A stretch of DNA of 64,000 bases from Streptomyces composti. Its GTDB lineage: Bacteria > Actinomycetota > Actinomycetes > Streptomycetales > Streptomycetaceae. The position numbers and the translations under genes were made by a program. This document shows, piece after piece, positions 1 through 64,000 of this stretch (position 1 is its first letter; every line of letters starts with the position of its first letter). The stretch spans positions 1 through 64,000 of the forward strand of contig NZ_JAATEM010000016.1 in NCBI RefSeq assembly GCF_012034205.1. Reading direction: 5' to 3'. Under the pieces are notes generated by a model. It was not told the origin of the DNA. It searched no databases and saw nothing but the letters and a program-made list of their open reading frames with translations.

Positions 1-3
1 CGG

Positions 4-91
4 GGTTCTCGGCGTTCGACAACTCGGTCCTCGGCGTTCGACGACGGGGTTCTCGGCGTTCGACGACGAGGTCCTCGGCGTTCGCACGGGC
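4..91. repeat. 22-bp tandem repeat upstream of mtnP
   Basis: About four copies of a 22-bp unit with core CTCGGCGTTCGAC begin near positions 4, 26, 48 and 70. Copies alternate between GGTTCTC and GGTCCTC starts, so they look like a two-unit array that was duplicated. The array may continue left of the window and ends just before the mtnP start region. Function unknown; it could be slippage-prone spacer DNA or carry part of the mtnP promoter. Confidence 0.8.
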
Positions 92-107
92 CGTTAGGGT
101 TCGGGGC

Positions 108-965
108 ATGGCGAACACGGCGAACGCTTCCGCGCCCGCGGCCGAGATCGGTGTGATCGGCGGCTCCGGCTTCTACTCCTTCCTCGACGATGTGACCGAG
201 GTCCAGGTGGACACCCCCTACGGGGCGCCCAGCGACTCCCTCTTCCTCGGCGAGGTGGCCGGCCGCCGGGTCGCCTTCCTCCCCCGGCACGGCCGCGGTC
301 ACCATCTGCCGCCGCACCGGATCAACTACCGGGCCAACCTCTGGGCGCTGCGCTCGGTGGGCGTGCGCCAGGTCCTCGGGCCGTGCGCGGTGGGCGGGCT
401 GCGCCCCGAGTACGGGCCGGGCACGCTGCTCGTCCCCGATCAGCTGGTGGACCGCACCAAGTCCCGGATCGGCACCTACTTCGACGGGCTGCCGCTGCCC
501 GACGGCACGGTGCCGAACGTGGTGCATGTGTCGCTGGCCGACCCCTACTGCCCGACCGGTCGTGCGGCCGCGCTGAAGGCGGCGCGCGGGCGGGACTGGG
601 ATGCGGTCGACGGAGGCACGCTGGTCGTGGTCGAGGGGCCCCGCTTCTCCACCCGCGCGGAATCGCTGTGGCACCAGGCGCAGGGCTGGTCGGTGGTGGG
701 CATGACCGGCCACCCGGAGGCGGCACTCGCCCGCGAGCTGGAGCTCTGCTACACCTCGCTGACCCTGGTCACCGACCTCGACGCGGGCGCGGAGACCGGG
801 GAGGGCGTCTCGCACGACGAGGTGCTGCGGGTGTTCGCGGCGAACGTGGACCGGCTGCGGGGGGTGCTGTTCGACGCGGTGGCGGCGCTGCCGGCGAACG
901 AGGAGCGGGACTGTCTGTGCACGTCGGCGCTCGGGGGGATGGATCCGGGGTTCGAGTTGCCGTAG
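108..965 (+). CDS. mtnP: S-methyl-5'-thioadenosine phosphorylase
   Basis: The 285-residue product is a nucleoside phosphorylase of the PNP/MTAP family, expected to split 5'-methylthioadenosine with phosphate into adenine and 5-methylthioribose-1-phosphate in the cytoplasm (purine and methionine salvage). The N-terminal phosphate-binding segment IGVIGGSGFYSFLDD (residues about 16-30), the PRHGRGHHLPPHRINYRANLWAL segment and the GMTGHPEAALARELELCY region are family hallmarks, and length is normal. The ATG follows the tandem repeats closely. MTA phosphorylase is favoured over purine nucleoside phosphorylase because of the histidine-rich PHRINYRAN motif, but substrate preference is inferred. It appears monocistronic, since the next gene starts about 300 bp downstream. 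Confidence 0.9.
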   Translation: MANTANASAPAAEIGVIGGSGFYSFLDDVTEVQVDTPYGAPSDSLFLGEVAGRRVAFLPRHGRGHHLPPHRINYRANLWALRSVGVRQVLGPCAVGGLRPEYGPGTLLVPDQLVDRTKSRIGTYFDGLPLPDGTVPNVVHVSLADPYCPTGRAAALKAARGRDWDAVDGGTLVVVEGPRFSTRAESLWHQAQGWSVVGMTGHPEAALARELELCYTSLTLVTDLDAGAETGEGVSHDEVLRVFAANVDRLRGVLFDAVAALPANEERDCLCTSALGGMDPGFELP

Positions 966-1267
966 GGCGGGCTGAGGCATGAGCGGGTGACCGGCAGGGG
1001 GCCTGGACGGCTCGGGGAGCGGAAACGGGTCGGGGAGCCCCGGAGCAGGCCGGGAGCCGGAGCGGGCGGGAGCCGGAGCGGGCCGGGAGGTGGGGCGGCT
1101 CGGGGAGCCGGAGCGATGGGAGAACCGGAGCGGCTCGGGGGGAGCGGCTCGTTCGGGTGAGCGGGATTTCCACAGGCCGAAGCGTTTCCACAGGGTCCGG
1201 CGGAGATCGGCGCGAGGCCTCATCGTGGGGATCGCAAGCCGGTCTCCGTCACCAGGTGGTGGTCCTC
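966..1267. other. gene-free spacer with degenerate GC-rich repeats
   Basis: The first 170 bases downstream of mtnP hold imperfect copies of a CGGCTCGGGGAGCCGGAGCGG-like unit, several of which can fold back on themselves (CTCGGGGAGC). No coding potential was recognised. The second part is the leader of the CpaB-like gene, ending with an AGGTGG element before its ATG. Confidence 0.6.
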
Positions 1268-1936
1268 ATGTCACTGCGTCAGTCCGCTCGCCCGACGTCG
1301 CGTCCGTCCTCTCCTCAGCTCTCCCGGCAGGCCCTGGCGCCCTCGGTCCCGCCCCGCGTCTCCGCCGCCGGCTCCCCGGTCTCCGGCCCGCCCGGAGCCG
1401 AGGTGCCTCCCCCCTGCGAGGTGCCGCACTTCCCTCCCGTGCGGGTGCGCGCCGGTCTGCTGGGGTCCCCCGCGCTGGCCCGGCACCGCAGGCGGGCCGT
1501 GGCGGTGGGCCTCGCGGTGACGGCTGCGGCGCTGGTCGCGGCCGGGCCCCGGGACGGCAGCGACCGCTCCCGCGGCCATCCCGAGCGGACACCGGCCTCC
1601 CGCGCGGCCCCGGCGGCGACCGGCGAGCGTGCCCCGGCCCGGACGGCGCGCGCCGTGGCGGCGAGGGTCTCGGCACCGGTACGGATCTCCGACGCGGCCA
1701 CGGTCCGGCTGCTGCGACCGGGCGATCGCGTGGACGTCATCGCCGCCGAGGACACGGCGACCGGAGGCAAGGTCCGCGTCGTGGCCCGCGGCGCGCGGGT
1801 CCTTGAGGTCCCCGAGCCGGAGGCGGAGGTCCCGAAGGAAGCCGGCGCCCTGGTGGTCCTCTCGGTACCGCGCCCCGTGGCTGCCGAACTCGCCGGCGCG
1901 AGCGCCACGGCACGGCTGGCGGTGACCCTGTGCTGA
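1268..1936 (+). CDS. SAF-domain protein, RcpC/CpaB-like
   Basis: A 222-residue protein with a proline/serine-rich N-terminus, one likely membrane-spanning segment (AVAVGLAVTAAALVAAG, residues about 76-92) and a C-terminal SAF-like domain. The stretch VRLLRPGDRVDVIAAEDTAT resembles CpaB/RcpC pilus-assembly proteins. In streptomycetes such proteins commonly sit beside mscL, as here. The role is not established; it may be a membrane-anchored component of Flp/Tad-like secretion, but no other tad genes are nearby. ATG 1268 was chosen because an AGGTGG element precedes it; an in-frame GTG at 1157 would add 37 low-complexity residues. Confidence 0.7.
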   Translation: MSLRQSARPTSRPSSPQLSRQALAPSVPPRVSAAGSPVSGPPGAEVPPPCEVPHFPPVRVRAGLLGSPALARHRRRAVAVGLAVTAAALVAAGPRDGSDRSRGHPERTPASRAAPAATGERAPARTARAVAARVSAPVRISDAATVRLLRPGDRVDVIAAEDTATGGKVRVVARGARVLEVPEPEAEVPKEAGALVVLSVPRPVAAELAGASATARLAVTLC

Positions 1937-2134
1937 AGTCCCTTGCCCCCGCCCCGAACACTCCTGTGCCCGCCGCCCCGGACGCCTTCGCCGCCGCCGT
2001 CCTGGACGCCCCTGTCACCACCCGGCCGCCGCATCCCCCGTCCGAGCGATCCGATTGGACAGGCCCGCACGGCGTTGCCGTAGGTTGCCAAGCGTTTTGT
2101 TGCACGCACCGTGTACGCGAGATGGGGCCCGAAG

Positions 2135-2602
2135 GTGAGCGAGAAGAAGGAATCCGTGTGGCAGGGCTTCAAGGCCTTCCTGATGCGCGGGAACGTCGTC
2201 GATCTGGCCGTCGCCGTGGTGATCGGCGCCGCGTTCACCAACATCGTCAACGCGTTCGTGCGGGGCGTGATCAACCCGCTGGTCGGCGCCTTCGGCACCA
2301 AGAACCTCGACAGCTACTCCTCCTGCCTGAAGGGCCCCTGCGAGGGCACCGGGGACGCGGCGACGGGGGTGCGGATCCTGTGGGGTTCGGTGCTCGGCGC
2401 CACCCTGCAGTTCCTGATCACCGCGGCGGTCGTCTACTTCCTGATGGTGCTGCCCATGTCGAAGTACCTGGCCAGGGTGGCCGACCGCAAGAAGGCCAAG
2501 GAGGGCGCGAAGGAGCTCGTCGAGGTGACCGAGCTGGAGGTCCTCAAGGAGATCCGCGACGAGCTGGTCGCGCAGCGGCAGTCGGGTCGCGGAGGAGCCT
2601 GA
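2135..2602 (+). CDS. mscL: large-conductance mechanosensitive channel
   Basis: A 155-residue inner-membrane protein that opens under membrane tension to release osmolytes during hypo-osmotic shock. The N-terminal amphipathic helix and TM1 (GFKAFLMRGNVVDLAVAVVI, then GAAFTNIVNAF) and TM2 (TLQFLITAAVVYFLMVLPMS) match the family, with a cysteine-containing periplasmic loop (YSSCLKGPC) and a charged C-terminal helix. The GTG at 2135 gives the family-typical MSEKKESVWQGFKAF start; an in-frame GTG at 2111 adds eight residues not expected for MscL. It follows the SAF-domain gene after about 200 bp and runs toward a small gene on the other strand. Confidence 0.95.
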   Translation: MSEKKESVWQGFKAFLMRGNVVDLAVAVVIGAAFTNIVNAFVRGVINPLVGAFGTKNLDSYSSCLKGPCEGTGDAATGVRILWGSVLGATLQFLITAAVVYFLMVLPMSKYLARVADRKKAKEGAKELVEVTELEVLKEIRDELVAQRQSGRGGA

Positions 2603-2615
2603 CCGGACGCCCGGA

Positions 2616-2792
2616 TCAGATGTGGTGGGGCGGCTTCTCGTCGAGGAAGCGCTTGAGATCGGCCGCGCTGTCGCCGGACGGCGCCTCGCCCCAGCCTCGG
2701 TCGGTGTCGTCCGAGGTCTGCTGGTCCAGCGGGTCGTCGAAGACCAGCGCGGGCTTCGGCTCGCGCGGCTCGGGTTCCGGGGCGGTGCTCAT
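2616..2792 (-). CDS. conserved small acidic protein, unknown function
   Basis: A 58-residue protein beginning MSTAPEPEPREPKPALVFDD and ending RFLDEKPPHHI. It is acidic and proline-rich, without a signal peptide or membrane segment. Position and length fit small conserved hypothetical proteins between mscL and the peptidase gene in streptomycetes. The longer frame running upstream is low-complexity and crosses tandem repeats, so the ATG at 2792 is preferred. The gene converges on mscL with only 13 bp between stops. No function can be assigned. Confidence 0.7.
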   Translation of the reverse strand: MSTAPEPEPREPKPALVFDDPLDQQTSDDTDRGWGEAPSGDSAADLKRFLDEKPPHHI

Positions 2793-2910
2793 ACGTCCCA
2801 GGGTACGGCCATGCCGGCGGGTGGCCGGGGCGGCGGCCGGCGCGGCAGCGGCAGCCGGCCGACCGGGACAGCACGCATCCGGCCGACCGGGACGGCACAC
2901 ACCTGGCCAC

Positions 2911-2975
2911 CGGGCGTGCACCGCGCCGCGCCTCCCCGGGCGTGCACCGCGCCGCGCCTCCCGGGGCGTGCACCA
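2911..2975. repeat. 26-bp tandem repeat (2.4 copies)
   Basis: Copies of a unit starting CGGGCGTGCACCGCGCCGCG begin at 2911, 2937 and 2963. A related, more diverged pair of GGCCGACCGGGACRGCAC units lies just upstream (about 2857-2900). The array occupies the promoter region shared by the small minus-strand gene and the peptidase gene, ending about 10 bp before the peptidase ATG. Confidence 0.75.
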
Positions 2976-2985
2976 CACTGAGCGC

Positions 2986-4014
2986 ATGACAGTTGACGCA
3001 CTGACCGATGTGACCGGCCTGCGGGTGGGGCACGCGACGCGCAGCGGCGGCGGTTGGCTCACCGGCACCACGGTGGTGCTGGCACCCGAGGGCGGGGCGG
3101 TGACCGCCGTGGATGTGCGGGGCGGTGGTCCCGGCACCAAGGAGACCGACGCGCTGGATCCGCGGAACCTGGTGCAGAAGACCGAGGCGATCGTGCTGAC
3201 CGGCGGCAGTGCCTACGGTCTCGACTCCGCCTCCGGCGTGATGGCCTGGCTGGAGGAGCAGGGGCGCGGTGTGCGGGTCGGTGCCGACCCGAAGCATGTG
3301 GTGCCGGTCGTACCGGCCGCCTGTGTCTTCGACCTGGGCCGGGGCGGCGACTTCCGGGCACGGCCGGACGCGGCCCTGGGGCGCGCCGCGGTGGAGGCGG
3401 CAGCGGCGAGCGAGCCCGGGGCCCCGGTCGAGCAGGGCTGCGTGGGCGCCGGCACCGGAGCCGTGGTCGGCGAGCTGAAGGGCGGCGTCGGCACGGCGAG
3501 CGCGGTGCTGAAGTCGGGGTTCACGGTGGCCGCGCTGGTGGTGGCCAACGCGGCGGGGTCGGCGGTCGACCTGGAAACGGGGGTGCTGTACGGGGAGTTG
3601 ACCGGGGGGCGGGTGCGCTACCCGGAGGAGAAGGTGCACGCGGCGGCGCGGCGGCGTCTGCAGGAGTCGGCCGAGCGGAACGCGCCGCCTCCGCTCAACA
3701 CCACCCTCGCGGTGGTCGCCACCGACGCGGACCTGACCCAGGCGCAGGCGCAGAAGCTGGCGGGCACCTCGCACGACGGCATCGCCCGCGCCGTGCGCCC
3801 GGTGCACCTGCTCAACGACGGTGACACGGTCTTCACCCTGGCCACCGGCCGCCGGCACCTCGACCGCGCCGACCCGCTGGCGCTGAACGAACTGCTCGCG
3901 GCGGGCGCGGACATGGTGACCCTCGCCATCACCCGGGCGGTCCGGGCAGCCACCCCGGTGTCGACGCCGGGCGGCGCCTGGCCGTCGTACGAGGAGCTGT
4001 ACGGCGCCGGCTGA
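2986..4014 (+). CDS. P1 (S58/DmpA-type) family peptidase
   Basis: A 342-residue member of the DmpA/L-aminopeptidase-D-esterase family, N-terminal nucleophile hydrolases that cleave themselves into two chains. The start TDVTGLRVGHATR, the VLTGGSAYGLDSASGVM segment (residues about 70-86), GTGAVVGELKGG and the LNTTLAVVATDADL segment (about 237-250) are characteristic. The likely self-cleavage site is before Thr239, the expected nucleophile, as in other members with NTT instead of NLS. Natural substrate unknown; relatives hydrolyse D- or beta-amino acid amides. No signal peptide is visible. ATG 2986 was chosen because the frame extends far upstream only as repeat-derived low complexity. Confidence 0.88.
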   Translation: MTVDALTDVTGLRVGHATRSGGGWLTGTTVVLAPEGGAVTAVDVRGGGPGTKETDALDPRNLVQKTEAIVLTGGSAYGLDSASGVMAWLEEQGRGVRVGADPKHVVPVVPAACVFDLGRGGDFRARPDAALGRAAVEAAAASEPGAPVEQGCVGAGTGAVVGELKGGVGTASAVLKSGFTVAALVVANAAGSAVDLETGVLYGELTGGRVRYPEEKVHAAARRRLQESAERNAPPPLNTTLAVVATDADLTQAQAQKLAGTSHDGIARAVRPVHLLNDGDTVFTLATGRRHLDRADPLALNELLAAGADMVTLAITRAVRAATPVSTPGGAWPSYEELYGAG

Positions 4015-4036
4015 CACCCGGTCGCCACGCCGGGTG
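4015..4036 (+). terminator. hairpin after the P1 peptidase gene
   Basis: A perfect 7-bp inverted repeat, CACCCGG / CCGGGTG with an 8-nt loop, starts directly after the stop codon. There is no T-tract, which is common for streptomycete terminators. It is a candidate terminator only. Confidence 0.45.
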
Positions 4037-4264
4037 CCGTCCCCGCGGGCCGTCGGCCGTGGCCCGATGGCCCGCGCACGCCCCTTCCGCAGCCCCGACT
4101 GCCCCCGCACGACCGCTCGTTCACACGCCCGGCGGACGCAATGTCGCGGTTCTGTCACCGGGATGTCGCTGGTCGGGGCGTGGCGGAACCCGGGGTGGGG
4201 CCGGCGGGCTCTTGGTTCACGTACGTGTGCGGATCACTCACATCGACCGAACCTGGAGCAGCCC

Positions 4265-5476
4265 GTGACAACGCCGGACATTGCAGCGCGGCGCGTGGTG
4301 GCGGCGTGTGCCGCCCTGCTGGTCGGCTCCCTCACCCTCACCGCCTGCGGGGGCAACGCGAACGCCGACAGCGACAAGGGAGGTGACGGAGGCGGCGCGA
4401 GGGGCGCGACGATAGCGATCTCGGCGAAGGACGGCTCGACGGGCGCCTCCATCAACTCCACCGGGGTGAAGGTCTCCGGCGGCCGGCTGACCGACGTGAG
4501 GATGACCGTGGCCGAGACCGGCGAGGCGGTGCCCGGCGAGCTGACCGGCGACGGACGCGCCTGGAAGCCGAAGGAGCAGCTGGAGCGCGGCACGACGTAC
4601 CGGATAACGGCCACCGCCGAGGACGGCGAGGGACGCACCTCCAAGGCCGAGTCGGAGTTCACCACGGTCACCCCGGCGGACAGCTTCATCGGCACCTACA
4701 CCCCGGAGAACGGCTCGACCGTCGGTGTCGGCATGCCGGTGTCGTTCACCTTCGACAAGGCGATCACCGACAAGAAGGCCGTCCAGTCGCACATCGAGGT
4801 CACCTCCAGCAGCGGGCAGAAGGTGGCCGGGCACTGGTTCGGCTCCCAGCGGCTCGACTTCCGCCCGAAGGAGTACTGGAAGTCCGGTTCCAAGGTCACC
4901 GTGAGGATCGACCTGGACGGCGTGGAGGGCGCCGACGGCATCCACGGCGTGCAGAAGAAGACGGTGACCTTCACCGTGGGCCGCTCCCAGGTGTCCACGG
5001 TGGACGCGAACACCCAGACCATGACCGTGGTGCGGGACGGCAGGACCATCAAGTCGGTGCCGGTCTCCGCGGGCGACGCCCAGCACGCCACGTACAACGG
5101 GCAGATGGTGATCTCGGAGAAGTTCGTCCAGACCCGGATGAACAGCCAGTCGGTCGGCCTGGGCTCGGAGTACGACATCCAGGACGTGCCGCACGCCATG
5201 CGGCTGACCACCAGCGGCACCTTCATCCACGGCAACTACTGGTACAACAAGGCCAACCCGCCGTTCGGGCGCATCGGCAGCAGCCACGGCTGCGTCGGTC
5301 TGCAGGACGTGCGGGGCGCCCAGGGCGACACCCCGGGCAAGTGGTTCTACGACAACTCCCTCATCGGGGACGTGGTGATCGTCAAGAACTCGCCCGACAC
5401 CACGGTCGCGCCGGACAACGGGCTCAACGGCTGGAACATGGAGTGGAGCAAGTGGGTCGCGGGCAGCGCCGTGTGA
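4265..5476 (+). CDS. Ig-like/YkuD L,D-transpeptidase lipoprotein
   Basis: A 403-residue lipoprotein expected to make 3-3 peptidoglycan cross-links outside the membrane. GTG 4265 gives a lipoprotein signal peptide with lipobox LTAC (cysteine about residue 30). Two Ig-like domains follow (about 50-240; the second includes TPADSFIGTYTPENGSTVGVG), then a YkuD catalytic domain. The active-site signature HGNYWYNKANPPFGRIGSSH leads into the catalytic Cys343 (SHGC, residues 340-343). A C-terminal segment rich in Trp and Asn (GLNGWNMEWSKWV) is typical of actinobacterial Ldt enzymes. Upstream frame extension lacks plausible protein sequence. Domain order and length match Ldt proteins with two Ig-like domains. 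Confidence 0.93.
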   Translation: MTTPDIAARRVVAACAALLVGSLTLTACGGNANADSDKGGDGGGARGATIAISAKDGSTGASINSTGVKVSGGRLTDVRMTVAETGEAVPGELTGDGRAWKPKEQLERGTTYRITATAEDGEGRTSKAESEFTTVTPADSFIGTYTPENGSTVGVGMPVSFTFDKAITDKKAVQSHIEVTSSSGQKVAGHWFGSQRLDFRPKEYWKSGSKVTVRIDLDGVEGADGIHGVQKKTVTFTVGRSQVSTVDANTQTMTVVRDGRTIKSVPVSAGDAQHATYNGQMVISEKFVQTRMNSQSVGLGSEYDIQDVPHAMRLTTSGTFIHGNYWYNKANPPFGRIGSSHGCVGLQDVRGAQGDTPGKWFYDNSLIGDVVIVKNSPDTTVAPDNGLNGWNMEWSKWVAGSAV

Positions 5477-5541
5477 GCCGGCCCGACACACCCGCCGCGC
5501 TCGTCAAGTGCGCGCCCGGCGGCCGCGACTGACATCGTTTC

Positions 5542-5580
5542 GGGCCGCCCGGGAACCCCGCAGGCGGCCCGTTCGTCTTT
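5542..5580 (+). terminator. terminator after the L,D-transpeptidase gene
   Basis: A perfect 8-bp stem GGGCCGCC / GGCGGCCC with a 13-nt loop lies about 65 bp past the stop codon and is followed by a T-rich run (GTTCGTCTTTC), the features expected of an intrinsic terminator. Confidence 0.7.
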
Positions 5581-5604
5581 CTCCCCGCACGTTTTCTCGG
5601 ATCC

Positions 5605-5619
5605 CGGACATGATGTCCG
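5605..5619. promoter_or_regulatory. palindrome upstream of the DUF6227 gene
   Basis: The inverted repeat CGGACA-TGA-TGTCCG lies 58 bp before the DUF6227 start, just upstream of a possible -10 region (GGCTACGGTAT). It could be an operator for an unidentified regulator. Perfect 6-bp arms occur by chance in GC-rich DNA, so this is tentative. Confidence 0.35.
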
Positions 5620-5676
5620 ACCGAAGGGCTACGGTATGCACCCACAAGGTGACATGCAGCGACGCCGGGAGAAACC

Positions 5677-6423
5677 TTGAGCGTTCCGTACGAGACGGCA
5701 GCGTACGATTCCGCCGACTCGCCCGAGTCCCCCAAGGAGCACCTCGCACGGCTCCTCGGCCGCACCCTGAACTCCTTCGAACTGCCGGACGAGACGATAC
5801 GACGCCTGGACTGCGCGCTGGCGCACGACACCTCGCTGCACTCGGCGCACCACAGCGCGGGCCTGCACCGTGAGACCTACCGCCACACCTGGCTGCTCTC
5901 CGACGGATCGGCGCTCACCCTCTGGGAGCTGGTCCACAACACCGCGCCGGGCGGCGAGCCCCAGCACGAGGTGTACGCGGACGAGGAGGAGCTGCGCGCC
6001 GCCACGGCCCGGCTGCCGCTGCCGGCCGACGCCCCCGACTTCGAGCTGCCGGTGACGGTGCAGCTGACCACGGTGCACACACCCCGGTACGCCTACGCGC
6101 CGGACGACTCTGCGGACCACGCCCGCCGTTTACTGCGCCGGGCGGAGAACGCCGACCGGCCGGGTGCGGAGACGGCCGCGCTGCTGAGCAGGGCGTTCGC
6201 CTACCAGATCACCCAGGCCTTCGGCCGGCCTCGGCATCCGGGGCGTCCGGGGCTGAACCTCTCGCTCTACGAGCACGCGTTCCTGCTGCACGACGGCGCC
6301 GAGGTCTCGCTGTGGGAGGTCGAGCACACGGCCACCCCGGACGGGCGGCACATGTGCGAGGTGTACGTCACCGAGGACGCGGCCCGGGACGCGATGGAGC
6401 GCAGGGCCGCCCGGATCCTCTGA
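5677..6423 (+). CDS. DUF6227 family protein
   Basis: A 248-residue soluble protein recognised as the streptomycete family DUF6227 from its N-terminus (SVPYETAAYDS, then LARLLGRTLNSFELPDETI) and two internally similar halves ending in YRHTWLLSDGSALTLWELVH and YEHAFLLHDGAEVSLWEVEH. The duplication suggests two copies of one domain. No catalytic motif is seen and function is unknown. Translation appears to begin at TTG 5677, with GGGAGA 7 nt upstream. Codon 152 (6130-6132) is TTA, a rare leucine codon in streptomycetes read only by the bldA tRNA, so full expression may depend on developmental stage. Confidence 0.85.
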   Translation: MSVPYETAAYDSADSPESPKEHLARLLGRTLNSFELPDETIRRLDCALAHDTSLHSAHHSAGLHRETYRHTWLLSDGSALTLWELVHNTAPGGEPQHEVYADEEELRAATARLPLPADAPDFELPVTVQLTTVHTPRYAYAPDDSADHARRLLRRAENADRPGAETAALLSRAFAYQITQAFGRPRHPGRPGLNLSLYEHAFLLHDGAEVSLWEVEHTATPDGRHMCEVYVTEDAARDAMERRAARIL

Positions 6424-6567
6424 CAACCCCACCGGATCCGCCGGCTGCCCCACCAGTTCTCCGGACGCCCGCCCCCGGCCGCAGCCGGCCGTTCCGCGCC
6501 CTGTCGGGCGTGGCCGCCCGCGGGGGCCGTTCCCGCCCGGCCGGCCGGACGAGCCCGTCAGTCCTCG

Positions 6568-6894
6568 TCAGTCCTCCTCGTCGCGTCCGCCGTCCCGGAA
6601 GCGGCGCACCAGGCCCGCGAAGGCGTCACGCTCCTCCGGGGTGAGACGCACTGCCTCCGTCCGCGGCCCGGTCCGGCGCTGGCCGGGGATCGCGGGGATG
6701 CCGGGGACGGTGCGCCGCACCGGCTGCGGGGCGGCCGCCGCGTACTGCACCGCCCGTCCGCGCCGCCCGCGCCCGGAACGGCGTGCCTGGCCGCGGCGCC
6801 GTACCGCGGCCAGTCCCGCCGTGCAGGCGAGGGCGGCCAGGGCGAGAAGCCCGGCGCCCGCCACCCCTCTCGAGATCGAGACGTGCTCAGGCAT
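6568..6894 (-). CDS. small membrane protein, unknown function
   Basis: A 108-residue protein with one N-terminal hydrophobic helix (GVAGAGLLALAALACTAGLA, residues about 10-29), then an arginine-rich stretch (RRRGQARRSGRGRRGR) consistent with a cytoplasmic tail, and an acidic C-terminus (FRDGGRDEED). The composition suggests a single-pass membrane protein with a basic cytoplasmic domain. It converges on the DUF6227 gene with about 145 bp between stops. No family assigned; coding status rests on the sensible topology and an otherwise empty strand. Confidence 0.6.
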   Translation of the reverse strand: MPEHVSISRGVAGAGLLALAALACTAGLAAVRRRGQARRSGRGRRGRAVQYAAAAPQPVRRTVPGIPAIPGQRRTGPRTEAVRLTPEERDAFAGLVRRFRDGGRDEED

Positions 6895-7015
6895 GCGCCC
6901 CAGTACACACCCGCGGCCCGGGATGTGAACCCCGGACCGTGAGGAGCGTGATGTATCTCGCAGTTGGTGCGAACCCGGCGTAGTGGATCCCGCGCCCGCC
7001 GTCGATGTCGTGCGC

Positions 7016-8545
7016 TCAGGACACCAGTTCCGGTTCCTTCTCCGCCACCGGTTCGGTGGTCTCGTCCGGGCCCGCGCCCTCGACGTGCTGCGCCGGCCGC
7101 TTCGGCAGCGCGAACATCAGCAGGAAGATCAGGCCCAGCACCGCGGCCACCCAGCTGAGCGCGTACCGGAAGCCGTCCGCGTAGGCCGGGCCCACCTCGG
7201 CCGGGGTGAGCCGGTCGCCGATCACGCCGAAGAAGACCACCGACACCAGGCCGAGGCCCAGCGCGTTGCCCATCTGCTGCACCGTGTTGATCAGCCCGGA
7301 GGCCGACCCGGAGTGCTCCCGCGGCACCTCGGAGAGCACGGCGTCGGTCAGCGGGGCCACGATCAGGCCCATGCCGGCGCCCATGACCACCAGCGGCAGC
7401 GCCATCTGCCAGGAGGTGATGGCCATGCCGTAGCGCCCGGACTCCCAGATGTAGAGCAGCACACCGGCCGCCATCACCAGCGCGCCCGCCTGCAGCACCT
7501 TGCGCCCGAAGCGCGGCACCAGCAGCTGCACCGACATCCCGGCCGCCACGGAGACGGCGACGGAGAACGGCACCCCGGTCAGTCCGGCCCGCAGGGCGGT
7601 CCAGCCCAGGCCGATCTGCATGTACAGCGTCCAGACCAGGAAGAAGACGCCGAGCACGATCCCGAACACGGTCTGCACGGCGATGCCCGCCGCGAAGCTC
7701 TTCACCCGGAACAGCGACAGCTCGATCAGCGGGGAGCCGTCCCGGGCGCTCTTGCGCCGCTCGTAGGCCACCAGCACGGCCAGGACCAGGACCGCGCAGG
7801 CCATCGAGACGTGGCCCCACAGCGGCCAGCCCAGCTCCTCGCCGCGGGTGAGCGGGTAGATCACCATCAGCAGGCCCAGGGACACCAGCACGACGCCGAC
7901 GAGGTCGAGGCGCAGGGCGCGCGGGGCCTTGGACTCGGCGATGAACCGGCTGCCGAGGATCAGGCCTGCGATGCCGACGGGCAGGTTGATCAGGAAGATG
8001 GGCCGCCACTCCAGGCCGAACAGATCCCACTGCGTCAGCAGGGCGCCGAGGAGCGGCCCGGACACCGCGCCGAGGCCCACGATCGCGCCGAACAGCCCGA
8101 ACACCTTGCCGCGTTCGTGCGCCGGGAACGTCGCGTGCACGATCGACAGCACCTGCGGCACCATCAGCGCCGCCATGGCGCCCTGCAGAATGCGGGAGGC
8201 GACCAGCATCTCGGGGTTCACGGCGAACCCGCACAGCGCGGAGGCGAGAGTGAAGCCTCCTATGCCGATGAGGAAGACCCGCTTGCGGCCGTGGATGTCG
8301 CCGAGCCGGCCACCGGTGATCAGCCCGGCGGCGAAGGCCAGCGCGTAGCCGGCGGTGATCCACTGCACCTGGCTGAAGGTGGCGCCCTCGGCGCGCTTGA
8401 TCGACGGAATCGCCACGTTGACGATCGTGACGTCCACGAGGTCCATGAAGGCCGCCGTCATCACGATGGCCAGCGCGAACCAGCGGCGGCGGTCGCCCAC
8501 GGGCTGTGTCTCGGTGAGGTTCATGCCGCCGACGCTAGTGCTCAT
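7016..8545 (-). CDS. MFS drug exporter, DHA2 (14-TM EmrB/QacA) type
   Basis: A 509-residue proton-driven exporter with about 14 hydrophobic helices. Motif A (GGRLGDIHGRKRVFLIG) and helix 1 (FMDLVDVTIVNVAIPSI) are the usual DHA2 signatures, and the C-terminus is hydrophilic and acidic. It is divergently transcribed from the WYL-type regulator with only 41 bp between starts, and the palindrome in that gap makes local control likely. Start choice is uncertain: ATG 8545 nearly touches the operator, whereas ATG 8524 (MNLTETQ) is seven codons in and would leave a short leader. The substrate cannot be read from sequence. Confidence 0.9.
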   Translation of the reverse strand: MSTSVGGMNLTETQPVGDRRRWFALAIVMTAAFMDLVDVTIVNVAIPSIKRAEGATFSQVQWITAGYALAFAAGLITGGRLGDIHGRKRVFLIGIGGFTLASALCGFAVNPEMLVASRILQGAMAALMVPQVLSIVHATFPAHERGKVFGLFGAIVGLGAVSGPLLGALLTQWDLFGLEWRPIFLINLPVGIAGLILGSRFIAESKAPRALRLDLVGVVLVSLGLLMVIYPLTRGEELGWPLWGHVSMACAVLVLAVLVAYERRKSARDGSPLIELSLFRVKSFAAGIAVQTVFGIVLGVFFLVWTLYMQIGLGWTALRAGLTGVPFSVAVSVAAGMSVQLLVPRFGRKVLQAGALVMAAGVLLYIWESGRYGMAITSWQMALPLVVMGAGMGLIVAPLTDAVLSEVPREHSGSASGLINTVQQMGNALGLGLVSVVFFGVIGDRLTPAEVGPAYADGFRYALSWVAAVLGLIFLLMFALPKRPAQHVEGAGPDETTEPVAEKEPELVS

Positions 8546-8546
8546 A

Positions 8547-8565
8547 TAGGTCAGATCATGTCCTA
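8547..8565. promoter_or_regulatory. operator-like palindrome between WYL regulator and MFS gene
   Basis: TAGGTCA-GATCA-TGTCCTA is an inverted repeat with 6 of 7 matching positions per arm, in the 41-bp gap between divergent starts. It overlaps where both promoters must lie, as expected for a site bound by the adjacent regulator. Confidence 0.6.
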
Positions 8566-8586
8566 GTTCTGGGGCATCCTCTGTCC

Positions 8587-9564
8587 ATGACGACGGACAC
8601 CCCGGCACGGCTGCTTCAGCTCCTCTCCCTCCTCCAGACGCCCCGCGAATGGCCCGGCGGCGAACTCGCCGAGCGGCTCGGGGTCTCCCGCCGCACGGTC
8701 CGGCGCGACATCGACCGGCTGCGCGAGCTCGGCTACCCGGTGCAGGCGGCCATGGGCGCCGAGGGCGGCTACCGGCTGGTCGCCGGCAAGGCGATGCCAC
8801 CGCTGGTGCTCGACGACGAGGAGGCGGTGGCGATCGCGGTCGGCCTGCGCGCCGGCGCCGGGCACGCGCTCGAGGGCGTCGACGAGGCCTCGGTGCGCGC
8901 CCTGGCCAAGCTGGAGCAGGTGCTGCCCAGCAGGCTGCGCCACCGGGTCGCCGACCTCCAGGCCGCGACCAGTGCGCTGACCAGCGGCGACGGCCCGACC
9001 ATCGCGCCGGAGACGCTGACCGTGATGGCCTCCACCATCGCCGGGCACGAGCGGCTGCGCTTCGCCTACCGCGCCGCCGACGGCACCGGATCCCGTCGGC
9101 TGACCGAGCCCTACCGCCTGGTGTCGACCGGGCGCCGCTGGTACCTCGTCGCCTACGACCTCGACCGCGCCGACTGGCGCACCTTCCGCGTCGACCGGGT
9201 GAGCGACCCGTTCGCCACGGGCGCCCGCTTCACCCCCCGGGAGCTGCCGACCGGCGACGCCGCGGAGTACCTGCGGCGCTCCATGCACCGCAACCAGGAC
9301 ACCTACGAGCTGGACATCACCTTCGCGGCACCGGCGCAGACCGTCGCCGCCCGGCTGCCCGGCTGGCTCGGCGCGCCCGAGCCCCTGGACGAACACAGCT
9401 GCCGGCTCCGCACCACGACCACCGACGCCAAGGACTGGCTGGCGGTACGCCTGGCCATGCTGGGCATCGGCTTCACCATCAATTCCCCGGGCGAACTGGC
9501 GGACGCGGCCCTCGCGTTGGGCGACCGTCTGCGGCAGGCGGCAGCCGGGGCCGCGACGCGCTGA
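8587..9564 (+). CDS. YafY-type HTH/WYL-domain transcriptional regulator
   Basis: A 325-residue regulator with an N-terminal winged helix-turn-helix of the HTH_11 type (GELAERLGVSRRTVRRDIDR, residues about 26-45), then a WYL domain (EPYRLVSTGRRWYLVAYDLDR, about 171-191) and a C-terminal WCX region. WYL domains are ligand sensors in bacterial regulators. Divergent arrangement with the MFS exporter and the intergenic palindrome suggest it controls the exporter and itself; ligand unknown. ATG 8587 gives the expected domain start directly. Confidence 0.9.
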   Translation: MTTDTPARLLQLLSLLQTPREWPGGELAERLGVSRRTVRRDIDRLRELGYPVQAAMGAEGGYRLVAGKAMPPLVLDDEEAVAIAVGLRAGAGHALEGVDEASVRALAKLEQVLPSRLRHRVADLQAATSALTSGDGPTIAPETLTVMASTIAGHERLRFAYRAADGTGSRRLTEPYRLVSTGRRWYLVAYDLDRADWRTFRVDRVSDPFATGARFTPRELPTGDAAEYLRRSMHRNQDTYELDITFAAPAQTVAARLPGWLGAPEPLDEHSCRLRTTTTDAKDWLAVRLAMLGIGFTINSPGELADAALALGDRLRQAAAGAATR

Positions 9565-9599
9565 GCACGGCCGCGCGGTCCCCAGGGCGTCCGCCGCCG

Positions 9600-10304
9600 T
9601 CACTCCCCGCCGCTCGTCAGTTCCTCCCAGGGGAAGCCCCGCAGGCATCCGAGGTTCCCCAGGGCCAGTTCGGCAGGCCCTTGCGCTCCCTCCGGCGGTG
9701 CCTCCCCCGCCGCCCATGCCTCGACCGCCGTGCGCACCGCCGCGCTCGCGACGGCCGCCGCGTACCGGAGACGGACCGGGACGGCAACGTTGTCGGAAGC
9801 GTCGAGGGCGCCGGGACCGCCGACGCGCCGGGGTGCCGTCACCCGCCGGGCCAGTACCTCCGCCAGCTGCCGCTCCGAGGCCTGGCCGACCTCCGCCCAG
9901 ACCCGGCGCAGCGCGGGCTCCGAACCGGCGAGCCGGATCAGCGTGCGCATCCACTCCCAGGACCCCGCCGAGACGCCCATCCCTGGCGTCAGGGTGTGCC
10001 GTACCGCCGCTGCCAGCGCCTCCGGGACGGACATCCCGGCCGGGGCAGCCGACACCGCTTCCGTCCAGCGCAGGGCGCCGGCCTCGTAGAGCGGGGCGAC
10101 GGCCTCCTCCTTGACGGCGAAGTACCGGTAGAAGGTGCGCGGGGCGATGCCCGCGGCCTGGGCGATGTCCTCCGCGCGGGTGGCCCTGAGCCCCCGCCGC
10201 ACGAAGAGGCCGGCCGCGGCGCGGGCGACGGCCATGCGGGTCTCGGCCTTGCGGCGCTCGGTGAGCGAGAGCGCCGGAGAGGTCGCAGGGGTGGTACCGG
10301 TCAC
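9600..10304 (-). CDS. TetR family transcriptional regulator
   Basis: A 234-residue TetR-type protein. The DNA-binding domain includes AVARAAAGLFVRRGLRATRA and the recognition region IAQAAGIAPRTFYRYFAVKE (residues about 50-69). The C-terminal half is the variable ligand domain. GTG 10304 was preferred because a longer start at 10331 would lie inside the operator-like palindrome. The gene converges on the WYL regulator with 35 bp between stops, and no obvious partner gene is adjacent, so its target may be itself or distant genes. Confidence 0.87.
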   Translation of the reverse strand: MTGTTPATSPALSLTERRKAETRMAVARAAAGLFVRRGLRATRAEDIAQAAGIAPRTFYRYFAVKEEAVAPLYEAGALRWTEAVSAAPAGMSVPEALAAAVRHTLTPGMGVSAGSWEWMRTLIRLAGSEPALRRVWAEVGQASERQLAEVLARRVTAPRRVGGPGALDASDNVAVPVRLRYAAAVASAAVRTAVEAWAAGEAPPEGAQGPAELALGNLGCLRGFPWEELTSGGE

Positions 10305-10325
10305 GCCCGGCAGGCTATGCCCATG

Positions 10326-10340
10326 TGGCACAATCTGCCA
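10326..10340. promoter_or_regulatory. TetR-type palindromic operator
   Basis: Perfect 5-bp arms TGGCA-CAATC-TGCCA lie about 22 bp upstream of the preferred TetR start. Symmetry and position fit an autoregulatory TetR-family site. Confidence 0.55.
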
Positions 10341-10699
10341 TCTGGCGGGCCACCCCGGGGTTCAGGTCCGGGGTGACCCGCCCCCAGGCACCCGTCTGTC
10401 CGGAGCCGGACATGAAGAAGCCGGGCCCGGCGCCCGGGGGGAAGAGCGCCGAAGCCCGGCTGGGAAGTCCCGGCGCCGGGGGGTGTGCGTCGGGACGTGG
10501 TTCTCGGGGCCGCGAACGGGCACGGCCGAAGGGGGGTCGGACCTGAAGCCCGGGACCCGGCCCGGACGATGCCGGACTGGTCCGAACTCCCGGTCTTGGA
10601 AGTCTTGTTCCCGGAGCTGTCGATTTGAAGCGACGCGGAACGGCCAATGTTTGCGCGGTCTTTCGCCACCCGGCGTACGCCGTGGGCGGCCTGCCGCCC

Positions 10700-10732
10700 C
10701 TCACCGGGGGTCGCCCCCGAGCGGGCGGTGAG
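10700..10732. other. GC-rich hairpin in the 490-bp gap before hrdD's 3' end
   Basis: The gap 10341-10827 has no recognisable gene. It holds a nested inverted repeat: outer arms CTCACCG / CGGTGAG enclosing GGGG-TCG-CCCC. It lies about 100 bp past the hrdD stop on the minus strand, so it could be a secondary terminator or a structured RNA. The left part of the gap (10380-10560) is low-complexity GGGCCCGG-rich DNA. Confidence 0.4.
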
Positions 10733-10817
10733 AGGTTCCCCGCGCTCTCTGCGCGGTTCTGGAGGCTCTGCGAGTCTGCTGCGCTCTGCGCGCGACCGGC
10801 CGCCGGCCGCGGCGTCG

Positions 10818-10840
10818 CGCGGCGGCATCACGCCGCCGCG
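10818..10840 (-). terminator. hairpin straddling the hrdD stop codon
   Basis: A perfect 9-bp stem CGCGGCGGC / GCCGCCGCG with a 5-nt loop; the hrdD stop codon lies in the loop. It could act as a terminator or transcript stabiliser. No T-tract follows. Confidence 0.5.
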
Positions 10841-11826
10841 TCGAAGCCGGTGTCGCGTGCCAGCTTCTTCAGCTCCAGCAACGCGTGCTTCTCGATCTGG
10901 CGGATGCGCTCGCGAGTCAGGCCGTGCTCCTTGCCGACCTCGGTCAGCGTGCGCTCCCGGCCGTCCTCGATGCCGTAGCGCATCTTGATGATCGAGGCCG
11001 TGCGCTGGTCGAGGCGGCCGATCAGGTCGTCCAGTTCCTCGCTGCGCAGCAGCGTCAGCACCGACTGCTCGGGGGACACGGCGGAGGTGTCCTCCAGCAG
11101 GTCGCCGAACTGGGTCTCGCCCTCGTCGTCCACCGACATGTTCAGCGAGACCGGGTCACGGGCCCAGTCCAGCACGTCGGTCACTCGCTCCGGCGTCGAG
11201 CCCAGCTCCTCGGCTATCTCCGCCGGCTCCGGGTCACGGCCGTGCTCACGGTTGAACTCGCGCTGCACACGGCGGATGCGGCCCAGCTCCTCCACCAGGT
11301 GGACAGGCAGGCGGATGGTACGGGACTGGTCGGCTATCGACCGCGTGATGGCCTGCCGGATCCACCAGGTCGCGTACGTGGAGAACTTGAAGCCCTTGCG
11401 GTAGTCGAACTTCTCCACCGCGCGCACCAGGCCGGCGTTGCCCTCCTGGATCAGGTCGAGCAGCGGCAGACCGCTGCGCGGATAGCGGCGGGCGACGGCG
11501 ACGACCAGGCGCAGGTTGGAGCGGATGAAGATGTCCTTGGCCCGCTCGGCCTCGTCGACCAGGGCCTGGAGCTCCTCACGGGTGGCTCCGGCCTTGTTCT
11601 CCTCGTAGCCGTCGAGGATCTGTCGTGCGAACACACCCGCCTCGATGATCTTTGACAGCTCGACCTCCTTGGCGGCGTCGAGCAGCGGTGTGCGCGCGAT
11701 CTCGTCGAGGTACATGCCGACCAGATCGCGGTCTGCGATCTCGCCGCCATGGGCGCGAACACTGCTTGCCGTGTCGACCGTCTCGCCGGTGGCGGACTGA
11801 CGACGGGCGACGGCGCGGGTTGCCAT
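10828..11826 (-). CDS. hrdD: RNA polymerase sigma factor HrdD (group 2)
   Basis: A 332-residue sigma-70 family protein. Region 1.2 includes YLDEIARTPLLDAAKEVELS, region 2 includes DLIQEGNAGLVRAVEKFDYR and the -10 recognition helix YATWWIRQAITRSIADQSRT, region 3 includes IRLPVHLVEELGRIRR, and region 4.2 includes LTEVGKEHGLTRERIRQIEK. Length and sequence match HrdD, a non-essential HrdB-like factor, rather than HrdB, which has a long N-terminal extension. Transcription starts about 100 nt upstream under what looks like a SigR promoter. It is divergent from an acetyltransferase gene. Confidence 0.93.
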   Translation of the reverse strand: MATRAVARRQSATGETVDTASSVRAHGGEIADRDLVGMYLDEIARTPLLDAAKEVELSKIIEAGVFARQILDGYEENKAGATREELQALVDEAERAKDIFIRSNLRLVVAVARRYPRSGLPLLDLIQEGNAGLVRAVEKFDYRKGFKFSTYATWWIRQAITRSIADQSRTIRLPVHLVEELGRIRRVQREFNREHGRDPEPAEIAEELGSTPERVTDVLDWARDPVSLNMSVDDEGETQFGDLLEDTSAVSPEQSVLTLLRSEELDDLIGRLDQRTASIIKMRYGIEDGRERTLTEVGKEHGLTRERIRQIEKHALLELKKLARDTGFDAAA

Positions 11827-11931
11827 GCGTGCTCCCTTGCGATGGTGAGGTCAGCGGGCGGTCCTGCGGACGCTCGGCACTGCTCAGGTCTTCTTCGGAC
11901 TCTTCTCGGGTGCCCGGCATCCGTACGAAAC

Positions 11932-11958
11932 AACGACTTGAATCGGGACAGAATTCCC
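11932..11958 (-). promoter_or_regulatory. SigR (thiol-oxidative stress) promoter of hrdD
   Basis: On the minus strand, GGGAAT at the -35 position is separated by exactly 18 nt from GTTGTT at the -10 position, matching the GGGAAT-N18/19-GTT pattern of SigR-dependent promoters. hrdD of S. coelicolor is a known member of the SigR regulon, so the site is expected. It predicts a leader of about 100 nt. Confidence 0.85.
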
Positions 11959-12018
11959 AAGCCGACCCACAACTTTTGTGATCATGCAGTACCCTGTCCG
12001 GCCACACGGGGAGGCGTG

Positions 12019-12540
12019 ATGCCATCTGAGCTTGCAGAGGTCCAGGTCAGGCCGGGGTGCGAGGGGGATCTGCCGGCTCTCACCACGCTGTACAACCACT
12101 ACGTACGTGAGACGCCCATCACCTTCGACACGGCGCCGTTCACTCCGGAGGAGCGCCGCCCTTGGCTGCTCTCCCACCCCATAGACGGGCCGCACCGCCT
12201 GATGGTTGCCACGGGCCCCGATCCCGGGCGGCCGGTCCTCGGCTACGCCACGTCCGGCCCGTTCCGTCCCAAGCCCGCCTATGGCACCTCCGTGGAGACG
12301 ACGATCTACGTCGCCGCCGGCGCCGGCGGCCAGGGCGTCGGCACGCTGCTCTACAAGGCTCTCTTCGAGGCCCTCGCCGGGGAGAACCTGCACCGCGCCT
12401 ACGCGGGCATCACCCAGCCGAACGAGGCCTCGACCCGGCTGCACGCGCGCTTCGGCTTCCGGTACGTCGGCACGTACCACGAGGTGGGGTACAAGTTCGG
12501 CCGCTACTGGGACGTGGCCTGGTACGAGAAGGAGCTGTGA
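12019..12540 (+). CDS. GNAT N-acetyltransferase, phosphinothricin-type
   Basis: A 173-residue GNAT enzyme of the PAT/MddA type. The N-terminal YNHYVRETPITFDTAPFTPEE segment and acetyl-CoA-binding region VAAGAGGQGVGTLLYKALFE (residues about 96-115) are typical, as is the C-terminal YHEVGYKFGRYWDVAWYEK, similar to the PAT motif that closes the substrate pocket. It would transfer acetyl from acetyl-CoA to the amino group of a small amino-acid-like substrate; true substrate unknown. ATG 12019 was chosen because the open frame further upstream runs through the hrdD promoter. No own ligand or partner gene is adjacent. Confidence 0.85.
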   Translation: MPSELAEVQVRPGCEGDLPALTTLYNHYVRETPITFDTAPFTPEERRPWLLSHPIDGPHRLMVATGPDPGRPVLGYATSGPFRPKPAYGTSVETTIYVAAGAGGQGVGTLLYKALFEALAGENLHRAYAGITQPNEASTRLHARFGFRYVGTYHEVGYKFGRYWDVAWYEKEL

Positions 12541-12590
12541 GGCCCCGGAAGCGTGACCACCCGTCCTGCGCGACCGGAACGCGCGCCACC

Positions 12591-12722
12591 GGGCCTGTGC
12601 GACCGGGACGCGGCGCGGGACGCCGGGACGCCCGAGGCCGGGCCTGTGCGACCGGGACGCGGCGCGGGACGCCGGGACGCCCGAGGCCGGGCCTGTGCGA
12701 CCGGGACGCGGCGCGGGACGCC
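12591..12722. repeat. 49-bp perfect tandem repeat (2.7 copies)
   Basis: Units starting GGGCCTGTGCGACCGGGACG begin at 12591, 12640 and 12689 and are identical over the first two copies; the third stops after about 34 bp at the stop region of the dioxygenase gene. It fills the space between two convergent genes. Perfect identity indicates recent expansion. Confidence 0.9.
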
Positions 12723-12723
12723 C

Positions 12724-13509
12724 TCAGCCGAACTGCACCGACCGCTTGGCCAGCCCCATCCAGAACCCGTCGATCACCGACTTCTGTTCCCCGAGATCAC
12801 CGGCCGCGTCGGCGGCCCCCATGGTCACGAAGAGCGGTGCGAAGTGCTCGGTGCGCGGATGGGCGAGCCGGCCGGCCGGTGAGGTGCGCGTGAAGTCGAG
12901 CAGCGCGTCCACGTCGCCCGACTCCAGGGCCCGGCGCCCCCAGTCGTCGAACTCCGCCGACCAGGCGGGGACGCCGCCCTGGCGCAGCGCGGCGAGATTG
13001 TGGGTGAAGAAGCCGGAGCCGATGATCAGCACGCCTTCGTCGCGCAGCGGGGCCAGCCTGCGCCCGATCCGCATCAGCCGGACGGGGTCCAGGGTCGGCA
13101 TGGAGATCTGCAGGACGGGGATGCCGGCGTCCGGGTACATCTCGACGAGCGGGACGTAGGCGCCGTGGTCGAGGCCCCGGTCGGGCACGTCCTGGACGGG
13201 CAGGCCGGGGGCGCGCAGCAGCTTGCGCACCGAGTCGGCGAGCTCCGGTGCGCCGGGGGCGTCGTAGGTGACCTTGTAGTAGTGCTCGGGGAAGCCCCAG
13301 AAGTCGTAGACGAGCGGGACCCGGGTGGTGGCGCCGAGGGCGAGCGGGGCCTCCTCCCAGTGGGCGGAGACCACGAGGATCGCCTTCGGGCGGGGCAGGG
13401 CGGCCGACCAGGCGGCCAGCTCACCGGGCCAGACCGGGTCGTCGGCGAGCGGTGGCGCGCCGTGGCTGAGGTAGACGGCGGGCATGCGCTCGGCGCTCTG
13501 GCTGGTCAT
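12724..13509 (-). CDS. LigB/DODA-type extradiol ring-cleavage dioxygenase
   Basis: A 261-residue class III extradiol dioxygenase family protein, related to 4,5-DOPA dioxygenase (YgiD/DODA). Family features are the N-terminal metal ligand in YLSHGAPPLADD (His16), the VVSAHWEEAPL segment (His50), LDHGAYVPLVEMYPDAGIPV (about 115-134) and GSGFFTHNLAAL (His about 178). These enzymes use a non-haem metal and O2 to open catechol-like rings. The native substrate is uncertain and may be a small quinol or catechol. The gene is divergent from a MarR regulator with two putative operators between them, suggesting inducible control. The 3' end abuts the 49-bp repeats. Confidence 0.88.
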   Translation of the reverse strand: MTSQSAERMPAVYLSHGAPPLADDPVWPGELAAWSAALPRPKAILVVSAHWEEAPLALGATTRVPLVYDFWGFPEHYYKVTYDAPGAPELADSVRKLLRAPGLPVQDVPDRGLDHGAYVPLVEMYPDAGIPVLQISMPTLDPVRLMRIGRRLAPLRDEGVLIIGSGFFTHNLAALRQGGVPAWSAEFDDWGRRALESGDVDALLDFTRTSPAGRLAHPRTEHFAPLFVTMGAADAAGDLGEQKSVIDGFWMGLAKRSVQFG

Positions 13510-13578
13510 GGCGGCGGCTCCCTCCGGGCGGCGCCGGACCCGCGCGAGGCGGTTCCGGCCACGGACACCCGCGACTTA

Positions 13579-13594
13579 CTTAAACTCTAAACTT
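13579..13594 (-). promoter_or_regulatory. MarR operator 1 (dioxygenase side)
   Basis: The minus strand reads AAGTTTAGAGTTTAAG, two AGTTTA half-sites in tandem within unusually AT-rich DNA. It matches site 2 (13619-13634) at 13 of 16 positions in inverted orientation and lies 70 bp upstream of the dioxygenase start. Confidence 0.6.
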
Positions 13595-13618
13595 CTCCCT
13601 CCCGACCGTACGCCCCGC

Positions 13619-13634
13619 TAGTTTAAAGTTCAAG
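13619..13634 (+). promoter_or_regulatory. MarR operator 2 (marR side)
   Basis: TAGTTTAAAGTTCAAG, the counterpart of the oppositely oriented site at 13579-13594, ends 23 bp before the marR start. Binding here would plausibly repress marR. Confidence 0.6.
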
Positions 13635-13657
13635 CAGTGCCGCCGTAGAGTGGACGC

Positions 13658-14173
13658 ATGAACACGGCACCCGCATCCGAACCCGCCGAGGGACCCCGCT
13701 GGCTCACCGACCGGGAGCAGGCCGTATGGCGTGCGTACATCGAGGCCACGACCCTCCTCGAGGACCACCTGGACCGCCAGCTCCAGCACGACGCCGGCAT
13801 GCCGCACATCTACTACGGCCTGCTGGTCACACTCGCCGAGTCCCCCCGGCGGCGGATGCGGATGACGGAACTGGCCATGCACGCGAAGATCACCCGCTCG
13901 CGTCTCTCGCACGCCGTGGCCCGCCTGGAGAAGAACGGCTGGGTGCGCCGCGAGGACTGCCCCTCCGACAAACGGGGCCAGTTCGCGGTGCTCACCGACG
14001 AGGGCTACGAGGTGCTGCGCCGGACCGCACCCGGCCATGTGGAGGCCGTGCGCCAGGCGGTCTTCGACCGGCTCAGCCCCGAACAGCAGGAGTCCCTCGG
14101 CGAGATCATGCGGATCATCGCCGAGGGACTCCAGCCCAAGGACGCGGGTGCGGACCTGCCCTGGCTGCGCTGA
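13658..14173 (+). CDS. MarR family transcriptional regulator
   Basis: A 171-residue winged-helix regulator. The recognition helix region is MTELAMHAKITRSRLSHAVA (residues about 69-88), followed by the wing with the conserved RREDCPSDKRGQFAVLTDEG segment (about 96-115), a MarR hallmark. These proteins bind DNA as dimers and usually release it on binding phenolic compounds or oxidants. Divergence from an extradiol dioxygenase gene fits control by an aromatic or quinone ligand. It converges on the MFS exporter gene downstream. Confidence 0.9.
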   Translation: MNTAPASEPAEGPRWLTDREQAVWRAYIEATTLLEDHLDRQLQHDAGMPHIYYGLLVTLAESPRRRMRMTELAMHAKITRSRLSHAVARLEKNGWVRREDCPSDKRGQFAVLTDEGYEVLRRTAPGHVEAVRQAVFDRLSPEQQESLGEIMRIIAEGLQPKDAGADLPWLR

Positions 14174-14302
14174 GCGGCCGGGGCAGGTCCGCGGGAGGCG
14201 TACCGGACGAGGCGTCCCCTCCTCGCCGGTACGCGAGGCCCGGATCCCTCCGTGGGCCCGAAGGGGTACCCCCGAGGGGGCGGGATCAGCGGGGCGGGTG
14301 GC

Positions 14303-15856
14303 TCAGTGGGCGACCACCGGCACCGCCGCCTCGTCCTCCTCGGCGGCCCCGGCCGAACCGGCGACCGCCGTGGTGCCGGGCCGGCCCGCGTTGACGAAGG
14401 TCAGCGCGATCGTGGCGGCCAGGACCAGGATGCCGACGGCGAACCAGATGGCGCTGGTGTAGCCGTGCACCATCCCCTGCAGCTGGACCAGCTGCTGCTG
14501 GGACCGGCTGGTGGCACCGCCGATGTGGTCGGCGACGTAGGCCGTGGTGGCCGAGGCGGCGACGGTGTTCAGCAGGGCCGTACCGATCGCGCCGCCCACC
14601 TGCTGCGAGGTGTTGACCATCGCGGAGGCGACACCGGAGTCCCGCGGCTCGACGCCCAGGGTGGCCAGCGACATGGCCGGCATGAACGCCGTGCCCATGC
14701 CCAGACCGAGCAGCAGCATCGCCGGCAGCAGCAGGGTCGCGTACGAGGAGCCGATCTCCAGCTGGGTCAGCAGCAGCATGCCGAGCGCGGCGACCAGGAA
14801 GCCGGGCCCCATCAGCAGCCGCGGGGCGACCCGGGTCATCAGGCGGGTGCCGATCTGGGTGGAGCCCGTGATCATGCCCGCGATCATCGGCAGGAAGGCG
14901 AAGCCCGTCCTGACCGGCGAGTACCCCTTCACGACCTGCAGGTAGTAGGTGAGGAAGAGGAACAGGCCGAACATCGCGATGATCGCCAGGCCGAGCGACA
15001 GGTAGACCCCGCCGCGGTTGCGCTCGGTGATCACGCGCAGCGGCAGCAGCGGCGCCTTGACCCGCGACTCCACGACCACGAACGCCAGCAGCAGCACGGC
15101 GGAGGCCACGAACATGGCGACCGTCACCGAGTCGCTCCAGCCGTCGGACTCGGCCCGGGTGAAGCCGTAGACCAGGGCGACCAGACCCAGGGTGGACAGG
15201 ATCACGCCGGGTATGTCGAGCGGCGAGCGATTGCGGCCGCCCCTGGGCTCACGGATGACGAAGTACGCCCCGGCCGCGGCGACCACGGCGAACGGGATGT
15301 TGACGAAGAACGTCCAGCGCCAGTCCAGGTACTCGGTGAGGAAACCGCCGAGGATCAGACCGACGGCACCACCGCCACCGGCGATCGCACCGTAGATGCC
15401 GAACGCCTTGGCGCGCTCCTTGCCGTCGGTGAACATCACCGCGAGCAGCGACAGCGCGGCCGGCGCGAGCAGCGCGCCGAACACACCCTGCAGGGCGCGG
15501 GAGCCGAACATCATCGCCTCATTGGTGGCCGCGCCGCCCATCGCGGAGGCGGCGGCGAAACCGGCCAGACCGGTGACGAAGGTGCGCTTGCGGCCCCACA
15601 GGTCGGCGATACGGCCGCCGAAGAGCAGCAGACCGCCGAAGGCGAGCGCATAGGCGGTCACCACCCACTGGCGGTTCCCGTCCGAGATGCCCAGGTCCTG
15701 CTGGGCGGAGGGCAGGGCGATGTTCACGATGGTGGCGTCCAGCACCACCATCAGCTGGGCGAGCGCGATGAAGACCAGCGCTTTCCAGCGGTTGGGATCG
15801 ACTGCCTGGACGGCGCGCTGAACGCTGTCCGGGATCTTCGAGGCTGAAGAAGACAT
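14303..15856 (-). CDS. MFS drug exporter, DHA2 (14-TM) type
   Basis: A 517-residue exporter. Helix 1 (LMVVLDATIVNIALPSAQQD), motif A (GGRIADLWGRKRTFVTG) and motif C-like GIYGAIAGGGGAVGLILGG place it among drug/proton antiporters. The C-terminus is acidic (AEEDEAAVPVVAH). ATG 15856 was chosen; a GTG four codons upstream is possible. It lies 311 bp downstream of a TetR gene on the same strand, whose upstream region has twin operators, so the two are probably co-regulated. Specificity unknown. Confidence 0.9.
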   Translation of the reverse strand: MSSSASKIPDSVQRAVQAVDPNRWKALVFIALAQLMVVLDATIVNIALPSAQQDLGISDGNRQWVVTAYALAFGGLLLFGGRIADLWGRKRTFVTGLAGFAAASAMGGAATNEAMMFGSRALQGVFGALLAPAALSLLAVMFTDGKERAKAFGIYGAIAGGGGAVGLILGGFLTEYLDWRWTFFVNIPFAVVAAAGAYFVIREPRGGRNRSPLDIPGVILSTLGLVALVYGFTRAESDGWSDSVTVAMFVASAVLLLAFVVVESRVKAPLLPLRVITERNRGGVYLSLGLAIIAMFGLFLFLTYYLQVVKGYSPVRTGFAFLPMIAGMITGSTQIGTRLMTRVAPRLLMGPGFLVAALGMLLLTQLEIGSSYATLLLPAMLLLGLGMGTAFMPAMSLATLGVEPRDSGVASAMVNTSQQVGGAIGTALLNTVAASATTAYVADHIGGATSRSQQQLVQLQGMVHGYTSAIWFAVGILVLAATIALTFVNAGRPGTTAVAGSAGAAEEDEAAVPVVAH

Positions 15857-16048
15857 GGGGGTACCCACTTCGGAACTTCGTGACGGAAATTTCGGGACTG
15901 GTGAAGTAAGAGCGCGTGCTGCGGCAGAGGCCCGGCGGCGGTCACCCGCGCCTGTGGCCGTCTCCGCGGATCTGTCGGTGTGGTGGTGGCGGGGGCTGTG
16001 TCGTCGCGGTCGGCCGGTGCACGACTGCCGGCCGCCCCCTGGCCGAAT

Positions 16049-16106
16049 GCTGGTCTCTGATCGGGCGCTGGTCTCTGATCGGGTGCTGGTCTCTGATCGG
16101 GTGCTG
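16049..16106. repeat. 18-bp tandem repeat between tetR and MFS genes
   Basis: Three copies of GCTGGTCTCTGATCGGGY start at 16049, 16067 and 16085 and are followed by a partial GCTG. They occupy part of the 311-bp tetR-MFS gap (15857-16167), which holds no gene. The rest of the gap is GC-rich with no clear promoter. Confidence 0.85.
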
Positions 16107-16167
16107 TAGTCGGGCCGGCTTCGGAGCGATCAGCGAGCGGCGTGGTGACCGGCTCGTCCGCTCGTCG

Positions 16168-16821
16168 TCAGCCCTGGCGCAGGTCCTCCATCGTGACGGC
16201 GGTTCCCGGAAGGACGGACGGGGCCGGAGCCCGCATGCCGTCCAGGAGCAGCTGCACATGCCGGTGGACGAACCGGTTGAAGCGTTCGAGGGTGTCGCAC
16301 CCGGTACCGGCCGGGGGCCGGCTGAGCTGCGAGACCCCGACCAGCAGGTCGCCGAGCTCCACGTCCTCACGGAGCCGGCCGGCCGCCTTGGCGCGGTCCA
16401 TCAGCCGTGCGACCAGGTTCTCGACCCGCTCCCGCGACTCCTCCAGGTCGGGGTGGTGCTGGTCGAAGGCGCTGGAGACCATCGGGCACAGCGCGCTGAT
16501 CCGCTCGTCCGCGGCGGCGTGCGCGAAGCGCTCCAGGGCCTCGAAGGCGTCCCCCGTCTCGGCGAGCGCCTCCTCGGCCGCCCGGGCGGTCCGCTCCATC
16601 ACGGAGCAGACGACCTCGCGGACGAGCGCGTCGCGCTCGGGGAAGTTGCGGTACACCGTGGCGTTGCCGACGCCGGCCCGGCGTGCGATCTCGTCGAGCG
16701 GGACGTCGGGCCCGTGCGCGACGAACATCTCACGGGCGGCGGTGACGATCCGCTCCCGGTTGCGCAGGGCGTCGGCACGCGGCCGGGGCGCCTTGCGCGG
16801 TACTGGGGTGGCGGTCTGCAC
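16168..16821 (-). CDS. TetR family repressor of the adjacent MFS exporter
   Basis: A 217-residue TetR protein. The DNA-binding domain contains AAREMFVAHGPDVPLDEIAR and RAGVGNATVYRNFPERDALV (residues about 28-68). GTG 16821 is chosen because AGGAG sits 7 nt upstream; an in-frame start at 16884 lacks such a site. Two 23-bp palindromes lie upstream, and the next gene on the strand is a DHA2 exporter, so it probably represses its own transcription and that of the exporter until a substrate binds. The C-terminal domain is unassigned. Confidence 0.9.
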   Translation of the reverse strand: MQTATPVPRKAPRPRADALRNRERIVTAAREMFVAHGPDVPLDEIARRAGVGNATVYRNFPERDALVREVVCSVMERTARAAEEALAETGDAFEALERFAHAAADERISALCPMVSSAFDQHHPDLEESRERVENLVARLMDRAKAAGRLREDVELGDLLVGVSQLSRPPAGTGCDTLERFNRFVHRHVQLLLDGMRAPAPSVLPGTAVTMEDLRQG

Positions 16822-16933
16822 GGTGCGCTCCTGTGGTCGTTGCTTCTTCAGTACGAGCCGCTGCTCTCGCAGCTCTGCTGTCACTGCTTCCTTGCTGCTT
16901 CTGTTGCTGCTTCGGTTTCTGCCCTGTGCGGGG

Positions 16934-16956
16934 AACCGGGGAGCTGCTCCCCGTTT
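16934..16956. promoter_or_regulatory. TetR operator A
   Basis: A 23-bp palindrome with arms AACCGGGGAGC and GCTCCCCGTTT about a single central base (10 of 11 positions pair). It lies 113 bp upstream of the tetR start, in the gap shared with the divergent protease gene. Confidence 0.7.
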
Positions 16957-16973
16957 CGCGCGGACACAGGTCT

Positions 16974-16996
16974 AAACGGGGAAGGGCTCCCCGGTT
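16974..16996. promoter_or_regulatory. TetR operator B
   Basis: A second 23-bp palindrome, AAACGGGGA...GCTCCCCGGTT, with the same consensus as operator A. The two centres are 40 bp apart, close to four helical turns, so two dimers would sit on the same DNA face. It could also affect the divergent protease gene. Confidence 0.65.
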
Positions 16997-17162
16997 ATTT
17001 CCCTCCGGCCGAGAAATCCGCTTGTGACCTGAATCACAAGCTTGGCGGCACGGAACCCCACGATCGGCCCGCCCAGCGAGCGAGCGCGCATCCGGCGACG
17101 CAGGGTGATCGAGAGGGTGCAGTCGGAGACCGGCGGCTGCCGTGTGGAGCGGGAGGGTCTTC

Positions 17163-18539
17163 ATGCAGCCGCAGCCGAGCAGACGCGCCATATGCCCGCG
17201 CCGCGTCGCCGCCCTGGCCTGCATGACCGCCCTCACCCTCGCCGTCAGCACCTCGGCGGGCAACGGCCGCCTCTCCCCCGCCACTTCGGCCGCCGGCGCA
17301 GGGTCCGGAGGCGTCCGGAACGTGCTGTCCCGCACCACCGCCCACGCCCCCTGCCTGATCAGCAGCTCCCGAGAGGTCCAGATGTCCGAGGGCATCCCGA
17401 CCTCCTCCGGCTACGCCCGCTCCACCGGTACGGTCCGCGCCCTCACCCTGATGATCGACTTCTCCGACGCGCCCGGCGAGGGCGACGCCCTCGACCGCTA
17501 CCGGGAGTTCTTCCCGAAGACCCAGGAGTGGTTCCGCACCAGCTCCTACGGCCGCCTGGACTACCGTCCCGAGATCCCGATCCCCGACTGGCTGCGCATG
17601 CCCAAGTCGTTCCGCGCCTACGGGATAGAGCGGGGAGCCCCCTTCGACCCCGGCTACCGCAACCTGGTCCGCGACATCGTGGCGGCGGCCGACCCCAAGG
17701 TGAACTTCCAGGACTACGACCTCCTGAACGTGCTGGTGACGCCGAACGCCGGCCCCTCCGCCCTGGACACGGTCCTGTCCGTCACCTTCGCCGGCAACAC
17801 CCAGGCCCCCACCGCGGACGGCGTCCCCGTCGCCAACGCCTCCTTCGTCTACTCCCGCCAGGACGACGGCTCCGGCACCTACGGGCAGACCGGCTACCGG
17901 GTACTGCCGCACGAGAACGGCCACGTCTTCGGCCTGCCCGACCTCTACACCGCCGAGGGCGGCGGAGCGGTCGGCCACTGGGACATCATGAGCGAGGACT
18001 GGGGCGCCAACAACGACTTCCTCGCCTGGCACAAGTGGAAGCTGGGCTGGCTGGACGCGTCCCAGGTCCACTGCGCGGCCGAAGCGGGCACCCGCGACTA
18101 CGCCCTCACCCCGCTGGCCCGCCCCGGCGGGCCCAAGCTCGTCTTCATCCCCCTCGACGACCGCACCGGCTACGCCGTCGAGGTCCGCACCCGGGCCGGA
18201 AACGACGAGGCCGTCTGCCGCCCCGGCGTCCTCATCTACAAGGTCGACGCCAACGTCGACACCGGCATGGGCCCCATCAAGGTCTACGACGCCCGCCGCG
18301 AGAGCGGCGGCTGCACCCGCAGCCCCAACGTCCACGCCGAACTCTCCGACGCCCCCTTCCGCAAGGGCCAGACCTTCATCGACCGCGAGGCCCGCATACG
18401 CGTGACCGTCGTCTCCGAACCGGACCCGGCCTCCGAGGCCGACGCAGAACCCGCAGCAGACCCCGCCACCGGCACCCGCCCGGCCGCCGACGACCACTAC
18501 CGCGTACGGGTGTCCCGCGACGAGCCCCTGGACGACTGA
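17163..18539 (+). CDS. secreted M6-like metalloprotease
   Basis: A 458-residue exported protein. The N-terminus has a basic region then a hydrophobic core (RRVAALACMTALTLAVSTSA, residues about 13-32), so Sec-type export is likely. The catalytic motif LPHENGHVFGLPDLY contains the zinc-binding HExxH (HENGH, residues about 251-255), followed by GHWDIMSEDWG, the downstream pattern of immune-inhibitor-A (M6) peptidases. The C-terminal tail is acidic and low-complexity. ATG 17163 is preceded by GGGAGG; the frame opens 21 bp upstream. Substrates are probably extracellular proteins. It is divergent from the tetR gene and ends about 120 bp before a tRNA gene. Confidence 0.85.
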   Translation: MQPQPSRRAICPRRVAALACMTALTLAVSTSAGNGRLSPATSAAGAGSGGVRNVLSRTTAHAPCLISSSREVQMSEGIPTSSGYARSTGTVRALTLMIDFSDAPGEGDALDRYREFFPKTQEWFRTSSYGRLDYRPEIPIPDWLRMPKSFRAYGIERGAPFDPGYRNLVRDIVAAADPKVNFQDYDLLNVLVTPNAGPSALDTVLSVTFAGNTQAPTADGVPVANASFVYSRQDDGSGTYGQTGYRVLPHENGHVFGLPDLYTAEGGGAVGHWDIMSEDWGANNDFLAWHKWKLGWLDASQVHCAAEAGTRDYALTPLARPGGPKLVFIPLDDRTGYAVEVRTRAGNDEAVCRPGVLIYKVDANVDTGMGPIKVYDARRESGGCTRSPNVHAELSDAPFRKGQTFIDREARIRVTVVSEPDPASEADAEPAADPATGTRPAADDHYRVRVSRDEPLDD

Positions 18540-18662
18540 CGCCCTCCCCCGCCCTTCCCCCGCTCTCCCGATCTTGCTGCCACAACCCCCAGCCTCCACC
18601 GCGCACGATCCGGTACCCTGACGCCTGTGGTCCTCCACGACCACGGGCCACCACCAGGCCAT

Positions 18663-18735
18663 GCCTTCGTAGCTCAGGGGATAGAGCACCGCTCTCCTAA
18701 AGCGGGTGTCGCAGGTTCGAATCCTGCCGGGGGCA
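18663..18735 (+). tRNA. tRNA-Arg (CCT)
   Basis: A 73-nt cloverleaf: acceptor GCCTTCG/CGGGGGC (with G-T pairs), D-stem GCTC/GAGC, anticodon stem CCGCT/AGCGG with loop CTCCTAA giving anticodon CCT (18696-18698), T-stem GCAGG/CCTGC with TTCGAAT loop, discriminator A. The CCA end is not encoded. It decodes AGG, a minor arginine codon here. tRNA 3' ends are frequent integration sites, and the DNA downstream looks accessory, but no integrase or second tRNA 3' end was seen. Confidence 0.95.
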
Positions 18736-18742
18736 CGCGAAG

Positions 18743-18774
18743 AGACCCCGGACCGATCATGGTTCGGGGTCTTT
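18743..18774 (+). terminator. terminator of tRNA-Arg
   Basis: Stem AGACCCCGGACC / GGTTCGGGGTCT (12 bp with one G-T pair), 6-nt loop, then TT. It begins 8 nt past the tRNA. Confidence 0.85.
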
Positions 18775-18901
18775 GACGTTCAGCGGTGACGGCAACGGCG
18801 TCGGTCTCGGGCCGGGACCCCCGCAGCAGCTTGTAGGGGCGGAGGGCGTGGTCCCGTGGTGAGCTGCTGTCTTCAGGCGGCTGCCGGTGCTCGGCGTAGC
18901 T

Positions 18902-19480
18902 TCATAGCTCTCCCCACACGCGCACCACCCGGTAGCCGTCGAGGACTTGAGCGAAGTCGGTCAGGAAGCGGGAGGAGAACTCGGGCCAGTTCCAGAGTTC
19001 GAAGCCGAGGTGGGCGAAGGCGTAGAAGTCGTCGGCCCACGTCCAGGCGGGGAGGGCGGAGGGGGTGGTGCAGTGGGGGCAGGTGACGGTGGCCTCTCCG
19101 GTTTCGTGCCAGGTGGTCATGGCGTCGAGGAAGGCGTCGTCGGCGCCGTCCATGGGGTCCCAGGTCTCGGTGAAGAAGTCAGTGCGGTGCCGCATCGGGG
19201 GCAGATCGCGTACTGGGCGCCGCCCTGGCCACCGTGGAGGACCGTGCGGCCGGTCTGTACCGCGAGGCCGTCCGTGGGCTCCCGGTCCTCGTCGATGACT
19301 GTCCTGGCCCAGTGTTCGACGGGCGGGTGGCCGTCGGGTGTTCCGAGCACGCACTTGGCCGGCTGGGCGAGCACGATTCCCTCGCGCACGAGCCAGTCGA
19401 GAGCACGGTCCGCGAGGGCCGCTGCCTCTGCGGTGCGGCGTCGAGGTCGACGATGGTCTGGAAGTGATCGCCATGGGGTC
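18902..19480 (-). pseudogene. frameshifted conserved hypothetical gene
   Basis: Reading the minus strand, three frames continue one plausible streptomycete protein. The N-terminus GDHFQTIVDLDAA (about 19470-19430) shifts to AALADRALDWLVREGIVLAQ and continues through GLAVQTGRTVLHGGQG to ICPRCG (near 19195). It then shifts again to a segment containing DAFLDAMTTWHETGEATVTC and ending GYRVVRVWGEL. Paired Cys motifs (CPRCG, CPHC) suggest zinc ribbons. At least two frameshifts break the gene. The family itself has no known function to my knowledge. Confidence 0.7.
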
Positions 19481-19744
19481 GACCGTAGGGGGTGCCTGTG
19501 ACAGGCCGTCTGAGGCGCCGGTCGTAGTAGAGGGCCGGGGGTTCATGGGGCGCCCTGGGCGCCGAAGAGGCCGGGCTGAAGGCCAAGGCTCAGGACTTGC
19601 TCAAATTCGTTGCCTTTGAGCCATGTTCACCACAAGATCAGTGCGACCGCGTTGACCAACGACCGCGTGACCAGCGGTTGCGTGAGGCGACGTGGCTGCA
19701 TGCCCGACCAGCATGCGGAACGACAACGAAACATGGGGGAAGAC

Positions 19745-20389
19745 GTGACCACGTCATTCATCGCCGCAGAGCACTCGGCCCGCAGCAGCAGTGACCAGTG
19801 GCGCAAGAGGCTCCGCGACGTCGCGGCTCTCACGGCGGCCGCGGTGGCACTGGGCGTAGCAGCTCCGCTGGCGAACGCCACGGCCGCGGAGCGAGCCGCC
19901 TCGACGGCGCCTTCGGTGAGCATGGCGGCGGAGACGGGGGGCGGACTGGCTGCACTGGAGGGCCTGGACGACGAGGCCGCCTTCGCCGGTCTGGAAGAGG
20001 TGCTCCGCGCCGTCAGCGAGATCCCGGACGACGTGCTGCAGCAGGGGCAGGAAGCCACCGAGCAGTGGCTCAAGGCGCGCCTCGGGGAGACGGCCGGCGA
20101 GGGCCGCATCCAGGTGTTCAAGTTCAACGCGGGTGGCTGTGCCCGGGGCATCCTGCTGGCCGTCGGCTCGAACCTGCTGGCCATCGGGAAGATCTACAAG
20201 GTCAAGAAGGCCATCGACAAGCTCGGCGGCGTCAAGAAGGTCGTCAAGAAGATCCAGGACAAGAAGAAGCGCGGGAAGAAGAGCTTCAAGAAGGCGATCA
20301 TGGAGGTCTTCGAGGAGGCCGGAACCGGCGTCGGGGCCCTCGCGGCCGAGATCCTGGGCGTCGACCAGGTCATCAAGAACTGCTGGTAG
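19745..20389 (+). CDS. secreted lysine-rich protein, bacteriocin-like, unknown
   Basis: A 214-residue protein. GTG 19745 follows GGGGG by 5 nt. A basic stretch and hydrophobic core (VAALTAAAVALGVAAPLANA) form a signal peptide. The mature part has an acidic helical section (about 60-120), then from Cys132 a hydrophobic helix (ARGILLAVGSNLLAIGKIY) and a strongly cationic amphipathic region with about 16 lysines in 36 residues, ending in another hydrophobic helix and a penultimate Cys213 before a final Trp. The two cysteines would enclose the cationic region. It is followed 27 bp later by a small membrane-protein gene with AAGGAGGAG. A membrane-active peptide with an immunity partner is a guess; no family was recognised. 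Confidence 0.7.
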   Translation: MTTSFIAAEHSARSSSDQWRKRLRDVAALTAAAVALGVAAPLANATAAERAASTAPSVSMAAETGGGLAALEGLDDEAAFAGLEEVLRAVSEIPDDVLQQGQEATEQWLKARLGETAGEGRIQVFKFNAGGCARGILLAVGSNLLAIGKIYKVKKAIDKLGGVKKVVKKIQDKKKRGKKSFKKAIMEVFEEAGTGVGALAAEILGVDQVIKNCW

Positions 20390-20416
20390 GACGGTCGGAC
20401 AAGGAGGAGACGGACG

Positions 20417-20821
20417 ATGCACACGGTCGCGACGGTCCTGCAGTGGGCCTTTCTCGTCATCGGCTTCGCCGTCCTGGGTGCCGCGCTGGTGAGTTCGGTG
20501 CGGATGAAGCTGGCGGGGGCCGGGTTCGGAAAGGTCGTCGAGAACCTCGAGGAGCGGTGGTTCGGTGCCGGTTCGGTGCTGCTGGCGCTGCTTACCGGGA
20601 CGCTGGCGATGACGGTGGCCGGGCGGCTGTCCGGGCACGGTGTCGGGATCGAGCAGGCTGCCCTGGTCGTCTTCCCGCTCGCGCTGGTAGCGGCCTTCGC
20701 GGTGCGCAGGCTCTCGGCGGGCGGCGGGACGGGGAGCGCCGGGAGGGGGACCGCTGTGCGGGCCTCGGGGCTGGTGATCGCCCCCGCCCTCCTCGGTGCC
20801 GTGATGTCGGCAGCCGGCTGA
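20417..20821 (+). CDS. small polytopic membrane protein paired with the lysine-rich protein
   Basis: A 134-residue protein with about four hydrophobic helices (TVLQWAFLVIGFAVLGAALV; VLLALLTGTLAMTVAG; AALVVFPLALVAAFAV; ASGLVIAPALLGAVMSAA). It starts 27 bp after the preceding stop with a strong AAGGAGGAG site, so the two are probably co-transcribed. Tight linkage to a secreted cationic protein would fit an immunity or secretion-helper role, but this is inference only. No conserved motif was recognised. The 244-bp spacer downstream (20822-21065) holds only degenerate ACGTCCGGCCGGGCGTGTGG repeats. Confidence 0.65.
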   Translation: MHTVATVLQWAFLVIGFAVLGAALVSSVRMKLAGAGFGKVVENLEERWFGAGSVLLALLTGTLAMTVAGRLSGHGVGIEQAALVVFPLALVAAFAVRRLSAGGGTGSAGRGTAVRASGLVIAPALLGAVMSAAG

Positions 20822-21065
20822 TGTGAGATGCACGCCCGGCTGGATGTGAGACACGTCCGGCCGGGCGTGTGGTGTGTGTCCTCCGCCTCGAACATCCATC
20901 GCTGCTTCTCCAGACGTCCGGCTGGGCGTGTGGTACGTGTCCGGCCGGGCATGCGACGCGCGTTCATCGGTCTTCTTCCTGCACAACTGGCGGTGGAATG
21001 AGCCAAGTTCACGTAGGTTGGTGGGCTGGTGCACCGGTCGCCGTTCACTCACAGGAGGCTCAGCC

Positions 21066-21887
21066 GTGTCGGAGGACATCGCTCAGGACAGTGCCGGTTT
21101 CGAGACCCGGGCGCGGATCGACACGTCGCGGCCGCACTCGGCGCGGTTCTGGAACTACTTCATCGGCGGCAAGGACAACTACAAGGTCGACCGTGAGGTC
21201 GGGGACCAGATCAAGGAGATATTCCCCGGGCTCGTGGACGTGGCGGTCTCCAGCCGCAAGTTCCTCGGGCGGGCCGTGCGGTATCTCGCCGGCGAGCAGG
21301 GGATCCGGCAGTTCCTGGACATCGGCACGGGGCTGCCGACCGCCGACAACACGCACGAGGTCGCGCAGCGGGTCGCCCCGGACTCACGGATCGTGTACGT
21401 GGACAACGACCCGATCGTGCTGGCGCACGCCCAGGCCCTGCTGACCAGCACGCCCGAGGGCAAGACCGCCTACATCGACGCCGACATGCACGACCCCGAC
21501 AAGGTGCTGGAGGCCGCCGCCGAGACGCTCGACTTCTCGAAGCCGGTCGGGCTCATGATCCTCAACACGCTCGGGCATGTGGACCCGTACGAGAACGCAC
21601 GCGCCCTGGTGCAGCGGCTGATGGAGCGGCTGCCGTCCGGGAGCTACCTGGTGATCTCCGACAGTACGGCCACCAGCGAGCCCATGATCGCGGCCGCTGA
21701 GGCGTACCGGAACAGCGGGGCGGTGCCGTACTACGTGCGCGCCGTCGAGGAGATCGCCGGGTTCTTCGACGGGCTGAAGCTGGTGGAGCCGGGCGTCGTG
21801 CGGGTGCCGGAGTGGCGGCCCGAGGAAGGCGCGGAGAACGGTCCGGCCGACCTGGACGCGTACTGCGGCGTGGCGCTCAAGGAGTAG
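21066..21887 (+). CDS. SAM-dependent methyltransferase (PF04672 type)
   Basis: A 273-residue member of the actinobacterial DUF574 methyltransferase family. The family signature FWNYFIGGKDNYKVDREVGD (residues about 25-44), the SAM-binding FLDIGTGLPTADNTHEVAQR (about 83-102) and VDNDPIVLAHA are present. Streptomycetes carry many paralogues with unknown substrates. GTG 21066 is preceded by AGGAGG; the frame is open upstream but contains repeat-derived sequence. It appears monocistronic. Confidence 0.9.
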   Translation: MSEDIAQDSAGFETRARIDTSRPHSARFWNYFIGGKDNYKVDREVGDQIKEIFPGLVDVAVSSRKFLGRAVRYLAGEQGIRQFLDIGTGLPTADNTHEVAQRVAPDSRIVYVDNDPIVLAHAQALLTSTPEGKTAYIDADMHDPDKVLEAAAETLDFSKPVGLMILNTLGHVDPYENARALVQRLMERLPSGSYLVISDSTATSEPMIAAAEAYRNSGAVPYYVRAVEEIAGFFDGLKLVEPGVVRVPEWRPEEGAENGPADLDAYCGVALKE

Positions 21888-22049
21888 GCCCGCGGCGGGT
21901 ACGCAGGCGACGGTTGACGGTTCACCGGTTCATGGCGGCTCCGGCTGCTGAGGGCCACCGAGCCGTCCACCAAGCCATCCGCCAGGCCCCCTCACCCGTC
22001 CGCCCCCGCCGTCCCCGCAGGTCGGCGGGGCGCGGGCGATAATCGGGGC

Positions 22050-22766
22050 ATGGCCTCAGCGGGACCGGGATCGGTTGCCGGGACGAACGCCGTGCACGAG
22101 CGGCTGCGGGCGGATCTGCTCGCGGTCGGCGCGCCGTACGGGCTGGTGCTGGCCGGGGGCGATGCGGTGCGGGCGCACGGGCTTGTGGAGCGGGCCGGCC
22201 GGGGCGTGGACCTGGCCACCGAGGATGCCGCGCCGATGGGTGACATCGCCGACGCGGTGCGGGCGGGCCTGGAGGCCCGGGGGTGGGTCGTCGGGGAGGT
22301 GCAGGCGGACCCGCTGGCGGCGCGGCTGGTGGTGCGCGCGGCGGCGGACGGCGAGGAGTGCCCCGTGGACCTGCGCAAGGAGATGCTGTGGCGGCCGCCG
22401 GTGGTGACGGAGGCGGGGCCGGCGCTCTCCCTCGAGGACCTCATCGGCACGAAGGTCAGGGCGCTGGCCGACCGGGGACTGCCTCGCGACCTGGTCGACG
22501 TCCATACGGTGGCCGACCGCTGGAGTCATCCGGAGCTCGAGGAACTCGGCCGCCGTCACGCCCCCGACACCTTCGATCTCGCCGAACTCCAAACCCGCCT
22601 CGCCGGCACCGACTGGCTGGACGACGTCGAGTTCCGCAAACAGGGCCTCGACTCCCCCGCCGTCGACGAACTCCGCCGCTGGGCCCAGCAGTGGGCCGAC
22701 GACATCGCGGAACGCCTCCTGGAGGGCGAGCCTCCGGAGGAGGAACAGGAGGAACAGGAGGGGTGA
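22050..22766 (+). CDS. AbiEii/AbiGii-like nucleotidyltransferase, orphan
   Basis: A 238-residue nucleotidyltransferase-fold protein. The LVLAGGDAVRAHGLV segment (residues about 31-45) corresponds to the GG-x-A motif of AbiEii toxins, ECPVDLRKEML to a later acidic motif and SLEDLIGTKVRALADRGLPR plus DLVDVHTVAD to the conserved C-terminal core. In GGDA an Asp replaces the more common Asn/Thr, and the usual RPTRDVDL is weakened to GRGVDLAT. No AbiEi-type antitoxin gene is adjacent, so it may not be a working toxin-antitoxin system. The C-terminus is a run of glutamates. Confidence 0.75.
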   Translation: MASAGPGSVAGTNAVHERLRADLLAVGAPYGLVLAGGDAVRAHGLVERAGRGVDLATEDAAPMGDIADAVRAGLEARGWVVGEVQADPLAARLVVRAAADGEECPVDLRKEMLWRPPVVTEAGPALSLEDLIGTKVRALADRGLPRDLVDVHTVADRWSHPELEELGRRHAPDTFDLAELQTRLAGTDWLDDVEFRKQGLDSPAVDELRRWAQQWADDIAERLLEGEPPEEEQEEQEG

Positions 22767-23006
22767 GAGGGGGAGGAGCGCGGGGAAGAGCCGCCGGTAG
22801 TGGGCTGACCCCGGCTGTCCGGCCGGCCCGCAACCGGCCACGCCGATTGTCGTACCCCCACCCGGAGCAACGTCTCTGCAGGTCAGCACACTGATGCCAT
22901 GATCACCTGACGTGGTGAAACGGCAGGGAGCCCGGCAACCTCCGGATTTCGATCACGGTTGCCCTGGTGTTCGCAGAAAGACGCGAGACATCAGGAGGGG
23001 ATTGCC

Positions 23007-23471
23007 TTGCTCTGGTCCTACGCCGCGCGCCTGACCACAGCACTCGCCGCCGCAGCCACGCTCACCGTCTCGATGCCGTTCACCGCGCATGCCTCGGCGG
23101 TCGGCTCGACGCCGGTCCGCACCTTCGAGTACAGCATCGGCGGGGCGACGATGAAGGTCCCGACGGGGTGCATGTTCACCCACATCATTCGCGGGAAGGG
23201 GCGCAAGATCACGTACCAGAACGCCGGTGTCGACTGCGGGTTCGTGGGTGCGCTCAACAGCGGGTTCTGCAACTGGCGCATCGACTTCGCCTACGCCGAC
23301 ACGAACAACCGCACGTATCGGACCTCCCGGGGCAAGACGCACCGGGAATGCAAGATCGGCCCCATGCGCAACAACTCTCCCCAGACACTGCCCCATTACG
23401 GCAAGGCGTGCGCACACCTCTATGTCAACGGCGTGCGGCGGGTGACCCAGTGCCACCACATCACGAAGTGA
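23007..23471 (+). CDS. secreted cysteine-rich small protein, unknown
   Basis: A 154-residue exported protein. TTG 23007 is chosen because AGGAGG lies 9 nt upstream. The signal peptide (ARLTTALAAAATLTVSMPFT) ends near AHASA. The mature part has six cysteines (in GCMFTH, VDCGFV, GFCNWR, ECKIGP, ACAHLY and QCHHIT), enough for three disulfides, and resembles small secreted streptomycete proteins with a beta-rich fold. An 83-residue membrane protein starts 11 bp after its stop. No enzyme motif is seen; function unknown. Confidence 0.75.
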   Translation: MLWSYAARLTTALAAAATLTVSMPFTAHASAVGSTPVRTFEYSIGGATMKVPTGCMFTHIIRGKGRKITYQNAGVDCGFVGALNSGFCNWRIDFAYADTNNRTYRTSRGKTHRECKIGPMRNNSPQTLPHYGKACAHLYVNGVRRVTQCHHITK

Positions 23472-23482
23472 GCAGGACGGTC

Positions 23483-23734
23483 ATGGGCGAGGAGCGTGGG
23501 CAGGGGGCTCGGGTCGTCGACCAGGTGCGGCTGCGGCGTGCAGGGGTGGTGGCCTTTGCCGTCGGAGTTGCCGGAGCGCTGGGGTTCTTCGGGTTCTTCC
23601 CGGGGCTGCCGCATGTCATCGACTCGGGGGCCGTTCTTGTGTCGTTGGCTGTGGGGGCGCTGGCGCGGTGGGGGGTTCGGGCTTGGTGGACGAGGAAGTG
23701 GGAGAGAGGGCGCGGCGGGATGCCGTGGCGGTGA
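23483..23734 (+). CDS. small membrane protein, two TM helices
   Basis: An 83-residue protein starting at ATG 23483 (AGGA 6 nt upstream), 11 bp after the cysteine-rich protein gene and so probably translationally coupled. Two hydrophobic helices (AGVVAFAVGVAGALGFFGFF and SGAVLVSLAVGALARWGVRA) are flanked by basic residues, with a basic C-terminus (RKWERGRGGMPWR). No family recognised. Confidence 0.6.
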   Translation: MGEERGQGARVVDQVRLRRAGVVAFAVGVAGALGFFGFFPGLPHVIDSGAVLVSLAVGALARWGVRAWWTRKWERGRGGMPWR

Positions 23735-23800
23735 GGGAGGTCGGGCCGGGGAGGGGTTGAACGCGCGGGGGCGTTCAGGTGGCGCGGCTAGCATCCGGGC

Positions 23801-24349
23801 ATGACGAATGCCATGACGCACGCGGAGAACAGCGAGAACAACGGCAGCGGCGGGAACGGCGGGGAGTCGGTTCTCGATGTCGAGATCGGGGCGCTCACGG
23901 GCGGCCCGGCCGAGCTCAGGCAGTACGCCGGGCGGGTCGTGCTGGTGGTGAACGTGGCCTCCCAGTGCGGGCTGACGCCCCAGTACGAGGGGCTGGAGCG
24001 GCTGCACGAGCGGTATGCCGAGCGGGGGTTCACCGTGCTCGGGGTGCCCTGCAACCAGTTCCTCGGGCAGGAGCCGGGCAGTGCGGAGGAGATCGCCGAG
24101 TTCTGCTCGGCGACGTACGGGGTGACCTTCCCGATGACCGAGAAGATCGAGGTCAACGGGGAAGGCCGGCACCCGCTCTACCAGCGGCTGGTCGGTCACG
24201 CCGACGCCGGGGGACACAGCGGGGACATCCGCTGGAACTTCGAGAAGTTCCTGATCGGCCGGGACGGCCGGGTCGTCGCCCGGTTCGCGCCGCAGACCGA
24301 GCCGGAGTCGGCCGAGGTCGTGGCGGCGGTGGAGGAGGCTCTGGGGTGA
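23801..24349 (+). CDS. glutathione peroxidase-like thiol peroxidase
   Basis: A 182-residue peroxidase of the GPx family that reduces hydrogen or lipid peroxides in the cytoplasm. The peroxidatic Cys56 lies in VNVASQCGLTPQYEGLERLH, the second conserved cysteine (Cys84) and glutamine in VPCNQFLGQEP, and the tryptophan of the active site in WNFEKFLIGRDG. Streptomycetes lack glutathione, so thioredoxin (or mycothiol-linked) reduction is expected. The N-terminal 25 residues are low-complexity and other in-frame ATGs (residue 5) are possible. A MerR gene with operator follows. Confidence 0.9.
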   Translation: MTNAMTHAENSENNGSGGNGGESVLDVEIGALTGGPAELRQYAGRVVLVVNVASQCGLTPQYEGLERLHERYAERGFTVLGVPCNQFLGQEPGSAEEIAEFCSATYGVTFPMTEKIEVNGEGRHPLYQRLVGHADAGGHSGDIRWNFEKFLIGRDGRVVARFAPQTEPESAEVVAAVEEALG

Positions 24350-24365
24350 CGCCTCGGGACGTCCC

Positions 24366-24388
24366 TTGACCTTGCCCTTGGGGCAGGG
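24366..24388 (+). promoter_or_regulatory. MerR-type promoter/operator
   Basis: TTGACC (-35, 24366-24371) runs directly into the inverted repeat CCTTGCCC-TTG-GGGCAGGG (24370-24388, 7 of 8 positions paired). An operator inside an over-long -35/-10 spacer is the classic MerR-family arrangement. The gene downstream encodes a MerR protein, so autoregulation is likely. Confidence 0.75.
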
Positions 24389-24424
24389 GCGAGCGTCCTT
24401 GTCGCCGGGCGGAGAGGCCGTCCG

Positions 24425-25294
24425 GTGACGGAGGATGACGGCGTGGACGAGGAGCTGCTGAGCATCGGGGCGTTCGCCGCGCGGGCGCGGCTGTCGGCGA
24501 AGGCGTTGCGCCTGTACGACCGGCTGGGCCTGCTGGTGCCCGCGCGGGTCGACCCGGCCACCGGTTACCGGTACTACGCGGCGGGCCAGGTGGAGCGCGC
24601 CCGGCTGGTGGCGCTGCTGCGGCAGCTGGACATGCCGCTCGCCCGGATCGCCGAGGTCCTCGACGCCGGCGACGGTGGGGTGGCGGCCGATCGGCTAGCC
24701 GCCTACTGGGCCGGTGTCGAGACCCGGGTCGCCGGGCAGCGGGCGCTCGCCGAGTACCTCCGTGGACGACTGTCGGGGAGGAGCTCCGAGATGCACGGGA
24801 AGTTCGCGGTCGAGTTGGTGGATGTGCCGGAGCAGGTGGTGATCACCGAGAAGCGGCACACACTGGCCCCTGAGCTGCCGGCCTGGATCGGGGCGTCGCT
24901 GGGGCGGCTGGCGGCGGCGGCCGAGGAGTGCGGGGGTGTGGCGGGGGTGCCGTTCGTGGCGTACCACGCCGAGGTGTCGTTGGAGAGCGACGGACCGGCG
25001 GAGGCATGTGTTCCGGTCGCGGACGAGGCGGCGGCACGGGCGTGGGCCGAACAGCGGGGCCGGGCCTGGGAGACGACGGTGCGGGTGGAGCCGGCCCGCA
25101 GGCTGGCGTACACCCGGATCTCCAAGGCCCAGGTGGCCCATCCGCAGATCCTGGCGGCGTTCGAGGCGGTGGAGGAGTGGATCGCTGCCGAGGGGCTGAG
25201 CCAGGCGGGGCCGTGCCGGGAGGTGTACTTCGCGGACTGGGACGCGGCGGGAGCCGAGGATCCGGTGTGTGACGTTGCCTTTCCGGTGAAGTGA
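24425..25294 (+). CDS. MerR family regulator with GyrI-like effector domain
   Basis: A 289-residue regulator. The N-terminal HTH is LSIGAFAARARLSAKALRLY (residues about 11-30) followed by DRLGLLVPARVDPATGYRYY, both typical of BmrR/TipA-like MerR proteins. The C-terminal half (about 130-289) resembles GyrI-like/BmrR effector-binding domains (VVITEKRHTL, CREVYFADWD), which bind hydrophobic drugs. GTG 24425 follows the operator region by about 35 bp. The regulated partner, apart from itself, is not obvious; the glutathione peroxidase gene lies upstream on the same strand. Confidence 0.88.
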   Translation: MTEDDGVDEELLSIGAFAARARLSAKALRLYDRLGLLVPARVDPATGYRYYAAGQVERARLVALLRQLDMPLARIAEVLDAGDGGVAADRLAAYWAGVETRVAGQRALAEYLRGRLSGRSSEMHGKFAVELVDVPEQVVITEKRHTLAPELPAWIGASLGRLAAAAEECGGVAGVPFVAYHAEVSLESDGPAEACVPVADEAAARAWAEQRGRAWETTVRVEPARRLAYTRISKAQVAHPQILAAFEAVEEWIAAEGLSQAGPCREVYFADWDAAGAEDPVCDVAFPVK

Positions 25295-25318
25295 GCTGTG
25301 GGCTTGCGCCCACAAGCC

Positions 25319-25359
25319 GAGCCCTCTCGGCAAGGACGGCGAACTCGTCGAGAGGGCTC
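25319..25359. terminator. bidirectional terminator between merR and DUF397 genes
   Basis: A perfect 11-bp stem GAGCCCTCTCG / CGAGAGGGCTC with a 19-nt loop lies between two convergent genes. A smaller hairpin, GTGGGC-TTGC-GCCCAC (25298-25313), sits right after the merR stop. Confidence 0.75.
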
Positions 25360-25393
25360 TGTCGGTGGTGCTTGAGGGTCTTCGCCGCCCGGG

Positions 25394-25585
25394 CTAGGAC
25401 TTGACCGCGGCCACGAACGCGCTCCACGCGTCGGCGGGGAACGCCAGCTTCGGACCCTCGGGAATCTTGGTGTCGCCGAGCTCCAGCGCTTCCTCGGTGG
25501 TCGACCTGACCATCACGCACGCGCCGTTGTTGTTTGTGTAGGAGGACGTCGTCCACGTTTCCGTGGCGCCCAGACGAATTGCCAT
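25394..25585 (-). CDS. DUF397 family protein
   Basis: A 63-residue protein typical of DUF397: the WTTSSYTNNNGACVMV segment matches the family's W-x-x-SS-x-S-x-x-G-x-x-CVEVA signature and the end is FPADAWSAFVAAVKS. DUF397 proteins are usually encoded next to XRE regulators with a DUF5753 domain, as here, and act as small partners of those regulators (BldB/WhiJ-type systems). It lies 328 bp downstream of the XRE gene on the same strand, so it may have its own promoter. Confidence 0.9.
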   Translation of the reverse strand: MAIRLGATETWTTSSYTNNNGACVMVRSTTEEALELGDTKIPEGPKLAFPADAWSAFVAAVKS

Positions 25586-25913
25586 GTTCGCTCCGTAGCC
25601 AGTTGCTGAGTTGCGTCACCGGGCTGCGCATTCCGGCAAGGACCCGCAGAACGGATTGCGCCAACCTCGACTCGTGGTTGGCGTGATCGACGCTACTCGC
25701 CACCCTCCACTTTCGGAGCAGTCCTTCACTCAACTAGGGGCATATTCCAGGCGAGTCTTCCAGTTTGACGCGGTGGGGATGTAGGATTCGCCGCGCACTG
25801 CGCCCTGTGCCGCCCGGCGGACGTCAGCAGAGCCCGGCAGAAGGCCAGTTGCGCCGGTCTCCAGGGCTCGATCGCGCCCGGCCGCGGGGGTCGGTCGCGC
25901 CCGGCCGGAGGGC
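25586..25913. other. intergenic region upstream of the DUF397 gene
   Basis: No gene was recognised. The part next to the DUF397 start is relatively AT-rich (around 25700-25770) and probably holds its promoter. The part nearest the XRE stop carries repeated GATCGCGCCCGGCC-like units. Confidence 0.45.
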
Positions 25914-26771
25914 TCAGCGCGCGTACTCCTTGGCGATCCGCTCGACGAGCCGGCGCGAGGCCTCCACGTTCAGCGACTGCGCCCTCAAGTGCTCGTACAT
26001 CACGGTGTACTTCTGCACGTCGTGCGGCTTCTCCAGGTACAGGTCGCTGGTCACGCCCTCGATGTAGACCACGCTCGAGTCGGCCGCGTCGGCGAACTCC
26101 AGGATCGAGTACTGGCCGTTGATGCCGGCGTGCGCGCCGACCTCGAACGGCAGCACCTGCACGGTGATGTGCGGCAGCCGGCTCATCTCCAGTACGTGCT
26201 CCAGCTGTTCGCGCATCACCTGGCGGCTGCCGACCACCCGGTGCAGCGCCGCCTCGTCCAGCACCACCCACAGCCGCAGCGGGTCCTTCTCGGCGGTGAT
26301 CCGGCTCTGCCGGCGCAGCCGCACCTCGACCCGCTTGTCGTTCTCCTGCTCCGAGGCCTCCGGCGAACCGCCCTGGATGATGGCCTCGGCGTAGGCGCGG
26401 GTCTGCAACAGGCCGGTGATGATCTGGGGTTCGTAGACCCGGAGCGACTCGGCGTCGGTCTCCAGGCCGATGTAGACGCTGTACGGGATGTCACCGAAGG
26501 CGTGCCACCAGCCCTGCTGGCGCGAGTCCTTGGCCATCTGCATCAGGGACTCGACGATGCGCTGGTCCTCCACCTCGTAGACGTTGCACAGGTCGCGGAC
26601 GTCGCGCTGGCTGATGCTGCGCCGCCCGTTCTCCAGACGGCTGATCTTCGACTGCGACACCAGCAGCCGCTCCGCCACTTCCTCCGCTGTCATGCCCTTG
26701 AGCTCGCGGAGCCTGCGCAACTCCTGGCCCAGCCGGCGTCGCCTGACGGTGGGATTGACATTGGACGCCAC
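25914..26771 (-). CDS. XRE-HTH regulator with DUF5753 domain (WhiJ-like)
   Basis: A 285-residue regulator. GTG 26771 is chosen because GGAGG precedes it and the product then starts ASNVNPTVRRRRLGQELRRL. The XRE helix-turn-helix covers LKGMTAEEVAERLLVSQSKI and SRLENGRRSISQRDV (residues about 24-58). The rest is DUF5753 (GLLQTRAYAEAIIQG, LPHITVQVLPFEVGAHAGIN), a sensor-like domain. Its DUF397 partner is downstream and a GPP34 gene and D,D-carboxypeptidase gene are upstream, an order also known in S. coelicolor (SCO4441-SCO4439, from memory). It may regulate cell-wall or developmental genes. Confidence 0.92.
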   Translation of the reverse strand: MASNVNPTVRRRRLGQELRRLRELKGMTAEEVAERLLVSQSKISRLENGRRSISQRDVRDLCNVYEVEDQRIVESLMQMAKDSRQQGWWHAFGDIPYSVYIGLETDAESLRVYEPQIITGLLQTRAYAEAIIQGGSPEASEQENDKRVEVRLRRQSRITAEKDPLRLWVVLDEAALHRVVGSRQVMREQLEHVLEMSRLPHITVQVLPFEVGAHAGINGQYSILEFADAADSSVVYIEGVTSDLYLEKPHDVQKYTVMYEHLRAQSLNVEASRRLVERIAKEYAR

Positions 26772-26989
26772 GGGACGTGCACCTCCGGCTGCGTGCCTCG
26801 TACTCGTACTCGGTACTTCTCGGTCTCGGTACTGCTCGGTACTTGCTCTGCCACTTTGCGTATCTGCTGTTGAGCAGATTGCCACCAAGAGGTCCGCTGC
26901 CGCTGGGAAACGGTCGATATTCGACGAGTACACGCCAGTTCACGGGGCCGGCGGGGGCCTGCGGGGCCGGACTGCGGCCCGCGGGCACG

Positions 26990-27035
26990 CCGAGCGGGGC
27001 GGAGAGAGTCCGTGCCTTCTCTCCGCCCCGCTCGG
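26990..27035 (-). terminator. strong hairpin after the GPP34 gene
   Basis: A perfect 18-bp inverted repeat, CCGAGCGGGGCGGAGAGA and its complement, with a 10-nt loop, begins 38 bp past the GPP34 stop. It lies in the 301-bp gap before the XRE gene. The rest of the gap has CTCGGTACT direct repeats (26795-26855) next to the XRE promoter region. Confidence 0.75.
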
Positions 27036-27072
27036 ACAACGGCTCCCGTGACCGGGTCTGTGCTGCCGCGCC

Positions 27073-27828
27073 TCAGTGGGCCGCGGCTCGCGCCATGGAA
27101 CCGCGGCGCGGTTGTGCGGGAACGCCTCGTGCGGGGTCCGTCGTGCCCCGCCGGCTGCCCGGGGCGGGCTGCCTGCCGGCGGCGGGGCTGCGGCGCGGCT
27201 GCGAGGCCACACCGTTCTGGACGTCCATCACGGCGTGCGCCACGAGGCCGCCCATCGGGTCGTGCCGGATCAGATCCCGCAGCCGGGAGCGGGACGAACG
27301 TCCCTCGTTGCCCGGATACAGGTGTTTGCCGAGGCCGACCGCGTGGGCCAGGGCGGCCAGCGCCGCGGTCCGCGGGTCCGGCGGCACACCGGTACGGATC
27401 GCGGCATCCAGCCGGGCCCTGATCTCCCGGCTGATCTCGGTGTCCGTCGCCTGGTAGCGAGTCGTCGGCAGCACCCCGCACATCTGTCCGGCCACGGCTT
27501 GCACCATGCCGCACCGCTCCAGATGCGAGAGGTAGGTCTGGCGGAGCCCGAGACGGGGCCCGCCGATCCAGTGGACCGCGCGCACCGGGGCGCCGCGCCT
27601 TCGCAGCAACTCCAGGGCGTGGTCCAGAGTCGGATCTCCTGTCGGCCGTGGCACCACCACGGCGATACGATCCCCGTCTGGGGCTATCCGTCCGGCCAGC
27701 GCCAGCTCCACTAGCTGTGCTCCGGCCAGACCGAGGTCGAGCGACTGCGGCTGTGCAGTGGTACCCGTGGCCGGGTCCAGTGCCAGCAGCAGAAGCTCCT
27801 CCGGAAGTGTTCTGCGGCTCCTGCCCAT
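27073..27828 (-). CDS. GOLPH3/GPP34 family protein
   Basis: A 251-residue protein of the GPP34 (Vps74/GOLPH3-like) family. The N-terminus RTLPEELLLLALDPATG and the LGLAGAQLVELALAGRIAPDG segment (residues about 30-50) are characteristic; eukaryotic members bind phosphoinositides, and actinobacterial ones are of uncertain role. The C-terminal 40 residues are Arg/Pro/Ala-rich and probably disordered. It is divergent from the carboxypeptidase gene. In S. coelicolor a protein at this position (SCO4440, from memory) has been linked to the neighbouring carboxypeptidase. Confidence 0.85.
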   Translation of the reverse strand: MGRSRRTLPEELLLLALDPATGTTAQPQSLDLGLAGAQLVELALAGRIAPDGDRIAVVVPRPTGDPTLDHALELLRRRGAPVRAVHWIGGPRLGLRQTYLSHLERCGMVQAVAGQMCGVLPTTRYQATDTEISREIRARLDAAIRTGVPPDPRTAALAALAHAVGLGKHLYPGNEGRSSRSRLRDLIRHDPMGGLVAHAVMDVQNGVASQPRRSPAAGRQPAPGSRRGTTDPARGVPAQPRRGSMARAAAH

Positions 27829-28063
27829 CCATGCCTCCCCGCGTGGATGAATGACAGGGTGACCCCTCTCACATTGGTCTGTCGAGGGTGCGTGACCGGT
27901 TCGTAAGGGAACCGGTAGGTATGTCGTTCTCGTCTACCGCGTGGGGTAGGCCCGCACACAGGACACTGGTACATGGTTCGGACAGCGCTCGGAGGCGTTG
28001 CCGGGCGGGCGGTTCACGGTTCGGTTGGCGCACGCGTGCGTGCGGCACATGGAGGAGGCATCG

Positions 28064-31000
28064 GTGGCGGGCGAGTCCCCCGACAAGTCGAAGCAGCGCG
28101 AGTCGTCGGCAGGAACGACGTCGGGGAGCGCCGGCCCGGTTCCCGAGGCGAGGAACTCCACGGAGGCGCGTGACCCGCGCCTGGCGGTCGCCCGGGAGGC
28201 TTCGCCCGCGAAGTCCGCGACGGCCGGGAAGTCCGCCGAGTCCGGTCCCGCGACGTCCACCGAGGGTGCCGAGCCGGCTGAGGCCCGGCCCAGGGTCGAC
28301 ACGGCCACCCAGGTGCTGCCGGTGCGGCCCCGGAAGGGCTCCGCCGCCGGTACGGGCGACAGTGCGCGGAAGTCCGGCGACACGGACGCGGGGCCCGCGA
28401 AGACGCCGTCGGACGAGGAGCGGGACGAGGCTGCGGCGGCGGCCGAGAGCGACGGACGCCTGCGGGACGCGGTGGCGGCGTGGGTCCGGGGGGCCGACTC
28501 CGGCGAGTCGCCGTCCGGGGCGTCCGGGGCATCCGGGACCTCTGAGGTCTCTGAGGCGGGTGAGGCGGAGGGCGGTGTGGCCGCCGGAGCCGGTGCTAAC
28601 GGTGAGAAGGGCAAGGGCCGGGCGGCCGGCGAGGACGACACGGCGGCCGCCGACGGCAGCTCCGGGGCCTCCGGCGCAGGCAGCTCCGGGGCCTCGGCCG
28701 CAGAGGGCGCCACGGGCGGGGCCGGCGAGCGCGCGGCATCCGGCGAGGCGGGCCCCACCGCCGCCCCGTCCGGCAGCGACGCGTCCGGCGAGACGGCCGG
28801 GGCCGCCGGGGCCGGGGCGAAGAACGCGAACGGCACCAAGGACGCACCGGGCGCTTCAGGAAACAGCGACGGGTCCGGCGACACGACCAGAACCGCCGAG
28901 GCGGCAGCGAAGGGCGCCACGGGCGCACAGGACGCGGACCGCGCCGGCACCTCGGACGTACCGGGCGCCGCCGGCAAGGGCGGCGAGCGCGCCGCCTCCG
29001 GCACGGCGGCCCGGGCCGCCGCTCCGAGCGGGCGCAGGGCATCCGACGAGGCGACCGACAAGGCCGCCGGCGCCGGAGCGGACAGCGCCGAGGAAGCCGA
29101 GGGCACCAAGGAGGACGGCGGCGCCGAGCACGCGCCCGCCGCCGGCCGTACGGGCGCCGCGGATGCCACCGAGGCCGGGAACGACGCAGCCGGCAAGGCG
29201 AAGGCAACCGCCGTCGGTGACGGCGCCAAGGCCGAGACCAAGGCCGAGACCAAGGCCGAGACCGAGGCCGAGACCGAGGCCGAGACCGAGGCCGTGCGGG
29301 ACGAGGGCGGCGGCACCAAGGGCACCCGGGACAAGGACTCCCGCCCCTCCGGCGCCCCGGCACCCAAGGGCACCCCGGCCCAGGGCTCCCGCCCCTCCGG
29401 CACGCCCGCGCCCAAGGGCACCCCGGACAAGGGCACCGCGCCCAAGGGTGCCGCGGGCAAGGGCGCCGGCGCCGGCAAGCCCGGGTCCGGCGATGCCGGC
29501 AAGGGCGACTCGGGCAGCAAGGGCGCGAAGGCCGAGCGGCCGGTCGATCAGCCCACTGCCGTGTTCAAGACCGTCCGCTCGGGGCCCGCGCTGGATCAGG
29601 CCACCACCATGCTCCGGGTCGACCGCTCGGACCAGAGCCAGAGCCCGGGCCAGATCCCGAGCCAGGGCGAGCGCGCATCCTCCGAGCCGGATCGGACGCC
29701 CGAGCCGAAGCCGGAAGCCGGTGGCACGGCCGAGCGGACCAGCAGGTTCGTCGCGCTGAAGTCGCTGGACGACCCCGACGTGCGCAAGCCCGCCCGTGGT
29801 GAGCCGGCCGCCGCCGACGCGACCACCGCGCTGCCGCAGATCGGGCCCGAGCGCACCGCGCAGCAGCCGCTGCCGCCCAAGCCGCCGCTGGATCTGCTCG
29901 CCGAGCTGACCAACACCCCGCCGCCGCCGGACACCCCGCTGCGCACGGCCGTGCGGCGGGTGAAGATCTGGACGCCGCTGGTCCTGCTGCTGGTGATCAT
30001 CTTTGCGATCGCGCAGGCCGTGCGCCCGCTGCCGGAGCCCACGCTGACCGTCACCGCGAATTCCTATGTGTTCGAGGGCGACAAGGTGCAGCTGCCGTGG
30101 CCGGACGAGGGACAGGGCTGGATGCATGTCGACGGGGTCGGCACGATGGACCACTTCGGCGCGCAGAAGCCGGTGGCCATCGGGTCGGTCGCCAAGACCA
30201 TGACCGCGTACGTCATCCTGCGGGACCACCCCCTCAAGCCGGGGGAGGAGGGCCCGGAGATCGAGATCGACGAGCGGGCGGAGAAGGAGGGCGGCTACAA
30301 CAAGGACGGCGAGTCCACGCTGGACACCGTCAAGGCCGGCGACAAGCTCACGCTGAAGCAGGCGCTGTCCGCCGTCATGATCCCCTCCGCCAACAACATC
30401 GCCCGGCTGCTGGCCCGCTGGGACGCGGGATCCGAGGCGGCGTTCGTCAAGAAGATGAACGACACCGCCAAGGAGCTGGGGATGAGCGACACCCGCTACA
30501 CCGACCCCTCGGGTCTGAAGGAGACCACCGTCTCCACGGCCGAGGACCAGGTGAAGCTGGGGCGCGCGGTGGTCAAGAACCCCGCCCTGGTGGCCATCAC
30601 CAGCGTGGCGAGCTGGACCGACCCCTCCGGCAAGTACTGGACGAACTACAACGAGCTGCCGTACCGGATGGGCGCCATCGGCATCAAGACCGGCAGCACC
30701 ACCAAGGCCGGCGGCAACCTGCTCTTCGCCTCCCGCGAGGAGGTCGACGGCCGGTCGGTGACGATCGTGGGCGCGATCCTCGGCCAGCACAAGCCGAAGA
30801 TCCTGGAGACGGCCAACCGGGTCAGCCAGACGGCGCTGGAGGCCGCCGAGAACGCGCTCACCTCGGCACAGGTCGTGAAGAAGGGCACCGTGGTCGGCTA
30901 TGTGGACGACCAGCTGGGCGGCCGTACTCCGGTCGTGGTCGCCAAGGACGTCTCCGCCGTCGGCTGGGCGGGTCTGAAGGTGAAGCTGTCCTTCGCCCCC

Positions 31001-31150
31001 GGATCCGTGCCGCACAGCGCCGAGGCCGGCACCGAGGTCGGCACGCTGACCGTCGGTGACGGGTCGTCCAGCGCGGTGAAGGTGCCGGTGGCCCTCAAGG
31101 AGGATCTCGTGGAGCCCGGCTTCACGGACAAGCTGACGCGCATCGCCTGA
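28064..31150 (+). CDS. D-alanyl-D-alanine carboxypeptidase with ~630-residue disordered N-terminus
   Basis: A 1028-residue membrane-anchored penicillin-binding protein (S11). GTG 28064 is preceded by GGAGGAGG. About 630 residues of Ala/Gly/Glu/Lys-rich low complexity precede one TM helix (WTPLVLLLVIIFAIAQAV, about 642-659). The extracellular catalytic domain carries SxxK (SVAKTMTAYVILRDH), SxN (SANNIARLLARWD) and KTG (KTGSTTKAGGNL). It trims the terminal D-Ala from peptidoglycan stem peptides. The cytoplasmic part contains four Thr motifs (TQVL, TAVF, TTML, TTAL) resembling phosphothreonine/FHA sites. A related S. coelicolor protein (SCO4439, from memory) acts in spore wall maturation. The N-terminus is unusually long for the family. 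Confidence 0.92.
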   Translation: MAGESPDKSKQRESSAGTTSGSAGPVPEARNSTEARDPRLAVAREASPAKSATAGKSAESGPATSTEGAEPAEARPRVDTATQVLPVRPRKGSAAGTGDSARKSGDTDAGPAKTPSDEERDEAAAAAESDGRLRDAVAAWVRGADSGESPSGASGASGTSEVSEAGEAEGGVAAGAGANGEKGKGRAAGEDDTAAADGSSGASGAGSSGASAAEGATGGAGERAASGEAGPTAAPSGSDASGETAGAAGAGAKNANGTKDAPGASGNSDGSGDTTRTAEAAAKGATGAQDADRAGTSDVPGAAGKGGERAASGTAARAAAPSGRRASDEATDKAAGAGADSAEEAEGTKEDGGAEHAPAAGRTGAADATEAGNDAAGKAKATAVGDGAKAETKAETKAETEAETEAETEAVRDEGGGTKGTRDKDSRPSGAPAPKGTPAQGSRPSGTPAPKGTPDKGTAPKGAAGKGAGAGKPGSGDAGKGDSGSKGAKAERPVDQPTAVFKTVRSGPALDQATTMLRVDRSDQSQSPGQIPSQGERASSEPDRTPEPKPEAGGTAERTSRFVALKSLDDPDVRKPARGEPAAADATTALPQIGPERTAQQPLPPKPPLDLLAELTNTPPPPDTPLRTAVRRVKIWTPLVLLLVIIFAIAQAVRPLPEPTLTVTANSYVFEGDKVQLPWPDEGQGWMHVDGVGTMDHFGAQKPVAIGSVAKTMTAYVILRDHPLKPGEEGPEIEIDERAEKEGGYNKDGESTLDTVKAGDKLTLKQALSAVMIPSANNIARLLARWDAGSEAAFVKKMNDTAKELGMSDTRYTDPSGLKETTVSTAEDQVKLGRAVVKNPALVAITSVASWTDPSGKYWTNYNELPYRMGAIGIKTGSTTKAGGNLLFASREEVDGRSVTIVGAILGQHKPKILETANRVSQTALEAAENALTSAQVVKKGTVVGYVDDQLGGRTPVVVAKDVSAVGWAGLKVKLSFAPGSVPHSAEAGTEVGTLTVGDGSSSAVKVPVALKEDLVEPGFTDKLTRIA
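29231..29302 (+). repeat. 12-bp coding repeat in the carboxypeptidase gene
   Basis: Six in-frame copies of GCCGAGACCRAG encode (AETK)3(AETE)3 in the disordered cytoplasmic region. The array changes from AAG to GAG half-way, so one half probably arose by duplication of a mutated unit. Confidence 0.9.
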
Positions 31151-31340
31151 TTGACGCGGTCGATCCACGCGGTGACCCGCGCACTCCCCTGCCGGCCGTC
31201 GCCCGTCACGGGCGACGGCCGGCAGGGGGTCTGCTAGCGTCACGAAACGGGCAGGTCGCCGGCGACCGGACGCAGTGGGAACGGCTGCGGACGACACGCG
31301 GCAGCCGATACGGAAGACGGGACACGGGGAGTGCCTTCAG

Positions 31341-33287
31341 GTGGCCACAGCGGAGCCGACACACGCCGACGACTCCGGTCCGGGCACCGGCCGACCGGAC
31401 CCCGGGCAGGGGCCTGACGGTCCGCGAATAGGCGTGGACGAACACAGCTCCGCGGTGGACGGGGCCGCACCGGACAGGACTCCCCCGGAGCACGAGGCTT
31501 CGCAGGACCCCGCCGCCGACGGCTCTCCCGCGGCCGGCGAAGCCACCCGCGGCTCCCGTTCCCGGGCCGCGTTCCTCGCGCTGCGCGCCCGTATGCTGCG
31601 GCACCCCGTGCTGTCCGTCACGGGGCTCGCCGGAGCGCTGCACATCGTCTGGTTCTTCACGTTCGCCAACAGTGGCGGGGACCTCGCGGCGCAGGACGCC
31701 TGGGCGGAGTTCGTCGGCCGGCACCCGGACCGGGCGTACAACCTCGCCTGGTACGGCGGAATGCACCCGGTGTCGTACAGCGTGGTGTCGCCGTACCTGA
31801 TGTCGCTGCTCGGCGTGCGGACCACCATGATGCTCGCCGGGACCGCATCGGCGGGGCTGCTGACGCTGATGCTGATGCGCAGCCGTGCGGTGCGCAATCC
31901 CCTGTGGGCGGCGCTGGCCGGGGTGTTCGCGCTGCTGTGCAACGCCGCCTCCGGGCGGGTGACGTTCGGCCTGGGCACGATGTTCGCGCTGGGCGCGGTC
32001 GCGGTGGTGTTCTGCTGGCCGCACAAGTGGCGGTACAAGCGCTGGGCGAAGGCGCTGTGCGCGGCCCCGCTGGCGGCGCTCGCCACCATGGCCTCGCCGG
32101 TGGCGGGGCTGTTCGTGGGCCTGGTGGCGGTGGCGCTGTTCCTGCAGAAGCGGCGGCCGGGGGCCTGGGCCCTGGGTCTTGCGCCGAGCGCGGTGGTGGC
32201 GCTGTCGGCGTGGCTGTTCCCGTTCTCGGGGACGCAGCCGATGGGGTTCGGCTCGGTGATCCTGCCGCTGGCGTTCTCGGTCGTGGTGTACCTGGTGGTG
32301 CCGCAGGGCTGGCGGACGGTCCGGCTGACGGCGGCGGTGTACGGGCTCGGGGTCGTGCTCGTGTGGCTCATCAGCTCGCAGATCGGGTCCAACATCACCC
32401 GGCTGGCGATGCTGTTCGCGGGCGTGGTGCTGGTGGCCGCGCTGCCCTACGCGGTGCCGAAGTCCCGCAAGTGGTACACGATCGTGCTGGCGTTCGCGGT
32501 CTTCATCGGCTGGATCGGCTACAAGTCGGTCGACGACATCGTGCACACCACCCCGGCCGCCTCCTGGGCGCGTGAGCTGGCGCCGCTGGTGAACGAGCTG
32601 CAGGAGGTCGGCGCCGAGCGGGGCCGGGTGGAGGTCGTCCCGGCGCGCTCGCACCGGGAGGCGTCCGCGCTCGCCCCGTACGTCAACCTGGCGCGCGGCT
32701 GGAACCGCCAGGCGGACATGGAGCGCAACCCGCTGTTCTACGACGACACCCTCAACTCGGCGAACTACCACGAGTGGCTCAAGCGGTGGGCCGTGCACTA
32801 CGTGGTCCTGCCGAAGGACGAGCCGGACGGCGACGGCGGTCAGCGGGAGCGGCAGCTGCTGCAGCGGGGGCTGCCGTATCTGAAGCAGATCTGGGGCGAC
32901 GCCAACTGGCAGTTGTTCGAGGTGATCGATCCGACGCCGATGGCGGAGCCGAACGCCGTGGTGGAGCGGGCCGAGCAGGGCGAGATGACCTTGCGGGTGG
33001 AGAAGGCCGGGCGGATCCTGGTGCGCATCCCCTACTCGCCGTGGCTGAGCATCGTCGACGAGGAGGGCGGGAAGCTGGAGCCGCCGCAGGAGACGGAGGC
33101 GTCCAGGAACCGCCCGGAGGGTGAGCCGAGGACGTTCGAGAACGTCAACGGCTGTCTGATGGAGACGGAGGAGGACGCCCACGGCGACCGCTGGACGGTG
33201 CTGCTCGCGCCCGAGCCGGGCACCTACCGGCTGGCCGCCCCGTACACCCTGCCGCGCGGCACGCCCTGCCCGGACGAGCTGCGCTGA
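31341..33287 (+). CDS. polytopic membrane protein, GT-C-like, unknown
   Basis: A 648-residue protein. An acidic, disordered N-terminus (about 90 residues) is followed by roughly ten TM helices, then a C-terminal soluble domain of about 200 residues. A loop after the first helix (DAWAEFVGRHPDRAYNLAWY) contains acidic and aromatic residues, as in GT-C glycosyltransferases, but no DxD motif is certain. GTG 31341 with GGGGAG upstream is preferred; the longer frame lacks this. It follows the carboxypeptidase by 190 bp on the same strand, suggesting a cell-envelope role. Streptomycete homologues are often called MFS or integral membrane proteins; the topology here does not look MFS-like. Confidence 0.75.
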   Translation: MATAEPTHADDSGPGTGRPDPGQGPDGPRIGVDEHSSAVDGAAPDRTPPEHEASQDPAADGSPAAGEATRGSRSRAAFLALRARMLRHPVLSVTGLAGALHIVWFFTFANSGGDLAAQDAWAEFVGRHPDRAYNLAWYGGMHPVSYSVVSPYLMSLLGVRTTMMLAGTASAGLLTLMLMRSRAVRNPLWAALAGVFALLCNAASGRVTFGLGTMFALGAVAVVFCWPHKWRYKRWAKALCAAPLAALATMASPVAGLFVGLVAVALFLQKRRPGAWALGLAPSAVVALSAWLFPFSGTQPMGFGSVILPLAFSVVVYLVVPQGWRTVRLTAAVYGLGVVLVWLISSQIGSNITRLAMLFAGVVLVAALPYAVPKSRKWYTIVLAFAVFIGWIGYKSVDDIVHTTPAASWARELAPLVNELQEVGAERGRVEVVPARSHREASALAPYVNLARGWNRQADMERNPLFYDDTLNSANYHEWLKRWAVHYVVLPKDEPDGDGGQRERQLLQRGLPYLKQIWGDANWQLFEVIDPTPMAEPNAVVERAEQGEMTLRVEKAGRILVRIPYSPWLSIVDEEGGKLEPPQETEASRNRPEGEPRTFENVNGCLMETEEDAHGDRWTVLLAPEPGTYRLAAPYTLPRGTPCPDELR

Positions 33288-33451
33288 GGGCGCGGCGTTG
33301 GGCACGGCCCGGCCGGCTCCGGGGGTCATGGATGCCGCGGGCGGGGCGCGGCCTGCCGCGCCGCCGGGGCAGAGCGCGATGCGGTACGGCGGGCTGCTCC
33401 GGGCGGCGGGTTGGCCTGGCCGCCGGTGGAGGGGGCGGGCCCGGTTGCCGG

Positions 33452-34594
33452 TCAGGCGCCGCGGGGGTAGCGGGCCAGCCAGGCCGGGGAGGAGGCGGCG
33501 GGGCTGTGCAGGGCGGCGCCCTGGGTCATCTCCATGGCGAAGTCGTCGGCGAGTTCCAGGATGGTGGGGCGGCCCTCCAGTTCGGCCAGCCAGGCCGGGG
33601 GCAGCGCCGTCTCGCCGTGCAGGGCACCGAGCAGACCGCCGGTGAGGGCACCGGTGGCGGCGGAGGGCCCGTCGTGGTTGACGGACAGGCACAGCGAGCG
33701 CCGGACGTCCTGGCCGACCAGGGTGCAGTAGACGGCGGCGGCCACGACGCCCTCCGCGGTGCCGGCGCCGATCAGACCGCTCACCCTCTCCGGGGTGGGC
33801 ATGCCCTGCCGCACCGCGCCGAGCGCCTGCTGGAGCGCGTCGGAGACCGGCTGATGGCCGGGGCGGGTGGCCAGCAGGGCGAGGGTCTGCTGCACCGCCG
33901 CGTCCACGCTCTCGCCGCGGGCCAGCGCGTGCACGGTCACCGCGTACGCAGCCGCCGCGAGGCAGGCGACCGGGTGGCCGTGGGTCTGGGCGGCGCACTC
34001 CACGGCCAGCTGGGCCACCAGCTGGGGCTCCCAGCCGACGAGCAGACCGAACGGCGCGGAACGGGCCGCCGGCTCCGGGCCGGCCTCACCGGGGTTCTTC
34101 GGCGCGTCCGGAGTCCCCATGGTGTCGTCGCCGAGGCCGACCAGGAGCGTGCGGGCCGGGTCGCGGCGGGCGTACAGCCACTCCTCGCGGGCCAGCCAGC
34201 CGTCCTCCTTGCGGCGCTCGTCCGGGCCCCAGTCGCGCTGGGTGGTCGCCCAGCGCAGATACGCCCGGTGCAGATCGGTCGGCGGGTGCCAGGCGCCGGT
34301 GTCACGGCGCACCTGGGCGCGGATCAGGCCGTCCACGGAGAACAGGGTGAGCTGGGTGTGGTGGGTGACGGCGCCCCTGCGCCCGTACGCGGGGACCATG
34401 TCCGCCAGGCCGTCGGTGCCGTGCGCCTCGCGGATCGCCGCGACGCCCATCCCGTCCACGGGCGCGCCCAGCGCGTCGCCGACCGCCACGCCGAGGAGCG
34501 TCCCGCGCACCCGGCTGCGGAAGTCCTGCTGCTCGCGACGGCCCCACACGGGCCCGGCAGTGGCACCCACCCAGACCTCCCAGGCACCGTCCAT
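33452..34594 (-). CDS. degenerate ADP-ribosylglycohydrolase family protein
   Basis: A 380-residue DraG-family protein. VRGTLLGVAVGDALGAPVDG matches the conserved N-terminal motif, and NHDGPSAATGALTGGLLGAL aligns with the C-terminal metal motif (usually GNDTDT-type). The first metal motif TDDT is replaced by THHT (AVTHHTQLTLFSVDGLIRAQ), so the two-Mg site that DraG enzymes need for cleaving ADP-ribose is largely lost. The protein may bind ADP-ribose or related ligands without hydrolysis, or use another metal. ATG 34594 chosen; GTG 34612 is an alternative. No partner ADP-ribosyltransferase is nearby. Confidence 0.8.
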   Translation of the reverse strand: MDGAWEVWVGATAGPVWGRREQQDFRSRVRGTLLGVAVGDALGAPVDGMGVAAIREAHGTDGLADMVPAYGRRGAVTHHTQLTLFSVDGLIRAQVRRDTGAWHPPTDLHRAYLRWATTQRDWGPDERRKEDGWLAREEWLYARRDPARTLLVGLGDDTMGTPDAPKNPGEAGPEPAARSAPFGLLVGWEPQLVAQLAVECAAQTHGHPVACLAAAAYAVTVHALARGESVDAAVQQTLALLATRPGHQPVSDALQQALGAVRQGMPTPERVSGLIGAGTAEGVVAAAVYCTLVGQDVRRSLCLSVNHDGPSAATGALTGGLLGALHGETALPPAWLAELEGRPTILELADDFAMEMTQGAALHSPAASSPAWLARYPRGA

Positions 34595-34765
34595 ACGTAC
34601 GACGCCCAGCACTCTAATCGAATGCCGAGGTGCTGCTGAGGGGACGTTCAGGCCGAGGTCCGAGGAGCGCGTACGCCGAGGCGTGCTCGGGCCGTCAGCG
34701 CGTCCCGTGCGCGGGCGATCCGCTCGAACTCGGCGATGCCCGCACTCCGGTACCCGGCTGTCCGG

Positions 34766-35326
34766 TTACTCGACCACCCGGACCGTCGTCCCCGCCGTGC
34801 CGAAGGCCCACAGCGCCTTGCCGTCGGCCTTGCCGACGCGGATGCCGCCGGTCTTGGTGCCGGAGGCGGCGGGCGGGGGCGAGGAGCCGTCGACGGCGTT
34901 GGAGAAGGCGACCGAGACGCCGCTTTTCACGGCGAAGTACAGGATGTGCTCGACCTGGACGCCGTCGCTGCCGGTGGTGGCCTCGGTGCGGGTGCCGATG
35001 GTGTAGGTGCCGGGGTCCGGGGTGACCGTGCCGGGCCACACCTTGAAGGTGCGGCGGGGGGTGTCGCTGGCGTCGACCAGCCAGACCCGCTGGTCGCCGA
35101 GGGAGTAGACGATGCGGCGGCCGGTGCCGGAGTCGGCGGGCACGGCGGGCGGCTCCTCCGGCCTGGACGGCGGTTTCGCGTCCGCCGTCGCCGACGCGCT
35201 GGGCCGGGTCGCGGACGCGGTGGGCTTGGTGCCCTGGTCCGCCTGCACGGCCAGGACGGCCACCACGGCGATCGCCCCCGTGGTCAGCCCGGTCACCCAG
35301 GCCCACGAGGGAAGTCGGGCAGACAC
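34766..35326 (-). CDS. membrane-anchored YkuD-like protein lacking the catalytic cysteine
   Basis: A 186-residue protein. GTG 35326 (GGAGA upstream) gives an N-terminal TM helix (WVTGLTTGAIAVVAVLAVQA), a Ser/Thr/Pro/Ala-rich linker, then a beta-rich domain (SLGDQRVWLVDASDTPRRTF; PDPGTYTIGTRT) like the L,D-transpeptidase fold. Where the SHGC(I)R motif would be, the sequence reads TKTGGIRVGKADGKALWAFG, without His or Cys. The domain therefore seems structural or ligand-binding rather than catalytic. It lies between the ADP-ribosylglycohydrolase and FO synthase genes. Confidence 0.7.
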   Translation of the reverse strand: MSARLPSWAWVTGLTTGAIAVVAVLAVQADQGTKPTASATRPSASATADAKPPSRPEEPPAVPADSGTGRRIVYSLGDQRVWLVDASDTPRRTFKVWPGTVTPDPGTYTIGTRTEATTGSDGVQVEHILYFAVKSGVSVAFSNAVDGSSPPPAASGTKTGGIRVGKADGKALWAFGTAGTTVRVVE

Positions 35327-35438
35327 CGGTACGCATCTCCTCGGTCGGGCACGGTCCACCCCCGCAAGGGGCGTCGGATCATCCTACTGCCCGCCGGACC
35401 CCCGGCTTCCTGCCCGTCCGCGTCCCGCCGTCCGCAAG

Positions 35439-35501
35439 CCCGCGTCCCGCTTCCCGCAGCCCGCGCCCCACTTCCCGCAGCCCGCGCCTCGCTTCCCCGC
35501 C
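35439..35501. repeat. 21-bp degenerate tandem repeat
   Basis: Three 21-bp units of the form CCCGCGYCYCRCTTCCCGCAG start at 35439, 35460 and 35481, just downstream of the FO synthase stop (minus strand). They could fold little; function unknown. Confidence 0.7.
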
Positions 35502-35550
35502 GGGCCCGGCGCCCCGGACCGGCACCAGGCCCGGCACTCCCCGGATCCGT

Positions 35551-38136
35551 TCAGTCCAGCACCGGCAGCAGCTCCGGCAGGTGCCCGTCCGATGCCTCCG
35601 CAGCCCTGCGGCGCTCCTCGGGGACCTCGCCGTAGAGGGTGGTGCGGGGCCGCGCCGGGCGGCCGGCCGCGCGGGCCACCGCGACCAGGTCCTTGACCGA
35701 CTTGTAGGAGCCGTAGGAGGAGCCCGCCATCCGGGAGATCGTCTCCTCCATCAGCGTGCCGCCCAGGTCGTTGGCGCCGGAGCGGAGCATCTCCGCGGCA
35801 CCCTCGGTGCCCAGTTTGACCCAGCTTGTCTGGATGTTGGGAATGTACGGGTGGAGGAGCAGCCGGGCCATCGCCGTCACCGCGCGGTTGTCGCGGACCG
35901 TCGGGCCGGGGCGGGCGATACCGGCCAGGTACACGGGGGCGTTGGTGTGCACGAAGGGCAGGGTGACGAACTCCGTGAAGCCCCCGGTCCGCTGCTGGAT
36001 CCCGGCGAGGGTGCGCAGGTGACGCAGCCAGTGCCGGGGCTGGTCCACATGCCCGTACATCATCGTGGAGGAGGAGCGGATGCCCAGCTCGTGGGCGGTC
36101 TCGACGACCTCGATCCAGGTGGACGCGGGCAGCTTGCCCTTGGTGAGGATCCAGCGGACCTCGTCGTCGAGGATCTCCGCCGCCGTGCCCGGGATGGTGT
36201 CCAGGCCCGCCTCCTTGGCCGCCGTCAGCCACTCGCGGATGGACAGGCCGGTGCGGGTGGCGCCGTTGACCACCTCCATGGGCGAGAAGGCGTGCACATG
36301 CATGCCCGGGACGCGGTCCTTCACCGCCTTCGCCAGGTCGAAGTAGGCGGTGCCGGGCAGGTCCGGGTGGATGCCGCCCTGCATGCACACCTCGACCGCG
36401 CCCACCTCCCAGGCCTGCTGGGCCCGGTCCGCCACCTGCTCCAGGGACAGCGTGTAGGCGTCGGCGTCGGTGCGGCGCTGGGCGAAGGCGCAGAAGCGGC
36501 AGCCGGTGTAGCAGACGTTGGTGAAGTTGATGTTGCGGGTGACGATGTAGGTCACGTCGTCACCGACCGCCGATCTGCGCACGTCGTCGGCGATCCGGCA
36601 CAGCGCGTCCAGGGCCGGGCCGTCGGCGTGCAGCAGGGCCAGCGCCTCGGCGTCGGTGAGCCGGGTCGGGTCGTCGGCGGCCGTCGCCAGCGCCTGGCGG
36701 ACGTCGGTGTCGATCCGCTCGGGTGCCATGCCGGGGGCGGCGGCCTCGCGCAGGGCGCCCCAGTCGCCGTACACCTCGTCGAAGTCCTCGCGGCGGTCGG
36801 CGCCGCGGCCCTCGGTGTCGATGGTGCGGTGCAGGTCGGTGCGGCCGGTGGCGGTGAACGCCTCGTCCGGCTCCTGCCAGGGCAGGCCCTGCGGCATGGC
36901 GCCGGGGCGGGCCAGTCCGGTCTCCGGGTCGGCGAGGGCCGCCACGTGCGGGCGCAGCCGGGGGTCCAGCCAGGGCTCGCCGCGCCGCACGAACTCCGGG
37001 TAGACGCAGAGGCGTTCGCGCAGCTCGAAGCCGGCCGCCGCGGACCGCGCGGCCAGCTCCTCGATCTGCGGCCAGGGCCGTTCGGGGTTGACGTGGTCGA
37101 TGGTGAGCGGGGAGATGCCGCCCCAGTCGTCGATGCCGGCCGCTATCAGCCGCTCGTACTCGGCGTCGACCAGGTTCGGCGGCGCCTGCAGGCAGGCGGA
37201 GGGGCCGAGCACATGGCGGGCGACGGCGACCGTGGCGACCAGCTCGTCGAGTTCCGCGTCCGGCATGCCGCGCATCGCGGTGTCCGGCTTGGCGCGGAAG
37301 TTCTGGATGATCAGTTCCTGGATGCCGTGGTAGGTCCGGGCGATCCGGCGCAGCGCGAACAGCGACTCGGCGCGCTCCTGGTAGGTCTCGCCGATGCCGA
37401 TGAGGATGCCGGAGGTGAAGGGGACCGAGGAGCGGCCGGCGTCCTCCAGCACCCGCAGGCGCACGGCCGGTTCCTTGTCGGGGGAGCCGTGGTGGGGGCC
37501 GCCGGGCTCGGACCACAGCCGGGTCGCGGTGGTCTCCAGCATCATGCCCATGGAGGGGGCGACCGGCTTGAGCCGCTGGAAGTCGGTCCAGGTGAGCACG
37601 CCCGGGTTGAGGTGGGGCAGCAGGCCGGTCTCCTCCAGGATGCGGACGCAGACGGCACGGACGTAGGCGAGGGTGTCGTCGTAGCCGTGCGCGTCCAGCC
37701 ACTCGCGGGCCTCCGGCCAGCGGTCCTCCGGCTTGTCGCCGAGGGTGATGAGGGCTTCCTTGCAGCCGAGGGCGGCGCCCTTGCGGGCGATGTCCAGCAC
37801 CTCGTCGGGCGACATGAACATCCCGTGGCCGGCGCGGCGCAGCCTGCCGGGCACGGTGACGAAGGTGCAGTAGTGGCACTTGTCCCGGCACAGCCGGGTC
37901 AGCGGGATGAAGACGCTCTTGGAGTACGTGATGACGCCGGGCCGCCCAGCCGCCCGAAGGCCCGCGTCCCGCACCCGGGCGGCCGAGGCCGACAGGTCCT
38001 CCAGGTGCTCGCCCCGGGCCTGGAGCAGCACCGCGGCCTCGGCCACGTCGAGCGAGACCCCGTCCCGGGCCCGTTTCAGGGCGCGACGCAGGGAGTTCTC
38101 GGTGGGTCCGGATCCTGGGGCCGCGGCATTCGTCAT
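35551..38136 (-). CDS. fbiC: bifunctional FO synthase (CofG/CofH)
   Basis: An 861-residue fusion of two radical-SAM domains that makes 7,8-didemethyl-8-hydroxy-5-deazariboflavin, the F420 chromophore, from the ribityl-uracil intermediate and tyrosine. The CofG half has CX3CX2C at Cys83, 87 and 90 ([11 protein letters not shown]), and the CofH half at Cys542, 546 and 549 ([11 protein letters not shown]). CofH signatures [20 protein letters not shown] and [13 protein letters not shown] are also present. Length is normal for actinobacterial FbiC. Nearby LLM and DDN-type genes encode probable F420 users. It is transcribed alone on the minus strand. Confidence 0.97.
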
Positions 38137-38197
38137 CCTCCGAGCATACGATCGCCCTGATCAGACGGGCATGAGCGCTTCGTACCGCTTCCGGCCA

Positions 38198-38263
38198 CTC
38201 CCGCGAGGCCCGAACCGCCGCTTGGGGCGGCTCCCGCGAGGCCCGAACCGCCGCTTGGGGCGG
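38198..38263. repeat. 33-bp tandem repeat with hairpin
   Basis: Two identical 33-bp copies starting CTCCCGCGAGGCCCGAACCG, followed by a partial third. Each contains CCGCC-GCTTG-GGGCGG, a short stem, and together they lie just downstream of the LLM oxidoreductase stop (minus strand), where they may act as tandem terminators. Confidence 0.75.
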
Positions 38264-38286
38264 CTCCCGCCGGGCCGCACCGGCTC

Positions 38287-39144
38287 TTACCGCGAGCCCT
38301 CGACGTACTGCTCGTACTCCTCCAGCGTCTTGAGCACCTCGCTCTCCCCCGCCGACGGAAGCTGCACCACGACCTCCTCGATGCCGAGGCCGGCGAAGCG
38401 GGCGAGCTTGCCCGGGTTCGGGTGGACGGCGTAGGGGACGACCTGGAGGGCGTCCGGGTCGCGGCCCGCGTCGGACCAGGCGGCGCGGAGTTCCGGCAGG
38501 GACTCCGACAGGCCGCGGCCGCCGATGGGGAGCCAGCCGTCGGCGTACTCGCAGATGTGGGCGAACAGCTTGGGTCCTGCCGCCCCGCCGAGCAGAGTGC
38601 GCGGGCCGGTCACCGGGCCGCGTGGCCGCTGCACCGGCTTGGGGTGGGCGTGGCTGGCCCGGACGCTGCCGAACTCGCCCTGGAAGGCGGTGGGTTCATC
38701 CGCCCACAGCGCCCGCATCAGGGCCATCCGGTCGCGCACCAGCGCACGCCGGGTGGGCCAGTCGACGCCGTGGTCGGCGGCCTCCTCCACGTTCCAGCCG
38801 AAGCCGACGCCGAGGGTGAGGCGTCCGCCGGACAGGTGGTCCACGGTGGCGATCTGTTTGGCCAGGGCGATCGGGTCGTGCTGGGCGACCAGCGTGATGC
38901 CGGTGCCGAGACCGAGCCGCTCGGTGACCGCGGCGGCCTGCCCGAGCGCGACGAACGGGTCCAGGCAGCGGCCGTAGGCGCGCGGCAGCTCCCCGCCGCC
39001 CGGGAACGGCGTGGTCCGCTCCACCGGGATGTGGGTGTGCTCCGGCAGATACAGGCCCGCGAACCCGCGCTGCTCCAGCTCACGCGCGAGCCGGACGGGG
39101 GTGATGGTCTCGTCGGTGAGGAAGATCGTGACGGCGATACGCAT
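38287..39144 (-). CDS. LLM class F420-dependent oxidoreductase
   Basis: A 285-residue luciferase-like TIM-barrel flavin/F420 enzyme. The N-terminus MRIAVTIFLTDETITPVRLA, the LPEHTHIPVERTTPFPGGGE segment and LGTGITLVAQHDPIALAKQI with LSGGRLTLGVGFGWNVEE (about 104-121) are typical of the TIGR03619-type F420 subfamily. Hydride transfer from F420H2 is expected; substrate unknown. It sits next to FO synthase and near a DDN-type enzyme, supporting F420 use. Confidence 0.9.
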   Translation of the reverse strand: MRIAVTIFLTDETITPVRLARELEQRGFAGLYLPEHTHIPVERTTPFPGGGELPRAYGRCLDPFVALGQAAAVTERLGLGTGITLVAQHDPIALAKQIATVDHLSGGRLTLGVGFGWNVEEAADHGVDWPTRRALVRDRMALMRALWADEPTAFQGEFGSVRASHAHPKPVQRPRGPVTGPRTLLGGAAGPKLFAHICEYADGWLPIGGRGLSESLPELRAAWSDAGRDPDALQVVPYAVHPNPGKLARFAGLGIEEVVVQLPSAGESEVLKTLEEYEQYVEGSR

Positions 39145-39329
39145 GCACCATCCCTACCCCGCCCGCGATCCATTCCCCGCACGCACCGGAAATCCGCCGA
39201 TCCCCGTGCCTTCCACGGCAGTTCACCGCTCACTACAAAGGTTGCACGCACCACCGGGTCCCACCCCTGCACCACCCATGTCAGGTCGCAACCACAGTCA
39301 AGGTCGGACGACACCTGGGGAGCAGCCAC

Positions 39330-40868
39330 ATGTGCAGCCATATGCGCGAGGACCACACCGGCATCGGACGGCGTGCCGTGTTCGTGACGGGCGCCGCCGC
39401 CGCGCTTACGTTGGGAAGCGTGAGCTTCGCTTCCGCGGCGGACCGCGACGGCGGCCGGGAGACCAGAACGGTGCGCGGCACCCTGGAGCCGGGCGCGCCC
39501 GACTTCGTGTACGTGCCCGTCGAGGTGCCGTCCGGCGTGCGGGAGATCCACGTCTCCTACACCTACGACCGGCCGTCCGTGCCGCCCGGCACCACCGGCA
39601 ACGCCCTCGACATCGGCCTGTTCGACGAGCGCGGCACCGAACTGGGCGGGCGCGGCTTCCGCGGCTGGTCCGGCGGGGCGCGCACCGAGTTCTTCGTGCG
39701 CGCCGACGAGGCCACCCCCGGCTACCTGCCGGGCCCGGTGCGGGAGGGCACCTGGCACATCGCGCTCGGCCCGTACACCGTGGCCCCGCAGGGCCTGTCG
39801 TACGAGATCACGATCACGCTGACCTACGGGGAGCCGGGCGAGACCCCGAAGCCGGTGTATCCGCCGGAGCGGGTCAGGGGGCGGGGCCGCGGCTGGTACC
39901 GCGGTGACTGCCATCTGCACTCCTGGCACTCCGACGGCCGCCGCACCCCGGAGGAGATCGCCGCGCTGGCCCGTGCCGCCGGGCTGGACTTCATCAACTC
40001 CGCCGAGCACAACACGCACTCCGCGCACGCCCACTGGGCCGAGGCGGCCGGGGACGACCTGCTGGTGATGCTGGGCGAGGAGGTGACCACCCGCAACGGG
40101 CACGTGGTGGCGCTCGGCACCGACCCGGGGACGTTCGTCGACTGGCGCTACCGGGCCCGCGACAACCGCTTCGGCCGGTACGCCCGGCAGATCCGGCGGG
40201 CGGGCGGCCTGGTCGTGCCGGCCCATCCGCACGCGACCTGCATCGGCTGCAACTGGAAGTTCGGCTTCGGCGAGGCGGACGCGATCGAGGTGTGGAACGG
40301 GCCCTGGACGCCCGACGACGAGATGGCCCTCGCCGACTGGGACAGCATGCTGGTGGCCTCGGTGCGCGACGGACGGGAGTGGATTCCCGCCATGGGCGGC
40401 AGCGACGCCCACCGCGACCCGGACGCCGTGGGGCTGCCGCAGACCGTCGTCCTCGCCGACGAGCTGTCCCGGCGGGCCATCCAGGAGGGCATCCGGGCGG
40501 GCCGCTCCTATGTCGCCGAGTCCAGCGGTGTCTCCCTGGCGTTCGGCGCCTCCGGCGGGCGGGGCGAGCACGCCGGGATCGGCGAGCGGCTCGAGGTGGA
40601 CCGGGACACCCCGGTCACCGTGCGCCTGGAGGTGACCGGCGCCCCGCGCTGCACGGTCCGCCTGGTCACCGACCAGGGCGTGCTGCACACCAGCGCCCCG
40701 CTGCCGGTGTCCGGCTCCGGGGTCGTCGAATGGCGCACCACGCCCTCGTACGCGGCCTATGTGCGTGCCGAGTTGCGGCACGAGACGGCCGCCGGGCCGC
40801 TGCCGGGCGCGCCGGCCGCGTTCACCAATCCGGTCTTCCTGGGCCGGCGGCCCCGGCAGGGCCGGTGA
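39330..40868 (+). CDS. Tat-exported CehA/McbA-like PHP-domain metallohydrolase
   Basis: A 512-residue exported protein. The N-terminus has a twin-arginine motif and hydrophobic core (GRRAVFVTGAAAALTLGSV). A beta-sandwich region (about 45-180) is followed by a PHP-type metal domain (YRGDCHLHSWHSDGRRTPEE, about 190-209; EHNTHSAHAHW; VVPAHPHATCIGCNW; MGGSDAHRDPDAVGLPQT). CehA/McbA-family enzymes hydrolyse phosphate or carbamate esters outside the cytoplasm; natural substrate unknown. GGGGAG precedes ATG 39330. It is divergent from the LLM gene and closely followed by the DDN gene. Confidence 0.88.
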   Translation: MCSHMREDHTGIGRRAVFVTGAAAALTLGSVSFASAADRDGGRETRTVRGTLEPGAPDFVYVPVEVPSGVREIHVSYTYDRPSVPPGTTGNALDIGLFDERGTELGGRGFRGWSGGARTEFFVRADEATPGYLPGPVREGTWHIALGPYTVAPQGLSYEITITLTYGEPGETPKPVYPPERVRGRGRGWYRGDCHLHSWHSDGRRTPEEIAALARAAGLDFINSAEHNTHSAHAHWAEAAGDDLLVMLGEEVTTRNGHVVALGTDPGTFVDWRYRARDNRFGRYARQIRRAGGLVVPAHPHATCIGCNWKFGFGEADAIEVWNGPWTPDDEMALADWDSMLVASVRDGREWIPAMGGSDAHRDPDAVGLPQTVVLADELSRRAIQEGIRAGRSYVAESSGVSLAFGASGGRGEHAGIGERLEVDRDTPVTVRLEVTGAPRCTVRLVTDQGVLHTSAPLPVSGSGVVEWRTTPSYAAYVRAELRHETAAGPLPGAPAAFTNPVFLGRRPRQGR

Positions 40869-40889
40869 CAGGCTCTAGGCTTCCCGCAC

Positions 40890-41282
40890 ATGACCACGAA
40901 CGCCGAACGCAAGTACCGGCGGGCCACCGCCTTCCAGCGCCGGATCAATCCCCTGCTGCGCCGGCTGCCGTTCCAGACGGTGCTCGAGACCACCGGCCGC
41001 GTCTCCGGGCTGCCCCGGCTCACCCCCGTGGGCGGGCGGCGCATCGGGGACTCCTTCTGGCTGGTGTCCGAGTTCGGCGAGCGCTCCCAGTACGTCCGCA
41101 ACATCAAGGCGAACCCCCGGGTACGTCTCCGCATCCGGGGGCGCTGGTACTCCGGCACCGCCCATCTGCTGCCCGGCGACGACCCGGTGGCCCGGCTGCG
41201 CACCCTGCCCCGCTACAACAGCGCGGTGGTGCGCGCCGTCGGGGCCGGGCTGCTCACGGTGCGGATCGACCTCGACGTCTGA
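40890..41282 (+). CDS. DDN-type F420-dependent nitroreductase/quinone reductase
   Basis: A 130-residue protein of the split-barrel deazaflavin-dependent nitroreductase family. The VLETTGRVSGLPRLTPVGGR and VRNIKANPRVRLRIRGRWYS segments (about 73-92) match the F420-binding core. Such enzymes reduce quinones or nitro compounds using F420H2. It starts 21 bp after the PHP-domain gene, so they may be co-transcribed. Together with FO synthase and the LLM enzyme this makes a small F420-associated neighbourhood. Confidence 0.88.
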   Translation: MTTNAERKYRRATAFQRRINPLLRRLPFQTVLETTGRVSGLPRLTPVGGRRIGDSFWLVSEFGERSQYVRNIKANPRVRLRIRGRWYSGTAHLLPGDDPVARLRTLPRYNSAVVRAVGAGLLTVRIDLDV

Positions 41283-41331
41283 GGAGTCGTCCGGCCGGGG
41301 CGGCTACGACGGCCCGCCGCCCCGGCCACGC

Positions 41332-41470
41332 TCACCCCGGCCGGACGATCGACTGCACCTCGCTGCGGGCGTGCGGGGCGCAGGAGCCGACGTCCCGGCC
41401 GACGCCGCTGCCGCGGAACCCGCCGAACGTCGCCCCCCGTGTTCCGGCCCGCGGTCACCGTGACGCCGAT
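41332..41470 (-). pseudogene. aldehyde dehydrogenase C-terminal remnant
   Basis: On the minus strand, frame-adjusted translation gives VTVTAGRNTG then, across a G-run frameshift, FGGFRGSGVGRDVG...SEVQSIVRPG and a stop. FGGFRxSGxGRDxG is the C-terminal signature of aldehyde dehydrogenases. Only about 45 codons remain, so most of the gene is gone. The rest of the gap to afsR (41283-41675) has no other gene. Confidence 0.65.
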
Positions 41471-41675
41471 CTGACGGACCGTCTGCTGTGCGTTCACGGG
41501 GTCCTGCACGGCATGATCTGTGCGAACGAGCGGGCGGACGGTGTGAGAACCCTGTGTGGACCTGGACCCAGGGCCTGTGACGGGCGTCTCGCACGGCTGA
41601 CGCATCTGCCGTGAACAAGGCAAACTGGCCTGGTTGCTCGGAGCGCGCAGCAGGACGCATAGGGGGACTCACTGC

Positions 41676-44654
41676 ATGGACGGTGTACCGCGAGTGCCGG
41701 AGCAGCGGAGGTCCGCATCCGGAGCGGACTCCGGGTCCGGTTCCGGGGCCGGACCCGAAGGGCTGCGCTTCGGCGTGCTCGGTCCGGTGCGCGCCTGGCG
41801 CGACGGCGAGCCGCTCGCCACCGGCAGCCCCCAGCAACGCGCTCTGCTCGCGGCCCTGTTGCTGCGCGAGGGCCGTACCGCCACGGCGGCCGAACTGATC
41901 GACGCCCTGTGGGGCGAGGAGCCGCCGTCGCAGGCGCTGGCGGCGGTGCGCACCTACGCGTCCCGGCTGCGCAAGGTGCTGGACCCGGGCGTGCTGGTCA
42001 GCGAGTCCGGCGGCTACGCGGTGCGCGGGCTCGGCGAGGGCGCCCTGGACCTGGCGGTGGCGCAGGAGCTGGCGGCCGAGGCGGAGAAGGCGCGCAACAC
42101 CGGGGACCTGTACCGTGCGCGGGAGGCGCTGCGGCAGGCGCTGGCCCTGTGGGACGGGGAGACACTGGCCGGAGTGCCGGGCCCGTACGCGCAGGCGCAG
42201 CGGGTCAGGCTCGAGGAGTGGCGGCTGCAACTGCTCGAGACGCGGCTGGACCTGGACCTGGAGCAGGGCTGCCACGCGGAGGCCGTCTCCGAGCTGACCG
42301 CGCTGACCGCGGCGCATCCGCTGCGGGAGCGGCTGCGCGAGCTGCTGATGCTGGCGCTGTACCGCAGCGGACGGCAGGCGGAGGCGCTGGCCGTCTACGC
42401 GGACACGCGGCGGCTGCTGGCGGAGGAACTGGGCGTGGACCCGCGCCCGGAGCTGCGCGAGCTGCAGCAGCGGGTGCTGCGCGCGGACCCCGCGCTGGCC
42501 GAGCACTCCGCCCCCGAGGCCGAGCCCGCCACCACCCGCGTCCGCCCCGCCCAGCTCCCCGCCTCCGTCCCCGACTTCACGGGCCGGGCCTCCTTCGTCC
42601 GCGAACTGGGCGACCTGCTCTCCTCGGCGGACGGCAGGGTGATGGCGGTGTCCGCGCTGGCGGGCATCGGCGGCGTCGGCAAGACGACCCTGGCGGTGCA
42701 CGTCGCCCACCAGGCCCGGCCCGCCTTCCCCGACGGCCAGCTCTACGTCGACCTGCAGGGCGCGGGCCCGCGCGCCGCGGAGCCGGAGACGGTCCTGGGC
42801 TCCTTCCTGCGGGCCCTCGGCACGCCCGACTCGGCGATCCCGGACACGCTGGAGGAGCGGGCGGCGCTGTACCGCTCGGTGCTGGACGGACGCCGGGTGC
42901 TGGTCCTTCTGGACAACGCGCGGGACGCGGCGCAGGTGCGCCCCCTCCTGCCCGGCACGGAGGGCTGCGCCGCCCTGGTGACCTCCCGGGTGCGCATGGT
43001 GGACCTGGCCGGCGCCCACCTGGTCGACCTGGACGTGATGTCCCCCGACGAGGCGCTCGCGCTGTTCACCAGGATCGTGGGCGAGGAGCGGGTGGCCTCC
43101 GAACGCAAGGCCGCCCTCGACGTCGTCGCCGCCTGCGGCTTCCTGCCGCTGGCCATCCGCATCGCGGCGTCCCGTCTCGCGGCCCGCCGCACCTGGACGG
43201 TCTCCGTCCTGGCGGCGAAGCTCGCCGACGAACGGCGGCGCCTGGACGAACTCCAGGCGGGCGACCTGGCGGTCAAGGCCACGTTCGAGCTGGGCTACGG
43301 CCAGCTGGAGCCGGCCCAGGCCCGGGCCTTCCGCCTGCTGGGTCTGGCCGACGGCCCCGACATCTCCCTGGCCGCCGCGGCCGCCGTCCTCGACCTGCCG
43401 CTCGAGGAGACGGAGGACCTGCTGGAGTCCCTGGTCGACACGTCCCTGCTGGAGTCGGCGGCCCCCGGCCGCTACCGCTTCCACGACCTGGTCCGCCTCT
43501 ACGCGCGTGCATGCGCGGAACGCGACGAACACCCCCCGAGCGAACGGGACGCGGCGATGTCCCGCCTCCTCGACTTCTACCTGGCGACCGCGGCGAAGGT
43601 CTACGCGATCGAACGGCCGGGGGACCGGCTGGTGGACCACCTGGCGGTGCCCGAGCGCCCGGCGCTCACCTTCGAGGACCGCGACAGCGCACGCGACTGG
43701 CTCTACACGGAGGCGAACTGCCTGCTGGCTCATGCCCGTCAGGCAGTGACCGGCCAGGACGCCCTGGGCAAGGCCATCGACCTGCTGTGGGCCGCCCTCG
43801 ACATCTCCGAGTCCGGGGCGAATCCCAAGGAGTACGAGTCCACGGCGGGAGCGCTGCTGGAGGCGGCCCAGCGGCTCGGGGTGCCGCGGGTCGAGGCACG
43901 GGCACTGATGACCCTGGCGCACGCGCACCTGGACGGCGGCCGGTTCGACATGGCCGACGGGGAGGCGGAACGGGTCATCCGCCTCGCCCACGAGGCCGTC
44001 GACATCCTGCCGGTGTGCTGGGCGCACAACGCCCGGGGCGTCATCGCGCTCTACCAGGGCCGCCACGAGGACGGGGAGGCACATCTCTCCGAGGCCATCG
44101 AGCACTTCCGCGCCCTGGGCGACCGCCCGGGCGAGGCCAGCGCGCTGTGCAACCTCTCACGCATCCACCTGGCCATGGGGCGCACCCGGAGCGCGGTGGC
44201 ACTGGCGCAGGAGGGCATCGCCATCTACGACGCGATGGGCAACTCCATGCGCGGCGCCAACGGACGGTATGCGCTGGGCATGGCCCTCACGCAGAGCGGC
44301 CGGCTCGACGAGGCGGCGGAACGGCTCCTGGAGGCGCTGAGCGTCTTCCGCGAGAGCCGGCAGCGGCTGTGGGAGGGCATGACCTTGTTCCGTCTGGCGG
44401 AGGTCGACATCGCCGCCCGCCGCTTCGGACAGGCGGCCAGCAACGCGGAGATGGCGCTGACCGTCCTGCGCGGCATCGGCGGCGAGTGGCGCCGGGGGAA
44501 CGTTCTGACCGTGCTCGGGCACGCCCTCACCGGCATCGGTCAGACCGGCCGGGCACAGGTGTGCTGGCAGGACGCCCTGGAGATCTACGAGGAGCTGGGC
44601 TCACCCGAGGCACCCGCGGTACGGGAGCTTCTCAACCCCGTCAGCGCGGCCTGA
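41676..44654 (+). CDS. afsR: AfsR, SARP-NB-ARC-TPR global regulator of secondary metabolism
   Basis: A 992-residue regulator. A SARP winged helix (LRFGVLGPVRAWRDGEPLAT, about 30-50, with SRLRKVLDPG) and BTAD domain (about 120-265) are followed by an NB-ARC ATPase (Walker A GIGGVGKTTL, about 330; ATP-dependent switch VLVLLDNARDAAQVRP) and C-terminal TPR-like repeats. In S. coelicolor AfsR is phosphorylated by AfsK and other kinases, which raises its DNA binding, and it activates afsS. Both afsS and afsK are here in the known order. ATG 41676 (MDGVPRVPEQ) has AGGGGG upstream. It is most likely the afsR orthologue. Confidence 0.93.
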   Translation: MDGVPRVPEQRRSASGADSGSGSGAGPEGLRFGVLGPVRAWRDGEPLATGSPQQRALLAALLLREGRTATAAELIDALWGEEPPSQALAAVRTYASRLRKVLDPGVLVSESGGYAVRGLGEGALDLAVAQELAAEAEKARNTGDLYRAREALRQALALWDGETLAGVPGPYAQAQRVRLEEWRLQLLETRLDLDLEQGCHAEAVSELTALTAAHPLRERLRELLMLALYRSGRQAEALAVYADTRRLLAEELGVDPRPELRELQQRVLRADPALAEHSAPEAEPATTRVRPAQLPASVPDFTGRASFVRELGDLLSSADGRVMAVSALAGIGGVGKTTLAVHVAHQARPAFPDGQLYVDLQGAGPRAAEPETVLGSFLRALGTPDSAIPDTLEERAALYRSVLDGRRVLVLLDNARDAAQVRPLLPGTEGCAALVTSRVRMVDLAGAHLVDLDVMSPDEALALFTRIVGEERVASERKAALDVVAACGFLPLAIRIAASRLAARRTWTVSVLAAKLADERRRLDELQAGDLAVKATFELGYGQLEPAQARAFRLLGLADGPDISLAAAAAVLDLPLEETEDLLESLVDTSLLESAAPGRYRFHDLVRLYARACAERDEHPPSERDAAMSRLLDFYLATAAKVYAIERPGDRLVDHLAVPERPALTFEDRDSARDWLYTEANCLLAHARQAVTGQDALGKAIDLLWAALDISESGANPKEYESTAGALLEAAQRLGVPRVEARALMTLAHAHLDGGRFDMADGEAERVIRLAHEAVDILPVCWAHNARGVIALYQGRHEDGEAHLSEAIEHFRALGDRPGEASALCNLSRIHLAMGRTRSAVALAQEGIAIYDAMGNSMRGANGRYALGMALTQSGRLDEAAERLLEALSVFRESRQRLWEGMTLFRLAEVDIAARRFGQAASNAEMALTVLRGIGGEWRRGNVLTVLGHALTGIGQTGRAQVCWQDALEIYEELGSPEAPAVRELLNPVSAA

Positions 44655-44671
44655 CAACCCGGCACGCCCGG

Positions 44672-44705
44672 CGTTCATCGTTCGTTTATCGCCGCGGGCC
44701 ATGCT
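44672..44705 (+). promoter_or_regulatory. AfsR (SARP) box and promoter of afsS
   Basis: Direct repeats CGTTCATC (44672-44679) and CGTTTATC (44683-44690) match at 7 of 8 positions and have the 11-bp period expected for SARP binding to one DNA face. A possible -10 element (CATGCT, 44700-44705) lies 9 nt after the second repeat, as in SARP-activated promoters, and no good -35 is visible. It predicts transcription into afsS with a leader of about 165 nt. Confidence 0.8.
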
Positions 44706-44789
44706 CGACTCAGTCGATCCGTCGCGTCGGGGGGCAGACGGGTCGGCGTCAGGGCCGTGAGCCTGCGAACTAGGGTTTGAGCGGCCGAA

Positions 44790-44829
44790 GGCCCGTCCGG
44801 TCATCCTCGGGGGAATGACCGGACGGGCC
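44790..44829 (+). terminator. 15-bp perfect hairpin in the afsR-afsS gap
   Basis: GGCCCGTCCGGTCAT and its exact complement enclose a 10-nt loop, 45 bp before the afsS start. It could terminate afsR, but if afsS starts transcription at the SARP promoter, the hairpin lies inside the afsS leader and could attenuate or stabilise that RNA. No T-tract follows. Confidence 0.65.
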
Positions 44830-44874
44830 CCGCGAACCACGTCTGATCCCAGATCACTTCGAGCGGAGCACAGC

Positions 44875-45057
44875 ATGAGCGACGAGCAGACCGCCAAGCC
44901 GCAGGGCGACATCCACGCCACGTCGGAGCCGGCCAAGGCCGACGCCGGGAAGGGCGACGTGGAGGCCACGCCGCAGGGCGACATCCACGCCACCGACGAG
45001 CCTCTGGAGACCAAGGACATCCACGCGACGTCGGAGCCCTTCAAGCCGGCGAAGTAG
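44875..45057 (+). CDS. afsS: AfsS, small activator of antibiotic production
   Basis: A 60-residue acidic, repetitive protein. Three copies of a (T/K)PQGDIHAT-(S/D)EP unit (third shortened to KDIHATSEP) match the repeat pattern of S. coelicolor AfsS, which is AfsR-activated and stimulates antibiotic production by an unknown mechanism. Position directly downstream of afsR, the SARP box and the small size support the assignment. GGAG precedes ATG 44875. Confidence 0.9.
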   Translation: MSDEQTAKPQGDIHATSEPAKADAGKGDVEATPQGDIHATDEPLETKDIHATSEPFKPAK

Positions 45058-45129
45058 GCACACAACCACACGGGGGGATCGACCGCGGCGGCGCGGAGGG
45101 GAGCCGCCGCGGTCGGTGTGTGTCCGGGG

Positions 45130-45300
45130 TCAGCGATCGCGCAGATCGCCCTTCAGGACTTTGCCGCCGGCGCTTCTGGGGAGTCGGGGGACGAAGGTGA
45201 CTCTTCTCGGGACCTCGCAGTGGGCCATTTCCCGGCGGGACCAGGTGATGTGGGCGTCGGATGTGAGGGGGCTGCCCGGGCGCCGGACGACGTAGGCGTG
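45130..45300 (-). pseudogene. acyl-CoA synthetase C-terminal remnant
   Basis: The minus strand reads HAYVVRRPGSPLTSD...HCEVPRRVTFVPRLPRSAGG and KVLKGDLRDR then stop, the C-terminal AMP-binding domain with the catalytic lysine (GGKVLKG). Only about 55 codons are left and no intact upstream part exists. The gap between afsS and the secreted Asp-rich protein gene (45058-45454) holds nothing else recognisable. Confidence 0.7.
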
Positions 45301-45454
45301 GCCTGCGCTCCCGCCCCGCAGCTGGTGGCGCTCGGCAAGCTGCCCGGCGAACGGCAGGCGGAACTGTCCGCCGGGCGGGAGCGGGGTGTGTTCCGGACGC
45401 GGTAGAGCGGGCCCGGTTTGTGCAGACCCGAGGCGGGGCCGGGATGCGGAGCGG

Positions 45455-46021
45455 TCAGCGCAGGGCCGGTGCCGTCGGCTCGGCGTCGCAGCGGGCGACC
45501 TTGGCGGCGCTCCCGCTCACGGCCACGTTCACGGTGGCGGAGTCGGATCCGGGCACCTCCACGGTCCGGGTACTGGTCGAGACGAGGTTGCCCTTGCCGT
45601 CCCGGAAGTCGACGGTGACCGAGAAGGTGACGTTGGCGGTGTTGGGGTTGGTGACCTCGACGGTGGCGTGCGGGGACGTCTTGCCGGCGCAGCTCACCAG
45701 CTTGACCGTGCCCTCCTCGAGCCCGGAGGAGCTGTCCGAGCCGGCTCCGGAGCCGCCGGAGGTGTCGGTGTCGTCGTAGCGGTCGTCGTAGCCGGTGTCG
45801 CCGTCGTAGTCGTCGTAGTCGTCGTAGTCGTCGTCCCGGTGCGAACCGCCTCCCGAGGTGGAGGAGTCGTGGTTCTGCGAGGAGCTGCTGCAGCCGCCGC
45901 CCCCGCCGCCGTCGCCGTGGCCGTGTCCGCCGCCGGTGCGGCCGGTGGAGAACCCGGTGAGGGTGAGGACGACGAGCGCGGACACGGCAGTGAGCTTGAG
46001 TGTGTTCCCCCGGAGCTTCAT
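45455..46021 (-). CDS. secreted protein with Asp/Tyr repeat region
   Basis: A 188-residue exported protein. A signal peptide (LKLTAVSALVVLTLTGFSTG) leads into Gly/His and Ser-rich segments, then an acidic repeat (DDYDDYDDYDGDTGYDDRYD) and a C-terminal beta domain with two cysteines (LVSCAGKTSPHATVEVTNPN; VARCDAEP). Similar proteins lie near afsK in streptomycetes. The acidic tract may bind calcium or other cations. Part of it comes from 9-bp GTCGTAGTC tandem repeats. No enzymatic role is visible. It is transcribed toward afsS. Confidence 0.75.
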   Translation of the reverse strand: MKLRGNTLKLTAVSALVVLTLTGFSTGRTGGGHGHGDGGGGGGCSSSSQNHDSSTSGGGSHRDDDYDDYDDYDGDTGYDDRYDDTDTSGGSGAGSDSSSGLEEGTVKLVSCAGKTSPHATVEVTNPNTANVTFSVTVDFRDGKGNLVSTSTRTVEVPGSDSATVNVAVSGSAAKVARCDAEPTAPALR

Positions 46022-46147
46022 GACCGTGAGCCTAACGAGGGACGTGTCACGAGCATGTCACCAGGTCGCCACCATCGGGCACGCGGAGCAACGGCGGCCG
46101 GGGCAGGGACGGAGGCCGCTCCCCCGGGCCCGGACCGCACGACCGGC

Positions 46148-46189
46148 GGCCGCCGTCCCGTGCCCTCCGGGGCACCCGGCGCGGCGGCC
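46148..46189 (-). terminator. terminator hairpin after afsK
   Basis: Arms GGCCGCCG / CGGCGGCC enclose a second stem TGCCC/GGGCA, about 30 bp past the afsK stop on the minus strand. There is no T-tract. Confidence 0.55.
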
Positions 46190-46215
46190 GTCCGGTACGG
46201 CCGCGGGGCGCGCGC

Positions 46216-48606
46216 TCAGCTGGTGCGCGCCGTCCCCGTGCCCTTCTCCGCGTCCAGCGCGTAGACGCACCGGTCCTTGCTGCAGGCGTAGACGACGCCG
46301 TCGCGGACGACCGGGGAGCCGGTGATCTCGCCACCGGTGGCGAGCTTCCAGCGCAGGCGGCCGTCGTCGGCCTTGAGCGTGTAGAGCAGGTGGTCCGTCG
46401 AGCCGAAGTGGATGCGGCCCTCGGCGACCGCGGGGGCGCCGACGATCTCGCCGCCCGCCTGGAAGCGCCACTTGGGCGTGCCGGTGACCGCGTCCAGGGT
46501 GTAGACGGCCTTGCCGCTGCCGACGTGCACATGGCCCGCGGCGACCAGGACGGGCTCGATGGAGGAACGGGCCTCGGTGGCGATGCGCCAGCGGTCGCGG
46601 CCGTCGGTGGCGTCCAGGGCGTAGACCGTGCCGAGGTAGTCGGCGAGATAGACGCCGCCTCCGGTCACCGCGGGGCCGGGGACGAACGTCGGCGGGCACA
46701 GGAAGACCGCGGGCGCCTCGAAGTGCCAGCGGACGTGGCCCCCGGCGACATCCAGCGCGATGACCCGGGTGCCGGCGGAGACGTAGACGTAGCCGTCCGG
46801 TGCCTGGGTCAGGCGCACGGGCACGCCGCCGCAGGAGGCCGCGTCCCCGATGGGGTAGGACCAGCGCTCGTCGCCGGTGCGGGCGTCGAGGGCGCGCAGC
46901 CGGGCGTCCTGCCAGAGGTAGACGGTGCCGTCGTGCAGGGCGGGGCCGGCCTCGGGGGACTCGAAGTCGGTCTGGCAGCCGGTGATCTCCCACAGCTTCT
47001 GCCCGTTGGACGCCTCCCAGCCCTGGGCGCCGCCTCCGCGGGTGCCGGTGACGACGGTGCCGCGCTCGGCCCTGAGCGAGTACACCCAGGCGTCGGTGTT
47101 CAGCCGCCACAGGTCACTGCCCTCGCGGGCGTCCAGGGCGAACAGGGTGGGCCCGTCGGAGGCGTGGATGCGGCCGTCGGCGACGGCCATGGACCAGGCG
47201 ACGTCGCGGGTCTTGAAGCGGCGCCGGCCGGTGGCCACGTCGAGCGCGTGCACCTCGAAGGAGGTGACGTAGACCAGGTCGCCGTCGACGGCGGGGGTGC
47301 CCCACAGGTCGTTGGACATGCGGAACCGCCACGGCCGCCAGCCGCTGGGCTGCTCGGGCGGCGCGGGGGCCGCCGCGGGCGCGGCACCGCCGGCGACCGC
47401 CGGGTCGGCGCCGTTGACGCCGGGCCGCGGCTTGGTCCAGGAGGCGGCGAGGGCGGCCTCGGGCGGGGGCGGTTTGACGGCGGCGGCCCGTACGTCGGCG
47501 ACGCGCGGGCCCGGCCCGATGGGCACCGGGGCGCCGGCCAGCCGGACCGGGCCGTTGTCGGGGGCGCCGGCCGCGGCGCCCACCGGGGCGGGCGCCGACG
47601 GGGGCGGCGGGATGACCGGGTCGTGCGGCGGCGGGGGCGGCACCTGCGGGCGGGCGCCGCGGCCCTGGCCGGAGCCCTGCCCCTGGTCGGGCCGTGGCTT
47701 GGCCGCGGGGCGGCCGTTGCGGCGGGCCTCGATGAGGCTGACCGCAGCCTCGGGCAGCCAGGCCGAGGCGGTGCCGCTGTCGTCGGAGCCGGAGCCGAAC
47801 AGATGCGGGGCGAGCTGCGCCTGGAGGTCGGCCGGGGTGGGCCGGGCCGAGGGCTCCATCTGCATGCAGCACTCGATCAGCGGGCGCAGCTCCTCCGGCA
47901 GTCCCTCCAGGTCCGGGCCCTCGCGCAGCAGCATGAACACGGTCTCGACCGGGTTGGCGCCGTGGAAGGGCGCGTGTCCGGTGGCGGCGAAGACGAGGGT
48001 GGAGCCGAGGGAGAAGACGTCGCTGGCGCCGGTGACGCTGCGGGAGTCCTTGGCCTGCTCCGGGGACATGTAGGCGGGCGTGCCGACGGCGACGTTCGTC
48101 ATCGTCAAACGCGTGTTCGACACACCCGAGGCGATGCCGAAGTCGATCACCCGGGGGCCGTCCTCGACCACCAGGACGTTGCTTGGCTTGAGGTCGCGGT
48201 GGACCAGTCCGGCGCCGTGGATGGACTGCAGCGCCTCCGCGACCCCGGCCGCCAGCCAGCGCACCGCCTTGGCCGGCAGCGGCCCGCACTCGTTCACTAT
48301 CTCCTCGAGCGAGGGAGCGGGCACATAAGCGGTGGCCAGCCACGGCACGGCGGCGCGCGGATCGGCGTCCACCACGGCCGCGGTGTAGAAGCCGGAGACG
48401 GCGCGGGCCGCCTCGACCTCGCGGGTGAAGCGCACCCGGAACAACTGGTCCTCGGCCAGTTCGGTACGGACCGTCTTGATCGCCACGCGCCGGCCGGACG
48501 CCGAGCGTGCGAGATAGACCAGCCCCATGCCGCCGGCTCCCAGCCGTCCCAGCACCTCGAACGGCCCGATACGCCGCGGATCGTGCTGCGTCAGCTGATC
48601 CACCAC
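46216..48606 (-). CDS. afsK: AfsK, Ser/Thr protein kinase with C-terminal beta-propeller
   Basis: A 796-residue Hanks-type kinase. The catalytic domain (about 14-270) has glycine loop [12 protein letters not shown], Lys44 (VAIK), [14 protein letters not shown] and the activation segment [20 protein letters not shown]. With GTG 48606 as start, Thr168 falls on the known S. coelicolor autophosphorylation site (from memory). A proline/alanine-rich linker (300-430) leads to a PQQ-like beta-propeller with repeated LDA-x-(T/D)G-x-x-RW blades (about 450-796), probably a sensor domain. No TM helix is seen, and S. coelicolor AfsK is loosely membrane-associated. It phosphorylates AfsR. Confidence 0.93.
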
Positions 48607-48805
48607 TTGCCTGCCACCTCCCCGTACGAGTCGCGCCACCACATGTGCCCGCGACCGAAGTGCAGCGTCTCACCACCGCACCGCCGTGGCGGCACGCACC
48701 CCGATTCTTCCTGGCCGGGGCCTTCGTTGCGAACCCGCCGACAATCGGGGTGTCAGGTGTTAAACAAGACATTCTGCCCGGCTGGTCGGGGTCCCCGTGC
48801 CCCGC

Positions 48806-49537
48806 TCAGCGGCGCAGCAGCGCGAAGGACGCCCCTTGATTGTCGGTGACGACCGCGGCCGTGCCGTAGGACGTCTCGAAGGGCGGCACCTGCACCCGGC
48901 CGCCGAGCCGTACCGCCTCCTGCGCGGCGGCGGCCACGTCCTCGACGGCGAAGTGGACCAGGAAGTGGGGCGGCATCTCGGCGGGGAAGACGTCGGAGAC
49001 CGGGGCGCGGCCGAAGTCGGGCCGGGCCTCGGGCCCGAACAGGGCGTCGTGGAAGAGGCCGCCGTAGAAGGTGTCGGCCGCCTCGGTGTCGTTGGTGTAG
49101 AGCTGCGCCCAGGCGAAGGTGCCCGGCTCGTGGCGGCGGCCGAAGCCGGGGTGGGTGCCGGGCTGCCACAGGGCGAAGACGGCCCCCTGGCCGTCGGTGA
49201 CCAGCGCGTGCACGCCCAGCTCGCCGAGGGGCAGGGGCGCGGCGACGATCCGCCCGCCGGCCGTGCGGATGCGCTGGCACAGGTTCTCGGCGTCCGGGGT
49301 CGCGAGGAACACCGTCCACACGGTGGGCAGCCGCCCGTCGGCCTTGCGCCGCAGGGAGGCGACGGGCTCACCGTCCTTCAGCGCCCGCACCCCTTCCCTC
49401 GGCAGATCCGGCTGGTCCTGGAAGGTCCACCCGAAGAGCTCCCCGTAGAAGCGCTTGCCGGCCGCCACGTCGGGCAGCTGCGCGTCCACCCAGCACGGGG
49501 TGCCCTCCCTGTACTCCGATGCCCTGTTTTCGGCCAT
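48806..49537 (-). CDS. VOC-superfamily (glyoxalase-like) protein, two-domain
   Basis: A 243-residue protein with two vicinal-oxygen-chelate domains. The first includes CWVDAQLPDVAAGKRFYGEL and FGWTFQDQP, the second FAWAQLYTNDTEAADTFYGGL and HFAVEDVAAAAQEAVRLGGR. These fold as metal-dependent lyases/dioxygenases or antibiotic-binding proteins; no specific activity can be read. It resembles streptomycete hydroxylase-like VOC proteins. Divergent from a TetR gene. Confidence 0.85.
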   Translation of the reverse strand: MAENRASEYREGTPCWVDAQLPDVAAGKRFYGELFGWTFQDQPDLPREGVRALKDGEPVASLRRKADGRLPTVWTVFLATPDAENLCQRIRTAGGRIVAAPLPLGELGVHALVTDGQGAVFALWQPGTHPGFGRRHEPGTFAWAQLYTNDTEAADTFYGGLFHDALFGPEARPDFGRAPVSDVFPAEMPPHFLVHFAVEDVAAAAQEAVRLGGRVQVPPFETSYGTAAVVTDNQGASFALLRR

Positions 49538-49659
49538 GCCGCCAAACTAGCGGCGCCACCCGCACCCCGCAGACCAGGCACACCACGCTTCCGGAAGGGG
49601 CACACCCCATTTGCAGTCGGCCGAATCGCGCTCCGATCACCCCTCGGTAAGCTGACGAC

Positions 49660-50307
49660 ATGACAGGACAAGTGCGAACCGTCGACGGCCGCGTGGCCGG
49701 CCGGCGTGGGCAGGCGACCCGGCAGAAGCTGCTCGACTGCCTCAGCGAGATGCTCAGCTCTTCCCCCTACCGGGACGTCAAGGTGATCGACGTCGCCCGC
49801 AGGGCGGGCACTTCGCCCGCGACGTTCTATCAGTACTTCCCCGACGTCGAGGGCGCCGTTCTGGAGATCGCGGAGCAAACGGCGGCCGAGAGCTCGTCGT
49901 TGACCGAGCTGGTCGAGGGCCGCTCCTGGGTCGGCAAGGCCGGCTGGCAGACCGCGCAGGACCTGGTCGACGGCTTCCTGGACTTCTGGCGGAAGAACGA
50001 CGCCATTCTGCGCGTGGTCGATCTCGGGGCGGCCGAGGGCGACAAGCGCTTCTACAAGATCCGCATGAAGATCCTCAACTCGGTGAACAACTCGCTCGCC
50101 GACGCCGTCGCCGACCTCCAGGCCAGGGGCCGGGTCGACAAGGAGGTGAACCCGGCCGCGATCGCCGGTTCGCTGGTCGCGATGCTCGCGGCGGTGGCCT
50201 CGCATCAGAAGGGCTTCACCTCCTGGGGCGTCAAGCAGGCCGAACTCAGGCCCAACCTCGCCCTGTTGGTCCACCTGGGAATCACCGGCAGGAAGCCGAC
50301 GAAGTAG
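49660..50307 (+). CDS. TetR family transcriptional regulator
   Basis: A 215-residue regulator. The HTH comprises LSEMLSSSPYRDVKVIDVAR and RAGTSPATFYQYFPDVEGAV (residues about 28-67). The rest is all-helical, with an LNSVNNSLADAVADLQARGR segment typical of KstR-like and similar TetR proteins that respond to acyl-CoA ligands. This hints that it may have controlled the now-decayed acyl-CoA genes downstream. Divergent from the VOC gene. Confidence 0.88.
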   Translation: MTGQVRTVDGRVAGRRGQATRQKLLDCLSEMLSSSPYRDVKVIDVARRAGTSPATFYQYFPDVEGAVLEIAEQTAAESSSLTELVEGRSWVGKAGWQTAQDLVDGFLDFWRKNDAILRVVDLGAAEGDKRFYKIRMKILNSVNNSLADAVADLQARGRVDKEVNPAAIAGSLVAMLAAVASHQKGFTSWGVKQAELRPNLALLVHLGITGRKPTK

Positions 50308-50354
50308 GCGACGCCAGGCACAGCACCTCTACTCTTTTCACAAGTCCTGTCTGG

Positions 50355-50388
50355 CAGGCGGTGGTTCACTCCGGTGGGCCACCGCCTG
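50355..50388 (+). terminator. terminator after tetR
   Basis: A perfect 10-bp stem CAGGCGGTGG / CCACCGCCTG with a 14-nt loop, 47 bp past the stop. Confidence 0.7.
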
Positions 50389-50497
50389 TCGCATTGTGCG
50401 GGGGCTTGTGTCATCGCGGTGCGCGGACGGTGCCCCGGCTCTCGTACGGCGGACCTCGCGCTGCGTGCACCGCGCGGCCGCGGGTTTGGACGGCGTG

Positions 50498-50953
50498 CTA
50501 ACGCGCGGGCAGCGGCCGGTCCTTCACCACGTGCTTCATCACCAGCGTCGACGTCAGCCGCTGCACCCCCGGCAGGGTGGCCAGGCGCTCGTCGTAGAGC
50601 CGCTGATAGGCGGCGAGGTCGGCGGCGACCACCCGCAGCAGATAGTCGGGTTCCCCGAAGAGCCGCTGCGCCTCCAGCACCTCCTCCACCTCGCTCACCG
50701 CCCGCTCGAACTGCACGACCGTCTCCCGGTCCTCCTGCCGCATGGTGACGAACACCAGCGCCTCGAAGGTGAGCCCCACCGACGCCGGGTCCACCGCCGC
50801 CCGGTACCCGGTGATCGCCCCCGTCCGCTCCAGCTCGCGCAGCCGCCGGTGGCAGGGCGAGACGCTCAGCCGCACCCGGGCCGCCAGCTCCGTCACGGTC
50901 AGCCGTCCGTCCTGCTGCAGCTCAGCAAGAATCTTCCGATCCATGTCGTCCAT
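50498..50953 (-). CDS. Lrp/AsnC family transcriptional regulator
   Basis: A 151-residue regulator. HTH: MDRKILAELQQDGRLTVTEL and RVRLSVSPCHRRLRELERTG; then the RAM ligand domain (EALVFVTMRQEDRETVVQFE, FGEPDYLLRVVAADLAAYQR). Lrp proteins sense amino acids. It is divergent from a LysE-type exporter gene, the usual pairing in which the regulator induces amino-acid export. Confidence 0.92.
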   Translation of the reverse strand: MDDMDRKILAELQQDGRLTVTELAARVRLSVSPCHRRLRELERTGAITGYRAAVDPASVGLTFEALVFVTMRQEDRETVVQFERAVSEVEEVLEAQRLFGEPDYLLRVVAADLAAYQRLYDERLATLPGVQRLTSTLVMKHVVKDRPLPAR

Positions 50954-51036
50954 GGAGCAAAATTCTGCCCCACGACAGGAGATACGGGGGAAACTTCAGA
51001 AACACATTCGGCCAGTTCCGGCCTAATGTGCCTGCC

Positions 51037-51663
51037 ATGGACTCCGCCACCCTGCTCTCCTTCCTCGCGCTCGATCTGCTGCTCGTGTGCGTGCCGGGCG
51101 CCGACTGGGCGTACACGATCTCGGCGGGGCTGCGCGGACGCTCGGTGCTCGCGGCGGTCGGAGGCCTGGTCACCGGGTACGCCCTGCACACGGTGCTGGC
51201 CGCGGCGGGGCTCGCGGTCCTGGTCGCGGGCTCCCCCGCCCTGCTCACCGCGCTGACGGCGGCGGGGTCGGCGTATCTGGTGTGGCTCGGCTGGAGCGTG
51301 CTGCGCCGCCCCGGCACCCCGGGCACGGACGGCACCGCCGCCGAGGAGAGCGGCCTCGGGGCCTTCCGGCGCGGCGCGGTCATCAGCGGTCTGAACCCCA
51401 AGGGCCTGCTGCTCTACCTCTCCGTGCTCCCCCAGTTCCTGGTCACCGGCGACACCGCCCGGCTGCCGGTACCGGTGCAGACGGCCGCGCTCGGCGCCCT
51501 GCACATGGCGTGCTGCGCCGCCGTCTACCTCTCGGTGGGCCTCACCGCCCGCGCCCTCCTCGGCGCACGCCCCACGGCGGCCCGTGCGGTGGTCCGCACC
51601 TCCGGCGCCGCCATGCTCGGCATCGGCGCGTTCCTGCTGGTCCAGCGCCTGGCCGTGCTCTAG
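51037..51663 (+). CDS. LysE/RhtB family amino-acid exporter
   Basis: A 208-residue inner-membrane protein with about six hydrophobic helices (LSFLALDLLLVCVPGADWAY; GGLVTGYALHTVLAAAGLAV). The VPGADWAY segment corresponds to the conserved PGP motif region at the first helix, and SGLNPKGLLLYLSVLPQFL is a family signature. ATG 51037 is chosen; GTG 51028 is in frame. The divergent Lrp gene probably controls it. Substrate unknown. Confidence 0.9.
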   Translation: MDSATLLSFLALDLLLVCVPGADWAYTISAGLRGRSVLAAVGGLVTGYALHTVLAAAGLAVLVAGSPALLTALTAAGSAYLVWLGWSVLRRPGTPGTDGTAAEESGLGAFRRGAVISGLNPKGLLLYLSVLPQFLVTGDTARLPVPVQTAALGALHMACCAAVYLSVGLTARALLGARPTAARAVVRTSGAAMLGIGAFLLVQRLAVL

Positions 51664-51731
51664 CACCGCGCACCGGCCTGGGCGTCACTCGCCGCGGGTG
51701 CCGTCCGCGCCGGCGGCAGCTGCGCAGTCCG

Positions 51732-52174
51732 TCATCTGCGACGGAGCCGGAACAGCCGGATCTCCCTCGCGGCCCTCGCCTGGTAGGGGGCGTACGACGG
51801 CCAGAACTCCAGCACCCGCCGCCACACCGCAGCCCGCTCGTCCCCCTCGAGCAGCCGGGCCGACACCGAGACCTCCTCGCCCCGCCAACTGATCACGGCG
51901 TCCGGACGGGCGAGCAGGTGGTACGTCCACGCCGGGTGGCGCGGGCGGCCGAAGCCGGACCGAGCTGGATCCGACTGTGCCCGTCCTCCTCCGGCATGCA
52001 GGCCGGCGGGGTGCGGCGGGCGCGGCCGGTGCACGCGCCGGTGGAGGTCAGCACCGCACAGGGCAGGAGCCAGGTGCTGAGCAGCTCCGTTCCCCCGGTG
52101 AGCCGGTGCAGGCCACGGTCCACGGCGGGCAGCACCGGGGGCGCGAGGCGGGCGAAGGCGCGGGGCGCCGACAC
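51732..52174 (-). pseudogene. frameshifted DDN-type F420-dependent oxidoreductase
   Basis: From a GTG at 52174 the minus strand encodes SAPRAFARLAPPVLPAVDRG... through LSTWLLPCAVLTSTG to CMPEEDG, then the frame must shift to GFGRPRHPAWTYHLLARPDA...FWPSYAPYQARAAREIRLFR and stop. The two parts together match a full-length DDN-family protein, so a single frameshift near 51970 seems to have inactivated it. Downstream is a truncated thiolase. Confidence 0.75.
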
Positions 52175-52329
52175 CCGCTGCCCCCGCGCGGCAGCCGGCC
52201 CGCGCGGGGCCCGTGCGCCTCCCGCCGCGTCAGCGGGCCTCCCCTGTCCCGGCGGTCTCGAGGTACTCGGTGGTCTCGAAGAGACCTGCGCGGGCGGCGG
52301 CATGCGCCCGGAGCCGGTGGGGCGGGCCG

Positions 52330-52804
52330 AAGAGGAGTGCTGGGCACCGCCGAGTACGTGTCGCACGCGGCGATGTCCGGGTGGCCGGACTTCACGGTGT
52401 CCCCGGCCGCGGTCAGCGGGCCGCGCGCGTTCCGGCGGGCGGGGGTGCGGCCTGAGGAGACGGACCTCGCCGAGCTGTACGACACCTTCACCTGCATGAC
52501 GCTGGTGACGCTGGAGGACCTGGGCTTCTGCGCCAAGGGCGAGGGCGGGGCCTTCGTGGAGAAGGGGCGGCTGCGGGTCGGGGGCGGCGGGCTGCCGGTG
52601 AACACCGACGGGGCGGCCTGTCCGCCCAGCATCCCGGAAAGCGGGGGCTGTTCCTGCTGGCGGAAGCGGTACGGCAGCTGCGGGGCGAGTGCGGACAGCG
52701 GCAGGTGCGCCGGGCCGACGGCTCACTGCCCCGGCCGGCCGTGGCCTCCGGCACCGGCGGCTGGTTCTGCTCGTCGGGGACGGTGGTGCGGGCCGGGCGG
52801 GAGA
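52330..52804 (+). pseudogene. thiolase (SCP-x/acetyl-CoA acetyltransferase type) remnant
   Basis: The plus strand encodes GTAEYVSHAAMSGWPDFTVS...DLAELYDTFTCMTLVTLEDL...VNTDG, then in another frame GLFLLAEAVRQLRGECG...SGTGGWFCSSGTVV, the C-terminal third of a thiolase-domain protein. The N-terminal two-thirds is absent and one frameshift lies near 52612. It abuts the start of the PNPOx-like gene. Confidence 0.75.
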
Positions 52805-52812
52805 ATCGGGGC

Positions 52813-53478
52813 ATGGGAACCGATCTTCACGAGCTGCTGCGGTCACTGCGGGTGTGGGACCCGGAGGTGACCGAGCTGCCGGCCTTCGACCCGGCGGGCG
52901 CGCCCGGTGAACCGCTGGCGCTGTTCACCCGCTGGTTCGCCGAGGCGGTGGCGGCCGGCCAGACCGAGCCGCACACCATGTCGCTGGCCACGGCGGACGC
53001 GGACGGCCTGCCGGACGTGCGCATCGTGACGCTGCACGGCGCCGACGCCGGCGGCTGGGCCTTCGCCACCCACGCGCACAGCCGCAAGGGCGCCCAGCTC
53101 GCCCGACGCCCGTATGCGGCCCTGGCCTTCTACTGGCCGGTGCTCGGGCGCCAGGTGCGGCTGCGCGGGCCCGTGGAGCAGGCGCCCGCCGAGGAGGCGC
53201 AGGCCGATCTGCACGCCCGCTCCACCGCCGCCCTGGCCGCCGCGCTGACCGGACGGCAGAGCGGGGTGCTGGGCTCGCTCGAGGAGCTGGCCCGGGCGTC
53301 GGAAGCGGCCTGGGAGCGGGCCGAGCGGGAACCGGACACGCCGGTGGAGTCCTGGACGCTGTACCGGCTGCGGCCGGACGAGGCGGAGTTCTTCCAGGGC
53401 GAGGAGCGGCGCCGGCACGTACGGCTGCGCTACCGGCGGACCGGCGAGGGCTGGTCCCGGGAGCTGCTGTGGCCGTAG
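52813..53478 (+). CDS. pyridoxamine 5'-phosphate oxidase-like flavoprotein
   Basis: A 221-residue split-barrel protein. The segment PHTMSLATADADGLPDVRIV (residues about 56-75), GWAFATHAHSRKGAQLARRP (about 84-103), LAFYWPVLGRQVRLRGPVEQ and C-terminal LYRLRPDEAEFFQGEERRRH are PdxH-like FMN-binding and phosphate-binding motifs. It may oxidise pyridoxamine/pyridoxine phosphate, or be one of the PNPOx-family paralogues of unknown substrate. ATG 52813 fits; the upstream frame is thiolase remnant. Confidence 0.85.
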   Translation: MGTDLHELLRSLRVWDPEVTELPAFDPAGAPGEPLALFTRWFAEAVAAGQTEPHTMSLATADADGLPDVRIVTLHGADAGGWAFATHAHSRKGAQLARRPYAALAFYWPVLGRQVRLRGPVEQAPAEEAQADLHARSTAALAAALTGRQSGVLGSLEELARASEAAWERAEREPDTPVESWTLYRLRPDEAEFFQGEERRRHVRLRYRRTGEGWSRELLWP

Positions 53479-53492
53479 CGCCGGCGCCGGCG

Positions 53493-54377
53493 TTACGAGG
53501 GCTGCGAGGGCTGCGAGGGCTGCGAGAAGGAGTACAGGGCGAAGTCGGCGACCGGCCGGTATCCGATGCGCTGGTACAGCGCGTTGCTGGTGGGGTTGGC
53601 CAGGTCGGTGAAGAGCAGTACCTCCTGCGCCCCGCGCTCCCGGGCGGTCCGGCTGGCCTCGGCGGTGGCCGCCCCGGCGTATCCGCGGCGGCGCAGCGCG
53701 GGCGGGGTGTAGACGCAGGAGACCCTGACCTGCCCGGCGACCTGCGGGCCCAGGCAGGCCATGGCGACGGGCTCGCCCCCGGGATCCTCCCAGTAGGTCA
53801 CGGCACGCTGCTCGATCCGGGAGTCCGCCCACTGCCCGGGGTCCTGGTAGACGGAGTCGCCCACCGCCTCGCAGAACTCGCGGTACCAGCGGCTCAGGTG
53901 GGCGCGGTCCTCGGGGCCTGCGGTCCTCGCCCGGCCCGGTGGGACGGGCTGCGGCACGGTCAGCTCGCCCAGCCGGTAGAGCCGCTGCCGCTCGTGGAGC
54001 GTGACCTCGGCTCCGGTACGGCGCCGCCAGGCGTCGGCGAAGGCCGCGGCGGTGTCCTGGTCACCCTGGACACCGGGAAGCGGCTGACCGCGGTCGTGGA
54101 GCAGACCGGCGAGCGCGTCGGCCTCGGCCGGCGTCAGCGGGGTGGGGCACAGCCGGTGCGGCGGAGTGCGGAAGAAGGCGGCCCGCACCTTCTGGTCCTG
54201 CTCCAGCACCCCGAACTCGGGGGGCTCGTCGCCGTACGACCGCGCTCCCCGCGTGCGCAGGGTCTCGGTGACCGTCAAGTGCACGGTGTGCGCGGCGGGC
54301 TCGGCGCGCAGGAAGTCACCGGCGCGGGCGAGGAAGTCGTCGATGTCGCGGGTGAGATACCAGTCGTCCCAAGCCAT
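53493..54377 (-). CDS. GNAT acetyltransferase with N-terminal extension
   Basis: A 294-residue GNAT protein. The C-terminal domain has VSCVYTPPALRRRGYAGAAT (acetyl-CoA-binding loop), LFTDLANPTSNALYQRIGYR and PVADFALYSF. The N-terminal 120 residues resemble the first domain of double-GNAT or FR47-type proteins. The C-terminus ends SQPSQPSQPS, encoded by three 9-bp GAGGGCTGC repeats (53497-53523), an unstable-looking tail. ATG 54377 (MAWDDWYLTRDI) is preferred to 54437. Substrate unknown. Confidence 0.82.
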   Translation of the reverse strand: MAWDDWYLTRDIDDFLARAGDFLRAEPAAHTVHLTVTETLRTRGARSYGDEPPEFGVLEQDQKVRAAFFRTPPHRLCPTPLTPAEADALAGLLHDRGQPLPGVQGDQDTAAAFADAWRRRTGAEVTLHERQRLYRLGELTVPQPVPPGRARTAGPEDRAHLSRWYREFCEAVGDSVYQDPGQWADSRIEQRAVTYWEDPGGEPVAMACLGPQVAGQVRVSCVYTPPALRRRGYAGAATAEASRTARERGAQEVLLFTDLANPTSNALYQRIGYRPVADFALYSFSQPSQPSQPS

Positions 54378-54463
54378 GCCCCATGGTGGCGCGTGGGGTG
54401 GGCGGGGCGCCTCCGAATTTGCGGCCGCTGCGTCCATGGCCCGGCCACCGTGCGGCCGGGCGT

Positions 54464-55093
54464 CTACCGCCCGGCCTCCGTCACGGGCTCCGGCGCAGGT
54501 GGTTCCGGGTCCGTCGCCAGCCGGGCGTGCAGATGCGCGTCGCGGAAGGCGTCGTGGCGGCCGGCGGCGAAGATGGCGTCCCGCATGGTCCCCTCGTAGC
54601 GGAAGCCGCAGCGTTCGGCGATGTGACAGGAGACCTCGTGGCCCACGGCGTGGTCCAGCTCCAGGCGGTGCAGGCCGAGGTCGGTCAGCGCCCAGCGCGC
54701 GGTGAGCAGCAGTGCCCGGGTGGCGACGCCCCGGCCGCGCGCCTCGGGGAGCACCCAGTAGCCGACCCGGGCCACCCGCAGCAGCGGCCGGATGTCGCTG
54801 ACCGCGATGTGGCCGAGGAGGGTGCCGCTGCCGGCTTCGGCGATGCGGAACGAGGCCGTGGTCCCGTCGGCGGCCTGCGCCGCCCGCCCGCGCAGCACCT
54901 CACGGGCGCCCGCCAGATCCGTGACCGGGCGGAAGGGGGTGTTCCAGCGCCGGAACTCGGAGTCGGTGGTGCCGCGCAGCCAGGCCTCCACGTCGCTGCG
55001 GGACTCCGGGTCCCAGGGACCCAGGTGCAGTCCGTGACCGTGGAGCTCGGCGACGGTGCGGGCGGCAGAGGCGCGTTTGCGTGGGTGGGCCAT
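54464..55093 (-). CDS. RimJ/RimL-type GNAT acetyltransferase
   Basis: A 209-residue GNAT protein of the ribosomal-protein N-acetyltransferase-like family. ARVGYWVLPEARGRGVATRA contains the acetyl-CoA motif, RLELDHAVGHEVSCHIAERC and GFRYEGTMRDAIFAAGRHDA complete the RimJ signature. ATG 55093 (MAHPRKRASAARTV) gives a basic N-terminus; the much longer upstream frame overlaps a remnant of the OB-fold gene. Protein or small-molecule substrate unknown. Confidence 0.85.
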   Translation of the reverse strand: MAHPRKRASAARTVAELHGHGLHLGPWDPESRSDVEAWLRGTTDSEFRRWNTPFRPVTDLAGAREVLRGRAAQAADGTTASFRIAEAGSGTLLGHIAVSDIRPLLRVARVGYWVLPEARGRGVATRALLLTARWALTDLGLHRLELDHAVGHEVSCHIAERCGFRYEGTMRDAIFAAGRHDAFRDAHLHARLATDPEPPAPEPVTEAGR

Positions 55094-55101
55094 GGCTCCA
55101 T

Positions 55102-55500
55102 TCAAACCCGCCGCACCGACCGGAACAGGGGAAGGTCCGCGCGGAAGGTCACCTCCGGCTCCGTCCCGGGGGGCGGGCCGCCCGCCGCCTCCGCGTCCAC
55201 CAGCTCCGTCATCGTCCTCGGCCCCTCCGCGAGGTCGACGACGGCGGCGGTGCAGGGGGTGCGGGCCGCGAACGGCGGCAGGTCGTTGCGGTGCACCACG
55301 GACCAGGTGGAGAGGGTGGCCCGGCCGCTCGCGGTCTCCCGGGTGACGTGCTCGCTCAGCAGTGGGGCAGAACTCGCGCGGGCAGTGGTGGGCACGGCCG
55401 CAGTCGCCGCACCGGCGGACGAGCAGCCGTCCCCGGTCCGCGGCCTCCAGGAGGTCCTGGTGAAGGCGTCTGCCCCGGGCAGCTTGGGGTTCCCTGATCC
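55102..55500 (-). pseudogene. frameshifted DUF35 OB-fold/Zn-ribbon protein
   Basis: Minus-strand fragments in two frames compose a typical acyl-CoA-associated OB-fold protein: LPGADAFTRTSW, then DRGRLLVRRCGDCGRAHHCP (Zn ribbon), then SEHVTRETASGRATLSTWSV...TPCTAAVVDLAEGPRTMTEL. At least two frameshifts interrupt it. Such proteins are normally encoded next to SCP-x thiolases, and a thiolase remnant lies 2.3 kb away. Confidence 0.75.
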
Positions 55501-55698
55501 GGATGCGTTCTCCCTCTGCGCCTGCCGGGGTCGCGGGCCGGTACACACCTGACGGTAAGTCAGCTTCACTGTTTCCGCCCACCGCCCGCACGACCGCGCC
55601 GCAGGCCATGGGCGGGTCCGCACAGATGTGATCGATCCGCAACCAATTGTGGTCTTGACCGATACCCATCAAGCAGGTGCGTGATTACGCTCGCGCTC

Positions 55699-56922
55699 AT
55701 GGCCGACACCACCGACCACACCGACCCCACCGGCAGATCCGCGCAGCCCGCGAGGCCCGCCCCGCCCGACCGCCCCGTCTACGTCATCGGCGGCGGCCCC
55801 GGAGGGCTCGCCGTCGCCTACGCGCTCCGCTCGCGGGGGCTCCGGGCCGTCGTGCTGGAGCGCTCCGAGCAGGTGGGCGCCTCCTGGCGGCGCCACTACG
55901 ACCGGCTGCGGCTGCACACCACCCGGCGCCAGTCGGCCCTGCCCGGCCTGCCGATGCCGCGCCGCTTCGGGCGCTGGGTGGCACGCGACGACGTGGTCCG
56001 GTACCTGGAGAAGTACGCCGAGCACCACCGTCTGGAGATCGTCACCGGGGTGGAGGTCTCCCGGGTCGAGCGCTCCCCGGACGGCACCGGCTGGCTGCTG
56101 CGCGCCACCGGGGGCCGCGAGCTGACCGGCGCCGCAGTCGTCGTCGCCACCGGCTACAACCACACCCCGCGGGTGCCCGACTGGCCCGGCCGGGACGGCT
56201 TCACCGGCGAGTTCCTGCACGCCTCCGCCTACCGCAACCCGGCCCCCTTCACCGGCCGGGACGTGCTGGTGGTGGGCGTTGGCAACACCGGCGCCGAGAT
56301 CGCCGTCGACCTGGCGGAGGGCGGCGCCTCCCGGGTGCGGCTCGCGGTGCGCACCGCCCCGCACATCGTGCGCCGCTCCACCGCCGGCTGGCCCGCCCAG
56401 TACTCGGGGATCCTGGTGCGGCACCTGCCGGTGAAACTGGTCGACCGGATCAGCCGGCTGCAGGCGAAGGTGGCGGTGCCCGACCTCTCCGCGCACGGCC
56501 TGCCCCGCCCCGAGACCGGCCTGTACAGCAGGGTCCTGGAGGGCGCCATCCCGGTGCAGGACGTGGGGCTGATCGACGCCGTGCGCAGCGGCCGGGTGGA
56601 GGTCGTGGCGGCCGTGGAGGGCTTCGAGAACGACAAGGTCCTCCTCGCCGACGGCACCCGCGTCGGCCCGGACGCGGTGATCGCGGCCACCGGGTACGAG
56701 CGGGGCCTGGAGCCGCTCGTCGGGCACCTCGGGGTCCTGGACGAGCGCGGCAGACCCGTGGCCCACGGCGCCCGCACCCCCGAGGGCGCCCCGGGCCTGT
56801 ACTTCACCGGCTACACCAACCCCATCAGCGGCAACCTCCGCGAGCTGGCCATCGACGCCCAGCGCATCGCCAGGGCGGTGAGCCGGGACGGCGCGCCGGG
56901 GGTGTCCCGCCTTCCGGGGTGA
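55699..56922 (+). CDS. flavin-containing monooxygenase-like NAD(P)/FAD oxidoreductase
   Basis: A 407-residue FAD enzyme. FAD-binding GxGxxG in VYVIGGGPGGLAVAYALRSR (residues about 27-46), the NADPH Rossmann motif VLVVGVGNTGAEIAVDLAEG (about 190-209) and the YNHTPRVPDWPGRDGFTGEF and ATGYERGLEPL segments resemble YUCCA/FMO proteins. The strict FMO fingerprint FxGxxxHxxx(Y/F) appears modified (FTGEFLHASAY). Probably oxygenates a small substrate. ATG 55699 chosen; GTG 55681 adds six residues. Confidence 0.85.
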   Translation: MADTTDHTDPTGRSAQPARPAPPDRPVYVIGGGPGGLAVAYALRSRGLRAVVLERSEQVGASWRRHYDRLRLHTTRRQSALPGLPMPRRFGRWVARDDVVRYLEKYAEHHRLEIVTGVEVSRVERSPDGTGWLLRATGGRELTGAAVVVATGYNHTPRVPDWPGRDGFTGEFLHASAYRNPAPFTGRDVLVVGVGNTGAEIAVDLAEGGASRVRLAVRTAPHIVRRSTAGWPAQYSGILVRHLPVKLVDRISRLQAKVAVPDLSAHGLPRPETGLYSRVLEGAIPVQDVGLIDAVRSGRVEVVAAVEGFENDKVLLADGTRVGPDAVIAATGYERGLEPLVGHLGVLDERGRPVAHGARTPEGAPGLYFTGYTNPISGNLRELAIDAQRIARAVSRDGAPGVSRLPG

Positions 56923-57174
56923 GCGGCAAACTCCGGTTCCCCACCGCCGAACACCGGGTCGCTCACCTCAACTGGCCGTGTTCTTCCCGGTCCTGACATA
57001 CCGTCCGTTCAGTACCTGACAGGGCGTCAGTCGTCGGCGGCTGTCTCGCAGGAGCGGACGAAGCCATCCTGGGATCGACCCACGGCACCCTCACCACCGA
57101 CTACCGCCGCACCCGGGCCATCGCCTGCGGCGAGCGGACCGGTCCCCCCGTGCACGGCAGGCCGGGCGAGGCGG
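56923..57174. other. intergenic region between the monooxygenase and CoA-ligase remnant
   Basis: No intact gene. ATACCGTCCGTTCAGTACCTGACAGG around 57000 resembles TetR-family operator DNA before acyl-CoA genes and may be a leftover promoter of the decayed operon. This is weak evidence. Confidence 0.3.
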
Positions 57175-57800
57175 GCGACACCGATGTCAGCGGGCGCCCG
57201 CGGTACGCCGAGGTCCCCGATCCGGACCGGCTGTTCCGGCCGGAGTCGGTGGCCGTGATCGGTGCCTCGGACGCCGAGGGGCGACCGCACACCGGCATCA
57301 CCCGGCAGCTGCTCGACTGGACCGGACGGGTCGGCGCCCGGCTGCTCCCGGTGCATCCGCGCCGCCAGCGGTCTTCGGCATCCCCCGCTCGCCCTCCGTG
57401 GCCGACCTGCCGGAACAGGTCGACGTCGCCGTCATGCCGGTCGGCGACCCGCTGCCGGTGGTCGAGGAACCGGCCGCGGCCAAGGCCCGCTCCGCGGTGG
57501 TGTTCGCCTCCGGGTTCGCCGAGACCGGCGACGAGGGTGCCGCCGCCCAGGAGCGGCCGGCCGCGGCCGTCGCGGATCCGGGATGCGGCGGCTCGGCCCC
57601 AACACCGACCTCAACGCCTTCGAGCGCTTCCGGGGCGGCCTCGAAGGACCCGCGATCGCCCCGATCACCCAGTCCGGCCACCAGGGGCGGCCGGTCTTCG
57701 CCCTCCAGGAGAGCGGCATCCGCGTCTCCCACTGGGCGCCCACCGGCAACGAGGCCGACCCGGAGACCGCCGGCTTCCTCTCCTGCTTCGCCACTCCGCC
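57175..57800 (+). pseudogene. acetate-CoA ligase-like (NDP-forming) acyl-CoA synthetase, decayed
   Basis: Three frames successively encode one protein: PDRLFRPESVAVIGASDAEG...RVGARLLPVHPRRQ; then FGIPRSPSVADLPEQVDVAV...AKARSAVVFASGFAET; then LGPNTDLNAFERFRGGLEGP...GHQGRPVFALQESGIRVSHW. This is the CoA-binding and succinyl-CoA-synthetase-like part of an NDP-forming acyl-CoA synthetase. At least two frameshifts occur and the C-terminal half is absent. Confidence 0.75.
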
Positions 57801-57869
57801 GATGCCGCGGATGCCGAAGATCAGGTCGAGCGCGTCGATCCCGTCGCAGCCGGTCCATGGATCCGCCAC

Positions 57870-58040
57870 GTCACCCCCCGACCAGGTCGCCCACATCACC
57901 CTCGACCGCCCCGAGGCCCGCAACGCCCTCACGCCCGGTCTGCGCGACCGCCTCATCGACTGCTGGACGGCACCTCCGCCAACCCGGACGTGCGGGCCGT
58001 GGTCCTCACCGGCACGGAGCCGGTCCGGCCACCGGATGAG
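57870..58040 (+). pseudogene. enoyl-CoA hydratase N-terminal remnant
   Basis: DQVAHITLDRPEARNALTPG...RDRLIDCWT, then after a frameshift ANPDVRAVVLTGTE. These are the N-terminal 50-60 residues of a crotonase-fold protein. The rest, including the oxyanion-hole region, is gone, and the fragment runs up to the convergent MFS gene. Confidence 0.7.
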
Positions 58041-58053
58041 GCACGGGTCCCCC

Positions 58054-59373
58054 TCACCGGGCCACGGACACCCGCACCTCCGCCGTGCCCCGCCGGATCA
58101 CCAGGGCCATCAGCGCCGCCGCGGCGCACAGCGCGCCCGAGGCGTACCAGACGATGTCGTAGGTGCCGAAGACGTCGCGGGCGAGCCCGCCGAGGAAGGC
58201 GACCAGGGCGGCGCCGACCTGGTGGGAGGCGAGCACCCAGCCGAAGACGATGGCGCTGTCCTCGCCGTAGTGCTCGCGGCACAGGGCGAGGGTGGGCGGC
58301 ACGGTGGCGACCCAGTCGAGGCCGTAGAAGACGATGAACAGGACCATCGGCGGATGGACGCTGGGCGCCAGCAGCAGCGGCAGGAAGAGCAGCGACAGGC
58401 CGCGCAGGGCGTAGTAGACGGCGAGCAGGCGGCGGGCCTCGAAGCGGTCGGTGAACCAGCCGGAGGCCACCGTGCCGACGACGTCGAAGACGCCGATGAC
58501 GGCGAGCAGGGAGGCGGCGGCCCGCACCGGCATGTGGGCGTCGTGCGCGGCGGGCACGAAGTGAGTCTGGATCAGGCCGTTGGTGGAGGCGCCGCAGATC
58601 GCGAAGGTGCCGGCGAGCAGCCAGAACGGGCCGGTGCGGGCGGCCGAGGCCAGCACCCTCAGCGCCCGCCGGGCGGCGCCGGGCACGGGCGCGGGCCTGG
58701 GCACGAACTCGGCTGCCCCGTAGGGCTCGAGACCCACGTCGGCCGGATGGTCGTGCAGCAGCAGCCAGACGAAGGGCACCACGGCGAGCGCGGCGAGGGC
58801 CACGGTGACGGCGGCGGGCCGCCAGTCGTAGGACTCGACGATCCAGGCCACCAGCGGCAGGAAGATCAGCTGCCCCGAGGCGGACGCGGCGGTGAGGATG
58901 CCGCTGACCAGGCCCCGGCGCTCGGTGAACCAGCGGTTGGTGACGGTGGCGGCGAAGGCCAGCGCCATGGACCCGGTGCCGAGGCCCACCAGCAGCCCCC
59001 AGCACAGCAGCAGTTGCCAGGCCGCGGTCATCCACACGGTCAGGCCCGAGCCGGCCGCGATCACCACCAGGGCGACGGCGACGACCCGGCGGATGCCGAA
59101 GCGGTCCATCAGCGCGGCCGCGAAGGGCGCGGTCAGCCCGTACAGGGCCAGGTTGATTGAGACGGCGGCGCCGATGGTGCCGCGGGACCAGCCGAACTCG
59201 GTGTGCAGGGGGTCGGTGAACAGTCCGGGAACGGCGCGGAAGGCCGCCGCGCCGATGATCGTCACGAAGGTGACGGCGGCGACGAACCAGGCGCGATGGA
59301 TCCGCGGGCGGGCGCGCCGGGTGCCGGCCCCGGGCCCGGTGGCGGGTGTCTCGGTGGTCGTTGTCTGGGTCAC
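58054..59373 (-). CDS. MFS transporter, monocarboxylate/OFA-like
   Basis: A 439-residue transporter with about 12 TM helices. AFRAVPGLFTDPLHTEFGWS followed by RGTIGAAVSINLALYGLTAP is typical of the oxalate/formate-monocarboxylate (OFA/MCT) MFS group (WS-x-x-x-x-G), as is the loop TNRWFTERRGLVSGILTAAS. Acidic or acyl substrates may be moved; uptake of a catabolic substrate for the now-decayed genes is plausible. ATG 59373. Confidence 0.85.
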   Translation of the reverse strand: MTQTTTTETPATGPGAGTRRARPRIHRAWFVAAVTFVTIIGAAAFRAVPGLFTDPLHTEFGWSRGTIGAAVSINLALYGLTAPFAAALMDRFGIRRVVAVALVVIAAGSGLTVWMTAAWQLLLCWGLLVGLGTGSMALAFAATVTNRWFTERRGLVSGILTAASASGQLIFLPLVAWIVESYDWRPAAVTVALAALAVVPFVWLLLHDHPADVGLEPYGAAEFVPRPAPVPGAARRALRVLASAARTGPFWLLAGTFAICGASTNGLIQTHFVPAAHDAHMPVRAAASLLAVIGVFDVVGTVASGWFTDRFEARRLLAVYYALRGLSLLFLPLLLAPSVHPPMVLFIVFYGLDWVATVPPTLALCREHYGEDSAIVFGWVLASHQVGAALVAFLGGLARDVFGTYDIVWYASGALCAAAALMALVIRRGTAEVRVSVAR

Positions 59374-59444
59374 GCCACAGAGCGTGCCGTTCGGCGATCT
59401 CCGTATCGAGTGGCCCGAGGGACACCCTTCGCTAGGATCGGGCC

Positions 59445-60527
59445 ATGCTGCCGCATCGTGTCGTCGTCCTGGCCCTCGACGGGCTGCTCCCCTTCGAGCT
59501 GGGCATCCCGCACCGCATCTTCGGCCGCCCGCGGGACGCTCAGGGCCGCCCGCTGTACGAGGTGGCCACCTGCTCCGTCCGGCCGCCGGGGCCCGTGGAG
59601 ACCGACGCCGACTTCACCCTGCACGTCCCGCACGGCCCGGAGGCGCTGGCCACGGCCGACACGGTGATCGTCCCGGCCTCCTACGAGCTGGGCCCGGTCT
59701 ACGAGCGGGGCGAGCTGACCGGCGAACTGGCCGACGCCCTCGCCCTGATCCGGCCGGGCACCCGCATCGCCTCCATCTGCACCGGCGTCTACGTCCTGGC
59801 CGCCGCCGGACTGCTCGACGGGCGCCCGGCGACCACCCACTGGGCCGACGCCGAGCGCTTCCAGCGGCTCTTCCCGCGCGTCAAGGTCGACCCGGACGTG
59901 CTGTTCATCGACGACGGCGACATCCTCACCTCGGCGGGCGTGGCGGCCGGCATCGACCTGTGTCTGCACATGCTGCGCAGCGACCACGGTGCCGCCGTGG
60001 CCAACGACGTCGCGCGCAGGACGGTGGTGCCGCCGCACCGCGACGGCGGGCAGGCGCAGTACATCCAGCGCCCGGTGCCCGATCCGCAGCAGGCGTCCAC
60101 CACCGCCGCCCGCGCCTGGGCGCTCGGCCGGCTGCACGAGCCGATCCAGCTGCGCGACATGGCCGCGCGGGAGTCGATGTCGGTCCGCACCTTCACCCGC
60201 CGCTTCCGCGAGGAGGTCGGCGTCAGCCCCGGGCAGTGGCTCACCCAGCAGCGGGTGGAGCGCGCCCGGCACCTGCTGGAGACCACCGACCTGTCGGTGG
60301 ACCAGGTGGCCCGCGACGCCGGGTTCGGCACCGCGCAGTCGATGCGCCAGCACCTCCAGGCGGCCCTGGGCGTGACCCCGACCGCCTACCGGCGCACCTT
60401 CCGCGCCAACGGCACCGCCACCACCGGCGGGGGCGGCGGGGGCGCCGCCCAGAAGGTGAGCACCGCGCGGACGACCCGGCCGGCCTCCGCGTCCGCGCAG
60501 GCCTTGGCGAAGTCCTCCACCGGGTAG
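59445..60527 (+). CDS. GlxA-type AraC regulator (DJ-1/PfpI plus AraC HTH)
   Basis: A 360-residue regulator. The N-terminal DJ-1/PfpI domain (about 1-190; IASICTGVYVLAAAGLLDGR with the nucleophile-elbow cysteine) precedes two AraC helix-turn-helices (LRDMAARESMSVRTFTRRFR; LSVDQVARDAGFGTAQSMRQ). A normal member would end soon after PTAYRRTFRAN; here about 36 extra residues (TTGGGGGGAAQKVSTARTTR...) follow, encoded over the antisense of an alcohol-dehydrogenase remnant. The original stop may have been lost in the rearrangement. Divergent from the MFS gene. Confidence 0.88.
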   Translation: MLPHRVVVLALDGLLPFELGIPHRIFGRPRDAQGRPLYEVATCSVRPPGPVETDADFTLHVPHGPEALATADTVIVPASYELGPVYERGELTGELADALALIRPGTRIASICTGVYVLAAAGLLDGRPATTHWADAERFQRLFPRVKVDPDVLFIDDGDILTSAGVAAGIDLCLHMLRSDHGAAVANDVARRTVVPPHRDGGQAQYIQRPVPDPQQASTTAARAWALGRLHEPIQLRDMAARESMSVRTFTRRFREEVGVSPGQWLTQQRVERARHLLETTDLSVDQVARDAGFGTAQSMRQHLQAALGVTPTAYRRTFRANGTATTGGGGGGAAQKVSTARTTRPASASAQALAKSSTG

Positions 60528-60617
60528 GTGCGGCCGACCAGTTCGCCGAGGAGCAGCCGCCCGTGCCGGCACAGCTCGGCGTACCGGGCGATGTCCCGCT
60601 GTGGCCGGGAGGAGCCC
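60446..60617 (-). pseudogene. zinc-type alcohol dehydrogenase C-terminal remnant
   Basis: The minus strand, opening after a TAG at about 60618, reads RDIARYAELCRHGRLLLGEL...TYPVEDFAKACADAEAGRVV and RAVLTF, the last 55 residues of a Zn-dependent medium-chain alcohol dehydrogenase. The rest of the gene is missing. It overlaps the 3' end of the AraC gene on the other strand. Confidence 0.7.
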
Positions 60618-60639
60618 TAGCGGCGGCCGAGGATCGATG

Positions 60640-61109
60640 ACATCGCCCGGGCCCGCGGCACGGACCGGCTCCAGGGCACACGGTCGCCCCCGAGGATCTG
60701 GAGGCGGCCGAGGAGCCGGCGGGCACCCGGGTGCGGGCCGGTGACGTGGTGCCGGCGCGGACCGGGCAGATGCGGCTCTGCCTGGACGGGGACCGCCAGG
60801 GCCACGCCCATCCCTCGCCCGGCCTGTCGATCCGCACCTCGGAGTGGTTCCACGCGCGGGACGTGGCGGCGGTGGCGAGCGACACCCTGACCTTCGAGAT
60901 CTTCCCGCCGGAGATACCCGGGTTGTGGCTGCCGGTGCATGCCCTGCACCTATTGGGAGGCGGCCATGCCGCAGGGGCAGAACCGGGATCTCGAAAAGTT
61001 GTCCACAGCCTGTGGAGAAATCGGTCGCTGCGCGCTCCTGCTGTCGGCGACGCCGGAACCCTTCGCGGGCGGGACGGGCGCCCCCGTCGCGCCCGTCGCC
61101 GTCCTCTGA
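60640..61109 (+). pseudogene. cyclase family protein, truncated and frameshifted
   Basis: RVRAGDVVPARTGQMRLCLD...LSIRTSEWFHARDVAAVASD and TLTFEIFPPE, then in another frame PQGQNRDLEKLSTACGEIGR...LLLSATPEPFAGGTGAPVAP and stop. This is the C-terminal part of a metal-dependent cyclase/hydrolase (PF04199 type). A frameshift near 60955 and loss of the N-terminus inactivate it. Confidence 0.75.
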
Positions 61110-61628
61110 CCCGCCCCCCTCTGCGGGCCGCCCCCCTCGAACCGACCCCGCTCCGGGCCGTCCCCCCTGATGCGGCGGCGCGGCGCCGGCCGCCCCGAGC
61201 ACGGCAGCGCCGCCCCGCTTCCAGACGCCGGCGCTCCCGCCCCTGGTCCCCGTGGCCCTGAGGGACCCGCGCCGGACAACGACCCACACTCGCCGAGGAC
61301 CCCCGTCGGAGCCCTCGCCGTCCCCTCGCGGCGAATCGCTGTCGACCAGCGTGATCAGCCGGACACGCCGCGTCAATGACGCGAACCGGGTGATCGCCGG
61401 GGAGGGGCATATGCCCAGCTCAGGACGGACCGCGCACGGAAGCACGCCCGGCGCACCACCTCATCGCGCATCAGGGGCCGCCCGTCCGCCCGTGCCACCG
61501 TGCACCGGCCGGCACGCCCGGCCGCACGGGTCACTCCTCCGTGCGCCCGCCGTTCAACGGCCCCGTTCAACAACCCGGTTCAACGGCCCGGTCCAACGGC
61601 CCCGCGGGGAGGGCTGCTCCAGCGGGGC
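61110..61628. other. gene-free region with repeats
   Basis: Nothing coding was recognised across about 520 bp. The left part is CCCCCC-rich. A degenerate direct repeat of GTTCAACGGCCC-type units (four copies, 61551-61602) precedes the 3' end of the anti-sigma-like gene. Confidence 0.5.
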
Positions 61629-62105
61629 TCAGACCGCCTCGTACGCCAGCCCGTCACAGGTCGGGGTCCGGCCGGCGCAGGCCGGGGTGGCGGGCCCCGG
61701 TTCGGGGCAGCGGTCGAGTTCGCACCAGATGCGCTTGCCGGTGCCCTCGCAGCTCCAGCCCCAGCGGTCGGCGAGGCCGTCGACCAGGGCGAGCCCGCGC
61801 CCGCCGGTCGCCTCGCCGTCCACCCAGCGCGGGACCGGCGCCTGGGCGCTGCGGTCGGCCACCTCCAGGCGGACGGTGGCGGTCTCGGCCGCGGCGCCCG
61901 GCAGGGACAGGCGCAGCACGGCCGGACAGCCGGTGTGCACCACGGCGTTGGTGACGAGTTCCGAGACCAGCAGGATCAGGGTCTCGGCGAGGGACTCGTC
62001 TGCCCCTATCCCGGCCCCGGCCAGCCGTGAGCGGGCCCACCGCCTGGCCCGTCCCACCTCAGCGGGGTCGGGCCGGATCTCCAGCTGCACTTGAAGCACC
62101 TGCAC
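61629..62105 (-). CDS. RsbW-like ATP-binding anti-sigma regulatory protein
   Basis: A 158-residue GHKL ATPase-fold protein. The N box (LLVSELVTNAVVHT, about 45-58), G1 box (LEVADRSAQAPVPRW) and G2 box (GGRGLALVDGLADRWG) are those of HATPase_c anti-sigma factors. Streptomycetes have dozens of these, many paired with STAS antagonists. A partial STAS-like gene lies at the right window edge but is not adjacent. GTG 62105; a second GTG two codons in is possible. Confidence 0.88.
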   Translation of the reverse strand: MQVLQVQLEIRPDPAEVGRARRWARSRLAGAGIGADESLAETLILLVSELVTNAVVHTGCPAVLRLSLPGAAAETATVRLEVADRSAQAPVPRWVDGEATGGRGLALVDGLADRWGWSCEGTGKRIWCELDRCPEPGPATPACAGRTPTCDGLAYEAV

Positions 62106-62564
62106 CGCTCACACCATCCGAACCGGCGGACACTTGGACTCGCGCCTCACGAGGGCCACGATCGTAGCCATTTTCTGCATGGCCAGAACAACGGCCGGGT
62201 CAGGGGTCACGGAACGTGAATCCCTGTTGGGACAGCATGGTTGACGTACAGTCACGCCAACAAGCGCTTCGGGCATATTCCAGCGCGAAGGAGTACCCGT
62301 ACGGCATACTGTGCGACGCTCGCCGCGAGGAGTCGAACAGGCGGCAACCGTCGGCCGGAGCGCCCGATCGGCGCTCACATCCACTCGCATCCCACACAAG
62401 GTACCGGAGCAGAGGGCCGACTCCGGGCCGTGACGGGACGTCCCGAGGACACAACCCGGTATCAACGCTCCGTGATCAAGCAATGCCACGATCCGTGACA
62501 TCCGCCGGGCGCGCGAGGGCGAGCACCGCAGGCGGCGCCGGTTTCCGCCGTCCCGGGCGAGCAG
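62106..62564. other. intergenic region upstream of the anti-sigma-like gene
   Basis: No convincing gene was found. The DNA is less GC-rich than its surroundings around 62200-62480, consistent with a promoter region for the minus-strand gene. A short minus-strand ORF (62200-62454) has no recognisable product and was left out. Confidence 0.4.
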
Positions 62565-62885
62565 ACCGGCGGCGAGGAGTTTCTCACTGTCCGTCACTCC
62601 ACCCGGACGACGGGTGCGCACCCGGGCCCGCTTGAGGTGCAGACGCAGCTCCGCCGCCCAGGTGAAGCCCATGCCGCCGTGCACCTGGAGGCAGTCGCGG
62701 GCACCGACCGCGCACCGCGGCCTCGTCGGCGAGCAGCCGGGCGGCGGCGATGTCGGCCGGGTCGGCGGTGACGGTGGCGGCGTAGACGGCGGCGCGCGCC
62801 GTCTCGGTCCGCACCTGGATGTCCGCGCACAGATGCGCGACCGCCTGGAAGGCTCCGACGGCCCTGCCGAACTGCTGACGGGTCC
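62565..62885 (-). pseudogene. acyl-CoA dehydrogenase C-terminal remnant
   Basis: RQQFGRAVGAFQAVAHLCAD...TADPADIAAARLLADEAAVR, then after a frameshift RDCLQVHGGMGFTWAAELRL...TDSEKLLAAGLLA. The QQFGR-x-IG-x-FQ-x-x-x-H and QVHGGMGFTWE patterns are acyl-CoA dehydrogenase hallmarks. The N-terminal two-thirds is missing. Confidence 0.75.
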
Positions 62886-62904
62886 GGGCGTGTTGCGCGG
62901 TCGG

Positions 62905-63080
62905 TGCCCGCGGCGGGCGTCGAGCCGCCGTCGCTGGAGGAGCTGGTGACCTTCCTGCGCGCGGAAGGGCTGTCCGTGCACGAGCTGCCGGAGCGGCTGG
63001 AGGGGACGGAGGCCCTTCCGCGCGGCCGGACGCTGCGCAAAATGCTCAGGCACGAGCTGCGCGAGCGTAACGGCGGTACG
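62905..63080 (+). pseudogene. AMP-dependent acyl-CoA synthetase C-terminal remnant
   Basis: PPSLEELVTFLRAEGLSVHE then LPERLEGTEALPRGRTLRKM and LRHELRE. This is the C-terminal AMP-binding subdomain of a CoA ligase, with arginine-threonine (GRTLRK) where the catalytic GKxLK lysine should be. It is adjacent to the acyl-CoA dehydrogenase remnant in the opposite direction. Confidence 0.7.
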
Positions 63081-63096
63081 GCCGGCGGTGGTTCGG

Positions 63097-63609
63097 CTAC
63101 TCGGGGACGGTGAAGTAGCGGGCGAAGGCCGGGACGATCTCGTCCTCGACGACCTTGCCGTCGCCGTCGGCGTCGAGGGCGGCGGCGGCCGCGCGGGCGG
63201 TGTCCTCGGCGACGCCGAGAACCTTCAGGACCCGGGCCGCCTCCGCCACGGTCGCCGCCCCGTCACCGTCGGTGTCGGCGACGGCGAGGGCCGCGCTCAG
63301 GAAGGGGCGGGCGATCTCGGCGAACCGGTCCGGGTTGTCGCGCAGCCGCTTGACCGCGCCGTTGACGAACTCCTCGCGGGTGATGCGCTGGTCACCGTCG
63401 CGGTCCGCGATGCCCGCCATGCCCTGCCAGAACGCCTCGGCCCCGATGTACAGGGCCTGGCCCTTGTCGGACCGGGCGGCGGTGCCGAACTCCGCGAGCA
63501 GGGCCTTGGCCGCTTGGCTGAAGTCCTCGCGGTCGATGTACCCGTTGCCGTCCTGGTCGAAGGTGGCGAACCGGGCTGCGATCCTGCGCTCGTACTCGCT
63601 GGTGACCAT
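63097..63609 (-). CDS. EF-hand calcium-binding protein (calerythrin-like)
   Basis: A 170-residue protein with four EF-hand loops: DQDGNGYIDREDF (about 18-30), DRDGDQRITREEF (about 69-81), DTDGDGAATVAEA (third, less acidic at the end) and DADGDGKVVEDEI (fourth). Similar to calerythrin and CabA-type proteins of actinomycetes, thought to buffer or sense Ca2+. ATG 63609. Acidic tail FARYFTVPE. Confidence 0.93.
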   Translation of the reverse strand: MVTSEYERRIAARFATFDQDGNGYIDREDFSQAAKALLAEFGTAARSDKGQALYIGAEAFWQGMAGIADRDGDQRITREEFVNGAVKRLRDNPDRFAEIARPFLSAALAVADTDGDGAATVAEAARVLKVLGVAEDTARAAAAALDADGDGKVVEDEIVPAFARYFTVPE

Positions 63610-63782
63610 GTCTTCTTCAGGCCGCCTTAGGTCGGGGAACGTCTCGCTCGGAGCGTACGTGAGCGGCGGGGGGCAGGGGGCGCCGGCATCAGGGTTGTGC
63701 CAGGAACGGGAGCATTCCGCGACATCCGTGCACGGACGGGCACGCAGGCGGTGCGGTGCGTGTGCGCAGGCCGGTTCCGGCC

Positions 63783-63817
63783 GTGTCCCAGGAGGCTCCC
63801 GTGATCTCCTGTGACAC
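63783..63817 (-). terminator. hairpin after the STAS-like gene
   Basis: GTGTCCCAGGAG / CTCCTGTGACAC, 12 bp with one mismatch and an 11-nt loop, about 33 bp past the partial gene's stop. Confidence 0.6.
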
Positions 63818-63849
63818 CTGGGTACTCGAGGGAAGGCGCTGGGGCGGCG

Positions 63850-64000
63850 TCAGGCGGACAGCGGGCGGGAGTCGTCCGACACCGCGGACGGCACATCGGG
63901 GTGTATGTCGAACAGGCGGCGGACGCCGAGCGCGCCCAGGACCTTGTTGACATGGCTGCCGTCGGCCGCGCCCCGGGCGGGCAGGATCAGCCGCAGACTG
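63850..64000 (-). CDS. partial gene, STAS-domain (anti-anti-sigma) C-terminus
   Basis: The last 49 codons of a gene that runs off the right edge. LRLILPARGAADGSHVNKVL and GALGVRRLFDIHPDVPSAVS resemble the C-terminal part of STAS-domain anti-anti-sigma factors, where a helix and final strand precede VFDIHPD-like ends. With so little sequence, other assignments are possible. The start lies outside the window. Confidence 0.55.
   Translation of the reverse strand, partial: SLRLILPARGAADGSHVNKVLGALGVRRLFDIHPDVPSAVSDDSRPLSA

Follow-up and report, generated by a model that had tools for sequence, protein, structure and literature searches.

Probable part-way erosion of a 26-gene catabolic locus in Streptomyces composti

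Between positions 41335 and 63080 of the analysed window (the whole 64,000-nucleotide stretch of Streptomyces composti DNA), twelve stubs of catabolic genes are scattered among intact genes (Table 1). The stubs represent an aldehyde dehydrogenase, CoA ligases of three kinds, DDN, a thiolase, a DUF35 protein, two enoyl-CoA hydratases, a Zn-alcohol dehydrogenase, a cyclase and an acyl-CoA dehydrogenase. A previous sequence-only reading had recognized at least eleven remnants on both strands; the additional one is the C-terminus of the second enoyl-CoA hydratase. Comparison with relatives, a check that this reading had proposed, identified an intact syntenic ortholog in other Streptomyces for each of the 12 stubs.

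Table 1. Remnants, deletion junctions and intact (backbone) genes in the eroded part of the window
Feature	Coordinates	Strand	Details
Aldehyde dehydrogenase stub consisting of the final 33 of 483 residues	41335..41433	-	73-79% identity to the L052, L053, L055, L057 and L064 orthologs; intact ortholog of the Aldedh family
Deletion junction, aldehyde dehydrogenase body to 5' end of the amidohydrolase-2a gene	41440..41500		~7.4 kb missing compared with G140; blastn pieces meet at ~41451-41455
SARP/BTAD-NB-ARC-TPR regulator	41634..44654	+	Intact, backbone
AMP-dependent CoA ligase 1 stub, C-terminal ~61 of 523 residues	45133..45318	-	58-68% to orthologs; Pfam AMP-binding_C
Enoyl-CoA hydratase 2 stub, residues 224-249 of 254 (C-terminus)	45307..45384	+	Ortholog match; intact ortholog ECH_1
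Ser/Thr kinase with PQQ propeller	46219..48642	-	Intact, backbone
Glyoxalase-family protein	48809..49537	-	Intact, backbone
TetR (TetR_C_38) regulator	49660..50307	+	Intact, backbone
DDN (F420-dependent) gene, near full length, frameshift near 51960	51737..52180	-	Pfam F420H2_quin_red; ortholog comparison
Deletion junction, ~1.9 kb	52254..52336		Removes acyl-CoA dehydrogenase 1 and the first 228 residues of the thiolase
SCP-x-type thiolase stub that retains residues 229-380 of 384 and is shifted in frame near 52614	52337..52788	+	86-87% to L029; Thiolase_C_1 in two frames
PNPOx-family protein	52813..53478	+	Intact, backbone
DUF35 (ChsH2-like) remnant, shift near 55350	55111..55497	-	Pfam zf-ChsH2 and OB_ChsH2_C; ortholog comparison
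FMO-like flavoprotein	55681..56922	+	Intact, backbone
NDP-forming CoA ligase stub retaining residues 1-246 of 742, with the frame shifted near 57364 and again near 57576	57066..57801	+	Ortholog match
Enoyl-CoA hydratase stub, ~residues 2-53 of 266	57850..57987	+	48-54% identity to orthologs
MFS transporter	58057..59373	-	Intact; present in 11 of the 13 hand-picked negatives
AraC/DJ-1 regulator	59445..60527	+	Intact; present in 11 of the 13 hand-picked negatives
Zn-alcohol dehydrogenase stub, residues 285-346 of 346, with in-frame stop	60452..60637	-	74-79% to orthologs
Cyclase (PF04199) stub, residues 165-308 of 308 (152-164 weakly)	60639..61106	+	Pfam Cyclase; ortholog match
HATPase_c_2 protein	61632..62105	-	Intact, backbone
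Acyl-CoA dehydrogenase 3 stub retaining residues ~195-305 of 310 (numbered as in L049), with the frame shifted near 62706	62556..62898	-	Pfam Acyl-CoA_dh_1; ortholog match
AMP-dependent CoA ligase 2 stub retaining residues 450-504 of 504	62916..63080	+	Ortholog match
EF-hand protein	63100..63609	-	Intact, backbone

Codon-usage segmentation reveals brief coding stretches whose frame keeps changing (44.6-45.5, 51.7-52.8, 55.0-55.5, 57.0-58.06 and 60.4-63.1 kb), with intact genes between them. The Pfam scan (stops read as X) covered all six frames of 44590-45500, 50900-55702 and 60440-63110, four frames of 56870-58100 and three of 41300-41760. The stubs of the aldehyde dehydrogenase, the alcohol dehydrogenase, both enoyl-CoA hydratases and the second AMP-dependent ligase had no Pfam match in the frames scanned in the stub regions; these stubs are ~48-79% identical to the syntenic intact orthologs over 25-62 residues. 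A CoA_binding_2 fragment matched slightly below the Pfam cut-off, and an Rfam scan of 38-64 kb gave no match.

Several stubs directly adjoin each other. The second enoyl-CoA hydratase is fused to the first AMP-dependent ligase, and thiolase 2 and DUF35b, which lie between the two, are gone (~3.8 kb); the cyclase stub abuts that of the alcohol dehydrogenase, with ~3.6 kb missing at the join, and the second AMP-dependent ligase abuts acyl-CoA dehydrogenase 3, with ~4.2 kb missing. Also gone are the flavin reductase, which in relatives comes after the first enoyl-CoA hydratase, and ORF149, the neighbor of the DUF35 remnant, in which the zinc-ribbon and OB parts are in separate frames. The cyclase stub has a frameshift near 60955 and perhaps another one near 60674. 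In total, genes are missing at no fewer than eight places in the window, and the stubs contain seven frameshifts (1,119 codons compared) and one in-frame stop, with no in-frame stops in the 4,139 compared codons of twelve intact neighbors. The combination of frameshifts and truncations among intact intervening genes was thus described correctly in the sequence-only reading, and its proposal that one cluster was lost in multiple steps agrees with these counts.

In relatives, the same genes are whole, and their order and their intact neighbors correspond to those in the window. All six fully covered relatives encompass all 26 catabolic genes at 92% coverage or more, with the locus spanning 48.9-69.0 kb compared with 22.3 kb in the window. 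All 26 genes are also found in Streptomyces sp. 378 (L086), whose four-gene sequence agrees with that of G297. The 26 genes are not organized in one operon but rather form several islands among unrelated conserved genes. They encode CoA ligases, acyl-CoA dehydrogenases, enoyl-CoA hydratases, two thiolase-DUF35 pairs, luciferase-like and F420 enzymes, a flavin reductase and two amidohydrolase-fold proteins of the PtmU3/DitZ type.

Direct same-strand frame switches are concentrated in this part of the window: under a strict penalty, there are none in positions 1-41300 vs 5 from 41301 on, and under a loose penalty, 3 vs 8. On the branch leading to the window, the masked comparison of changes in codon positions 1+2 with those in position 3 gave 232:202 for the stubs and 370:579 for the neighbors (p = 6e-7); the same test on the branch of the intact G276 gave 83:147 for the orthologs of the stub genes and 251:510 for the neighbors (p = 0.38). 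The stub ratio is 1.15 with masking vs 1.50 when the alignments ran through the frameshifts. Relaxed selection thus appears to affect the remnants and not the neighbors, which, in the unmasked test, nevertheless change slightly more rapidly at positions 1+2 along the window's branch than along that of G276 (p = 0.003). Given that truncated or frameshifted copies occupy the sites where relatives have syntenic intact orthologs, the region appears to be a decaying (pseudogenized) catabolic locus. The assembly is a draft in 98 contigs with a high GC content, so that errors could make intact genes look broken, but this origin is extremely improbable: errors would not strip tens of kilobases gene by gene while leaving the edges in synteny, the frameshifts fall in the stubs rather than in the intact neighbors, the stubs show the excess of changes at codon positions 1+2, and other genomes have lost parts of the same genes with other breakpoints.

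The sequence-only reading also suggested looking for an intact copy elsewhere, and for three lost proteins, of the 26 in the set, no close copy was found in the same genome: the thiolase had no match at E 1e-60, and the best other matches of the NDP-forming ligase and acyl-CoA dehydrogenase 4 were at 33% and 45%, respectively. The matches of acyl-CoA dehydrogenase 4 to plasmids were all under 60% identity. The Thiolase_N model, tried as a probe of the same genome, yielded nothing on contig 9, but was discarded, as the intact thiolase also fails that model.

Across the genus, the thiolase is present in 276 of 392 genomes. AMP-dependent ligase 1, thiolase 2, DUF35b, enoyl-CoA hydratase 2 and acyl-CoA dehydrogenase 1 (at 70% coverage), four of which are located beyond the kinase-glyoxalase-TetR genes, occur in 40 of 40 thiolase-positive loci and in none of 8 thiolase-negative ones. 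When 13 thiolase-negative genomes were compared for the 26 genes, 336 of the 338 cells were empty at the thresholds used (these 13 and most of the positives were hand-picked, not randomly drawn). Apart from a few stubs, the catabolic set is absent from these 13 genomes, which retain eight interspersed genes. The FMO, the MFS transporter and the AraC regulator were considered as core pathway members and rejected because they are kept in all or most of the negatives. Membership in the set is not sharp: GNAT1 is intact in the window although it is missing from all 8 thiolase-negative loci of one comparison and from 12 of 13 in the other, and DDN was detected in only 37 of the 40 positives. Genomes with the thiolase have a median size of 8.9 Mb (n = 263) compared with 7.7 Mb for those without (n = 108; kinship ignored), and the genome of the window's lineage is 6.5 Mb.

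In the sampled genomes, the catabolic set therefore appears to be kept or lost as a whole, and such all-or-none inheritance suggests that the islands serve one pathway. Joint presence or absence, together with the same order in relatives, implies that the fragments come from one co-inherited system, which agrees with the single cluster assumed in the sequence-only reading, albeit a dispersed one. The location of the stubs on both strands, their interspersion with unrelated genes and the many families involved might instead reflect independent decay of unrelated genes or of several clusters that are close by chance, but given that every stub has its intact ortholog in a single syntenic locus and that these genes are jointly present or absent in the sampled genomes, this is very unlikely.

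The principal clue to the substrate comes from the two amidohydrolase-2 genes of the intact locus (2a and 2b), neither of which is kept in the window. Their best solved relatives are DitZ (PDB 8uyr; E 8e-57 and 4e-57) and PtmU3 (PDB 6omp; E 2e-40 and 1e-38). According to PMC7782822, from which the AibH2 ligand list was also taken, PtmU3 is a non-heme diiron beta-hydroxylase of diterpenoid biosynthesis that acts on CoA-ligated substrates. The six metal ligands (D-x-H, H, E and D-x-x-H) are present in the 2b gene of L058 aligned to PtmU3 and DitZ, the alignment from which the D-x-H pair is derived; the E and DYPH motifs are found in 2a in seven and in 2b in eight of the nine genomes examined, with none in the partial G020 and with the G026 row under 2a being the 2b paralog. 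Unlike PtmU3, with its biosynthetic role, the amidohydrolase-2 genes sit among catabolic ones. The resemblance of both lost genes to PtmU3 makes a cyclic terpenoid acid a likelier, if unproven, substrate than a canonical steroid.

Among 20 proteins of intact relatives compared with NCBIfam, the best models were those of IpdE2 for two acyl-CoA dehydrogenases and HsaB for the flavin reductase, and a DUF35 domain is reported to copurify with the steroid aldolase Sal (PMC11321319), as could be expected if the lost system were the canonical actinobacterial steroid catabolism cluster. These matches, however, score below the curated thresholds (IpdE2, 208 and 145 of 450 bits; HsaB, 197 of 230), and no KshAB, KstD or HsaC was among the Pfam and NCBIfam matches listed for part of the locus proteins. 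Furthermore, steroid pathways are reported to be lacking in 55 of 57 Streptomyces genomes (PMC4810484), compared with the presence of the thiolase in 276 of 392 here, so that a canonical steroid cluster is unlikely. As in the thiolase-fold side-chain aldolases with DUF35 partners (Sal and Ltp2; PMC12329534, PMC11321319), an SCP-x-type thiolase and a ChsH2-like DUF35 protein co-occur here, twice in the intact locus; this likeness is at the family level, and aldolase activity is a prediction. The steroid, terpenoid or aromatic-acid assignment of the sequence-only reading is thereby narrowed and not settled, with the canonical steroid disfavored and a terpenoid acid-CoA favored.

Stubs with other breakpoints were detected in five further genomes (G188, G332, L074, L080 and G020), and the stubs establish loss as the direction of change in the six genomes, the window included. 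The minimum numbers of state changes, which do not distinguish gain from loss, are 3 in the ten-gene locus tree, 4 in the rpoB+gyrB tree and 7 in the four-gene locus tree. The window is the deepest member of a ten-row all-negative clade in the four-gene tree and of a weakly held group of ten negative genomes in the rpoB+gyrB tree, and the sister of G332 in the ten-gene tree.

For the clean negatives, it is possible, if doubtful, that the locus was swapped in one step for an empty allele by homologous recombination, erosion in place then being confined to the window and the partial genomes. At stricter thresholds, 12 of the 13 negatives lack any stub (a laxer search adds those in G332) even though the islands are dispersed, and G108, G134, G152 and G262 group with G357 and L115 in the four-gene tree but with the window, G332 and other negatives in the rpoB+gyrB tree, a recombination-like conflict. 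Against such a swap, erosion in place is visible in the window and the five partial genomes; the ten-gene locus tree (23 rows) does not reject the rpoB+gyrB grouping of the ten negatives (p-AU 0.34); and in G332, the only negative with stubs comparable to those of the window for deletion sharing, both measured deletions appear to enclose the window's deletions at matching sites, as expected of later stages.

The window most likely captures (with a probability of about 0.9) part-way erosion of a 26-gene catabolic locus that other Streptomyces carry whole. The encoded pathway would load a cyclic, probably terpenoid, acid on CoA, hydroxylate it and open the ring, after which the pieces would be shortened by beta-oxidation and by aldol or thiolytic cleavage. 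Once the pathway became unneeded in this 6.5-Mb lineage, selection would have lapsed on all steps together; deletions with ends confined between maintained neighbors would have cut out the inner parts of the islands, so that stubs persisted at their margins, where frameshifts then gathered, and the five other genomes would represent other stages of loss. This is ordinary gene decay, a common process that is caught here unusually well. Truncated and frameshifted genes beside intact ones are also described for the pseudogene-rich reduction of the Mycobacterium leprae type (PMC2753549), from which the present case differs in involving one 26-gene set that is jointly absent in several lineages, with snapshots of different stages.

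Among the papers listed for PtmU3, diterpenoid catabolism, diterpene degradation, steroid loci and Streptomyces gene loss, none was recognized as dealing with this locus. A tentative proposal is that many Streptomyces possess a hitherto uncharacterized pathway, encoded in several islands and repeatedly lost as a unit, that would open the rings of a cyclic terpenoid acid via PtmU3/DitZ-type diiron hydroxylases acting on CoA esters, with its all-or-none inheritance delimiting the 26 genes and the window providing a snapshot of the loss. The coordinated loss amounts to a natural experiment in which 26 genes, seemingly of one pathway, are told apart from the genes between them, and generic family names give way to a single pathway open to testing, for which the PtmU3/DitZ relatives supply a chemical lead and strains that have or lack it can be compared.

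The window derives from a 6.5 Mb genome in 98 contigs (contig 9, bases 1-64000), and the nearest named loci of its conserved TetR gene are all from Streptomyces (80 of 80, the best 80 of a longer list). Segmented by codon usage, with the window itself as training set, the sequence alternates between single-frame genes and short frame-changing pieces; direct frame switches number 0 in 1-41300 versus 5 downstream of 41300 under a strict penalty, and 3 versus 8 under a loose one. These pieces include real remnants of catabolic genes, 12 rather than the eleven of the sequence-only reading. For a comparison with relatives, the syntenic region of 19 same-genus genomes (stretches of up to 20 kb plus extensions) was extracted and each called gene searched against the window; for every stub, some or all of these genomes have the ortholog whole at the corresponding position. 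Family names come from Pfam scans of the intact genes and of the broken stretches, in which stops were translated as X.

Features of the decayed locus, in window coordinates where available
Class	Feature	Position (strand)	Extent	Remark
Stub	ALDH (aldehyde dehydrogenase)		last 33 of 483 residues	leftmost stub
Stub	AMP ligase 1		last ~61 residues	fused to enoyl-CoA hydratase C-terminus
Stub	enoyl-CoA hydratase C-terminus			fused to AMP ligase 1 stub
Stub	DDN		almost full gene	
Stub	SCP-x-type thiolase		residues 229-380	
Stub	DUF35			between thiolase and NDP-forming ligase stubs
Stub	NDP-forming ligase		residues 1-246 of 742	
Stub	enoyl-CoA hydratase		residues ~2-53	
Stub	Zn-ADH (alcohol dehydrogenase)		last 62 residues	fused to cyclase stub
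Stub	cyclase		residues 165-308; 152-164 weak	fused to Zn-ADH stub
Stub	acyl-CoA dehydrogenase 3		residues ~195-305	fused to AMP ligase 2 stub
Stub	AMP ligase 2		last ~55 residues	rightmost stub
Deletion	ALDH to amidohydrolase 2a		~7.4 kb	
Deletion	AMP ligase 1 to hydratase 2		~3.8 kb	
Deletion	DDN to thiolase		~1.9 kb	
Deletion	ORF149			adjoining DUF35
Deletion	within NDP ligase		~1.5 kb	
Deletion	hydratase to MFS			
Deletion	ADH to cyclase		~3.6 kb	
Deletion	acyl-CoA dehydrogenase 3 to AMP ligase 2		~4.2 kb	
Frameshifts	7, clear, in stubs	near 51960, 52614, 55350, 57364, 57576, 60955, 62706		
Frameshift	possible eighth	near 60674		weak
Other	SARP/BTAD-NB-ARC regulator	41634-44654		
Other	AsnC and LysE genes	50501-51663		between TetR and DDN
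Other	tRNA-Leu(gag)	56263-56355 (+)		ARAGORN call within intact FMO-like gene
Other	open frame	61170-61379 (+)	69 residues	between cyclase stub and HATPase gene

Junction comparison with three relatives (G140, G009 and G276) and residue positions locate at least eight places where the window lacks whole or partial genes that each of the six fully covered relatives has. The ALDH-to-EF-hand span is 22.3 kb, versus 48.9-69.0 kb in six intact genomes, where it contains some genes private to those genomes. Besides the frameshifts, the ADH stub carries one in-frame stop; there is none in the 4,139 compared codons of the intact neighbours. Relative to the neighbouring genes, the SARP regulator has the opposite orientation in G009, G140 and G276 (loci L052, L183 and L182) to that in the window. 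Several draft contigs (L070, L071, L076, L083, L085, G026:C10 and others) start or stop about 2 kb from TetR, within the kinase-PQQ gene, the repeats of which may break assemblies.

Changes private to the window, scored with masked frames against the relative G276 and the outgroup G013, split 232:202 between codon positions 1+2 and 3 in the 12 stubs (1,119 codons) versus 370:579 in 12 neighbours (4,139 codons; p = 6e-7); on the G276 branch, the same genes give 83:147 (stub orthologs) and 251:510 (neighbours; p = 0.38). In an unmasked run, the neighbours also evolve somewhat faster on the window's branch (405:615 versus 260:529 on the G276 branch, p = 0.003). The stub ratio does not reach the value of about 2:1 that goes with free drift, and we therefore infer that constraint on the stubs would have lapsed only part-way along the window branch.

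The lost genes behave as one co-inherited system. A survey at 70% coverage took in 47 named loci no shorter than 20.5 kb (33 shorter loci were set aside) and genome G027. All 40 thiolase-positive loci contain AMP ligase 1, thiolase 2, DUF35b, hydratase 2 and acyl-CoA dehydrogenase 1, and none of the 8 thiolase-negative loci has any of these five. For DDN the counts are 37 and 0, for the backbone kinase and glyoxalase 39 and 8 each, and for PNPOx 38 and 8. One thiolase-negative locus, L074, keeps partial thiolase 2 and hydratase 2. The lower counts of DUF35 (32), ORF149 (27) and FMO (16) among the 40 positives may partly be edge effects, because genes far from TetR leave the 10-kb flank in some loci. 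In a wider set, which includes the partial locus of G020 and incomplete coverage of G213 and G026, all six fully covered intact genomes hold all 26 catabolic genes. At survey thresholds, the only traces of the 26 in 13 thiolase-negative genomes, hand-chosen for contiguous assembly rather than at random (G027 coming from a separate source), are two stubs in G188; with relaxed thresholds, a cyclase piece also appears in G188 and ADH-cyclase pieces in G332. The same 13 all retain SARP, kinase, glyoxalase, TetR, PNPOx, FMO, HATPase and EF-hand; MFS and AraC each remain in 11 of them, GNAT2 in 9 and GNAT1 in 1. The AsnC and LysE genes, each in 18 of 48 loci regardless of thiolase state, are a separate small insertion or loss. 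The 69-residue frame is uncalled by the codon model and Rfam is silent on it; the surrounding DNA has matches in 18 of 21 further loci, and the frame is possibly a small protein gene. The tRNA-Leu(gag) is probably a false call, none being called in the FMO-bearing loci of three relatives (L029, L031 and L038).

The thiolase ortholog is found in 276 of 392 genus genomes (E 1e-60; a few are much weaker matches), G000 being among the negatives; at E 1e-100 it is found in 67 of 119 genomes of the order, all of them from the window's own genus, one of five genera. For 371 of the 392 genomes, with sizes rounded and kinship ignored in the statistics, the median size is 8.9 Mb with the thiolase (n=263) and 7.7 Mb without it (n=108), and the share lacking it drops from 15 of 19 among genomes smaller than 6.5 Mb to 0 of 34 among those larger than 10.5 Mb. 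The minimum number of state changes, a direction-blind count that does not distinguish gain from loss, is at least four in an rpoB+gyrB tree of 25 genomes (five if G020 is scored present; the window's position is weakly supported), at least seven in a kinase-glyoxalase-TetR-PNPOx tree of 70 rows and at least three in a ten-gene locus tree of 23 genomes. The trees place G108, G134, G152 and G262 differently and disagree about which genomes are closest to the window; the grouping of ten negatives seen with rpoB+gyrB is not rejected in the ten-gene analysis (p-AU 0.34). Judged from the stubs present in them, the direction is loss in six genomes (the window, G332, G188, L074, L080 and G020).

These genomes stand at different stages, and breakpoints differ among G020, L074, L080, G188 and G332. 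In the 10.3 Mb G020, the thiolase, acyl-CoA dehydrogenase 1 and ADH genes are whole, the NDP ligase is 74% and acyl-CoA dehydrogenase 2 is 61% complete, ALDH, cyclase, amidohydrolase 2b and AMP ligase 2 are reduced to 6-36%, and the thiolase-2 island is gone. Pieces of acyl-CoA dehydrogenase 3 and of AMP ligase 2 survive in G188 and in the metagenome bin L080, and G332 has ADH fused to cyclase by a deletion larger than the window's. A search of the window's own genome for three lost genes yielded no close copy elsewhere: the best other relatives of the NDP ligase and acyl-CoA dehydrogenase 4 have 33% and 45% identity, and the thiolase has no match at E 1e-60.

The gene content had been likened to that of steroid, terpenoid or aromatic-acid clusters. 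Canonical steroid catabolism is an improbable identity for the lost system: IpdE2 and HsaB matches of the intact-locus proteins fall under the cut-off, and PMC4810484 lists 55 of 57 Streptomyces genomes as being without steroid pathways. The terpenoid option draws on the two amidohydrolase-2 genes of the intact locus, the closest solved structures of which are DitZ (8uyr) and PtmU3 (6omp), with metal-ligand motifs kept in the alignment and the E and DYPH motifs kept across genomes; lower-ranked solved relatives of 2b are a putative hydrolase (4e-19) and decarboxylases (6e-12). PtmU3 is described in PMC7782822 as a diiron beta-hydroxylase of diterpenoid biosynthesis acting on CoA-ligated substrates. 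On this reading, a cyclic terpenoid acid would be converted to its CoA ester, which would be hydroxylated and ring-opened, and beta-oxidation together with DUF35-thiolase steps would cleave the product. The thiolase-DUF35 pair is predicted to act as an aldolase on the basis of its families and of PMC12329534 and PMC11321319.

The proposal of multi-step loss of one cluster holds, given at least eight missing places, seven frameshifts and joint presence and absence. No published description of this locus was recognised among the open-access papers listed by literature searches; one may still exist. The phenomenon is ordinary gene decay; its value lies in having loci that are intact, half-erased and clean, a series that marks out the extent of one pathway.
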